A stretch of DNA of 36,383 nucleotides, taken from positions 1 through 36,383 of the IMG/VR virus record IMGVR_UViG_3300033388_002373; one strand, 5' to 3'. This document shows positions 1 through 36,383 of the stretch, piece by piece (within the stretch, counting starts at the first letter, position 1; every line of letters starts with the position of its first letter). The position numbers and the translations under genes are program-made. The notes beneath the pieces are model-generated. The model ran no database searches and was not told the DNA's origin. It saw nothing but the letters and a program-made list of their open reading frames with translations. The stretch comes from a virus.

Positions 1-1356
1 GATGTTAAGTTGCTTAAGGGACTAGATAGACTTAGTGCTGACAAGTGGGGTGTAGTAAGTCCTAGTGATGCAACTCTTAAGACTACTACTAAGCATACTG
101 ATTATGCCAGCGAGACAGGTATTGTTAGTGCTAGTGGGTTCTTAACTACATATCTACCTTGGTATGCATTTAACAAGAGTGATGCTACACCGTGGTTAAT
201 ACAGACGACTACTACTTCTTGGTTGGCTTATGCTCTGGAAGAGAAGCGCGCACTCAAGTCATGGAGATTGAAATCAGGGCAAGTGTCGCTGAATAGAATG
301 CCTAGAAGGTTTACGATAGAAGGCTCTAATGATGGTGTATCGTGGACTGCTGTTGATAGCACATACACATCAGCTGACTACATACCAAATGCGGGGCTTT
401 GGACTTGGGGTGCTCTACATGCAACTGGTAGTACAGTTAGTTATTCAAAATTTAGAATGAATATAACTGCTAATAATGGTGATGCCTCATACACAGAAAC
501 TGGAGAGTTTGAATTAAATACCGAGCATCCAATTGGTGACTTCTACGACGTAGCTGAAAGTATCATGACTGGTACTGGAGATGTTGCTAAGAATGGTGGG
601 TTCGACCAAGATTCTCAATGGAATAAACAAGCAGCATGGACTATTGCAGATGGTGTAGCTACAAGTTCTGGTATCGTAAATGATTACCTCTACCAAGATG
701 CTTTGCTAAAGAATACTACGTATACTATAGAGTTTGATATACTGGAGTATACTTCAGGTACACTTATCGTTCTTTGGTGGGATGGTGCTTCTCGTATAGA
801 AGGGTCGTACACATCTGTTGGACGTAAGTCAGTAACTTTTACTACTGACAGTAACACAAATTCTACATACTATTTCGGGACATCAGGAGATGGTTTCACA
901 GGTGTTATTGATAACGTCAATGTGTATACGGCTGGTGGCCTTCCTACCTCAAGAGTTTACTTAGGTGAAGTTCTAGTAGATGGTGGTGGCGAAGTTATAC
1001 CTGATACATTGGTTGAGTATACCGTCAAGCATTTAGATGTTAGCGAGCTGGAAGTACATGGTGATACTAAGTTTCATGGTGGCTTTGACTTAGGACAGAA
1101 TCTCATAGATGAAACAGCTAATAGAGTAGAGGGAGTTACTTATACAAATACAACTGGTAGAGCTATGTTCATTAATGTTAGAGGGAATGATATAGGAGCT
1201 GTTAATTCAATCATATGTTACATCGATGATATCTATACGCAAGTTAATTCAGGTATTGGAGCTGTTTCGATATTTATAGTAGTCCCAATAGATTCTACAT
1301 ATAAGATAACAGTGTTCTCTACAGGCGTTATAGATCTTTGGCATGAGTACAAATAA
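1..1356 (+). CDS. Tail fibre / receptor-binding protein, 3' end (partial)
   Basis: The reading frame is open from the first base, so this is the C-terminal part of a larger virion protein; the TTG at 10 is probably not a real start. Residues 60-170 of the visible part resemble an F5/8 type C (discoidin) domain, with a GSNDG-SWT stretch and a final EFEL strand. Residues 185-310 resemble a CBM4/9-type carbohydrate-binding module (N-GGF then W, ending in a DNVNVY strand). The last 120 residues are rich in T, N and G and end in a beta-rich tail tip. Two glycan-binding modules suggest adhesion to host surface polysaccharide. It sits upstream of the lysis genes on the same strand, as expected of a late gene. 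Family assignment is by motif only. Confidence 0.7.
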   Translation, partial: DVKLLKGLDRLSADKWGVVSPSDATLKTTTKHTDYASETGIVSASGFLTTYLPWYAFNKSDATPWLIQTTTTSWLAYALEEKRALKSWRLKSGQVSLNRMPRRFTIEGSNDGVSWTAVDSTYTSADYIPNAGLWTWGALHATGSTVSYSKFRMNITANNGDASYTETGEFELNTEHPIGDFYDVAESIMTGTGDVAKNGGFDQDSQWNKQAAWTIADGVATSSGIVNDYLYQDALLKNTTYTIEFDILEYTSGTLIVLWWDGASRIEGSYTSVGRKSVTFTTDSNTNSTYYFGTSGDGFTGVIDNVNVYTAGGLPTSRVYLGEVLVDGGGEVIPDTLVEYTVKHLDVSELEVHGDTKFHGGFDLGQNLIDETANRVEGVTYTNTTGRAMFINVRGNDIGAVNSIICYIDDIYTQVNSGIGAVSIFIVVPIDSTYKITVFSTGVIDLWHEYK

Positions 1357-1365
1357 GGAGGGTAG

Positions 1366-1767
1366 ATGAGACATTTCTACAACACAAAAACAATGGAACG
1401 CAGAGCTTATGAGGATGGAGTAGATACTAGTAAGTACCTTCCTGTAGGCTTCGTTGAGTATAAATTAGGTCAAGAACCTCAAGAATTACTAGACTTCTTA
1501 GCGCCAACTGCTGAAGAGGTACAGGCAAGTCTAATAGCACACTTCAAGTCTCTATACTTAGGTGTAGTAGATGCAAAGCTAAAAGAGCTGGACTATGACT
1601 CATTGGCAACAGTTAAGCTATGGGAAGGTGATGTGCAGTTTGGCGACGAGGCTTCTAATATCTTAGAGTGGTACAAGAGTATCATTTCTTACAACTATGC
1701 GCTTCTCAATTCTGGAGTAGTTCCAACTGATGAAGAGTATCTAGACGGAATGCCAACATTACTATAG
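1366..1767 (+). CDS. Small protein following the tail fibre; possible fibre assembly protein
   Basis: A 133-residue soluble acidic protein starting 9 bases after the fibre stop, with a strong SD (AAGGAGGG) before ATG. The N-terminus has short polar strands (HFYNTKTMERRAYEDG). The second half is helical: KLKELDYDSL, then EASNILEWYKSIISYNYALL, then a short acidic tail ending in MPTLL. This pattern of a helical pair with a conserved W followed by a 'P-T-x-E-E-Y-L' end is common in small proteins encoded next to phage tail fibres, some of which are fibre chaperones or virion components. The role is inferred from position; the family was not identified. Confidence 0.55.
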   Translation: MRHFYNTKTMERRAYEDGVDTSKYLPVGFVEYKLGQEPQELLDFLAPTAEEVQASLIAHFKSLYLGVVDAKLKELDYDSLATVKLWEGDVQFGDEASNILEWYKSIISYNYALLNSGVVPTDEEYLDGMPTLL

Positions 1768-1775
1768 GAGTATAA

Positions 1776-1979
1776 ATGATAACTAAAGACCATAAGATAC
1801 TTGTGCGCTATATAATTATAGCCTTAGTACTTGGATTCACTGCGCATCTAAGTATTCTTGCTTATGACTTAGAGGTTCTTGGTAAGTTAACCATAGGATT
1901 TGCAGGAATAGTTGCAAGTTCTTACGGAGTTCTTACCTTAACTTTAAAGTTCATATTCCAGTCCGAAGTGAGGGAATGA
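1776..1979 (+). CDS. Two-TM small membrane protein, holin candidate
   Basis: 67 residues with two clear hydrophobic helices (about residues 10-29 and 37-60) separated by a short acidic turn (YDLEV), a basic N-terminus and a charged C-terminus (SEVRE). This is the topology of class II holins, which form the membrane lesions that release or activate the endolysin. An SD (GGAG) precedes ATG. Its stop overlaps the start of the inner spanin (1976) and the endolysin is 1.7 kb downstream, so its place in the lysis cassette supports the call. The protein at 3047 also has a membrane segment and is a rival for the holin role. Confidence 0.55.
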   Translation: MITKDHKILVRYIIIALVLGFTAHLSILAYDLEVLGKLTIGFAGIVASSYGVLTLTLKFIFQSEVRE

Positions 1980-2380
1980 TGTTTGCCCTTAAGTTAATAA
2001 GTAAACGCCTTCTAGGTGCCTTAGCGGTCGCTGTAGGGGTAGGTATGTTAATCTGGTATATCCAGGACTTGCGCTCTGATAATTCTGAGCTTACAAAAGA
2101 TAAGCAACGACTCGAATTTACTTTAAAAGAAGTTGTTGGGGTAGTTGAAGAAAATGTTAAAGAGTTGGACTATATGAAGACTGACCACGCTCTACAAATG
2201 GAGTTAGTCCAAGAAGGGCTTTCTACATATAATGAACACTCTTTATTAACTAAAGAGATGGAAGGGAGAATTAATTATGTTAAAAAGGAAGATGATGGGC
2301 TTGCTGCTCCTATTCTTGCTAACACTTTCAGGTTGCTCAACGCAGCAACCACTAACAGTAACGAAGGCAAGGGTAAGTAG
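1976..2380 (+). CDS. Inner-membrane spanin (Rz-like)
   Basis: 134 residues: one N-terminal membrane helix (about residues 10-28, LLGALAVAVGVGMLIWYI), then a long charged, coiled-coil-prone periplasmic part (EVVGVVEENVKELDYMKTD and onward). That is the i-spanin layout. The decisive clue is that a lipoprotein gene (2277-2588) begins inside its 3' end in the +1 frame, the classical overlapping Rz/Rz1 arrangement. With its partner it would join inner and outer membranes after peptidoglycan is cut. Two ATG codons are adjacent (1976 and 1979); either could be used. Confidence 0.8.
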   Translation: MMFALKLISKRLLGALAVAVGVGMLIWYIQDLRSDNSELTKDKQRLEFTLKEVVGVVEENVKELDYMKTDHALQMELVQEGLSTYNEHSLLTKEMEGRINYVKKEDDGLAAPILANTFRLLNAATTNSNEGKGK

Positions 2381-2588
2381 GGAGACAATTCCTGTAGTAC
2401 TACTCAAGGAATGTGATGTACCAGTTGCTCCTATTATTACAAAGCAGTCTGAGGCTTCTTTGTATGTTGTAAGAGTATGGTCTGCACTTAAAGTGTGTAA
2501 GATTAAACATGACGCTATAAGAGAGCTAGAGTATGCTAGAATTAAGGCTACAGAAGCTAGAATGATTAAAGAATTAAAAGGAAAGTAA
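2277..2588 (+). CDS. Outer-membrane spanin lipoprotein (Rz1-like)
   Basis: 103 residues with a lipoprotein signal peptide: basic start (MLKRK), hydrophobic core (MMGLLLLFLLT) and lipobox LSGC, giving a mature N-terminal lipidated Cys at about residue 20. The gene starts within the inner spanin gene in another frame, with SD GGGAG eight bases before ATG 2277, and continues about 210 bases beyond it. The mature part is about 83 residues and not strongly proline-rich, so it is longer than lambda Rz1. It would pair with the inner spanin to disrupt the outer membrane. Confidence 0.8.
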   Translation: MLKRKMMGLLLLFLLTLSGCSTQQPLTVTKARVSRETIPVVLLKECDVPVAPIITKQSEASLYVVRVWSALKVCKIKHDAIRELEYARIKATEARMIKELKGK

Positions 2589-2589
2589 T

Positions 2590-3045
2590 ATGAATATAAA
2601 AGGTCTAGATGTATATAGTATGATGAGTACTGATATCTATAGAGGTATTAGTAAAGCGTTCTTCCCTAAGTGGGAAGGATGGAAGTTGTTAGAGGCAGGT
2701 GCAGATTCATACCTAGTTGATAAAGCTGTTGATAGCTTTTACTTGACGTACTTTTACTACTACTTAAAGGTAGATATGGTTGGTGACAGATTAATTGAGT
2801 TCTGTATAATGAACTTTGCTACTTCCCATGGTAAGCGTAAAGCTATTATGAAGTTAGAGAAGGCTGCTGGATTTCCTATCACTGGTAAACCATCTGCTTC
2901 TCTAATGGAGTTCTTATCGGATAACAAGAATGAAGTAGTTCCTGTACTACTTCTTGAACTCTTAGAATTCTACGAATTTATTGGTGATATTCGTGGTGGA
3001 CTTTGGGTGTTAAATATATACAGGGAATTCAAAATAGGGAGATAG
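2590..3045 (+). CDS. GH108-like C-terminal domain protein (predicted peptidoglycan binding)
   Basis: 151 residues. The pattern 'TDIYRGISKAFFPKWEGW' at 14-31 followed by helices with VDKAVDSFYLTYFYYYL, an 'MNFATSHGKRKAIMKLEKAAGF' region and a final 'ELLEFYEFIG' helix resembles the C-terminal part of the GH108 (DUF847) N-acetylmuramidases. The usual catalytic N-terminal stretch with the E-G-G motif is missing, so enzymatic activity is doubtful; it may bind peptidoglycan or be a virion part. It follows the outer spanin by one base with SD AAGGA. The match is by eye and moderate. It ends NIYREFKIGR, a loose likeness to the C-terminal motif of the minus-strand genes that I treat as chance. Confidence 0.45.
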   Translation: MNIKGLDVYSMMSTDIYRGISKAFFPKWEGWKLLEAGADSYLVDKAVDSFYLTYFYYYLKVDMVGDRLIEFCIMNFATSHGKRKAIMKLEKAAGFPITGKPSASLMEFLSDNKNEVVPVLLLELLEFYEFIGDIRGGLWVLNIYREFKIGR

Positions 3046-3046
3046 T

Positions 3047-3592
3047 ATGAGTGCTGACATTGAAGAGGGGCACAACTATGCAAGTTCTGGTCATGAGTTA
3101 AACGGTATGCGAAGTGATATCTATGACATTAAGAGAGACCTTAGAGATATTGAGAAAGCACATATAGAGTATGTACATTCTCATGAAACTAAGTTGCAAG
3201 AGTTGGCCTTTAAAGATGTTCTGATGGACAGAAAGCAAGATGCTATATTAAGTAAGTTAGACTCTACTGAAAAGAGTCAGAAAGAAATGTGGGGTTCTAT
3301 TGGAGAGCTTAAAGATTTAGTTAGTACACAAGTTGCTGCGAGTATTAAAGCTCAAGGTGAGTTTACGAAGACACTAACTAAACTAATTATGACAACTCTA
3401 GGATATGGTATTGTTGGTGCAGGGTTGCTTGTATTCAGCGTATGGTCATTCCAAGAGTGGAATCAGAAAATTGACCTGAGTAACAGTAAGGCATTGGAGC
3501 AATACGAAAGTGGAGCAACTAGTGTTAGGACGTTAGAGACTAAGCTTTACGAGATAGACCACCATATAGAAGATTTACACCCGAAGAAATAG
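3047..3592 (+). CDS. Coiled-coil protein with one membrane segment, unknown
   Basis: 181 residues. Residues 20-105 are highly charged and heptad-like (IYDIKRDLRDIEKA, ILSKLDSTEKSQKE, IGELKDLV), then one hydrophobic segment at about 113-130 (LGYGIVGAGLLVFSVWSF), then a charged tail ending HPKK. This is a single-pass membrane protein with a long cytoplasmic or periplasmic coiled coil. It lies between the GH108-like gene and the endolysin with SD GGGAG overlapping the upstream stop. It could be an unusual holin or antiholin; no family was recognised. Confidence 0.5.
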   Translation: MSADIEEGHNYASSGHELNGMRSDIYDIKRDLRDIEKAHIEYVHSHETKLQELAFKDVLMDRKQDAILSKLDSTEKSQKEMWGSIGELKDLVSTQVAASIKAQGEFTKTLTKLIMTTLGYGIVGAGLLVFSVWSFQEWNQKIDLSNSKALEQYESGATSVRTLETKLYEIDHHIEDLHPKK

Positions 3593-3638
3593 TGCAGAGA
3601 AAGACTGCTGGCCAATAACAAATTAAGAAGAGCATATA

Positions 3639-3719
3639 ATGAAATGTTTAGCAAAAAATGAAGTAATACATATATGCCAAGCGTGCATTTGCGTTATGCT
3701 ACTTCAACTAGAAGGATAA
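3639..3719 (+). CDS. Possible 26-residue Cys-containing peptide upstream of endolysin
   Basis: A short frame in the gap 3593-3722, MKCLAKNEVIHICQACICVM and six more residues. An AG-rich stretch (AAGAAGAG) lies about 7 bases before ATG. Its stop is followed three bases later by the endolysin ATG, and its last codons (GAA GGA) form the endolysin SD, so translation would be coupled. Four Cys in 26 residues suggest metal binding if it is made. Evidence is position only; it may be a leader or a chance frame. The rest of the gap (3593-3638) shows nothing. Confidence 0.35.
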   Translation: MKCLAKNEVIHICQACICVMLLQLEG

Positions 3720-3722
3720 AAT

Positions 3723-4073
3723 ATGTGTATGAATATAGAAAGAGAAGAGTTGGAGTGTCCATGTTGCGGACTAAGTTTGGCTACTGAGGAACTTATTAGT
3801 AAGCTTCGTGTAGCCAGATTCCATGCTGGAGTACCATTTCTGATTACTTCTGGAACAAGATGTGTCAGACATAACGCGAATATTGGTGGTAGTCCTACCT
3901 CAGCTCACCTTCTTGGGTTTGCTGCGGATATATCTGTTAAGAGTAGTGAGCTACGCTTTAAGATTATTGGAGGATTACTGCTAGCAGGATTTAATAGGAT
4001 TCTTGTGTATGAAACGTTCGTACACGTAGATATAGATGACTCTCGAAGTGGTCCTATAATTAAACTGATGTAG
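3723..4073 (+). CDS. Endolysin, M15 family peptidase
   Basis: 116 residues, a compact zinc peptidase of the M15 (VanY / L-Ala-D-Glu peptidase) type. The motif SGTRCVRHN (44-52) with GGSPTSAHLLGFAAD (56-70) carries the first zinc His and Asp (SAH and AAD), and FVHVDID near the end carries the last zinc His. An N-terminal ECPCCG matches the Cys-rich start common in phage members. It would cut cross-links in host peptidoglycan. The T5 endolysin Lys belongs to the same fold and is slightly longer (137 residues). SD AAGGA lies six bases before ATG 3723. There is no signal peptide, so it depends on a holin. Confidence 0.88.
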   Translation: MCMNIEREELECPCCGLSLATEELISKLRVARFHAGVPFLITSGTRCVRHNANIGGSPTSAHLLGFAADISVKSSELRFKIIGGLLLAGFNRILVYETFVHVDIDDSRSGPIIKLM

Positions 4074-4082
4074 TAGTTTAGC

Positions 4083-4102
4083 GGAGGCTCTTAGGAGCCG
4101 CC
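4083..4102. terminator. Hairpin between convergent gene blocks
   Basis: GGCTC and GAGCC pair across a TTAG loop at 4086-4099; two more G-C pairs form outside an A-G mismatch. It sits just after the endolysin stop and just at the end of the first minus-strand gene, so it could stop transcription from both sides. T-tracts are weak on both sides. Confidence 0.5.
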
Positions 4103-4293
4103 TATAAAGTACTAAAGTTATCGAACACTGTACGGTATACTGTCTCTAGTCCTGTGGTGTAAGACATAGTAAACTCATACCCTTTCCCATCGTGGAAGTA
4201 GCCAACTGTAAGTAGTCTATGGTTTATAGCTTTACGCATAACCGTAACTTCAATGCCTAGGTTGTTACACCTAGTTTGCCAATAGCCAATCAT
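4102..4293 (-). CDS. Unknown small protein, last gene of the minus block
   Basis: 63 residues starting at ATG 4293, which overlaps the phosphoesterase stop as ATGA; a longer frame from TTG 4341 has no SD and is less likely. Sequence is mixed alpha/beta with several aromatic residues and Arg (MIGYWQTRCNNLGIEVTVMR). Near the end it has GLETVYRTVFDNF, which is similar to the D-h-x-x-[ILV]-Y-x-x-F tag found at the ends of small proteins at 23-36 kb but is not terminal. No family recognised. Confidence 0.55.
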   Translation of the reverse strand: MIGYWQTRCNNLGIEVTVMRKAINHRLLTVGYFHDGKGYEFTMSYTTGLETVYRTVFDNFSTL

Positions 4294-5567
4294 CCTACTA
4301 CCACTGGAAGGATAGTATGTAGTTGCCCATCTACAGTCCAAGAACCTATAACTTGAACTGTTGGTACTGGGATGAATCCATTAGTATGCACATAAGCATT
4401 AGTTCCAATTAAAGAACCATTAGTAATATAGAAACCACCTGTGTGCAGAGCGTCAATCTTGAACTTATGAGTATGGCCTTGAAGTACATGAGATACATCA
4501 GGCCCAATCTGTCTGAACCTTTCAGTTACTGACAGGGGTTTCGTTTGAGGAAGTGAATCTCCATGGTGAATACCTGCAAATACTCCAGGAGCAATCTCAG
4601 CACTAATCATACCTACTGTGCTAATCTCAAAGTGAGACACAAGGTTAACTGTCAATGCTTCTAGGATTGAATAACATAGAAACTCAAAGTCAAACCCCTT
4701 GTTAGCACTCTTCTTTTTATCAGTAAGTCTTGAATGATTACCATTAAGGCAGTACACTCTTACTGACTCATAGTTTTCAGAGAACTCTTGAACATACATA
4801 GCAAGTAGCCCTGCCAACTCTTTAGCAGACTCTGCTGGATTCATATCACTAGCTTCTAATGAATCATGGATTAACCCATCAATCATATCCCCTGCAATAT
4901 AAAAATCAAATACATCACCCTTCGCATTCCTTGCGGCAGCCTCCATTAAGATATGGGCTCTGGCTCTTACTGTGTCCCAACCATAAGAGTTATCAGGTAC
5001 ATCAGAGTCTGATACTGTAGCTCCTACATGCCAATCACTTATCAGTACCCAGTCGGTACCATTAGGTCTATCATGAGGAGTGAACTTAGGTAAGACCATA
5101 GGTCTAATCTCTGATGTCAATGCTTCTACTGCACCGATAAGGGTGTCATCAACTGACTCTTCTCTCATATGAGAGCGAAGTCTGTTAGCTTCACGACGTA
5201 CCTTAACCAGTGACTTGTCTCTAGAAATAAGCTCACGCTCATACTCTAGGGCATTCTCTTTAAGCTTAATGATTTCATCAGCCTGCTCTGTGTCAAACCC
5301 TTCCGTATCTCTGGTAAGTAAGAGCTGAAGGTCGTTGACTCGATATTTCTGTGCCCAACGTAGGTTTAATGCTGCAGCTACCGTACGGAGTTTAAAAGCT
5401 GTACAATCAAGTTCAACCTCCATCTCTTCTCTGTTAAATCCCTGCTCGTATAGGTCTACGAACTGGTCGCAGTCTACACTGTATTTTTCTTGTAATGCTT
5501 CTTTTAGTAATTGTAATTGGTTTATAATTTTTCCTTTATTAATAACACTTAAAAAACTTTGCTGCAA
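4290..5567 (-). CDS. Calcineurin-like metallophosphoesterase
   Basis: About 411-425 residues. The C-terminal two thirds contain the metal-binding motifs in order: DWHVG (D-x-H), GDMIDG (GDxxD), GNHSR (GNH), IHHGD and GHTHK (GHxH). The N-terminal 150 residues are helical with an HTH-like segment (EEMEVELDCTAFKLRTVAAA) and a charged helix, suggesting a DNA- or partner-binding part. It would hydrolyse phosphoester bonds with two metal ions; the substrate is unknown. The start is unsure: TTG 5567 lacks an SD, while a good SD (AAAGGA, 5537-5532) comes after the upstream stop, six bases before an in-frame ATA at 5525. It is distinct from the SbcD-type enzyme at 6245. Confidence 0.8.
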   Translation of the reverse strand: MQQSFLSVINKGKIINQLQLLKEALQEKYSVDCDQFVDLYEQGFNREEMEVELDCTAFKLRTVAAALNLRWAQKYRVNDLQLLLTRDTEGFDTEQADEIIKLKENALEYERELISRDKSLVKVRREANRLRSHMREESVDDTLIGAVEALTSEIRPMVLPKFTPHDRPNGTDWVLISDWHVGATVSDSDVPDNSYGWDTVRARAHILMEAAARNAKGDVFDFYIAGDMIDGLIHDSLEASDMNPAESAKELAGLLAMYVQEFSENYESVRVYCLNGNHSRLTDKKKSANKGFDFEFLCYSILEALTVNLVSHFEISTVGMISAEIAPGVFAGIHHGDSLPQTKPLSVTERFRQIGPDVSHVLQGHTHKFKIDALHTGGFYITNGSLIGTNAYVHTNGFIPVPTVQVIGSWTVDGQLHTILPVVVG

Positions 5568-5928
5568 TATTCTTATTCAGATATTTACCACAACATAAGA
5601 CATCCCTCAGGAACATCTCTTTTATTTCTAGGTATGTAGACTCGCCTCTGGTGGTACACAAATGTAAGATTTCACGCTTCTTAACTTTGACCCCATCCTC
5701 TACGAGCTGTTTGAGTGTCTCACTAGAACCTATATAGTTCTGCCAATCACTCTCCTTCTTCACTATCTTACGTCTTAACTTTCCCTTAACCTTCATCCTA
5801 CGTATAGAGTAGAAAACTTTCTTCCCTACGTACAGACTTCCATCTGATAATGTGATTAGGTATACAAACGCTTCCATACCTTCAGGAACTTCTTTTACAA
5901 TCTTCCCTTTGTAGTACCAGCTAACCAC
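5539..5928 (-). CDS. GIY-YIG-like nuclease domain protein
   Basis: 129 residues. FVYLITLSDGSLYVGKK at 21-37 fits the first strands of the GIY-YIG fold (usually Y-V-Y-x-I ... Y-I-G-x-T/K), followed by a basic helix (IRRMKVKGKLRRKIVKK), WQNYIGSSE, and a final ESTYLEIKEMFLRD helix where the family carries its catalytic Glu. The last residues are NKNIAAKFFKCY. It could be a stand-alone endonuclease, possibly degrading host DNA or a homing-type remnant. It starts with GTG overlapping the upstream stop, so translation is probably coupled. The family match is by motif only. Confidence 0.5.
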   Translation of the reverse strand: MVSWYYKGKIVKEVPEGMEAFVYLITLSDGSLYVGKKVFYSIRRMKVKGKLRRKIVKKESDWQNYIGSSETLKQLVEDGVKVKKREILHLCTTRGESTYLEIKEMFLRDVLCCGKYLNKNIAAKFFKCY

Positions 5929-6139
5929 GTTTAGGAATCACACCGTGCCCACTACAGGCTGTACAGCTGGAAGTAGCACCCCAACAGTCGCCATAGGCTT
6001 GTGGTTCATAACCAGAACCACTACATACTACACACGTTGTAACTTCTTCAGTACCATAAGCACTCATATCTTTCTCCTCAAGTAAATTCTCTAAATCTTC
6101 ATAGCTATAGAAGTCTCCTCCTATTTCAAAGTACTTCAT
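5921..6139 (-). CDS. Small zinc-ribbon (DnaJ-type CxxCxGxG) protein
   Basis: 72 residues. The second half has two CxxCxGxG repeats, CVVCSGSG and CTACSGHG, separated by 20 residues, the four-Cys zinc site of DnaJ-like domains. The first half is acidic (EIGGDFYSYEDLENLLEEKD). Proteins like this are often adaptors or chaperone-like factors; no specific role is suggested. The start overlaps the stop of the small acidic gene upstream as ATGA, with a GGTGAGAG SD. Confidence 0.65.
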   Translation of the reverse strand: MKYFEIGGDFYSYEDLENLLEEKDMSAYGTEEVTTCVVCSGSGYEPQAYGDCWGATSSCTACSGHGVIPKRG

Positions 6140-6261
6140 GAGCTCTCACCATTGAAAGTCTCAGCTTCTTCTTTATCCCAATCACTTTCTTCTTGGTCAG
6201 CTAGGTTATTCTCGTAGTCTTTGGCGTTGTCTCGCCAATCTTCTTCACTTCCGTAATACAT
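6136..6261 (-). CDS. 41-residue acidic protein between SbcD and zinc-ribbon genes
   Basis: A frame of 41 codons (MYYGSEEDWRDNAKDYENNL, then an acidic C-terminus ending NGESS). It fills the space between the SbcD-like gene, whose 3' end it overlaps by 17 bases, and the zinc-ribbon gene, whose ATG it overlaps as ATGA. Such exact junctions at both ends match the rest of the operon and support it as real. About a third of the residues are D or E; it has no hydrophobic core and may be disordered or a DNA mimic. No function can be assigned. Confidence 0.6.
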   Translation of the reverse strand: MYYGSEEDWRDNAKDYENNLADQEESDWDKEEAETFNGESS

Positions 6262-7165
6262 CAGACTTCCTTAATCTTATTTCTGATAGTTCTTGCCACC
6301 TCAGAGTCGTACGCATGGTAATTACTGTTAACGTATTGAAAAACAATTCAGCAACCGTACTTGAAACTTTAGTCTCATTAACTTTAACCAGAGGTTCTAC
6401 TGTTGTATTGACTCTTGGATTCCTATTGATACCTTTAAGCTTTTCTGCATAGTCTTCTACAACTACTTTATACAATGAGTCGTGACTTTTACATAAGCTT
6501 AACGAATACGATAGTTGTTCCATGGTGGAAGTTATCTTTACTTTCGATGGGCTATTAATCCATACTCTTTCAATCTCTAAGGTTTCTGTATCTAACACAA
6601 TGAATCCGTGTTGTCTAACTTTATACTTCTTAAAGTGTGTAGAGCTTACACTAGAACAGTAATGTACATTATGGTAAGGGCTTATGGGTGAATGAATGTC
6701 ACCAAGCACTGTTACTCCGAACATCTCTGAGAACGTTTCGATACGATACTCTTCAACTATATGAGGTTCTATAGTACAACGGGCATGACTAATGCATATA
6801 CCATGTTGGTCAGCATCTTTTAAATCATGGAGTTTAGTCCAAGGGACGAACGTAATGTTATCTCTTTTAGTAATCTCTGAGTAGTATGTAAAGCCTGCAT
6901 GAGGTAGGTAGTTGAAAGTGTCAGGGTCATGATTGCCATTAATTATTTCTATGGTGTAATCAGGTAGTGAACCAATAAGATAATAGAATAGTTTAATGTC
7001 TCGGAGTGTGGGGGTGTTACGGTCGAAGGTGTCACCTGCAAATATAATACCAGTAGCTTCGGTACTTTTAATTGCATCAATTAGCTTTTCTATTCGTGTG
7101 TTTTCAAACGCAGGGTATTTGGTTGTATTTATATGTAAGTCTGCTAGTACAACTAGATGAGCCAT
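6245..7165 (-). CDS. SbcD/Mre11-like nuclease subunit (T5 D12 type)
   Basis: 306 residues with the Mre11/SbcD phosphoesterase motifs: ADLHIN (8-13), GDTFDR (44-49), NGNHD, ISHARC and LGDIHSP. This is the nuclease half of the SbcCD complex, which cuts hairpins and protein-blocked DNA ends with its ATPase partner; T5 D12/D13 are the phage equivalents. The partner SbcC-like gene is 1.8 kb upstream in the same operon (8957-10546). It is shorter than bacterial SbcD (about 400), as in phage. The start at 7165 overlaps the upstream stop. Confidence 0.88.
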   Translation of the reverse strand: MAHLVVLADLHINTTKYPAFENTRIEKLIDAIKSTEATGIIFAGDTFDRNTPTLRDIKLFYYLIGSLPDYTIEIINGNHDPDTFNYLPHAGFTYYSEITKRDNITFVPWTKLHDLKDADQHGICISHARCTIEPHIVEEYRIETFSEMFGVTVLGDIHSPISPYHNVHYCSSVSSTHFKKYKVRQHGFIVLDTETLEIERVWINSPSKVKITSTMEQLSYSLSLCKSHDSLYKVVVEDYAEKLKGINRNPRVNTTVEPLVKVNETKVSSTVAELFFNTLTVITMRTTLRWQELSEIRLRKSDVLRK

Positions 7166-7467
7166 TACTGACTCACCTGAACTAGTGCATTGATAACCAC
7201 TGGTAGGTCGTTGTGTGCTGTTGGAAAAGGCACTACGTCTATTAAGTTATCAAACTCTTTAATCAACTCTTCGTTATCTGTAAGAGCGACAGTAGCTACA
7301 CTCGGGAATCTATAGATTGAGTTAGGTTCAGTAAGTACTACATCAGCTAACTCAACTTCTTCTACAAATTCTAACCTATGACCTGACTTCAAATCTAATA
7401 TCTCAAGGTTTCCCTTAAGACATCCTTTGATGTTTTGGAGGCCTAGGCTTATAAATACCTTAGTCAT
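7165..7467 (-). CDS. Unknown 100-residue protein
   Basis: Soluble, mixed alpha/beta, starting MTKVFISLGLQNIKG with SD GGAG. Contains several hydrophobic strands (VELADVVLT, SVATVALTD, INALVQVSQ) and a conserved-looking VVPFPTAHND turn; the arrangement of alternating strands and helices recalls a small Rossmann-like or receiver-like fold, without any diagnostic residue. It overlaps the SbcD-like start by one base and follows the SSB-like gene by 20 bases, so it is co-expressed with DNA-metabolism genes. No family recognised. Confidence 0.6.
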   Translation of the reverse strand: MTKVFISLGLQNIKGCLKGNLEILDLKSGHRLEFVEEVELADVVLTEPNSIYRFPSVATVALTDNEELIKEFDNLIDVVPFPTAHNDLPVVINALVQVSQ

Positions 7468-7487
7468 GTTTCTCCTTAACGCTCAGC

Positions 7488-8075
7488 TTACCAAGCGATT
7501 TCGTCTTCTTGGATTTCTACTTTTGGTGCTTCAGCTTTTGGTGCTGCTGCATCGTAAGAGAATGAACCTTCAGAGTCATCATCTTCGAACCCTGTACCGT
7601 AATCAGGTACCTCTAGAATCTTTGTTCCTTGTAAACGAAGAACAATACCAGTAAAGGTACTCATCTTCATAACCTCAACCCCTAGTGACAACTGGATAGT
7701 TGCACGGTTAGGAATCTTGAAGTCATCCGTAGGGTTGAACTCTTTGCCATCCCCACCGATGAACTTAGGCATGTACTTAATGTTCGACTTACCCTTAACA
7801 CGGTAAGCTCCTGTTGGGTTCTTGTCTTTATCAACATCATCTTTGAAGATTGAGTTAAGCTCTGAACGTTTAATTCCTAAGTCTTTAAGTAGTTCGTCAG
7901 TTAGACGCTCATCTAACCAAGCTTGAAAGTGGTCTTTCGCAGCAGCGTCAAGAACGATTGTCCCTTCTACTTTAGTGTCATCGAATGGAGAAGGAGTATT
8001 TCCTGTTCCGAATAGAGATGAACCTGCCTTTGTAACGTATCTTCCAAGTTTTGCTGATTTGATTGATGGTGCCAT
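7488..8075 (-). CDS. Probable single-stranded DNA-binding protein
   Basis: 195 residues. The core (25-150) is a beta-rich, Lys/Gly-rich domain (YRVKGKSNIKYMPKF, IQLSLGVEVMKMSTFTGIVLRL) that fits an OB-type fold. It is followed by a low-complexity linker (AAAPKAEAPKVE) and a strongly acidic end, IQEDEIAW, with a terminal aromatic residue. This end is the hallmark of phage and bacterial SSBs (T7 gp2.5, E. coli SSB) and recruits partner enzymes. It has its own promoter region (8221-8254) with a long leader, as expected of an abundant protein. T5 D5, a DNA-binding protein of similar role, may be the counterpart. Call is by architecture. Confidence 0.6.
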   Translation of the reverse strand: MAPSIKSAKLGRYVTKAGSSLFGTGNTPSPFDDTKVEGTIVLDAAAKDHFQAWLDERLTDELLKDLGIKRSELNSIFKDDVDKDKNPTGAYRVKGKSNIKYMPKFIGGDGKEFNPTDDFKIPNRATIQLSLGVEVMKMSTFTGIVLRLQGTKILEVPDYGTGFEDDDSEGSFSYDAAAPKAEAPKVEIQEDEIAW

Positions 8076-8190
8076 TTTTAATTCCTTTGTGAATTAGTTA
8101 ATTATTTTGTTATTATTTTGGGACTATTCCGACTGTGATTTTTCTTTAATCTTTTATTTTTTCCGTTGTTATTTTATTGTTATGCTGAGA

Positions 8191-8219
8191 TTATGTAATA
8201 TCCTTTCTTTGTTATGTAA
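8191..8219. repeat. Direct repeat TTATGTAA x2, possible operator
   Basis: TTATGTAA occurs at 8191-8198 and 8212-8219, 21 bases apart (two helical turns), directly downstream of the -10 box at 8221-8226 when read on the minus strand, so it covers the start of the transcript. The element is nearly its own reverse complement. It could be a binding site for a regulator, or RNA sequence in the leader. The rest of 8076-8190 is very AT-rich with no frame I can support. Confidence 0.4.
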
Positions 8220-8220
8220 C

Positions 8221-8254
8221 ATTATACCCTAAGTTTCCTTAGAGCTTGCTTAAA
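8221..8254 (-). promoter_or_regulatory. Promoter of the SSB-like gene (TTTAAGCA-N20-TATAAT)
   Basis: On the minus strand TTTAAGCA begins at 8254 and GGGTATAAT ends at 8221, just downstream of the stop codon of the 8250-8978 gene. No standard -35 stands 17 bases before the -10. The same 34-base layout, with about 24 identical positions, occurs at 13065-13098, the only other long intergenic gap of this block, which makes it a shared phage promoter type. Confidence 0.7.
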
Positions 8255-8978
8255 TTACGACTTTCTTTTGGAATTCTTCCATTGGTAACGTTCCTTGATA
8301 TGGGACATCAGGGTAATCTATTGTAGCTACGATTTTAGTATCGTTGTCTACTGACTCAAAAGCCCAACCACTATCGTCATGTAGCCAAGTTACCTTAGCT
8401 CCCACGCCTGCAGTGAACCCTGAGAAGTTAAAGTGGTTCTTAGGGATAGTGAATAGCATACACCTAGCATGAACAAACTCTAAAAGCTCGTTCTTACAGG
8501 TTACACAGACACCCTCATTCTTAACTACACTCTTCATCTTACGATTACAACAACCACAAGTAAGTATCTTCTCCACTTCTTTATACTCTAGCTCTCGATT
8601 ACCCAGCAGATAAGCTACAGCCTCAACTGAATTATCATTTGGTAATAGGTTTCTAAGAGTATCTACTGTTACTCCCATAGTGGATGGGTCATTCAGTATC
8701 TGTGCCAGCAATAAGTCTCCTGCAGTTATCACTTCATCAATACCATTTAGCACGGTATGTAATATATTTGATACATTAAGAGTCTTTCTGGTAGCATCTA
8801 TGAAACCAAACTGAGTAGGTAGTCTAAGATTTAGGGAACTTACCAGTAGTATGTTCTCCATAACCTTAGAGTTACGACAGATGTCTTCCACATATTCTCT
8901 CCTATGTGGTGGTGGTATCTGTCCTAGTCTAAGTAGTGTGTCTAATTGTTGTTGTGTTATATGCTTGTCACCCTGCAT
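8250..8978 (-). CDS. Unknown protein with a four-Cys zinc site
   Basis: 242 residues. A helical N-terminal half (IDEVITAGDLLLAQILND, TVDTLRNLLPND) is followed by a zinc ribbon at about 148-170 (CGCCNRKM then CVTCKNEL) and a beta-rich C-terminal domain (GAKVTWLHDDSGWAFES). The start (ATG 8978) lies inside the end of the SbcC-like gene with SD AAGGA eight bases before it, so the two are translationally coupled. A zinc site and location with SbcC/SbcD suggest a DNA-metabolism role, but the family is unknown to me. Confidence 0.6.
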   Translation of the reverse strand: MQGDKHITQQQLDTLLRLGQIPPPHRREYVEDICRNSKVMENILLVSSLNLRLPTQFGFIDATRKTLNVSNILHTVLNGIDEVITAGDLLLAQILNDPSTMGVTVDTLRNLLPNDNSVEAVAYLLGNRELEYKEVEKILTCGCCNRKMKSVVKNEGVCVTCKNELLEFVHARCMLFTIPKNHFNFSGFTAGVGAKVTWLHDDSGWAFESVDNDTKIVATIDYPDVPYQGTLPMEEFQKKVVI

Positions 8979-10546
8979 GTTGAAATTCCTTCATTCTTTG
9001 TTAGTAATACCTCATGGTCAAACGATACTTTTGACATCTCGGCACCATGAGTAATGACGAAACAAGCCTGACCCATACCTTTCATATAAGAAAATAGGGC
9101 TTCTAACTCTGCTATCCCACTAGTGTCGAAAGACGAACTAGCTTCATCGAAGACTAGGTAGTTCGTTTCTGCGTTACTAATCTCTTTCATAGCAGCCAAC
9201 ATACTGATAAGGACAAGTAAACTTAATCTTGTCTTCTCTCCGTTACTTAATGTAGATACTGGGACGAACTCGTCACCTCTCTGCAACGTAACGCCCATGC
9301 CTAACTTGTTAGCCATAATTGTTACATCCATTCCGTTCATATTAATGAGTGCTGAGTAATCAACAATCTTAACTGCAACGATATGGAAGAAGTTTTCTAG
9401 TAATTCCTTAACTACATTGCCTTCTTTAATCTGTTCTCTTGAATAGTTAACATATCTGGTAAGGTCTTGTAACGATTTAATGTTTGCTTCTATATCTTTA
9501 ATGTCTGTATCGGAATGACGACTAGTTGCTACGGAGATTTCTTCAGCTACTCTTAAGTCTTGCTTAATTGTTTGAATTACTCCACTTGCAGTGTCTCGTT
9601 TATCCTCAATAGTTCGTGATATTTCACGCCATAACTTACTTTTGTCTTCGTATTCTTCAGCTACTACATCGAGACGGTCATTGAGAACCTGTAAGGAGTT
9701 TTTAAGTTCCTGTTGGTTATCTTTTCCAGCCAGTAATGTACCACAAGTATCACATACACCATTATCAAGAGTCGATTTAAGTGCTTGTACTTGTGCCAAC
9801 AACTCATCTCTGCTTTTAGCTACCGCTTTGATAGTAGGTAAATGGGTTTGTTGTGCCATGATGAGTATCATCGTAGCATCTGCTTGCTCACTTTGTTGGA
9901 TATCAAGCTCTTGTCTTAATCTTGGAACATCATATTTGTTTGTCAAGGCTAGTGTTGCGGCTATAGACTCAGAAGAAGATAGTTCTTTCTGTGCCATTGC
10001 TGTTTCAGCCTTAAGTTCCTTACTTATCTCTAAGAATTTCTTATCAAGTTCTTTAAGTTGTGCTATCTGTAAGATATCATTGAACAAAGAGGGACTAGAT
10101 AAGTTCTCAGTGATATGACCAACAGTTTTAGAGGTAATAAAATGGGTTAAACAGAACGTTTCATACCCCATACCCAAGGTTGTTGTTATGAACCTTACAG
10201 TATCCTTAACTCCAGAGACTACTTTGGTTCCTTGAGTAGTAACATACATCTGATTACGTTGTCTATTGTTAACTACTGTGTACTCTTTGCCTTCTTTTTC
10301 AAAGACTAAGGAGATACAGAAGCCACGACCAGTAATTCTATTGCTTACTTCATCAAGTTTAGCTCCTGAAAAGTCTCTATTGAATAAGGCAAGTGTAATT
10401 GCCTGAGTAACAGTAGTCTTTCCTGAACCATTTGATGAGTAACCTTGTGAATCACCAACAACTCTGTAGAGGCCAGGCTCTATAATCAGTGTTGCATCCT
10501 CTATGGACTTGTAATTCTGAACTCTAATAGATATAAATCGTATCAA
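8957..10546 (-). CDS. SbcC/Rad50-like ATPase subunit (T5 D13 type)
   Basis: 529 residues. Walker A GYSSNGSGKTT (35-45), a coiled coil whose apex carries the zinc hook CDTC (C265, C268), the ABC signature LSNGEKTRLSLL and Walker B YLVFDEASSSFD near the end. It is an SMC-like ATPase that controls the SbcD-type nuclease at 6245-7165. The coiled coil is much shorter than in bacterial SbcC (about 1050 residues), as in T5 D13 and T4 gp46. The start is TTG 10546, which overlaps the TGA stop of the microgene 10543-10692 (TTGA junction). Confidence 0.9.
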   Translation of the reverse strand: MIRFISIRVQNYKSIEDATLIIEPGLYRVVGDSQGYSSNGSGKTTVTQAITLALFNRDFSGAKLDEVSNRITGRGFCISLVFEKEGKEYTVVNNRQRNQMYVTTQGTKVVSGVKDTVRFITTTLGMGYETFCLTHFITSKTVGHITENLSSPSLFNDILQIAQLKELDKKFLEISKELKAETAMAQKELSSSESIAATLALTNKYDVPRLRQELDIQQSEQADATMILIMAQQTHLPTIKAVAKSRDELLAQVQALKSTLDNGVCDTCGTLLAGKDNQQELKNSLQVLNDRLDVVAEEYEDKSKLWREISRTIEDKRDTASGVIQTIKQDLRVAEEISVATSRHSDTDIKDIEANIKSLQDLTRYVNYSREQIKEGNVVKELLENFFHIVAVKIVDYSALINMNGMDVTIMANKLGMGVTLQRGDEFVPVSTLSNGEKTRLSLLVLISMLAAMKEISNAETNYLVFDEASSSFDTSGIAELEALFSYMKGMGQACFVITHGAEMSKVSFDHEVLLTKNEGISTCRVTSI

Positions 10547-10692
10547 AATTCTTTTCCCATTACAAACATATCACAAGTGTCGTTCATTGTTGTTATATGC
10601 ATGCTCATTTCACACATAATCTCCACTGCGTTGATGTACTTTGCATAAAAACACACGGCACAACAGTCTTTTACCTCAGGAATGCTACCCAT
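10543..10692 (-). CDS. 49-residue Cys/His microprotein between SbcC and exonuclease (D14 position)
   Basis: ATG 10692 lies within the last codons of the flap exonuclease and the TGA stop overlaps the SbcC TTG start, so the frame exactly fills the gap. The protein has CCAVC near residue 10, then C, H and DTCDMF, which is the spacing of small zinc-finger proteins common in phages (C-x2-C ... C-x-H ... DxC-x-x-F). It stands where T5 has D14, between D13 and D15; I infer positional equivalence, not homology. It may bind zinc and assist the neighbouring nucleases. Confidence 0.65.
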   Translation of the reverse strand: MGSIPEVKDCCAVCFYAKYINAVEIMCEMSMHITTMNDTCDMFVMGKEF

Positions 10693-11653
10693 TAGCTATC
10701 CCTACGAAGTAATCAATGATATTTCCAGGCATTTCAAATGGGTCATCAAACATATTTAGTCTACTTCCAGCCATCTTAATACTAATATCAGTTGCTTTCT
10801 GTTTAGAACAGTTAGTTCTGTTACGTAGTTCGCTTAAAGAAACCTTAAACAATGCTGTTTGAGTGTCTGTCATTAGGCTAGTGTCTTTAAAGATACCACC
10901 CAATGCCATATTGAAGTGGAATAAATCGTGGAAGTCTTTAATTCCTATCTTCTGGTACTTGGCGTGAACACCAAATCTATTGTTTCCTTCACAGAAGTCC
11001 ATGTACTTTCCATAAAGGAACGCAATTTGACTCTCATAGGAACCCGTGTAACTTTCTTCCATACTAAATACTTCATCTGCAAATTTACCATAGGCCACTT
11101 TACCACACATGAATACTCCATATATGTTATCAGAGGTGTCACCTTTCATAGTTTTTTCTACCAAGAACTGAGGTATTGATTTACACTCAGTGTTTATATA
11201 TTGTCTTTGCTTAGGGTCAAACATAACTACGTTGTCCCTACCTATTGTAAGCTGTAACCAATCCCTGTCACCAGTAACCAGTACAATCATCTCAGGAGTA
11301 TTTTGCATCTCAATCATGATACCAATCAAGTCATCACATTCAACGCCTTCTACCCCCATTACTCCGATGCCTAGAGCCTCTGTCAGTTGTGGGAGGATAT
11401 CTCTATAGTTACTTTGGAAATCATCAGGCATCAAAGAGTAGTTTCGACCACCCTTGTACTCCTCATACATTCCTTTACGGAAGCTTGACTTACCATAATC
11501 AAACCCCATAACTATTCTTGAGATAGGCTCATCGTAATCCTTAGATAAGGACGTAGCGATTGACTTAAGCTCAGTGAACATATCCGATAGGGGTCTTTCT
11601 TTATTGTATGAAACGTTGTAAGCCATAAGCTTACTGTCAACTAGTAGTATCAT
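10685..11653 (-). CDS. 5'-3' flap exonuclease (T5 D15 / FEN type)
   Basis: 322 residues, FEN/RNase H-like family. Metal and DNA-binding motifs in order: LLVDS near the start, FDYGKSSFRK and the following EEYKGGR, EGVECDDLIG, VTGDRDWLQL and KGDTSDNIYG. These match T5 FEN (291 residues) and the exonuclease domain of Pol I. It removes 5' flaps and RNA primers and trims recombination ends; the family A polymerase in this window lacks such a 5' nuclease domain, so this enzyme supplies it. The stop overlaps the start of the Cys microgene. Confidence 0.92.
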   Translation of the reverse strand: MILLVDSKLMAYNVSYNKERPLSDMFTELKSIATSLSKDYDEPISRIVMGFDYGKSSFRKGMYEEYKGGRNYSLMPDDFQSNYRDILPQLTEALGIGVMGVEGVECDDLIGIMIEMQNTPEMIVLVTGDRDWLQLTIGRDNVVMFDPKQRQYINTECKSIPQFLVEKTMKGDTSDNIYGVFMCGKVAYGKFADEVFSMEESYTGSYESQIAFLYGKYMDFCEGNNRFGVHAKYQKIGIKDFHDLFHFNMALGGIFKDTSLMTDTQTALFKVSLSELRNRTNCSKQKATDISIKMAGSRLNMFDDPFEMPGNIIDYFVGIANG

Positions 11654-11937
11654 GAAGTCTCCTCATGTAATCTTCTAAGTAAATCTTTTATATCTGGGTA
11701 ATCGTCAGGCACTTCCATCCAAGAGATGGACATGTTACTGCTGGTGGGAGTACGTTCAGGAACCCTAAAAGATAGTATGGCATATACTCCTGATACCAAA
11801 CACTGTGGATAAGGGGTAGTCTCAACCTGTAGTCTCTCCTCACCAGTATAGTCATAGCCTACTAGGAAAGAGTTAGGATTCTTAACAGCAACTATGTACC
11901 GTTTGTATACCCAAGTATCACCGTATCCTTTCTTCAC
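11650..11937 (-). CDS. Unknown 95-residue protein
   Basis: Starts with GTG overlapping the dNMP kinase stop (GTGA) and its own stop overlaps the exonuclease ATG, so it is certain to be within the operon. It is a beta-rich soluble protein (WVYKRYIVAVKNPNSF, QVETTPYPQCLVSGVYAI) with an acidic C-terminal helix (PDIKDLLRRLHEETS). No catalytic motif is visible. Confidence 0.6.
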   Translation of the reverse strand: MKKGYGDTWVYKRYIVAVKNPNSFLVGYDYTGEERLQVETTPYPQCLVSGVYAILSFRVPERTPTSSNMSISWMEVPDDYPDIKDLLRRLHEETS

Positions 11938-12449
11938 ATCTGCACGATTCTACGAGCCTGTGGAATAAGGTTAGCCAAAGTTCCATCATTTCGTACTGTC
12001 ACATCAAACTCAAAACCTACAAGACCATTCTCTGAACTGTGGGTATCTGTATTAGCACCTAGGGAAGGTCTATACATATTAATTGCCATAGCACCAGGAA
12101 CTCTTTCTTCAGCAAACCTGAAGTCAGGCACAATAACTATGTCAGCTGTGCTGTTATCAATCTTTTTACACAACATGTTGAACCAAACTTTATCACCAAA
12201 GTATGGCTTCATAGCATCGTTACCAAACCGTTGTAAGTAACCTCGGTGAGGACGGTCAGTATTATTCTTAAGAGCGTCTAGCTCCTCTGCTGTAATACCT
12301 AATGTAATCCTCATGATATCTTTCATTGGGTCAGCGAAACTCATAACCTCTGAGGTCTTCCCTTGAAGAGTTGCTTCATCTTGCAATATCTTAGCGAATG
12401 CATCTTTACCAGACCGCTTACGGCCTGCAACTAAGATTACCTTAGGCAT
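11934..12449 (-). CDS. dnk: Deoxynucleoside monophosphate kinase
   Basis: 171 residues from ATG 12449 (PKVILVAGRKRSGKD), which has SD AAGG six bases before it; upstream in-frame codons are probably not translated. P-loop GRKRSGKD at about 8-15, SFADPMKD for the substrate side, then RPHRGYLQRFGNDAMK and VWFNML, the RxxLQxxG...VW pattern of the T4 gp1 / T5 dnk family, and VIVPDFRFAEE (Walker B-like). It phosphorylates dNMPs to dNDPs for DNA synthesis. Its start overlaps the stop of a small membrane protein gene. Confidence 0.85.
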   Translation of the reverse strand: MPKVILVAGRKRSGKDAFAKILQDEATLQGKTSEVMSFADPMKDIMRITLGITAEELDALKNNTDRPHRGYLQRFGNDAMKPYFGDKVWFNMLCKKIDNSTADIVIVPDFRFAEERVPGAMAINMYRPSLGANTDTHSSENGLVGFEFDVTVRNDGTLANLIPQARRIVQM

Positions 12450-12711
12450 CAAACACCTTGTCGTACATAGTCTCAATCATTCCTACACCCTTATCACTTT
12501 TGATGCAGTAATATACTAATCTACAAGCCAATCCTGCCCCAACATATGGCACTAATAGGAAGTACTTTCGGTTTGTTGAAGGTACCTTACTCATTCTGTC
12601 TAGTAAAATATCAAGGGCAGGGTCTCTTAGTACTTCAACCACTCCCCATATAATAATACCTGCCACACTAACTAGGCTTAAAGCCCATCCAATTAATAAA
12701 AACGTTAACAT
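12442..12711 (-). CDS. Small membrane protein
   Basis: 89 residues with a strong N-terminal membrane helix (about 2-27, LLIGWALSLVSVAGIIIWGV), an amphipathic middle, and a second hydrophobic segment (YFLLVPYVGAGLACRLVYY) with a following charged tail. It is one base from the upstream gene's stop (SD AAAAAGGAG there) and overlaps the dNMP kinase start, so it belongs to the operon that starts at the 13065-13098 promoter. Function unknown. Confidence 0.6.
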   Translation of the reverse strand: MLTFLLIGWALSLVSVAGIIIWGVVEVLRDPALDILLDRMSKVPSTNRKYFLLVPYVGAGLACRLVYYCIKSDKGVGMIETMYDKVFDA

Positions 12712-13035
12712 CTATTCTCCTTTTTGTAGGGTCTTATTGTCATTGCCCTCTCTGTATATATCAGCTAAATCTAACTTCAGCACCTTTTCTTCGTGTATCT
12801 CGTATAAATAATTAAGTAAATTTTTCTCAGAACGGAACCCTTCACTAAGCATAGTGAATTCATCCAGTACCATTGAGTAAGGTATTCTACCAATCTTAAA
12901 CTTAATATAGTATGTCATATGCATTGGTTGGTATACACTACCAATCACATTTATAGCCCTATTATTATCACTAGTAAAGGAAGTATCCCTCACATCTATA
13001 CTACTCATACTCCTACCACCACTTATGTATGCCAT
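12712..13035 (-). CDS. Unknown protein, first gene after promoter P2
   Basis: 107 residues; SD GGAAC/AAGG before ATG, 30 bases downstream of the promoter at 13065-13098. The N-terminus is polar (RSMSSIDVRDTSFTSDNN), the middle has strands (MTYYIKFKIGRIPYSMVLDEF), and near residue 90 it has LDLADIYREG, which fits the first part of the D-h-x-x-[IV]-Y C-terminal tag of the later small genes but lacks the final F and continues for 12 residues. Being the first gene of its transcript suggests early, high expression. No family. Confidence 0.6.
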   Translation of the reverse strand: MAYISGGRSMSSIDVRDTSFTSDNNRAINVIGSVYQPMHMTYYIKFKIGRIPYSMVLDEFTMLSEGFRSEKNLLNYLYEIHEEKVLKLDLADIYREGNDNKTLQKGE

Positions 13036-13064
13036 ACCTTGTTCCTTCCTCGTCCTAGAGTCTT

Positions 13065-13098
13065 ATTATACCCAAAACATGCTTAATACCTGCTTAAA
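13065..13098 (-). promoter_or_regulatory. Promoter P2 (TTTAAGCA-N20-TATAAT)
   Basis: On the minus strand TTTAAGCA starts at 13098 and GGGTATAAT ends at 13065. The primase stop TAA is part of the TTTAAGCA element, as the stop of the 8250 gene is in the other copy. Spacing and about 24 of 34 bases are identical to 8221-8254. TTAAGCA is repeated inside the element (13082-13086 region). It would start the transcript 13035 to about 8.2 kb. Confidence 0.7.
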
Positions 13099-14020
13099 CT
13101 CTTTGGGAATTTCTTAATTTGTCAACGAGATAATCGTTTACATCCTTCTGTCCACTCTCTCGAACAGTTCTAAGTAATGGCGTAGGAGGAAGGATTCTTA
13201 CAACCTCTCTCCAATCCTCTTTAATCTTTTGCCAACCCTCATTTCCCGCAGGGTCATTATCGAATGCAGGAACCAATGCATCATATCCAGTAGCTAAGAA
13301 AGCTCCTAAACATTCAGGACTAGGTGCTCCAAGTCCAAAGTTAGTTAAGGCTGGAGTTCCCATAGCTATATAACTAAGTGAATCGAATAGTCCTTCACAA
13401 AGATGGACATCACCACTAACGTCAAACTTATCTAGTTGCAAAGGATAAAGCACGTTGGCTGTTACTAAGCCATATGAATGTAGATACTTGGCATGCTTAT
13501 ACTTAACAGCAGGCTCAACCCATTGGTCAGCCTTGTCACCAAGAGCATCCTTCGGTGCTATCCATCCTGAATACCCAATGAGGGTACCATAAGCATCCTC
13601 TATGGGATGAATGATACGTCCTTGGTACTTACCCCTTCGACAATAGTAGAAGCCTAGCTCAGTGATTATAGCCGCTGGGATACCTCTCAGCTCCCATGTT
13701 ATATCAAAAGCTTTTGGAGGCATAACTACATCTTGTTCATAGTCTAAGTCTGGCTCAACCCTCATTTGTTCTAAGAGTTTATCATACTCGTACTCTCTTT
13801 GCATCTCAGCATCTATAGTTATCTCTGTAATGTTTCCAATGAAGTTCTTATACCCACATGAAAAACAATGACAAACCCCTTTGGAAATACTGAAGAAAAA
13901 ACTTCCAGGTTTCTGGTCAATGTGTTTTGGATTGATACAACGAGTACCAATCATATCCCCATTGATATCGTAGGGGATTTTATTGGACGTTAAGAATTGC
14001 TCTATGGCTTGTCTATACAT
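13094..14020 (-). CDS. DNA primase (zinc finger + TOPRIM)
   Basis: 308 residues. N-terminal CHC2-like zinc finger: C28, H33, C52, C55 (final CHCFSCGYK). TOPRIM core: LCEGLFDSLS (Glu of motif I) and PAFDNDPAGNEG (DxD). It makes RNA primers on single-stranded DNA. The partner helicase is encoded 0.4 kb upstream at 14442-15677. It is a stand-alone primase like that of T5 and much shorter than bacterial DnaG (about 580); it has no helicase-binding C-terminal domain. Promoter P2 overlaps its stop. Confidence 0.88.
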   Translation of the reverse strand: MYRQAIEQFLTSNKIPYDINGDMIGTRCINPKHIDQKPGSFFFSISKGVCHCFSCGYKNFIGNITEITIDAEMQREYEYDKLLEQMRVEPDLDYEQDVVMPPKAFDITWELRGIPAAIITELGFYYCRRGKYQGRIIHPIEDAYGTLIGYSGWIAPKDALGDKADQWVEPAVKYKHAKYLHSYGLVTANVLYPLQLDKFDVSGDVHLCEGLFDSLSYIAMGTPALTNFGLGAPSPECLGAFLATGYDALVPAFDNDPAGNEGWQKIKEDWREVVRILPPTPLLRTVRESGQKDVNDYLVDKLRNSQRV

Positions 14021-14119
14021 CTAGTCCCAGTACCCATCTGGGTCGTCGAATATACATGCTACACCTCTATAACATCCTTCGCATCTGCAATTTCCATTGT
14101 ATTTTATAGTAAATTTCAT
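14021..14119 (-). CDS. 32-residue Cys-rich microprotein
   Basis: ATG 14119 shares one base with the upstream stop (TAATG) and the TAG at 14021 is directly followed by the primase ATG. The peptide contains CRCEGCYRGVAC, four Cys in 12 residues, and ends FDDPDGYWD. The exact junctions on both sides and the Cys cluster support a real gene, probably a metal-binding peptide; the spacing resembles half of the small zinc finger at 10543-10692. Function unknown. Confidence 0.55.
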   Translation of the reverse strand: MKFTIKYNGNCRCEGCYRGVACIFDDPDGYWD

Positions 14120-14442
14120 TAAAACTGTCCTTCCAAAGTTTCTTTTATTTCGTTATAATGCTTTACTGCATCAGCGTGTCCGCTAGTTTTCCTCCAAGGT
14201 CTAATCCTAGCCCAAGGTCTATCAACTAGAACACGCCACCTAAACCACAAGAACTTTCTAACTACTGTGTGAGTAGCTTCAGGTATTACATACTGCACTC
14301 CAGAATATGGGAGGCCATTACCACCCCATAATAGCGTTGAGTAGTACTGTCCGTCCTTTTTCTTTTCTACACGAGGGAACTTAACATACGCTACATCCAC
14401 AATTCTCACTAAATCTTTGTTTAGTGATACAAACTTACCCAT
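14119..14442 (-). CDS. Unknown basic protein between helicase and primase
   Basis: 107 residues, unusually rich in W, R and K (RKFLWFRWRVLVDRPWARIR). Two hydrophobic strands flank a proline-glycine turn (LWGGNGLPYSGVQYVIP). Its start shares a base with the helicase stop and its stop shares a base with the Cys-rich microgene. High positive charge beside primase and helicase suggests nucleic acid binding, possibly a helicase loader-like or SSB-like accessory, but no motif supports that. It ends ETLEGQF. Confidence 0.55.
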   Translation of the reverse strand: MGKFVSLNKDLVRIVDVAYVKFPRVEKKKDGQYYSTLLWGGNGLPYSGVQYVIPEATHTVVRKFLWFRWRVLVDRPWARIRPWRKTSGHADAVKHYNEIKETLEGQF

Positions 14443-15677
14443 TACATCTCCATTACATAGTTCAACCGCATCTGAGAGAATTGCTTCTCAAACAGAATAC
14501 TGGTTGTAGGCCCAAGCCTGTTTTTAAGAATCCACATAAAGATTCCATCCTCTGCTTCTCCATCACCTGTAGCTTCCAAGAAGATAACCAATGATGCTGA
14601 GAAGAATAGTTCTGATGAACCACGAGTACTAATTACAGGTGGCTGACCAGCTTTAGAAGCCTTCTCAATATTAACCTGAGCGGCAGTAACAATAGTCATA
14701 CCACGTTCTATGGTCATCTTATGAAGCTCTCTTGCCAACGTTTGAAGACCCATCCATGCTGCAGCACCTCCAGAACTAGTATCAATAAGGTTGATATAGT
14801 CTAGGAATACAGCATCTGTACTGAATAAAGCTTTCTGAGTTGCTATAAGGTTCTTAAGTTCTAATGAATCCATAGGACTTGTAACAACCTTGAATGTATT
14901 ATCTCTGGCAAAGAAAGTTTTCATACATTCTTTTATAATCTTAGCTTCTTCTTCTGTTAAGTCACCTTTGATAATTTTAGAAAACGCTATTCCAGATATA
15001 TAAGATTGCATTCTCTGTCCCAGTACCTTAGCACTAAGCTCAAGACTCACAAACAGTATGTTATAACCTGCTATGAATTGTTCAATTGCTAACTGAAGTA
15101 GTAGTACGGACTTACCTGCACCAGACCCTGCAGCAATAATAGATAAGCCATGTACTCCTGACATAATTTCATCAAGGTCAGGGATACCTGTTGTTAAAAC
15201 CCTTGTATTATCAGGGGCATTCATCGCATCTTCAAAGTCAAGAGGAATAATTCTGTTGCCTGCTATCTCACTCACTATCTCGTTTAAGACGCTTCTAAGT
15301 TTCGTGATGTCTTTTTTCTGTGCAGTAGCTACAAGTTCCCCAATTGAGTTGTCAACTACAAGTAAGAGCTGTTGGTCTTTCAAACCACTTACAATTTCTT
15401 CACTACCAATCTCGGATACTTGAGCCATTTGGATTGACTTAAGTATCCCTTGCACAATAGGTAGGACATCTTTGGGTGCTTTTGTTCTAACTCCAGCCTC
15501 TAATGATTCAAAGGAAGGTATCTTATGTGTTTCTAAGAAGGAGTGTTGCAGTATATTAAAGATTGCTGCGTTGTGACCACTAAATAACGCTGGACTCAAG
15601 TCTAACATCAAGTGTTTATCGTATTCTTTGGTTAACTTAGCCAAGGCAAGTAATTGCCATGAGCTCACTTTAGACAT
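14442..15677 (-). CDS. Replicative DNA helicase (DnaB type)
   Basis: 411 residues. A helical N-terminal domain (1-150) is followed by a RecA-like ATPase: TTGIPDLDEIMSG, Walker A GSGAGKS (184-190), LFVSLELS (catalytic Glu region), Walker B DAVFLDYINLID, AAQVN and ISTRGSSELFFSASLVI as the arginine-finger and DNA-loop region. It unwinds DNA ahead of the polymerase as a hexamer. No separate loader of the DnaC type is obvious nearby; a degenerate candidate is at 34619-35113. SD GGAG, ATG 15677 within the end of the upstream gene. Confidence 0.88.
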   Translation of the reverse strand: MSKVSSWQLLALAKLTKEYDKHLMLDLSPALFSGHNAAIFNILQHSFLETHKIPSFESLEAGVRTKAPKDVLPIVQGILKSIQMAQVSEIGSEEIVSGLKDQQLLLVVDNSIGELVATAQKKDITKLRSVLNEIVSEIAGNRIIPLDFEDAMNAPDNTRVLTTGIPDLDEIMSGVHGLSIIAAGSGAGKSVLLLQLAIEQFIAGYNILFVSLELSAKVLGQRMQSYISGIAFSKIIKGDLTEEEAKIIKECMKTFFARDNTFKVVTSPMDSLELKNLIATQKALFSTDAVFLDYINLIDTSSGGAAAWMGLQTLARELHKMTIERGMTIVTAAQVNIEKASKAGQPPVISTRGSSELFFSASLVIFLEATGDGEAEDGIFMWILKNRLGPTTSILFEKQFSQMRLNYVMEM

Positions 15678-15864
15678 TTAACTCCTTTACTACTACTGTG
15701 GCTTTACTTTCTTTAAATTCTATGGCTGCTTTCTCTGCCGCATCTATTGTACTGTACCAAGAGGTGTTAAAGTAGGGAGTATATTTACCTATGTCAGACC
15801 AAAATATCCATCCCTTTGATTGTATTTTAAAAGAATCCTTTACTTGTACTATTCTCATTCTCAT
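15670..15864 (-). CDS. Unknown 64-residue protein
   Basis: Beta-alpha-beta sized, with VQVKDSFKIQSKGWIFWSDIGKY then YSTIDAAEKAAIEFK and a final strand TVVVKEL. The strand-helix-strand pattern with a W pair resembles small phage proteins of unknown function. ATGA overlap with the ligase stop and GGAG SD place it in the operon; its stop overlaps the helicase start. Confidence 0.55.
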   Translation of the reverse strand: MRMRIVQVKDSFKIQSKGWIFWSDIGKYTPYFNTSWYSTIDAAEKAAIEFKESKATVVVKELNV

Positions 15865-17174
15865 GTTAGCTCCATTGCTGATTGTTTTTGTTCTAAGGCT
15901 CTTTCTAAAGAGTCTGTTGTATCTTTGTCTTTCCTAAATTCAATGAACCTTGGATGGCTTAGTGCATGATAGTCTTTAGTTCTTGATTTAGTTATGTCAT
16001 TACATAAGATTGTGAATACCTCACCAATATACTCATCTCTCACACTATTAAAGGATGTGAGTTGATCATCAGTGAACCCTGATGTCTGCCCTCTGATTTC
16101 ACCATCATCAGTACAGTAAGTCATAGCACCAAAGGTAGCCTCTCTTGAAGTGCCTTTAGTTCCTTCAGTAAATCCTGTACATCGTACCTCAAGTTCAATC
16201 TCAAGTTTTAACTTAAGTTGAGTTGGTGAGGTATGGTCACAGAAGATATTGGAACGGTCTTTAAGAATTGAACCTTCGTATCCCTGCTCCATCCATTCGC
16301 TAGTCTTGGTAAGTGCTTCTTGTAGACTCTCTACGAGTAACCAAGGGATAATCTTTACAAAGATACCTCCGCTATCACCTACTATATCTCTCAGTTGTGT
16401 AAATCGTACAGAGTATGCTGTCTTATTCTTCTTGTCTTTCCCTCTAGCATATTCATCAAGACTTATATAGTCCCATAGGTGGATGTATATTTTAGAGTGG
16501 TCAGGTTTAGAACTGTTAATCATTCCATTGGCTAGGGAACGGTCAGTCATCCCTTCAACTAAGAATTCACCAGTATATACACCATCAGGGTAGTTAGACA
16601 TTACCTTAGCTATTAGCATAAAGTCTTGCTCTTCACCAGAGCGACTCATGAATGTACACTTACCATTCTCTACAGTTACCGCAACGTAACGACCATCAGC
16701 TTTAAGTTGTAGGAATGCAGGGAATACAATTCGTTTAGCTGTCTTGCCTGAGTAGATACCACATCTCATATAAGGAGGTTTAACTATTAAGTTCTTCCAT
16801 ACCTTATTGATATATGTCTTACCTATACCACACTTAAGGTCACGTCCTAAGACTAACTCAATAATCCTAGCGTCATCTTCACCAAGAGATTCTAATGTTA
16901 TTTCTAGATGAGCAAGAGCTGCATGTCCAGTAAGCCTTCTGGTACTGAACAGTGCTTCTAGGATTCCTAACGCATCGTCTAGTGTTAGTTCTCCAGTACA
17001 GATGTCTGGATTATAGTTTACGTTCTTCATAGTGATACCATAAGTGAACGCCACTTTATCATAGGTCATCTTTAAAAGTCTTTGAAGTAGTTCGTTATCT
17101 TTATGCTTTGCTAGCACCTCTTGTTTATAGTTGGTGCTGGGGTCAGCTCGTAGTTCTTCTAGTATTTTAATCAA
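15861..17174 (-). CDS. ATP-dependent DNA ligase
   Basis: 437 residues. Helical N-terminal domain, then nucleotidyltransferase motifs: KADGRY (motif I, K158 is the adenylation Lys), SRSGEE, YTGEFLVEG (III), YEGSILKD (IV) and LKLKLEIELE (V), then an OB-fold C-terminus (EVRCTGFTEGTKG). It seals nicks using ATP. T5 is reported to encode an NAD-dependent ligase as two proteins, so this would be a different ligase in the same functional slot. A hairpin at 17203-17219 separates it from clpP, and its SD is AAAGGAG. Confidence 0.9.
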   Translation of the reverse strand: MIKILEELRADPSTNYKQEVLAKHKDNELLQRLLKMTYDKVAFTYGITMKNVNYNPDICTGELTLDDALGILEALFSTRRLTGHAALAHLEITLESLGEDDARIIELVLGRDLKCGIGKTYINKVWKNLIVKPPYMRCGIYSGKTAKRIVFPAFLQLKADGRYVAVTVENGKCTFMSRSGEEQDFMLIAKVMSNYPDGVYTGEFLVEGMTDRSLANGMINSSKPDHSKIYIHLWDYISLDEYARGKDKKNKTAYSVRFTQLRDIVGDSGGIFVKIIPWLLVESLQEALTKTSEWMEQGYEGSILKDRSNIFCDHTSPTQLKLKLEIELEVRCTGFTEGTKGTSREATFGAMTYCTDDGEIRGQTSGFTDDQLTSFNSVRDEYIGEVFTILCNDITKSRTKDYHALSHPRFIEFRKDKDTTDSLERALEQKQSAMELT

Positions 17175-17202
17175 TCATATCTCCTTTAATTTAACTCGAT
17201 AA

Positions 17203-17219
17203 GAAAACCCGAAGGTCTC
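17203..17219 (-). terminator. Stem-loop with TTCG tetraloop after clpP
   Basis: On the minus strand GAGACC pairs with GGTTTTC (one G-T) across a TTCG loop closed by C-G, a very stable tetraloop. It begins at the clpP stop and is followed by TTATC. It may end or attenuate transcription between clpP and ligase, or stabilise the mRNA end. The U-tract is weak, so full termination is not certain. Confidence 0.55.
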
Positions 17220-17220
17220 C

Positions 17221-17856
17221 CTACGAATTCTCCTCAATTATCTCATCTAAAGCTTCAAGTTGCCCTTGTAAAGCTTCACGTTGTAGTTTAAGAAGCTTAA
17301 ATGCTTCCTTATCTGCAGCCTTCTTGCGTTTAGCAAGTACTTTTTCAAACTTTTCTGTACACTCTTCGGCACTTAACCAAACTTCTTTACCACCAAGAAC
17401 TCTTTTAAGTTCTTTCTTATTTAAGAACGGACGGTAGTAGTATGATATAGTCTCTCGTACACTCTTGTCATTAAAGTCCACACCAATTTTTACATTCTGT
17501 GCTGACCCATATACTCCGTAGCTTGCAGTGTGAATCATCATACTGGAGCCTGGAGTCATTACTAATTCGTCAGCATTGATTGCTACCATAGTTGCCGCAC
17601 TGGCAAGTTCATCAATAGCAACTACTACTGTTCGAGCTTCTGTAGCATCCATAACAGTAGTTAGTGCTCTTGCTCCTGATAGATATCCACCAGGATTACC
17701 ACTGATAACAATTTCAAAAGTGTCATGGTCGTCAAGTAACCTTGCCAACTCCATAACCTTAGTATAAGAACTTGGGTCATTAACTCCTTGAACCAAGTGA
17801 TATGTCAAGCATACTGAATCCTCTGAGTGTACAGCGAATATATGTTGATTGGCCAT
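17221..17856 (-). CDS. ClpP-like serine protease
   Basis: 211 residues with ClpP/SppA-type crotonase fold: ISGNPGGYLSG oxyanion region, DELASAATMVA with nucleophile S86, and SSMMIHTASYG with H109. The position of the catalytic Asp (E. coli ClpP D171, in RDRFLSAPEA) aligns with KEVWLSAEEC, where a Glu (E158) stands instead. A long charged C-terminal helix (about 172-210, RKKAADKEAFKLLKLQRE) follows and is absent in bacterial ClpP. T5-like phages carry such a protease; target unknown. ATG 17856 lacks an SD; SD AAGGA lies six bases before an in-frame ATA at 17904, so an N-terminus 16 residues longer is possible. Confidence 0.8.
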   Translation of the reverse strand: MANQHIFAVHSEDSVCLTYHLVQGVNDPSSYTKVMELARLLDDHDTFEIVISGNPGGYLSGARALTTVMDATEARTVVVAIDELASAATMVAINADELVMTPGSSMMIHTASYGVYGSAQNVKIGVDFNDKSVRETISYYYRPFLNKKELKRVLGGKEVWLSAEECTEKFEKVLAKRKKAADKEAFKLLKLQREALQGQLEALDEIIEENS

Positions 17857-17900
17857 TTCATTGGCAACTATTGGGTCATTTAGTAGTAGTTCTAGTATTG

Positions 17901-18197
17901 TTATGTGAATTCCTTATAAAGTTTATCTAAGTCTAAGTCTTGTTCTTGGTCGAAGAAGCCGTGGTACTCCTCAAGCCATGCACTGAAGTCATGGAAGGTG
18001 GAGGTACTTTTACCTGAACGTCTGGCGGCAACAGTTAAATCTGCGCTAGCCTGACGACCATAAGAGATGCTGAATGACTCGGAGGAGGTTACATCACGCC
18101 TCAGAACTTCCATGGCCTCAGCTAAATCGGCGTAAGTGAGTGATGCGGTTGCTGTTGCTGTTGCTGTTGCTGTTGCTAGTCTGCTAACTCCTGGCAT
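17901..18197 (-). CDS. Unknown small protein with Ala-Thr repeat and C-terminal tag
   Basis: 98 residues. Residues 7-18 are an Ala-Thr dipeptide run (ATATATATATA) coded by a perfect hexanucleotide repeat, then a helix (TYADLAEAMEVLRRDV), Ser/Thr-rich middle with RQASADLTVAARRSGKS, and an acidic end LDLDKLYKEFT. The end fits the C-terminal tag shared by many small proteins at 23-36 kb with one extra residue. The AAG GAA codons of Y-K-E also form the SD for clpP. SD AAGGA before its own ATG. No family recognised. Confidence 0.6.
   Translation of the reverse strand: MPGVSRLATATATATATASLTYADLAEAMEVLRRDVTSSESFSISYGRQASADLTVAARRSGKSTSTFHDFSAWLEEYHGFFDQEQDLDLDKLYKEFT
18148..18177. repeat. Hexanucleotide repeat (GTTGCT)x5
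   Basis: Five perfect copies of GTTGCT inside the gene 17901-18197, coding Ala-Thr pairs. Change by one unit keeps the frame, so copy number could vary without breaking the protein. Confidence 0.9.
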
Positions 18198-19477
18198 TAT
18201 ACATCCTTAAATATTTTTGCAACAAATTCTGCAAGGTCTGAGCGGTAAATGTTCTCCAGTTTAATAAAGTTCATTTCAGGAGCCTCACCTAAGTGGTCAT
18301 AGAGGACTTTGAATCCTTCATTACCACGGTTAAGTCCATAGACTTGTCCTGAAGTATCACCCATAAGTACTACCTTAGCACCTTCTGAAGCACGACTTAC
18401 CACCATCTTGAGTGTGTCAGCATCTAGCTTTTGCCACTCATCAACTAATAAAATCTTGTGATGGATACTTGTACCTTGAATCTCATCTATCTCTACGATT
18501 TCAAAGAACTCAAGCCAAGCTTCCTCACTAGGTTTTAAGGCAGGCTCTCCATCTTTCTTTTTCTTCTTCTCCTTATTACGAGGGTCTAGAAGAAACTTAA
18601 GGTTAGATTTAAATCCACCTAAGTGACCACCAAGTTTGTTCTCAGTCTCGCCAGGTTTGAAACCAGTGTACATATTCTTGTTAATACTTTCAGGACTGGC
18701 AGTGATAAGTACTTGGTCATAGAACATGTACCTAGTGTCTCCCTGAACAGTGGCCAAGGCTGCCATAAGGCTAAGCATAGTTTTACCTGTACCAAGCTCA
18801 CCATCAATGATGGTAAGAGGAACTACTGGGTCGAATACCGCATCCAGTACACACATCTGCACAGCATCCTTAGGTTGTACCCCGTGGATACCAGCGGCTG
18901 TATAATGTCCCATCTTCTGAGATACTCTATACATAACTCCTCGAATGTTCTTCCAGATGTCATGCTTCTCATCAGTGATGTGAACAATGAAGTATTCATT
19001 CTCTTTGAAAGTAAGTCCTGTTGCATGAGTAAACTCTTCAACCATGAACTCTTTCTCTTGTTGCATACTATGAGTGTACCAGTCTCCGATGTCTATCTCT
19101 TGATAACCTTTATAGTCATAATCAATTTGACTCTCAGGTTCATAAGCACTGATGTCTACACCATGAGCTTTCGCAATGATACGTACAGCGATGTCATTAC
19201 TTAGGATGGATGCCCCAGCTTCTTTCGTATCTTGAATAATCTTCTCATCTGGGCTTTCGCCTAGTAGGTCAGGTACGTTAAGGATTACAATGTTGTCCTC
19301 ACTATACATAATCCAGATGTTTTTGATTGCAGCTTGAGCAGCACGCTTAAGGTCTGGATTTCTTTTTAGATTATCCAGTTCCCTAATTACTGTGAACGAT
19401 AATACAAATGACCTAGTTTTATCAAACACAATCATAGGCTCATCAATTAAGATGTTAGTATCTAGACTAACTAACAC
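18197..19477 (-). CDS. phoH: PhoH-like ATPase with N-terminal PIN domain
   Basis: 426 residues, of the PIN-PhoH (PhoH2) architecture. Residues 1-110 are a PIN nuclease domain: SLDTNILID (acidic metal site), RELDNLK and LSNDIAVR. Residues 195-426 are the PhoH ATPase: Walker A GELGTGKT (226-233), ILLVDEWQKLD (Walker B), VLMGDTSGQV and a final arginine region. Cellular PhoH2 proteins are RNA-unwinding/degrading enzymes; the phage role is unsettled. The start is GTG 19477, overlapping the upstream gene. Confidence 0.88.
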   Translation of the reverse strand: MLVSLDTNILIDEPMIVFDKTRSFVLSFTVIRELDNLKRNPDLKRAAQAAIKNIWIMYSEDNIVILNVPDLLGESPDEKIIQDTKEAGASILSNDIAVRIIAKAHGVDISAYEPESQIDYDYKGYQEIDIGDWYTHSMQQEKEFMVEEFTHATGLTFKENEYFIVHITDEKHDIWKNIRGVMYRVSQKMGHYTAAGIHGVQPKDAVQMCVLDAVFDPVVPLTIIDGELGTGKTMLSLMAALATVQGDTRYMFYDQVLITASPESINKNMYTGFKPGETENKLGGHLGGFKSNLKFLLDPRNKEKKKKKDGEPALKPSEEAWLEFFEIVEIDEIQGTSIHHKILLVDEWQKLDADTLKMVVSRASEGAKVVLMGDTSGQVYGLNRGNEGFKVLYDHLGEAPEMNFIKLENIYRSDLAEFVAKIFKDV

Positions 19478-19730
19478 GGGACAAATCCATTAATGACGGG
19501 AGGTCATAATCAATAAGCATTAGCTCAAAGTAATGGTTTGGGTCTGTAATTCTATAAACTTCCTTACAAGTTATTGCAAACTCTTGTAGTAAGGTGTTCA
19601 CTGCACCCTCTAAGGTATGGTAGTCAGTTGAATCAAGTGACCATACCTTGTCTGCCAAGGCATCAAAGTCTTCTTCGTAAAAAGACTTTAGGTATTCTAT
19701 ATTTTTATCTTGAGTTTCTAAATCGTCCAT
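19467..19730 (-). CDS. Unknown acidic helical protein
   Basis: 87 residues, strongly acidic and mostly helical (DKNIEYLKSFYEEDFDALADKV, GAVNTLLQEFAITCKEV). It has SD AAGGAG before ATG and ends inside the phoH start. Lying between NrdA and PhoH it may be a small regulator, but nothing in the sequence says so. Confidence 0.6.
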   Translation of the reverse strand: MDDLETQDKNIEYLKSFYEEDFDALADKVWSLDSTDYHTLEGAVNTLLQEFAITCKEVYRITDPNHYFELMLIDYDLPSLMDLSRVS

Positions 19731-19752
19731 TGGACTCCTTATTATTTATCTT

Positions 19753-21483
19753 CTAGCCCTCGCAGGATTCACATACTGATTTAATTGGTTGGATTTTCAT
19801 CGCACCATTCAGTGTTCTTACGTAGTATAATGCAAATATCCAAGGGTCTTTGAATGCTAAGTCATGTAGTCTTGCAATCTCTTCCTCTTTTTCTTCTGCT
19901 GTAAAGTACAAGTTGAGTGACTGACCTTGGTCAAGTCCATTCTTTTGTCTATCTCCAGCCATATGTAAGATAGTCTCTTGGTTTAACTCAAAGGCAGTCT
20001 TGAAAACGTCCTTCTCATGAGGTGTTAACCAATCTTCATCCTGAACTGACCCTTGGTCATCAGCAATTCGTTGCATAACCTCTTCTGTATACTGTCCTCT
20101 ATCCTTCATTAACTTTAGGAAAGGCGGATTGATACGGTAGATTGTACCACCTGCAGTATCCTGCTCGTAAACATTAGCAAACACAGGTTCGATTCCTTGC
20201 GAAACCCCACCAAGAATGATTGCGGTAGACATTGTAGGAGGGAAAGCTAATCTGTGAGAGAATCTTTCACCATAGCCTTTCAGCCATTCAGGTTCTCCAA
20301 CTTCTTTTGCTAACCATCTTGAAGCCTCCAAGGTTTTAGTATTTAAATCTCTAACCAGTTTCTGATTAAACATTCGTGATTGTAGTCCACCAAATACCCA
20401 GCTCTCTTGTTGGTAGTAGGTAGCTTCACCAAGAATTCCTAAGCCTACAGCTCTTGACTTCTCTGTGAAAGCAATGATTCTTTCAAATCCCTCTTCCTGT
20501 CTAGCCTTGATTAACATATCTTCAATCACTGCATCTAGGAATACCATAGCTATCTGAGGTAGGTATGTATCTTTCCAGTCGTTGTACTTAGCCACGTTAA
20601 GAGACGATAGTACACATGTGAATGTGTGGTCTTCATCACTGAACAGGTTAATTTCAGAACATAAGTTAGAACCTTTTACAGTAAAACCTCTGTCCTTATA
20701 CATCTTAGGTCTGTTACGGTTAACTTTATCAACAAAGAAGAAGTAACCTTTCCCTTTAATAAGCTTAGCTCTCATCATCTTCTTCCAGATTCTGTCAGCA
20801 CGCTCAGGGTCATTCTCAAATAACTCGTCAAACTCATCAGTAATATTCCAACCGATGTTCCAACCATCATCATCAGCAATGATTTGGTCAATGAACTCTT
20901 CAAAGTCTTCGTGTAGTGGATTTAAATACATCCCACATGCGCCTCTTCTGGAGGAACCTTGTGTGATTTCTTTCATATCCTGAACTACACCACCAGCAAA
21001 TTGCATAGCACCGTTAGCTGTTCCACCTTTTGAAATTGGTGAACCTCTTGGACGGATAGGGTCAATCACCACTGAGGTGCCGTAGCCTCTCTGTGTTAAC
21101 TGAGCTAACTCCATCCTAGTCTGGTAGTAAGACCTAATAGAATCTCCTACATGAGAACCAGAACATGATACTGGATGCCCTCTGTTGTTACCTAGGTTAG
21201 TAAGAACTGGTGTGGATGGCGATAGCCAACCTTTCCATAGAACATCTAGAAATGCGTCATGCCATGTTGCATAACCAAACTCTTCAGGAATAGCAACAGT
21301 AGTTAATTCTGAAGCTCTATTTGCCAGTCTTGTATACATGGTGAAAGGAGTTTCAGCTACGTCTAAGTAGTTCTTCTCTGTTAGCAGTTGATATCCTGCT
21401 GTTGTTAGCCAGTCTGGTGCTTGACCATTCCGTTGTAATGCCTTCCTTGTGTGGCTTAATTTTTCGTACTTAGTTGTTGACAT
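19753..21483 (-). CDS. nrdA: Ribonucleotide reductase large subunit (class I)
   Basis: 576 residues. Catalytic residues: C107 (GHPVSCSG), N273-L-C275-S-E277 (radical transfer Cys with N and E) and C290 (TCVLSS), with a C-terminal redox pair C571-x-x-C574 (CESCEG). STPVLTN (90-96) is the substrate loop. It reduces NDPs to dNDPs with NrdB, encoded just upstream. It is nearly 200 residues shorter than E. coli NrdA and lacks the N-terminal ATP-cone, so it should escape dATP inhibition, which suits a phage. SD GGAGGG. Confidence 0.92.
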   Translation of the reverse strand: MSTTKYEKLSHTRKALQRNGQAPDWLTTAGYQLLTEKNYLDVAETPFTMYTRLANRASELTTVAIPEEFGYATWHDAFLDVLWKGWLSPSTPVLTNLGNNRGHPVSCSGSHVGDSIRSYYQTRMELAQLTQRGYGTSVVIDPIRPRGSPISKGGTANGAMQFAGGVVQDMKEITQGSSRRGACGMYLNPLHEDFEEFIDQIIADDDGWNIGWNITDEFDELFENDPERADRIWKKMMRAKLIKGKGYFFFVDKVNRNRPKMYKDRGFTVKGSNLCSEINLFSDEDHTFTCVLSSLNVAKYNDWKDTYLPQIAMVFLDAVIEDMLIKARQEEGFERIIAFTEKSRAVGLGILGEATYYQQESWVFGGLQSRMFNQKLVRDLNTKTLEASRWLAKEVGEPEWLKGYGERFSHRLAFPPTMSTAIILGGVSQGIEPVFANVYEQDTAGGTIYRINPPFLKLMKDRGQYTEEVMQRIADDQGSVQDEDWLTPHEKDVFKTAFELNQETILHMAGDRQKNGLDQGQSLNLYFTAEEKEEEIARLHDLAFKDPWIFALYYVRTLNGAMKIQPIKSVCESCEG

Positions 21484-22483
21484 GTCCCTCCTTCAAATGC
21501 GGCAGTCTTGTTAAAGCTTCTGATGACCAACCCCGTCTATAGGAACTGGTGCCTGACACAAAGAAATCGTGAAGTTTGATAGACTTAGCTCCTTTATAGA
21601 ACCAATTTGCAATAGGGTTGTCTGTAATATTATAGACCATTGGAAGTCCTAAGTCGTGAAGGACTTGGTCAACTCTAGAGAATATAAATGATATCAACTG
21701 GTCTGCAGTAATATCATTAATGGAGTCTACACCTTGGAATAAGAACTGAATTACTGCCAGTTCATGTGTTACAATCTCATCGACTACATCCATAACATCC
21801 ATGGTATGCTCTTCAATATCTAAAGAGTCGAGGTTTCTCTCCTCCATAAGTGTGTTGTGTAAAAAGCTTGCAGCTACTCCATGTAGTTGCTCATCTTGCA
21901 CCACAAAGTCCACACCAGTAATAGTGTTCGTTATTAGGTTATGACCATTGGCTTGGAATGATTTCAGCATAGCAAAGTTGCTGAATAATAATACCTGCTC
22001 TATCAATGCTACAGTTGCTAAGGATAGCATCTTATTTTCGCCTAGGTTTTTGGTAATATCTTTTATAAGAGCCAGCTTATTCTTCAACACCGCTATATTC
22101 TCTTGGTCTTTTGCTATTGTTTCTGGGTCAATGTTCATCTCATCTGACATCTTCTGGTAGAAGAAAGCGTGAACTGATTTCTCCATACTGGCAAACTGTG
22201 AACACAAACCTTCAATCTCTGAGTGTGGAAACCATGTCTCTATTTCAGACCATACATTACCTACATCCCGTTCTAACTCAACGAATGTGGTTAACGTGGT
22301 TGAACATAAGGCATACTGCTCAGGTGACATAACATGTCTAAAGTCATGAATGTCTTTCTCTACTGGAATCTCTTTGGCAGTCCAGTAAATATCCTGTTGC
22401 TTTTCCATTATCTCAAGTGCCGTTGGGTATTTATAATCCCCAAAGTGGCTCGGTGTTTCTAGTGGTAGTGACAATTTATCCAT
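21470..22483 (-). CDS. nrdB: Ribonucleotide reductase small subunit (class I)
   Basis: 337 residues, ferritin-like. Metal ligands and radical Tyr: FVELERDVG, MEKSVHAFFY (E101, H105, Y109; spacing H+4 as in E. coli H118/Y122) and VVQDEQLH (E, H). The C-terminal tail (RLPHLKEGHVNN) is the part that docks to NrdA. It holds the tyrosyl radical used by NrdA. The nrdA start overlaps its 3' end by 14 bases; SD GGAGG. Confidence 0.92.
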   Translation of the reverse strand: MDKLSLPLETPSHFGDYKYPTALEIMEKQQDIYWTAKEIPVEKDIHDFRHVMSPEQYALCSTTLTTFVELERDVGNVWSEIETWFPHSEIEGLCSQFASMEKSVHAFFYQKMSDEMNIDPETIAKDQENIAVLKNKLALIKDITKNLGENKMLSLATVALIEQVLLFSNFAMLKSFQANGHNLITNTITGVDFVVQDEQLHGVAASFLHNTLMEERNLDSLDIEEHTMDVMDVVDEIVTHELAVIQFLFQGVDSINDITADQLISFIFSRVDQVLHDLGLPMVYNITDNPIANWFYKGAKSIKLHDFFVSGTSSYRRGWSSEALTRLPHLKEGHVNN

Positions 22484-22607
22484 TGTCCTCCTTCATATTG
22501 TATTTAAATAACCAGTTGTAGCATTCTTTCAGCCAGTGTTCGTCACTATATACTATATACTCTAGGATATACATGGATACAACCAGAGCATCGTATAAAT
22601 TATGCAT
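22476..22607 (-). CDS. 43-residue protein upstream of nrdB
   Basis: Frame MHNLYDALVVSMYILEYIVY followed by a charged, aromatic tail ending MKEDNG. ATG 22607 lies within the end of the MazG-like gene and the stop overlaps the nrdB ATG; the last codons AAG GAG GAC are the nrdB SD. It fills the gap exactly, so it is probably translated. The N-terminal 20 residues are hydrophobic and helical, perhaps membrane-associated. No SD stronger than GGTATAG was seen. Confidence 0.5.
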   Translation of the reverse strand: MHNLYDALVVSMYILEYIVYSDEHWLKECYNWLFKYNMKEDNG

Positions 22608-23001
22608 GCACATCTATACCATCGCTAGGGTCGTAGGCTGTAGATTGTCCTCCAACATCTGCACCTCGTAAAGCTATTGTGTAGTTTGCTTTGTACTCGT
22701 TACCTGTGACTACCTTAGTGAACTTACCTTCAGTTACATTATAGTAACCTTTACGGCTCTCAATCTCTTTCAGAGTCTCATCCATGGAAACCTCTGCGTT
22801 GACACCCATTTGCTCCAGACCATTGACTCCATAAATAATAGCATCATTGATACCATCAATCACTTCATCAAAGTCATCGTTAACTACAGCTTCTAAAGCT
22901 TCTGTAATTTCTATAAGCATATGCTTCAATACATTTACTGCATTACCTTTAACTTGGTCAAGGCCACGTTCGTGTCTCCACGATTCTAATCTTTTATACA
23001 T
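22600..23001 (-). CDS. MazG-like nucleotide pyrophosphohydrolase
   Basis: 133 residues. The first 75 form an all-alpha MazG-type core: KHMLIEITEALEAV (first E-x-x-E pair) and DEVIDGINDAIIYGVNGLEQMG (second E/D-x-x-D pair), the Mg-binding helices of this superfamily. The rest is a beta-rich tail unlike MazG. Such enzymes remove nucleotide triphosphates or alarmones; here the nrd genes next to it suggest control of dNTPs or ppGpp. SD GGAG. Confidence 0.65.
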   Translation of the reverse strand: MYKRLESWRHERGLDQVKGNAVNVLKHMLIEITEALEAVVNDDFDEVIDGINDAIIYGVNGLEQMGVNAEVSMDETLKEIESRKGYYNVTEGKFTKVVTGNEYKANYTIALRGADVGGQSTAYDPSDGIDVHA

Positions 23002-23049
23002 TCTTCTCCTTTAATATGACGGACTTACAATCTTTAAGAATGCCATCGG

Positions 23050-23346
23050 TTACTGAGAGGTCTTCCATTCTATAGGAACAGCCTTAAGCCATACCTGACA
23101 TAGTATAGGATTTCCCTTGCCATGAATCCTGAGTTGAGACTTTGGTATCCATTTCTCAAAGCCTTCGTACTCTAGTAACATTGCCTTATCAGTCTCTGCT
23201 ACAACCTTCAGAGATATCAAAGCACTATGGTAGTAATCGTGGTCTTTAATACGAGTTCCTCCACTATATCCAGGACTTCTACTGTCTCCACCGCAATGCA
23301 GGTGTTGCTCATGTGCATCTAATTCATGGTCAAAGCAATCACTCAT
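23050..23346 (-). CDS. Unknown protein with WIPKSQ domain
   Basis: 98 residues. N-terminal His/Cys/Asp cluster (CFDHELDAHEQHLHCGGD) that could bind metal, then strands ISLKVVAETDKAMLLEY and EKWIPKSQLRI; the 'W-[VI]-P-K-S-Q' strand is a widespread phage domain of unknown function. Its ATG follows the Lar-like gene stop as TGATG. Confidence 0.55.
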   Translation of the reverse strand: MSDCFDHELDAHEQHLHCGGDSRSPGYSGGTRIKDHDYYHSALISLKVVAETDKAMLLEYEGFEKWIPKSQLRIHGKGNPILCQVWLKAVPIEWKTSQ

Positions 23347-23606
23347 CAGAAACTCGCATACAATTCTCGGACATCAATGCCACTATCCATACGGATGTTC
23401 CATACAGTTATTGCACTGGCTTTGGACTTAGGAGCACCACTACCTATGGCACCGCATCCACCCTTAAGCCAGGAGCAGATTATAATTCCTCGGCGTTCCC
23501 CGACATCCTCGGTGATGCCCATCATCTCTCTAAACTCATCCTCACTCATGTACTTAGGTGCGTTACTACTGCCACAAAATGGGCACGGTTTTAATTCTTC
23601 TTTCAT
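23346..23606 (-). CDS. Lar-like restriction alleviation protein, tagged
   Basis: 86 residues. N-terminal LKPCPFCGSS and IIICSWLKGGCGAIGSG, then SKASAITVWNIRM; this matches the zinc-ribbon fold of Lar-like phage proteins (C-P-F-C-G ... C-x-x-C-G-A ... A-x-x-x-W-N). Family members relieve host restriction or have unknown roles. The C-terminus is DVRELYASF, one of the tag-bearing ends. SD AAGGA before ATG 23606. Confidence 0.65.
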   Translation of the reverse strand: MKEELKPCPFCGSSNAPKYMSEDEFREMMGITEDVGERRGIIICSWLKGGCGAIGSGAPKSKASAITVWNIRMDSGIDVRELYASF

Positions 23607-23649
23607 ATGTTTTCCTTATTTTGGTCACATCTAAACCCCCTAAGGAGGC

Positions 23650-24171
23650 TTAGTCTAACCTTGGGTAGACCACTCTAGCGAGGTCATCAAATGTTATTGC
23701 CCCTAATTTAAATGCCTGCATTAGTTCCCTAGATATATGAGGTCTAAATCCCTCAGCCCCTGCCTGCTCATGAAGGCGGCCTGAAAATACTGTCGCAACC
23801 GCATCAGCGATATCAGATGGTGTTGGCGGCCTTGCAATATACCAAGATGCGATATAACCTGCAAACTCTATGTACACCCCATCGTCATCATAAGCGTCAA
23901 TATTAAACGCACTACTAAATCCGGGATTGCTCTTATAAACATAGGTAGCCTCCTCAAAGTCCTGGATATACAATGCGATACGGTCAATACTCTCACCATC
24001 AAAGTCTTGCGACCTATGATTGTTAATCTGCATAAACTGACGAGTGTAGCTACCGATGTCACTATGGTGTGGATTTTCTGTATCAGCAAGAAGCTCTTCA
24101 TTGGTGATGTGTTGCCCCATGAGCGTCGCTTCTACATCTTCTTCAAGTTGTGCGTATTCTTCCAGTGTCAT
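23650..24171 (-). CDS. Unknown 173-residue protein
   Basis: Start at ATG 24171 (TLEEYAQLEEDVEATL), which shares one base with the thyX stop (TAATG) and has AGGAG seven bases before it; a longer frame to 24210 is less likely. Acidic, mixed helix-strand (IDRIALYIQDFEEATYVY, VYIEFAGYIASWYIARP) with a C-terminal helical part (GFRPHISRELMQAFKLG). The end FDDLARVVYPRLD is only weakly like the tag. A 40-base gap follows. No family recognised. Confidence 0.6.
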   Translation of the reverse strand: MTLEEYAQLEEDVEATLMGQHITNEELLADTENPHHSDIGSYTRQFMQINNHRSQDFDGESIDRIALYIQDFEEATYVYKSNPGFSSAFNIDAYDDDGVYIEFAGYIASWYIARPPTPSDIADAVATVFSGRLHEQAGAEGFRPHISRELMQAFKLGAITFDDLARVVYPRLD

Positions 24172-24818
24172 TACCAATCTCCTATCATAGAGTTTAAGTC
24201 TTCTGTCCATTTACCATGGTACTCTGGGTCAAGACTTTCAACAAACATAAATTGATGGTCTTTAGGTAGTGAGTTGTAAACTCTTACAGCAAGCTCCCTG
24301 ATTTCCCAGAGGGCAGACTTGTTAGACCTAAGTGCTATGAAGTTTTGTAAGCTTCTCATGTTGATAGTCCATACTAAGCTAGTCTTGTAAGCTTCTGGCA
24401 TACAATACTTAACTAGGTCGTTACTAATTCCTTCTTGTACTGCAAGTTGCAATCTTTGAAGTCCTTTACAAATTTGGATATCAATGAAGTCATTGTTGGT
24501 GAATACAACAAAGTTTTCATGGTCATCTCTTGTCTTTAGTGTTGCGTTCTTAAGTTCACCTAAAGTATATCTTGAAGACTTAACCGATAGGCTAGCAATA
24601 CGATGACGAGCCAACTCTTGAAGCAGTGCCCTAGAGATTCCACTAATGTCAAAGTTATAAGATACATGCTCAAGTGTGCTGGCATGTTTAAATTTATTGC
24701 CAACTCTGTGCATTCTCTTTTCATTAACTTCTCCTGTGGCAGAACATTTATCCCAACACTTTCCAATTGCAGTGTCAGCAACTATCAGTGGGGTATTATG
24801 CAGTAACTCAACGTTCAT
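24171..24818 (-). CDS. thyX: Flavin-dependent thymidylate synthase
   Basis: 215 residues. The ThyX signature RHRxxSxxxxSxRY is seen as RHRIASLSVKSSRYT at 71-85, with HASTLEHVSYNF upstream (the FAD/substrate His region) and MRSLQNFIALRSN near the end. It makes dTMP using FAD and NADPH. T5 uses ThyA-type enzyme, so this is a substitution. It lies with nrdAB and the MazG-like gene in a nucleotide-supply cluster. SD GGAGG. Confidence 0.92.
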   Translation of the reverse strand: MNVELLHNTPLIVADTAIGKCWDKCSATGEVNEKRMHRVGNKFKHASTLEHVSYNFDISGISRALLQELARHRIASLSVKSSRYTLGELKNATLKTRDDHENFVVFTNNDFIDIQICKGLQRLQLAVQEGISNDLVKYCMPEAYKTSLVWTINMRSLQNFIALRSNKSALWEIRELAVRVYNSLPKDHQFMFVESLDPEYHGKWTEDLNSMIGDW

Positions 24819-25062
24819 CTAGCTGCCTCCAGTGATACATAAAGTTTGTTACTAGAAGTCCTGCAGTGAATGGTACTAATAGCCAAATAGCCATAGTAAC
24901 TGCCATAGGGTCATGACATGCTAATCCTATAACTAGTATTATCAACCCGACCACAACAGTAGTTACGCAAAACTGGTTGGCATTCTTTACACTGGTGTCT
25001 GGTATCCCTGTCCAACTGAATGGTCTAAACAACCATAGTAGTTTTAGAAAAAACGATATCAT
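24808..25062 (-). CDS. Two-TM membrane protein
   Basis: 84 residues with two clear membrane helices, about 32-48 (VTTVVVGLIILVIGLAC) and 54-75 (VTMAIWLLVPFTAGLLVTNFMY), and an amphipathic, aromatic N-terminus (FFLKLLWLFRPFSW). Ends in RQLDER. SD AGGAG; the stop overlaps the thyX start. It could be an inner-membrane-acting early protein; no family recognised. Confidence 0.6.
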   Translation of the reverse strand: MISFFLKLLWLFRPFSWTGIPDTSVKNANQFCVTTVVVGLIILVIGLACHDPMAVTMAIWLLVPFTAGLLVTNFMYHWRQLDER

Positions 25063-25565
25063 GTGAAACTCCTAAAAACATATACAGAATTCTTAGTGCA
25101 GATAGTTATTTGTAAACCATCCGCAGTATTCTTGTAGTTTATATCTGAGATATCCGAAGTGTGGAAGGTATCTCCCATCTCCATCTCCCACCAAGCTTGT
25201 CGTTTATAAAATTCCTTATATAAGTTTTGTAAGTTAACACCTGAGCTTGTATGTCCCATAAACTCTGCTTTGGTTAGTAACTCGTGATGCGAAGAAGGGT
25301 TATCTATCATGTAAGTGACCACACGATTGGGGTGGAATGTGACTTCCACATACTTAGTACTAGTGTCGTAACTTTGGGCGAATAGTTTTATGAATTGACT
25401 CTTATCACGTTTCTTGCCGTGGAAATCTGCACGGAAATCTTCTCTTGTATTTACTTCCTGCTGTTTACGCATCCAATCCCATGCTCTGCCAAGCACTTCC
25501 TCACGCTCATCAGTACTACCGACAGGTATAATGTACTTACGCCCCTTGTCTAATGCCTTAAGCAT
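25059..25565 (-). CDS. Unknown 168-residue protein
   Basis: Lys/Arg-rich N-terminal helix (REEVLGRAWDWMRKQQEV), strands (YVEVTFHPNRVVTYMID), then VNLQNLYKEFYKRQAW and a C-terminal beta part (GLQITICTKNSVYVFRSF). The NLQNLYKEF segment is like the C-terminal tag of other genes but internal. The start ATG is nested in the sigma-factor stop (tATGCTTAA), so it is coupled to it. Role unknown; it may act with the sigma factor. Confidence 0.55.
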   Translation of the reverse strand: MLKALDKGRKYIIPVGSTDEREEVLGRAWDWMRKQQEVNTREDFRADFHGKKRDKSQFIKLFAQSYDTSTKYVEVTFHPNRVVTYMIDNPSSHHELLTKAEFMGHTSSGVNLQNLYKEFYKRQAWWEMEMGDTFHTSDISDINYKNTADGLQITICTKNSVYVFRSFT

Positions 25566-26235
25566 AATCTAGCATACTTTCTTTAAGTTTACTTAGGGCT
25601 CTGTCGTGAATAGACTGTAAGGCAGACTTAGTGATACATAGGTAGTTCATCGCAAATGCCTCTGCAGTTTCTTCAGGAACATCTCCGTACATTAATGAGA
25701 TAACACTAGCTTCTAAGTCATCTAAGTCTTCTAAGAAGTCAAGGGGGCTAAGCACTTCCTTGTCTCCTAGAGAGGATACGTAGTCTTCTGATAAAGCTTC
25801 TAGGCTAACTTGTTGGGTCTTACCGTAGTAAATCTCTTTTACAGTACCTGCCTCGTAACCTGTGCCTTCACTGATGATAGCTACTTGTGGGTACGTCCCA
25901 TGTTTACTTTCATAATCCTTTACAAAAGTCTTAATGTCTTTGTACGAATCAGTGCTTCTATCTACTGGAACAAACTCACGGAATGCCTTAGCCTTCAATG
26001 GTCGGTTAATGAATGTATAAAAACTAGTTCCACGGCTCTTGTCAAACTTCTTTTCTAACTTACAAGCTTCAAGAAGAAGTACCTGAAAGAAATCTTCGTA
26101 AGTATCTACGGCATGGTTGGTGGACATTTGAAAGCTAAGCTTCTTTGCTAATCCAAAGATACCATTCAAGTACTGTGCCGTTAGTGGGTTGGAGTCTTGA
26201 AGACCCTTTGCGATATCATCTAGTTGTTTATTCAT
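25558..26235 (-). CDS. Sigma-70 family transcription factor
   Basis: 225 residues with the order of a small sigma factor. Region 2-like: EDFFQVLLLEACKLEKKFDKSRGTSFYTF at about 46-74 (the K-F-D-x-x-R-G-x-x-F-x-T-F pattern). Region 3-like: TYPQVAIISEGTGYEAGTVKEI, followed by VSLEALSED. Region 4-like: LEASVISLMYGDVPEETAEAFA and a recognition helix ending IHDRALSKLKESM. It would direct host RNA polymerase to phage late or middle promoters. The GGGTATAAT promoters in this window are candidates but could be host-sigma read. SD GAGGA. Confidence 0.75.
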   Translation of the reverse strand: MNKQLDDIAKGLQDSNPLTAQYLNGIFGLAKKLSFQMSTNHAVDTYEDFFQVLLLEACKLEKKFDKSRGTSFYTFINRPLKAKAFREFVPVDRSTDSYKDIKTFVKDYESKHGTYPQVAIISEGTGYEAGTVKEIYYGKTQQVSLEALSEDYVSSLGDKEVLSPLDFLEDLDDLEASVISLMYGDVPEETAEAFAMNYLCITKSALQSIHDRALSKLKESMLDYA

Positions 26236-26489
26236 TATAATTCCTCTGGGAACGGATGCTCTCCGCCATTAATCCAAGCTACGACCTCGTGTCGCTTGTT
26301 GTGTGTTCTGATTAACATATCTCCACCTATTATTAAGGTAAGTGTCTGTCCATCTGGTCTTTTAAGTGATGCTGAATTAGCTGAAGTAATTCTGCCACAC
26401 CAATCCTGTAAATCATCTATTGATTTTATGTCTAGCAAGTGTGACATTGGGCCAGCCACTCTTGAACTTGTATATCCTATTAATCTCAT
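26235..26489 (-). CDS. Unknown 84-residue beta-rich protein
   Basis: Small protein with strands (VAGPMSHLLDIKSIDDLQDW, QTLTLIIGGDMLIRTHNKRHEVVAWING), ending HPFPEEL. The layout resembles small phage nucleic-acid-binding or OB-like folds, but no signature exists. The end codons GAG GAA TTA TAA are also the SD for the sigma gene, so the two are coupled. SD AAGGAAAC before ATG. Confidence 0.55.
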   Translation of the reverse strand: MRLIGYTSSRVAGPMSHLLDIKSIDDLQDWCGRITSANSASLKRPDGQTLTLIIGGDMLIRTHNKRHEVVAWINGGEHPFPEEL

Positions 26490-26497
26490 ATGTTTCC

Positions 26498-26773
26498 TTA
26501 AAATTGATTGTAAATTGTTTCTAAATCTACTCCGTACATAAATGTGGAGTAGGTTACCTTCTCACAGTTTGCTTTATTGTCGTCTTCTGTCCAGCACCAG
26601 TATACGTACCTACTTTGTGAACCATCATCAAACATATGGTCTATCTGTTTTCTTATGAAGTGGTCAACACTCCCCCTCGGTAGTTGGCTTCCACCAGATA
26701 GTTTATCGTATAAGTCTTGGAGTTTCTCCACAGTCATCGGTGGAATATCAATGATATGTAAATTTCTTACCAT
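26498..26773 (-). CDS. Unknown tag-bearing small protein
   Basis: 91 residues. Begins with a strand (LHIIDIPPMTVEKLQDLYDKL), has basic loops (RGSVDHFIRKQIDHM) and aromatic strands (RYVYWCWTEDDNK), and ends GVDLETIYNQF, a strict form of the tag. It is likely a distant paralogue of the next gene upstream (26773): both have an N-terminal 'I-P' strand, an acidic W-rich strand and the tag. The tag here does not overlap the next gene's SD or ATG, showing that it is not just a by-product of gene junctions. Confidence 0.65.
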   Translation of the reverse strand: MVRNLHIIDIPPMTVEKLQDLYDKLSGGSQLPRGSVDHFIRKQIDHMFDDGSQSRYVYWCWTEDDNKANCEKVTYSTFMYGVDLETIYNQF

Positions 26774-27099
26774 CAGAACTCACCATACAAAGAGTCCAAA
26801 GACAACTCATTATAAAACTTAACGAGAAACTCTTGGTAAGTCAGTACTGTATTCCTAGGATGTGACCAGTCCTCCCAGAACCAGTCTTCATCATCGTCTA
26901 AGTCTCCAGCATCCCCCATTGAAAGAAGTGCATCTGGTTCTATCTCTCTAGTACGGTTACATACTCTACGAAACCATTCCTCTTCTCCAAGCTCTGCCTC
27001 CACTATTGCAGGGTCTTGGAGGATATCAATTACTTTAGCAACTGCTTCCTGAGTTCTGGGTATATGTGTTATAGTATAACATCTAAGCGTCTCCCCCAT
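26773..27099 (-). CDS. Unknown acidic tag-bearing small protein
   Basis: 108 residues. N-terminal strand-helix (YTITHIPRTQEAVAKVIDIL), a very acidic loop (GDAGDLDDDEDWFWEDW), then TVLTYQEFLVKFYNE and the tag SLDSLYGEF. The acidic W-rich loop resembles a similar strand in the 26498 protein. The gene's start lies inside the polymerase 3' end with GGAG SD. No function known. Confidence 0.65.
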   Translation of the reverse strand: MGETLRCYTITHIPRTQEAVAKVIDILQDPAIVEAELGEEEWFRRVCNRTREIEPDALLSMGDAGDLDDDEDWFWEDWSHPRNTVLTYQEFLVKFYNELSLDSLYGEF

Positions 27100-29638
27100 C
27101 TAGTATCTCCTTAATATGTTTACTAGCTTCTCCATTAGGTAACTCTTGCAAGTCAGCCCATGAACCGTTGACCACTGTAATATCTAGGTTAGCTACTAGT
27201 TTTACAGGTTGGTCATCCATATAGTCCTCAATCATATCGGAGATTAACGTTTCGTTAACCCATTGTATGACTTCGATACTATTTTCTATCTCCATATACA
27301 CTGAATCGTATACGGTGGAGTGTAATATAACTCTCCCTACCATACCGTGCTCTTCAATGTGGTTTTGGAATTTTTCAATTCCTATTAGGGTTAATACATC
27401 CCAGAACTGTACAGTAGCGTTGGCTACTGAACGAAGGGCTGCTGATTGCATACCACTATCCTTGGAGTATACATTAGGACACTGAAGTCTTAAGCCTAAG
27501 CCTAAGTCTACGTATCCTTGACGTTGTGCCACGACAGCAATACGGTCATTGTACACACCCATTCCTGGGTACAAGTCATGGTGGTACGCATAATGGATTG
27601 ATTGTCCATCAGATGCAGAACACTTTAGTAGCTTAGCAACTTTAGAAGCTCCACCACCAAATTGCATACAGAATGTTGGCCCTTTACTAGCATCTCTAAG
27701 CTTACCATGAGTCTTTTTAACTGACGCATAGTATTCTTTGGTATCCTCTAGGTCTGGGAATTCGTCTGGCCAATAACGAGTGGCGTGAAACGAGTGCATG
27801 TCAATGTCCTCATTATACAGACGAATAAGATTCTCATCTCGTGTTAGGTTTGCACCAGTACGGCCTTGCAATGACGCATGGTCTGAACTACCTATTACAA
27901 AGCCATCTCTAGCTCTGAAACAATTCTTGATTAACTTCCCATATTCTGACCCCGATGGGGCGTTCAGTAAGTTAGGGTTGTTAGCCGTAGGTCTGTATGT
28001 TTGAGTACCTCCGTTCTTTAAGTTACCATAGAGTCTAAAGACTCCTTTCTCAACCTCTATTGAATCATGTTCAAAGGACTTTAAGAAAGTATTAAGGATG
28101 ATAGATATCTGACTGAATGCAACCAAGCATTCCAATGCAATAATCTTATCCTCTTCTCCCTCAAATTCTAAAAACTCTTTAATAGAAGCACGATTCGTAC
28201 TAGGAGCACCACTCTTAGTCTCCTCTACTGGGTCGTAATCCATAATCTCAAACAGCAAAACACGTAGTTGGTTGCTTGAGTTATAGTTAAACCTTACCTC
28301 AGCAAAGTCTTCTGGTTCACGGCGAGCAACTTTATGCTCATCGTTATACTTTTTAGCCATACGATAGTGAATTTCTTCTTCAGCTGCAAGTATCCAAGGG
28401 TTCTGATAGAAGTTAGTCTCAGTTTCCTCTAAGGTTGTTCTAAGTTCTACCTTTGCTTTGAGTACATCAGGCATACTGATAGGCAGCCCTGTAAGCATAA
28501 GCTTATTGAACAAGACTTGGGTCTTACGCATAGTTTCATCATAGAACTTGAATTGTGCAGGACTAATTTCCTTATTCATTCGGTTCCAGATGTACCAAGT
28601 AGCACTTACATCTATCGCATTGTAGTACGAAAGTTTGTCAATGTCTGCATCTATAGCGTTCTTAATGTCAATATCTGAATCCCAGTCACCATAAGCATCT
28701 TGAGCTAAGTCTTTAAGCCCTAAAGGTGTTCGTTCAGTTGAATTCATAAGAGCGTAAGCTAATAGTTGTGAGTCATCCCACTTAGTTTGCTTGAAACAAT
28801 TAACAATTCCTTGTTGGTCGTTCCAGTTTTTCATCCAGTAGTGGTAAGCTAACCACTTGCCTTCAAAGGAAAAGTTATGGACTAGTAAAGACCCTTTATA
28901 GGTCATTAAGAAGTCACCCACAATCTTTGCCATTTCAGCAGCTTTAGCTACCCCTAAGTATTTAGGATGTACAACTATTGTGAACGCATTTCGTTCATCC
29001 TTGGCAAAACCATGGGTTATAAAATCATTGGTCATGTGGTGAAGACCTGTTGTTTCTATATCCCATGCAACTCTAGGTAGGTTTCGGTACGAGTCAAGGA
29101 GTTCCTTGGCTCTCGCAGTGTCCGTTACCTTTTCATAAGTGTCAAAGGAGAAACTCTGGTCTTCGTAAGTTCCCAAAATTATTTCGGAGGCAGTTTTTAA
29201 ACCCCTACGAAGAAGTGGTAATTTACCAGGATTCTTTTGAGCTACCAAGGGATTAATCAATGGTAAGACCTCAATATCTTCATATCCTGATACATTACAT
29301 ATAGGTTGTGTACCTATAGCTACCTCAAACTTACGACCAGTAAGATATGTGAAGTAGTTAGCATTGGTACAAAGTATCCTTTTGATACCTTGCAACTCCA
29401 TATGCTCCAGAAGCTCATTTATGTGAGGCTCTAGTTGTTTCTTAGTTGGTTTCTTTCCATCAGCACGTTCGTATACGCTCACTGTTTGGAATGATTTACC
29501 AAAGGTTTTGACTCCTAGACGCTGCATTGGTAAAACGTAATGTTCCCCAATGTGTTGCTTATAAGAGTAGTACTTACTACCAACCAATAGGACTGCCTCT
29601 ATGTTGTCCTGAGAGTTACCGAATAGTTCCTGAATCAA
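27083..29638 (-). CDS. Family A DNA polymerase
   Basis: 851 residues (T5 polymerase is 855). 3'-5' exonuclease: WDIETTGLH with D193/E195, HNFSFEGKW and the third motif YYNAIDVSATW. Polymerase: motif A is SSDHASLQGRTGA, with the catalytic Asp but no Glu in the usual 'QIEL' position; motif B RDASKGPTFCMQFGGG; motif C LHSTVYDSVYME, a Y-D-S where Pol I has H-D-E. It copies the phage genome; the N-terminal 190 residues are an extra domain not present in Pol I Klenow. It starts with TTG directly after the stop of a short leader frame and has no SD of its own. Confidence 0.92.
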   Translation of the reverse strand: MIQELFGNSQDNIEAVLLVGSKYYSYKQHIGEHYVLPMQRLGVKTFGKSFQTVSVYERADGKKPTKKQLEPHINELLEHMELQGIKRILCTNANYFTYLTGRKFEVAIGTQPICNVSGYEDIEVLPLINPLVAQKNPGKLPLLRRGLKTASEIILGTYEDQSFSFDTYEKVTDTARAKELLDSYRNLPRVAWDIETTGLHHMTNDFITHGFAKDERNAFTIVVHPKYLGVAKAAEMAKIVGDFLMTYKGSLLVHNFSFEGKWLAYHYWMKNWNDQQGIVNCFKQTKWDDSQLLAYALMNSTERTPLGLKDLAQDAYGDWDSDIDIKNAIDADIDKLSYYNAIDVSATWYIWNRMNKEISPAQFKFYDETMRKTQVLFNKLMLTGLPISMPDVLKAKVELRTTLEETETNFYQNPWILAAEEEIHYRMAKKYNDEHKVARREPEDFAEVRFNYNSSNQLRVLLFEIMDYDPVEETKSGAPSTNRASIKEFLEFEGEEDKIIALECLVAFSQISIILNTFLKSFEHDSIEVEKGVFRLYGNLKNGGTQTYRPTANNPNLLNAPSGSEYGKLIKNCFRARDGFVIGSSDHASLQGRTGANLTRDENLIRLYNEDIDMHSFHATRYWPDEFPDLEDTKEYYASVKKTHGKLRDASKGPTFCMQFGGGASKVAKLLKCSASDGQSIHYAYHHDLYPGMGVYNDRIAVVAQRQGYVDLGLGLRLQCPNVYSKDSGMQSAALRSVANATVQFWDVLTLIGIEKFQNHIEEHGMVGRVILHSTVYDSVYMEIENSIEVIQWVNETLISDMIEDYMDDQPVKLVANLDITVVNGSWADLQELPNGEASKHIKEILDGGDA

Positions 29639-29667
29639 TTACCAACCCAAAAGTTTGATGTTTTCAT
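29635..29667 (-). CDS. 10-residue leader peptide before the DNA polymerase
   Basis: ATG 29667 has one of the best SDs here (AAGGAG, 4 bases upstream). It codes MKTSNFWVGN and stops at a TGA that overlaps the polymerase TTG (TTGA). The polymerase frame has a stop just before TTG and no good SD, so its translation probably depends on ribosomes ending this leader. It may limit polymerase output. Confidence 0.6.
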   Translation of the reverse strand: MKTSNFWVGN

Positions 29668-29675
29668 ATATCTCC

Positions 29676-29906
29676 TTATATGCTCGAATTAAATACTTCA
29701 ATCTTGTATGACTGAATGTCTTCTTGTACTGTGTACTTTGTACCAGCTACTAACTTGCTTAATGCAATAAAAATGTCATCCACAGTAGACTGCTCAGCGT
29801 TGATAGTTATTGCTAACCTATCTATTGAGAAATCTGCGGATGTCTTATTTAAATAATCACAAACCTTAGTGATTACTTTATTATTGTAATCAATCTTACG
29901 TGCCAT
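29676..29906 (-). CDS. Small winged-helix-like protein
   Basis: 76 residues. The helix-turn-helix-like section KVITKVCDYLNKT, FSIDRLAITINAEQSTVDDI, ALSKLVAG is followed by a strand pair (TKYTVQEDIQSYKIEVF), which would fit a winged helix DNA-binding domain. This is inference from helix pattern. SD AAGGAG is coded by the tag of the upstream gene. A possible transcription regulator. Confidence 0.5.
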   Translation of the reverse strand: MARKIDYNNKVITKVCDYLNKTSADFSIDRLAITINAEQSTVDDIFIALSKLVAGTKYTVQEDIQSYKIEVFNSSI

Positions 29907-30211
29907 TAGAACTCCTTATATATAGATTCTATGTTAATTTCACTGTACGCCATAGAGAAGTGGAAATGATGACTGGTATCCTCAATGGTGAATGTATTCT
30001 CAAGCCAACTATTAATATCCTCAACTATGAATATTTGCCCTGAAGCCCTATTCATTGAGTTTACCAATCCGAAATATCCGTCATACTTCGGATGAGAAAT
30101 TCGACCATCGTCGTCATAAGCATCTTCCACCACTTCCCATCCTTCGGCAATAAGAACAGTAATAGGCTTAATTTTAATTACCTGCCCTACTGCTATATTA
30201 TTAAAACTCAC
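29906..30211 (-). CDS. SH3-like (KOW-type) small protein with tag
   Basis: 101 residues, GTG start at 30211 with SD GGAGG in the upstream tag. VGQVIKIKPITVLIAEGWEVVEDA then a DDDGRISHPKYDGYFG loop, and final strands (GQIFIVEDINS, HHFHFSMAYSE). Belongs to the paralogous group at 29.9-32.6 kb whose members start with a 'F-x-x-G-x-x-[IV]-[RK]-[VI]' strand. It ends INIESIYKEF; the K-E codons AAG GAG are the SD of the next gene. Confidence 0.65.
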   Translation of the reverse strand: MSFNNIAVGQVIKIKPITVLIAEGWEVVEDAYDDDGRISHPKYDGYFGLVNSMNRASGQIFIVEDINSWLENTFTIEDTSHHFHFSMAYSEINIESIYKEF

Positions 30212-30488
30212 TGTACACCTCCTCCATGAAAGTTACTTCTTTCTTAATCATACATTCCCAAAATGTCCATCCACCACCACTTAAGGCGGTGAATCTCCTC
30301 CCAGTTCTGGGGTCTGCTGATGACTCATAATCTAGAAACTCATGTATTATCATCTTCCTCCCCAAATATGCGAACATTTCGGTTGGGACATAACAACTAT
30401 AGAAATCCAAGTCACCATCATCGGTTACCCTCCAACCATCTGCAATAAGCTCTTCCTTGGTTTTTATCATTACTTTATCAAAAGTCAT
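30201..30488 (-). CDS. Small paralogous protein with tag
   Basis: 95 residues. MIKTKEELIADGWRVTDD (aligned with KIKPITVLIAEGWEVVED in the gene at 29906), middle GRKMIIHEFLDYE, and WTFWECMIKKEV before the tag FMEEVYSEF. The conserved 'T-x-E-E-L-x-x-x-G-W' start and the 'W-x-[FW]-E-x-M/L' strand make it a paralogue of 29906, 31532, 31779 and 32044. The GAG GAG GTG codons of the tag form the SD of the next GTG start. Confidence 0.65.
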   Translation of the reverse strand: MTFDKVMIKTKEELIADGWRVTDDGDLDFYSCYVPTEMFAYLGRKMIIHEFLDYESSADPRTGRRFTALSGGGWTFWECMIKKEVTFMEEVYSEF

Positions 30489-31051
30489 TCGTAGACCTCC
30501 TGTAGTATTCTTACCTTCTCAATTATGGTATTATAGTAATTAATACATACCTGACGGTCAATTTTACCACCACAATTGTAATGCTTTATAGAATCTTGGT
30601 AACTAGCACCACCATTACGCCAATGCAGGAAATTACGTTCCGCATACTTACCTGCAAAATCGTCGTTGTCCGTAACCTTATCAAGTAGTACGTTATCCAT
30701 ATAGTGATTACGTTTAACCTTTGGGTTAGCTTTATAGTAGTCTATCAGGAACCAATAGGAATTTAGGTGGTAAAAACCTAGGTCAACTGATGACACCCAT
30801 TTGCCATCCACAAGTATAGGTTTGTTCATATTAATACGAACATTTCCTGCAGCAGATTCATGCCAACCTTTAGCTGCAAATGTAAGCCCTAGGTCTGAAT
30901 CTTTGTGTCTAGCATAAGCAGCCTCTAGTTTAGCTCTCTGACTTTCAGATAACTTGTAGTAATCTGAAATAGTAGTGGTACTCATGGACGCTGATATGGA
31001 ACCGTATGCAAGTGCTATAACTAAGAATATGGCAAGTGGTTTAAGAAACAC
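30485..31051 (-). CDS. Exported lysozyme-like (transglycosylase-type) protein
   Basis: 188 residues. A signal peptide (FLKPLAIFLVIALAYGSISAS, cleavage near 22) leads a domain with GWHESAAGNVRIN, where Glu is in the place of the catalytic residue of lytic transglycosylases, then SSVDLGFYHLNSYW, NHYMDNVLLDKV and ALSO-like terminal WRNGGASYQDSIKHYNCGG, with a Cys pair. That order fits the lysozyme-like superfamily. It is encoded among early small genes, far from the lysis cassette, so a role in host envelope remodelling or superinfection is possible. GTG start 31051 with GAGAG SD. Moderate confidence. Confidence 0.6.
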   Translation of the reverse strand: MFLKPLAIFLVIALAYGSISASMSTTTISDYYKLSESQRAKLEAAYARHKDSDLGLTFAAKGWHESAAGNVRINMNKPILVDGKWVSSVDLGFYHLNSYWFLIDYYKANPKVKRNHYMDNVLLDKVTDNDDFAGKYAERNFLHWRNGGASYQDSIKHYNCGGKIDRQVCINYYNTIIEKVRILQEVYE

Positions 31052-31262
31052 TGGAAAACTCTCGTAGATTTTTCTGATATAGCTCTAGTGCATTTATACG
31101 ATAATTATCATTTATAGAACCATCCTGAATTATTACGCTTTTCAGTTGCTGTACCATACTTCTGTACAAGGGCACGGCCTTTAGCTCTGACATAGCTGAT
31201 AATTCTGCTGGGCTCACTTGGAGCAACTCTTTGAGGTTTGGTTGTTTTTGTTGGAAGTTCAT
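31041..31262 (-). CDS. Unknown small helical protein
   Basis: 73 residues from ATG 31262 (NFQQKQPNLKELLQ), which has AGGAG six bases before it; the upstream ATG has none. Mostly helical and charged (LYRSMVQQLKSVII, YRINALELYQKNLREF), ends SSVS. Its first 155 bases overlap, in another frame, the 3' extension of the gene 31108-31545. The good SD suggests it is the older gene of the two here. Role unknown. Confidence 0.55.
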   Translation of the reverse strand: MNFQQKQPNLKELLQVSPAELSAMSELKAVPLYRSMVQQLKSVIIQDGSINDNYRINALELYQKNLREFSSVS

Positions 31263-31545
31263 ATGTTTCTCCTGAAGTAAATTCTTCATATATTTTTGAT
31301 ATATCTAAGGGATTGTTCCCTAAGTTCTCTAAGTGCTTTTGTAATGCACGACGTTTTGTTGGAGTGTAATCTCCAGCACTATGGTATACTCTTTGTAGCT
31401 CTTTAGCCATTCCGGGTTTAAATACTGACCCTTCTGGTGCATGCTCATCAAACATTTCAAAAAACCATACGGATACCTGTGAAAACTCTTCCCGTATGTC
31501 ATCTGGTAGGTTTCTAAATTTCCGACGTACGCTAGAAATCCCCAT
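31108..31545 (-). CDS. Tag-bearing protein whose stop was lost, with overprinted tail
   Basis: 145 residues. Residues 1-89 are like its neighbours: helical, charged, ending LDISKIYEEF, a strict tag. Then comes T90 and S91 coded by TCA (31275-31273), one base from TAA; the tagged gene at 17901 reads ...YKEFT-stop at this very place. A 55-residue basic, Ser/Pro/Lys-rich tail (ETYELPTKTTKPQRVAPSE and onward) follows and overlaps the 31041-31262 gene out of frame. I infer a stop-loss mutation. N-terminal function unknown. Confidence 0.6.
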   Translation of the reverse strand: MGISSVRRKFRNLPDDIREEFSQVSVWFFEMFDEHAPEGSVFKPGMAKELQRVYHSAGDYTPTKRRALQKHLENLGNNPLDISKIYEEFTSGETYELPTKTTKPQRVAPSEPSRIISYVRAKGRALVQKYGTATEKRNNSGWFYK

Positions 31546-31798
31546 AGATAACTCCTATATCTACATGGTTAGCGTAAACTACCTCGTACGGTGCAAATGT
31601 ACGATTCTGCTTACGAACCGTTATATAGACTGGGAAATCTGGGTCTTTACTCATCTTACTTATAACTCTTACTGTGTTTGCATAGCTGGCCGCATATCCC
31701 ATATACCCATCTAGCTCTTCAGGAGTAAGAGTGCTGCGAGCCTCTTCCAGGGTCTTTACTCGAATCTTATCACCCTTCTTAAAAGTTGGCATATACAT
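31532..31798 (-). CDS. SH3-like small protein with tag
   Basis: 88 residues starting MPTFKKGDKIRVKTLEEA (annotated here from 31798; the ATG is nested in the upstream tag's Tyr codon). A central helix with GYMGYAASYANTV and strands VYITVRKQNRTFAPYEVVY lead to the tag VDIGVIYGDF. The start is almost identical to that of the next protein (31779), so the two are recent paralogues. KOW/SH3-like proteins often bind nucleic acids or RNA polymerase; not shown here. Confidence 0.65.
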   Translation of the reverse strand: MYMPTFKKGDKIRVKTLEEARSTLTPEELDGYMGYAASYANTVRVISKMSKDPDFPVYITVRKQNRTFAPYEVVYANHVDIGVIYGDF

Positions 31799-32057
31799 CC
31801 TTTATATCGACTTGAGAAATAAGCTCTAGTTCCCAAGGTGCGCATTGGAGTCTTTCTCCACCAAGGGTTAAAGTATATGGATAGTCAGACATACTCTTAT
31901 TTATATAAGAAATCTTTCTCTTTTTTCCAAAGTATGCTGAATACTCACCTAGGTAATTCTGAATATCAGTGTCCGAATAGCCGTGTTTTGGCAACTCATG
32001 AATTATCTGCTCCATACTCCGTACCCTTACGTAGTCACCCTTCTTAAAAGTTGGCAT
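31779..32057 (-). CDS. SH3-like small protein with tag
   Basis: 92 residues, MPTFKKGDYVRVRSMEQI, then GYSDTDIQNYLGEYSAYFGKKRKISYI, YTLTLGGERLQCAPWELELI and tag VDIKDVYANF. Paralogue of 31532 and 32044. The tag codons GTA TAT GCC contain the ATG of the next gene (tATGCC), an overlap of 20 bases. Confidence 0.65.
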   Translation of the reverse strand: MPTFKKGDYVRVRSMEQIIHELPKHGYSDTDIQNYLGEYSAYFGKKRKISYINKSMSDYPYTLTLGGERLQCAPWELELISQVDIKDVYANF

Positions 32058-32301
32058 TATAAATATCCTCTACATACCCTTCAACAATTGGTTCTAGCAT
32101 TTCATGTGTCCAGTTTAGTGAGAATTCCTTAATAAGGTATTTATCATTTGGAGTTACTCTACGAATAGTCACAACAGTGCCTGCAAGGTGCTCCATCTCA
32201 CCCACAAAGGTGTCTTGCCCAACTGCGGGGTAGTAAGGAAACTTTTTGAGAGCTTCTATAGTCTTTACCCTTACCTTTTGTCCAACTTTAAAATGTTGCA
32301 T
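32044..32301 (-). CDS. SH3-like small protein with tag
   Basis: 85 residues, MQHFKVGQKVRVKTIEALKK, an AGTVVTIRRVTPNDKYLI strand pair, SLNWTHEMLEPIVEG and the tag YVEDIYNANF, with an extra residue before the last F. Paralogue of 31532 and 31779. ATG is nested in the Tyr codon of the upstream tag (AAGGATATATATG is both K-D-I-Y and SD plus start). Confidence 0.65.
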   Translation of the reverse strand: MQHFKVGQKVRVKTIEALKKFPYYPAVGQDTFVGEMEHLAGTVVTIRRVTPNDKYLIKEFSLNWTHEMLEPIVEGYVEDIYNANF

Positions 32302-32572
32302 ATATATCCTTTAGTGGGTCTTCTGGTATTACTTCAAACTCATCTATATATAGATGAACAATTCCTGTACTCAGCAGCAAATTCATCGAACCTTCTCCAG
32401 TCTCCAAACCCTCCTGCAATCTAGCAGTCATTGGAACTCTGTGGGTGGTTCCCATAGCCTTGCCGTAGTGTCCAGCATCATTCGCTAACCACAACGATTC
32501 CATGGTGTCGCTTCCTGCGGAATCATACAGCTCTGTTAGCTCATCTTTGTTTTTCACCCGAATTGTTATCAT
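32288..32572 (-). CDS. Small beta-rich protein with tag
   Basis: 94 residues, ATG 32572 deep in the helicase 3' end with SD AAGGAG. ITIRVKNKDELTELYDS, then GSDTMESLWLANDAGHYGKAMG, MNLLLSTGIVHLYIDEFEV and tag PLKDIYATF. The start 'I-R-V-K-N-K-D-E-L' is like the 'V-R-V-K-T-x-E' start of the other SH3-like proteins without the F-K-x-G turn. A more distant member of the group. Confidence 0.6.
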   Translation of the reverse strand: MITIRVKNKDELTELYDSAGSDTMESLWLANDAGHYGKAMGTTHRVPMTARLQEGLETGEGSMNLLLSTGIVHLYIDEFEVIPEDPLKDIYATF

Positions 32573-33890
32573 ATACCAACTCCTTAAGTTGTGCTTTTAT
32601 TGCGTCTGTCTTACCAAATGACAGTCTACCAGTTTTACGGTATCGTTTCATTCTAATCTTACCACCATAGGCAAGACTTCCTTCTATTGCAAAGTCGAAC
32701 CACAGCACTGATTGTGTCTTTTTGAACGGTGCAGGTCTTTTCAGACGACCTTCTTGTTGTTCAAGCAACTCTTGGCTTGAACTATTAGGCATAATTCTGA
32801 ATGAAAAGCCTAGTTCAGGAATAGAAATACCTGCAGATAATGGGGCAGACCCTAATAAGAATCTACACTCACCACTAGCAACAGCTTCAAGTATCCTTTT
32901 ACGTTCCTTCTTTGTGGTATTTCCTCTAATCACTTCTGATTGTAGACCTACTTCAGCAAGCATTGCAACCATCATGTCCTGAAACTTAAGTGAATCTATA
33001 ATTATCCAAGTACAACCATAAAACTTAACTAGTTCAACACAGAGTGACACGACATCCCTAGGTATTGAACTTCTCATAAAGAACTTAGTTAAGGCTGGTT
33101 TATACATCATCTTGGATTGAGGTGACATAAATCTTAGATGTCGATAATCTAGCATTACATACTTAGGTTCTATCTCAGTGTCAGGAATCATCTCAACCTT
33201 ATTGTCTCCAACTAAGAAACCAATCATAGGTGTTCGTCCTGTAAGTTCCTTGCTAGGAGTAGCACTCATAAGTAATTGGTACTTAGGGTTAAGTTTTAAG
33301 TAAATATTAAGTCTACTTTTAGTCAGTAAGTTTTCACACTCATCAACTACAACGAAACCAATCTCTTCTTTAAGTCTGTCCACTAATTGTGGGTTAGCCA
33401 TAAGATACTGGAATGTACAGATATTCACATCTCCAAGTTCTGGTTCTTTGCCAGACAGTATAACTACTGAGCCTGCAAGATTATCACTAAGCTCACCATG
33501 CATCTGGTCTACTAGCATACCTAGGTGAGCCAGAACTAGTGTTCTTTGCCCAACTCCTTGAATTACATAGCCTAACGAGAAACTCTTTCCTGACCCCGTC
33601 TTTGCAGTAAGTAGGCATTCTCCTCTGTCACCACTTAGGGTTTTAATCATACCGCCAACAGGCTCTACTTGATAATCTCTAAGTGAGAATGTTGAAGATA
33701 CTTTAATACTAATAGGGCTGTCTACTAAAGACATTCGTCCTTGTTCAATAGTTGGTGTATGTCTCGGCAGAGTCATAGTACCATCTGTGTTTAGAAGGTA
33801 GCCCTTAAATTCTTCAAGTGGTTCAAATGGGTTTGGGAATGATAGTATCTTATCAATACTATCATTAAATGGAATGTTAGAAGTTTGCAT
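32541..33890 (-). CDS. SF2 DNA helicase (T5 D10 type)
   Basis: 449 residues. Motif Q-like LRDYQVEPV (70-78), Walker A AKTGSGKS (96-103), DECE (183-186), SATP (209-212), and the second RecA-like domain with WIIIDSLKFQ, RGNTTKKERKRILEA, LGSAPLSAGISIPEL and QQEGRLKRP (motif VI). It is like UvsW and T5 D10, which remodel replication forks and branched DNA. ATG is nested in the tag of the gene upstream. The enzyme itself lacks the tag. Confidence 0.85.
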   Translation of the reverse strand: MQTSNIPFNDSIDKILSFPNPFEPLEEFKGYLLNTDGTMTLPRHTPTIEQGRMSLVDSPISIKVSSTFSLRDYQVEPVGGMIKTLSGDRGECLLTAKTGSGKSFSLGYVIQGVGQRTLVLAHLGMLVDQMHGELSDNLAGSVVILSGKEPELGDVNICTFQYLMANPQLVDRLKEEIGFVVVDECENLLTKSRLNIYLKLNPKYQLLMSATPSKELTGRTPMIGFLVGDNKVEMIPDTEIEPKYVMLDYRHLRFMSPQSKMMYKPALTKFFMRSSIPRDVVSLCVELVKFYGCTWIIIDSLKFQDMMVAMLAEVGLQSEVIRGNTTKKERKRILEAVASGECRFLLGSAPLSAGISIPELGFSFRIMPNSSSQELLEQQEGRLKRPAPFKKTQSVLWFDFAIEGSLAYGGKIRMKRYRKTGRLSFGKTDAIKAQLKELVYDNNSGEKQR

Positions 33891-34143
33891 ATATCTCTTT
33901 TAGGTTTGTTTTTGAGTCATAGTAAGGCTCAGAGTTTTCTGGTGGAACAGGTGCAGAATGTGAGTTACCACTGGATGGGTTGTATTTATTAATGTAGTAT
34001 ATTGTACCTTCTGGAAGAACTCTCAGCCCTAATAGGGATTTCTTTATTGCATAAGACGTTAAGAGTTTGGGGTTTTCCATATAGTATTGTCTTACTTCAT
34101 CAAGGTCACGAAAGCTCCAATAACGGATGTAACTAGAGGTCAT
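33877..34143 (-). CDS. Unknown tag-bearing small protein
   Basis: 88 residues from ATG 34143 (TSSYIRYWSFRDLDEVRQYY), which lies in the Tyr codon of the upstream tag and has GGAGG before it; a longer frame to 34248 is not supported. Segments RVLPEGTIYYINKY and NSHSAPVPPENSEP lead to the tag SKTNLKEIYANF. The 'Y-W-S-F-R-D-L-D-E-V' start matches 'WWGFRTPQELRIF' of the next gene, so the two are paralogues. Confidence 0.65.
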   Translation of the reverse strand: MTSSYIRYWSFRDLDEVRQYYMENPKLLTSYAIKKSLLGLRVLPEGTIYYINKYNPSSGNSHSAPVPPENSEPYYDSKTNLKEIYANF

Positions 34144-34381
34144 AGATTGCCTCCATATCAAAGAGTGGCTCTTTAAAGTAGAACTCAAAGCTACCCTCAT
34201 CACCTCGGTAGAATTGAGAGGTTGTAACACCACTTTTTCTAACTCCAAAGGCTATCATGCTTTTCCATTCTCTGGTACCTGCTAACCATCCACGAGAATT
34301 TCCTGAATTAGGATACCCGTTTCTTTCTTTGAAAATACGAAGCTCCTGAGGAGTTCTAAACCCCCACCAGTTATAGTCCAT
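34133..34381 (-). CDS. Unknown tag-bearing small protein
   Basis: 82 residues, MDYNWWGFRTPQELRIFKER, then GWLAGTREWKSMIAFGVRKSG and aromatic strands (GSFEFYFKEP), ending FDMEAIYDL, a form of the tag with L in the last position. The ATG is nested in the tag of 34371. Paralogue of 33877. Confidence 0.65.
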   Translation of the reverse strand: MDYNWWGFRTPQELRIFKERNGYPNSGNSRGWLAGTREWKSMIAFGVRKSGVTTSQFYRGDEGSFEFYFKEPLFDMEAIYDL

Positions 34382-34628
34382 AGATAGCGCTCATGTCAAC
34401 TGCTGGGAAGTATTCTACAAAACTCTTGGGATGAGGGCCTATAGATATATCTTTTAAGTGAGTACGCTGACATGTACCATTCTCATTTATTACAACAAAC
34501 AGATGGAAGAAGTCACCATAAACTCCTGACACAGTTAGTATAACTCTAGGTGACGTTGCAACTTCTGGGTACTTAAGACCCAGTGACTCAACTGCTGCGA
34601 TTGATGTGACTAGATAAGTTACAGCCAT
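34371..34628 (-). CDS. Unknown tag-bearing small protein
   Basis: 85 residues, strand-rich (TYLVTSIAAVES, PRVILTVSGVYGDFFHLFVVIN), then THLKDISIGPHPKS and tag VDMSAIYGL, the shortest tag seen (last residue L). SD GGAGG. An SH3-like or KOW-like fold is possible from the strands. The Tyr codon of the tag contains the next ATG. Confidence 0.6.
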   Translation of the reverse strand: MAVTYLVTSIAAVESLGLKYPEVATSPRVILTVSGVYGDFFHLFVVINENGTCQRTHLKDISIGPHPKSFVEYFPAVDMSAIYGL

Positions 34629-35113
34629 GAAGCCTCCTTTTTCATTCTAAGCTTTAAGGTAGTTGGAATCTCTATGCCATATCTCTGAGTAAAATCAGTA
34701 ATAGTAAGAGGCGTCTCAAGAATTACAAGTACCTCTCTAGAACTATAGTAATCCAATAGTGATACTAAAAGTCTGGTGGAGAATTCAAAGTTCTTGGCAC
34801 GTTCATTCCCAATCCCATGGACAACAATAGAGCTTACCTTTGAGGGTAAACGGCTATCTGTGTCGTCTGCAAATTGTGACTCGTAGTACTCTGTAAAAGA
34901 GATACCAAAAGTCTTTCTTCCCATTTCCCACAACTGGTTAATAATCGGTCCTGCAGACCCACTAATTAGCAGTTGTCCTTTATCAGGAGCCTTATAGATA
35001 CTATCTGTAAGACTCTTAATTCTGGTCTTTGGCATATCGGATTTATCGTAGTCTTCTCCAAGATACCTTACAGGCAGTCGGAGAGCTTGGTAGATACTTG
35101 AAGTTGGTAACAT
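34619..35113 (-). CDS. Degenerate AAA+ / DnaC-like protein
   Basis: 164 residues. The layout LPVRYLGEDYDKSD, then GQLLISGSAGPIINQLWEM, SSIVVHGIGNER and LLDYYSSREVLVILETPLTITDFTQRYG matches helicase-loader ATPases of the DnaC/IstB type (core strand, Walker A, Walker B, a 'pt-l-i-T-T-N' strand and Y-G). But Walker A is destroyed (no GKT/S) and Walker B has no acidic pair. It may be an ATP-independent loader or a scaffold. It is 0.7 kb from the D10-like helicase; T5 D11 is in this type of position. Weak assignment. Confidence 0.4.
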   Translation of the reverse strand: MLPTSSIYQALRLPVRYLGEDYDKSDMPKTRIKSLTDSIYKAPDKGQLLISGSAGPIINQLWEMGRKTFGISFTEYYESQFADDTDSRLPSKVSSIVVHGIGNERAKNFEFSTRLLVSLLDYYSSREVLVILETPLTITDFTQRYGIEIPTTLKLRMKKEASWL

Positions 35114-35445
35114 TAAAATTCCTTATAGATGTCTAATATAAATGGGGTTGCTGTTAAAGCTTTGTAAGCGTCTTGGAAACTAATAGAATTCTCAGAGTAT
35201 TCTGGTTGTTCACGTGACTGAGACACTCTACAGAATTCGTTATTAAAACTAATGTAGAGTCTGCATTCTGAGTATCTGAAGAGAGAAGCATATCCCTCTT
35301 CATTCTCCGTACCATACGAGGCAAAGCTGAAGTTCTCAAGCTGTATTTTGTAAAGTAACCTGATAATAATCTGAGCTTCTTCCTTTGACTTACACCATAT
35401 AGGCTTTTCGGAGGAAGCCGCTCTTACCCAATTTACTGGAGTCAT
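35113..35445 (-). CDS. Unknown tag-bearing small protein
   Basis: 110 residues with a helix (SKEEAQIIIRLLYKIQLE), strands (SFASYGTENEEGYASLFRYSECRLYISF) and a polar loop with SQSREQPEYSENS, ending FILDIYKEF. The KEF codons AAG GAA TTT followed by TAATG form the SD and start of the next gene. No family recognised. Confidence 0.6.
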   Translation of the reverse strand: MTPVNWVRAASSEKPIWCKSKEEAQIIIRLLYKIQLENFSFASYGTENEEGYASLFRYSECRLYISFNNEFCRVSQSREQPEYSENSISFQDAYKALTATPFILDIYKEF

Positions 35446-35666
35446 AAAAATTCCTTATATACCTCTGTTAAATCCAGGACAGTATCTATGAAAAAGATGT
35501 CATTCCAGTTGAAAGACCCAAAGTCTGTCCCACCAAGAAGGGGGTACATACCAGAGTTAACATATACGCTTTTTATATTTGCTGGTGGGTGTAACGTGAA
35601 TTCTATCGAGTGATTGTAAGTGAACCCAAGAGCTAGTAGCTCCTTGGCAGTCCTAAGCCGTCTCAC
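35442..35666 (-). CDS. Unknown tag-bearing small protein
   Basis: 74 residues from GTG 35666 (RRLRTAKELLALGFTYNHS); this start is chosen because the 'T-A-K-E-L-L-A-x-G-F/W' segment aligns with the N-terminus of the paralogues at 30201 and 29906. Longer starts at ATG 35711 or 35801 have no good SD. Then EFTLHPPANIKSVYVNSG, WNDIFFIDTV and the tag LDLTEVYKEFL with one extra residue. It overlaps the GluRS-like stop. Start confidence is low, gene confidence moderate. Confidence 0.6.
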   Translation of the reverse strand: MRRLRTAKELLALGFTYNHSIEFTLHPPANIKSVYVNSGMYPLLGGTDFGSFNWNDIFFIDTVLDLTEVYKEFL

Positions 35667-36383
35667 AAAGAAGTGCTTCGAGTGGGGGCGTTTGCTTACC
35701 TTCCAGCACATCCTTTCGGAATTGTTTACAAGCAGGGATAGAGAACTTTTTCTTACGAAGTGATGCGATATCTTTTTCTCTGTCTGTAACATGCTTGCCA
35801 AATTGTGAACACAGTACTCTTAGTTCGACGATTGTCTTACATCTTGATTTAAAGGCATCAACCCATAGTGGATTATACGTTTCACCGTATAATTCCTCCA
35901 TGTGGGAGTTCAATGTTTCAGCAGAAGACTTGACCATGTGAAGCCCATTTATAAATCTTAACATATGTTCAGAGAATGCAGTATCATTTCTTCGTAGCTT
36001 GTTCACGTCATACGCTTTAACAATCTCACCAATATTTAAGGCTTCCGAAGTGGGGATACTTTTGTTCCCTAAAGATAGTACAGATTGCATAACAGCATCT
36101 TTTAAGAAACCTTGGGCTTTGTAATCCAGAATACTTTTCGTATCTTCGTTTCTCTTACTAAGCTTCTCATTAAGAGAACCAAGAACAAGAGGAAGATGCG
36201 CGTAATTTACAGTAGCCTTAGGCATACCTGTTGCATAATGAATTGCTTCACGAAGTGCTATCTGTGGTGCGGTCTGAGTAATAATATCAGCCCCACGAGC
36301 CACAAAGTCAACACCTGCAAGCATATCATCAAGCGTGTTTGCCAGAATGTACGTTGCCGTACCATCAGCACGCTGAATAACAG
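35653..36383 (-). CDS. Glutamyl-tRNA synthetase-like protein, C-terminal part (partial)
   Basis: The frame continues past the window edge, so only 242 residues are visible. They begin VIQRADGTATYILANTLDDM, the catalytic-domain strand of GluRS ('q-R-a-D-G-x-x-x-Y'), followed by FVARGADIITQT, NYAHLPLVLGSLNEKLSKRN (KMSKS-like K-L-S-K-R at about 80-84), DYKAQGFLKDAVMQSVLSLG and KAYDVNKLRRNDTAFSEHMLRFING, as in the stem-contact fold of bacterial GluRS. The end part is helical and shorter than in full GluRS, so the anticodon-binding region may be reduced or divergent. RGAD (usually RGED in GluRS) is also the wording of GluQ-RS. A phage-coded enzyme of this kind is unusual. Confidence 0.75.
   Translation of the reverse strand, partial: VIQRADGTATYILANTLDDMLAGVDFVARGADIITQTAPQIALREAIHYATGMPKATVNYAHLPLVLGSLNEKLSKRNEDTKSILDYKAQGFLKDAVMQSVLSLGNKSIPTSEALNIGEIVKAYDVNKLRRNDTAFSEHMLRFINGLHMVKSSAETLNSHMEELYGETYNPLWVDAFKSRCKTIVELRVLCSQFGKHVTDREKDIASLRKKKFSIPACKQFRKDVLEGKQTPPLEALLCETA

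Follow-up and report, generated by a model that had tools for sequence, protein, structure and literature searches.

A C-terminal motif with genome-specific variants on many small proteins of two related phages suggests a common docking partner

Fifteen small proteins encoded on a 36,383-nucleotide stretch of phage DNA (IMG/VR record IMGVR_UViG_3300033388_002373; hereafter the window) end in a shared motif built around a tyrosine, a sixteenth carries it internally, and a related phage, G016, bears its own variant of the motif on 20 small proteins. This tag is probably a modular short linear motif that docks its carriers to one shared, putative partner. The window phage is distantly T5-like. 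Window proteins are named by w plus coordinate and G016 proteins by g plus coordinate (e.g., w26498 and g74778), and the following features of the window are considered here:

35442 to 35801, minus strand: tagged small protein ending in VLDLTEVYKEFL
35113 to 35445, minus strand: tagged small protein ending in FILDIYKEF
34371 to 34628, minus strand: tagged small protein ending in VDMSAIYGL, without F at +3; the next ATG lies in the Tyr codon
34133 to 34381, minus strand: tagged small protein ending in FDMEAIYDL, without F at +3; the next ATG lies in the Tyr codon
33877 to 34143, minus strand: tagged small protein (88 aa; reassigned start, most likely the ATG at 34143) ending in TNLKEIYANF; the helicase ATG lies in the Tyr codon
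32288 to 32572, minus strand: tagged small protein ending in DPLKDIYATF; the next ATG lies in the Tyr codon
32044 to 32301, minus strand: tagged SH3-like protein ending in GYVEDIYNANF
31779 to 32057, minus strand: tagged SH3-like paralogue ending in VDIKDVYANF
31532 to 31798, minus strand: tagged SH3-like paralogue ending in VDIGVIYGDF
31108 to 31545, minus strand: internally tagged protein with LDISKIYEEF at residues 80-89 of 145 (nt 31279-31308)
30201 to 30488, minus strand: tagged small protein ending in TFMEEVYSEF; Tyr codon TAC
29906 to 30211, minus strand: tagged small protein, paralogue of w30201, ending in INIESIYKEF
26773 to 27099, minus strand: tagged acidic protein ending in LSLDSLYGEF; its G016 homologue is tagged too
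26498 to 26773, minus strand: tagged small protein ending in VDLETIYNQF; Tyr codon TAC
23346 to 23606, minus strand: tagged zinc ribbon protein of the Lar (restriction alleviation) type, with IDVRELYASF at residues 77-86
17901 to 18197, minus strand: tagged small protein ending in LDLDKLYKEFT; the next ORF starts 45 nt past the stop
7165 to 7467, minus strand: untagged 100-aa protein, candidate common partner by co-occurrence

The C-termini and 15 stop-codon coordinates that the initial annotation had given for these proteins are all correct, with the minus strand throughout, and all 15 C-termini fit h-[D/N/S/P]-[ILVM]-x-x-[ILV]-Y-x-x-F, exactly or nearly. When the 15 tags are aligned on the tyrosine, Y, [ILV] at -1 and [LIMV] at -4 are present in every one (15/15 each), followed by F at +3 (12/15) and by D at -5 and an acidic residue at -2 (8/15 each). 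The motif is thus real, but the consensus first proposed for it, D-h-x-x-[ILV]-Y-x-[END]-F, was too strict and the actual one is looser: w34133 and w34371 have F-less ends (..IYDL and ..IYGL), and the tag of w32044 contains an additional residue. Of the 31 small window proteins (130 aa or less), 12 match the pattern [ILVM]xx[ILV]Yx(0-4)-stop, where shuffling predicts 0.47 (never more than 4 in 1000 shuffles), around 25 times the shuffled frequency; of the 30 large ones, 1 matches. Inspection of the C-termini of the window polymerase, helicase, ThyX, NrdAB and ligase found the motif in none of these enzymes, as the annotation had observed; the polymerases of the window and of G016 end in ..HIKEILDGGDA and ..AEIKEILSKS, respectively. 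The tag can also be internal, as first described for w31108, which continues for 56 residues past it. A further internal match in 25059-25565 was down-weighted because it adjoins a weak KTSC-domain match, to which it may belong.

G016 is a syntenic 93.8-kb IMG/VR phage contig with 66% (polymerase) and 69% (DnaB) identity to the window, and its 20 tagged small proteins show the variant [S/N/A]-P-L-K-[E/G]-I-Y-[G/E/D]. Both phages share the core L-x-x-[IL]-Y, whereas the flanks differ by genome, with D and the +3 F in the window and P at -5 and a short tail without +3 F in G016. Flank type tracks the genome and not the protein family: homologous carriers display their own genome's variant among the SH3-like proteins (w31532/w31779/w32044 versus g85458/g74778), for w26498/w26773 versus g90028, and for w31108 versus g85202, its weak homologue that stops just past the tag. 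Some window-G016 homologies are weak, with uncorrected p values of 0.002-0.0055 on tag-less bodies. Each of the two related phages therefore has its own genome-wide motif variant. Some small orthologue pairs are untagged in both genomes (w29676/g86501, w7165/g19413, w5539/g20632 and w19467/g6813). Tracking the tag in G016 also revealed an overlooked ORF.

The initial annotation had proposed a search of other T5-like phages. The motif is at null level in 50-kb stretches of Ceto and T5 as well as in the more distant relatives G014 and G009-G011, and a general T5-like trait was rejected on this basis. Three IMG/VR scans with tag DNA gave 21, 35 and 5 hits and found the tag set in the G016 contig only, and two scans of genome contigs found no tagged relative. 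Carriers are thus known from two phages only, both of them metagenome contigs.

With tags removed, the 36 carriers of the window and G016 fall into about 23 sequence groups, including the Lar zinc ribbon. Their description as unrelated therefore holds across groups but not for the three SH3-like window paralogues (w31532/w31779/w32044) or for w29906/w30201; G016 adds g69642/g69910/g70431 and g70166/g70648/g70943. Because many carriers are paralogues, the tag was gained independently fewer than 36 times. The same paralogues favor the view that every carrier derives by divergence from a single ancestral gene whose tail is best conserved, without any shared partner. We consider common descent alone improbable given the number of sequence groups, the tagged Lar zinc ribbon, and the segregation of flanks by genome rather than family, which descent alone leaves unexplained. 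The putative antirestriction protein w23346 matches PF14354 (Lar) over residues 3-72 at 36.4 bits (cut-off 28.6), and its tag follows behind the end of this match at residue 72. The SH3-like w32044 matches phrog_7488 (4.5e-9) and, weakly, PF18346 (Mib-repeat SH3), with Mind bomb repeats as best but weak Foldseek matches (E 0.14); here the matched region ends before the tag.

Over half of the tags share nucleotides with the start codon of the following gene. One alternative is that the motif is a by-product of gene junctions, in which a translational coupling element (the SD AAGGAG plus ATG) in the upstream gene's end is read in the upstream frame. The Tyr codon indeed forms the next ATG in tags of both phages (6 in the window, at least 13 in G016), and K-E and G-E codons in tags often provide the next SD; given this overlap, part of the conservation at the x positions (K-E, G-E) is SD sequence. 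Nevertheless, this explanation is very unlikely. At least 14 tags have a Tyr codon that does not make the next start codon, five of them with TAC, and identical tag residues share codons at about the frequency expected from codon usage (0.418 versus 0.405 and 0.409 versus 0.346, inside the 95% range). The constraint hence acts on the protein and is no by-product of gene overlap. Tags without a junction role are found on w17901, w26498, g70943, g72748, g74778, g75421 and g90395: w26498 keeps the motif with the next gene's SD and ATG both past its stop, as the initial annotation had pointed out, and g70943, g72748 and g75421 end far from the next gene. The copy in w31108 is internal, the +3 F and the -5 D or P have no junction role, and gene overlaps in G014 and Ceto yield no tag. 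Junctions were rejected as the full cause on the basis of codon identity, the choice between Tyr codons and these non-junction tags, as was a DNA-level boundary or recombination element, codon identity being at the null. Two outcomes named beforehand as counterevidence were thus absent: conservation is not at the nucleotide level only, and g74778, an SH3-like homologue at another locus without an overlapping gene, keeps the motif and ends in SPLTNIY. The reading as a protein-level short linear motif, supported by the codon null, the non-junction tags, g74778 and the 20 proteins of G016, therefore holds, though not as a trait of T5-like phages in general.

The tag shows the conservation at the protein level on unrelated carriers that characterizes a docking motif; the helical binding mode, single partner and purpose that follow are inferred. 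Around one and a half helix turns would present L/I/V at position i and, on the same face, [ILV]-Y at i+3 and i+4. The carriers, small accessory proteins that evolve fast, would display this helix on a flexible tail separate from their folded body, and one common partner that binds the tags would bring phage proteins with no other relationship together at a single site. The AF2 model of w32044, the one carrier modelled, has an SH3-like body mostly at pLDDT 75-87; in the tag, which includes a helix of four residues, pLDDT is under 50. Hydrophobic C-terminal tails can also act as protease signals, and the tag might accordingly be recognized by a protease adaptor of the host as a signal for degradation or quality control; we regard this as highly improbable, since the final positions differ among tags (G, D, E, A, K, T, H, F, L) while the internal core is fixed, and w31108 keeps its copy internally.

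A special case of docking, with scaffold, portal or capsid as partner, would be a capsid-targeting sequence at the C-terminus, through which small proteins enter the prohead for injection with the DNA. Terminal targeting sequences are used by P1 DarB and the internal proteins of T4 (PMC9024508), and these are likewise terminal peptides by which varied small or antirestriction proteins reach a single structure; the Lar-type carrier w23346 is plausible injected cargo, and L028, a contig whose NrdA is related, encodes at least 10 small proteins, mostly in tandem, that share an N-terminal M[LI]RE[IA][VLI] resembling such a signal. Packaging nonetheless seems unlikely: the known signals are N-terminal whereas the tag is C-terminal or internal, P1 Dar proteins have no common consensus (PMC9024508), the neighbours of the tagged genes are replication and accessory genes rather than head genes, and the G016 capsid, portal and protease proteins carry no tag.

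For docking to a common partner, the joint change of flanks on each genome's carriers makes a phage-encoded or fast-diverging partner more likely than a conserved host protein. Tentatively, such a receptor might recruit a large set of small accessory proteins whose membership changes fast, including antidefence proteins, via L-x-x-[IL]-Y, the receptor and tails having co-diverged between the two phages. A speculative candidate, by co-occurrence, is the 7165-7467 protein, which is 64% identical in G016 and was found at no other locus compared; its AF2 model is poor (pLDDT 45.7) and not interpretable. The sliding clamp was rejected as partner since PF02916 and PF02768 matched nothing in the window or in G016 and G014, records that may be incomplete, and the 8250-8978 protein and its G016 homologue were rejected as clamps, with a CxxC-type motif and no PDB or family match. 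A literature search for shared C-terminal motifs of small phage proteins returned T4 and capsid-targeting analogues only. The T4 sliding-clamp-binding motif is found on three transcription and replication proteins (gp43, gp55 and gp33) including the replicative polymerase, whereas here 15-20 small accessory proteins carry the tag and the polymerases of both phages do not; the T4 system uses a phage clamp, whereas no gp45-type or DnaN-type clamp was detected in the stretches examined.

Both phages tag many proteins, each with its own version, which suggests a common, putative partner as the docking site of numerous fast-changing phage proteins. Most small early genes of large phages are without known function, and a common address label would put dozens of them at one partner, testable as a set. 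The label also aids gene finding, as the ORF exposed in G016 illustrates, and its genome-wide change from one phage to its relative suggests that label and partner co-evolved, which offers a handle for finding the partner.

The initial annotation had described a C-terminal tag shared by at least 15 unrelated small proteins, and all 15 of these C-termini indeed lie at the stop codons assigned to them, every one on the minus strand; the internal copy of the motif noted in w31108 is also present (window proteins, w, are named by their stop coordinate, and those of the related contig G016 carry a g). When lined up by their tyrosines, the tags of the window give the consensus [VLI]-[DNS..]-[LIMV]-x-[DE..]-[ILV]-Y-x-x-F, with the tyrosine and the hydrophobic residues at −1 and −4 invariant in class in 15/15, phenylalanine at +3 in 12/15 and aspartate at −5 in 8/15. 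The pattern occurs in 12 of 31 small window proteins, compared with 0.47 in shuffles, and in 1 of 30 larger ones. A tag-like VNLQNLYKEF also stands at residues 110–119 of a protein with a weak KTSC-domain match (25059–25565, minus strand), where it may be native to that domain.

The window, a complete virus record of 36,383 bases but probably a genome fragment, has a distantly T5-like replication module (family-A polymerase, primase, DnaB, SbcCD-like genes, flap exonuclease, NrdAB, PhoH, and ligase) and no close DNA match among 50,697 phage records. Contigs found through their NrdA (64–78% identical to that of the window) had no tag within flanks of up to 10 kb. The window helicase led to G016, a syntenic IMG/VR contig of 93,817 bases (polymerase 66%, DnaB 69%, helicase 57%, and SSB 59% identical), and the syntenic G014 is more distant (polymerase 39%, helicase 45%). 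Tag frequency was at the shuffled level in G014, in the parts of Vibrio phage Ceto and T5 that were covered (50 kb of Ceto and the first 50 kb of T5), and in three further relatives; ORF calls were mechanical, and the two tag-carrying phages are both metagenomic. Further genes of these two genomes are listed here (L174 gives coordinates of G016 counterparts).

Other genes of the window and G016
Window 35653–36324, minus strand: catalytic domain (PF00749) of a Glu/Gln-type class I tRNA synthetase; the contig ends here and includes the C-terminal half
L174 7604–8833, plus strand: tRNA synthetase of the same type (PF00749) in G016, 180.7 bits, intact, 409 aa
Window 25558–26235, minus strand, and L174 16753–17427, plus strand: conserved protein resembling sigma-70 region 2, encoded close to thyX; may be a phage sigma factor

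G016 also encodes a large unannotated protein (519 aa) next to an M28-like peptidase (587 aa) at 77395–80750.

Small proteins of G016 end in KPLKEVYG, SPIKDIYEK, APLKEIYG (twice), NPLKEIYG, KPLGGLYD, SPLKGIYESK, SILKGIYD, SPLTNIY, and others. Nineteen such tags were detected directly, with proline at −5 in 9/19, leucine at −4 in 17/19, and usually one residue past the tyrosine; tracing a start codon within a tag exposed a twentieth, on a missed ORF (70943–71200) ending in EPLSKIYELR. Both genomes share the core L-x-x-[IL]-Y, and the flanks go by genome: −5 D and +3 F in the window, −5 P, −4 L, and a short tail in G016.

Stripped of their tags, the 36 carriers formed about 23 groups in local alignments, and 12 of these groups have members in the window. 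The carriers are thus unrelated only in part: w31532, w31779, and w32044 are SH3-like paralogues and w29906 and w30201 are related, while w23346 is a Lar zinc ribbon (scoring over the Pfam cut-off) whose tag comes after the domain, and others lack detectable similarity. Homologous carriers each bear the variant of their own genome, though some cross-phage homologies are weak and their p-values carry no multiple-test correction. Tags are present on both SH3-like w32044 and g85458, on w26498, w26773, and their counterpart g90028 (weak homology), and on w31108 and g85202 (weak homology), of which g85202 stops just past the tag and w31108 continues for 56 residues. The SH3-like homologue g74778 keeps its tag at a different locus with no overlapping gene. 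Where a small conserved protein has no tag, this holds for both phages (w29676/g86501, w7165/g19413, w5539/g20632, and w19467/g6813).

Gene junctions, proposed at the outset as a partial cause, do play a part: in 6 window and at least 13 G016 tags, a TAT tyrosine codon plus G supplies the start ATG of the following gene, and the next SD often lies within the K-E or G-E codons. The remaining tags are not explained in this way. In at least 14 the tyrosine codon is not used as a start, and in five of these it is TAC (w26498, w30201, g72748, g74778, and g83308). The next start is clear of the tag for w26498 and w17901, none follows g70943 and g72748 for about 50–250 nt, and an inverted repeat of terminator-like appearance comes after g75421. 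Identical residues at −5 to −1 share codons at 0.418 in the window versus 0.405 predicted by codon usage, and at 0.409 versus 0.346 (95% range 0.282–0.435) in G016. Codon sharing is therefore not above prediction, and the constraint is at the protein, not the nucleotide, level.

As for function, which we infer throughout, the i, i+3, i+4 spacing would line up L, I/L, and Y along a single side of a short helix, and the tag probably docks the carriers onto one putative common partner. An AlphaFold model of w32044 shows a fairly confident SH3-like body and a flexible tag, which contains a four-residue helix and has a pLDDT below 50. The closest known parallel is the hydrophobic and acidic C-terminal sliding-clamp motif common to T4 gp43, gp55, and gp33, which is interchangeable and functional internally (PMC2988020, PMC7892883). 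The tag is like it in kind; however, searches of the window, G016, and G014 turned up no clamp of the gp45 or DnaN type, and the window polymerase has no tag. The other analogue is the capsid-targeting sequence of T4 internal proteins and P1 DarB, which unlike the tag is N-terminal (PMC9024508). Packaging of the tagged proteins is still a live rival because of this analogue and an apparent N-terminal set in contig L028: about ten mostly tandem small proteins (14073–18501, plus strand) share M[LI]RE[IA][VLI]xx, seemingly resembling a T4-type capsid-targeting sequence, with fewer in L031 and L029 (NrdA of such contigs is 69–74% identical to that of the window).

For docking onto a common partner, a candidate by co-occurrence only is the 100-residue protein at 7165–7467 (minus strand), encoded between the SSB and SbcD-like genes, whose G016 homologue is 64% identical and which appeared in no other locus compared; its structure model was not interpretable. 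The parallel change of flanks on many dispersed genes without nucleotide similarity is what would be expected from co-evolution with one trans-acting partner.
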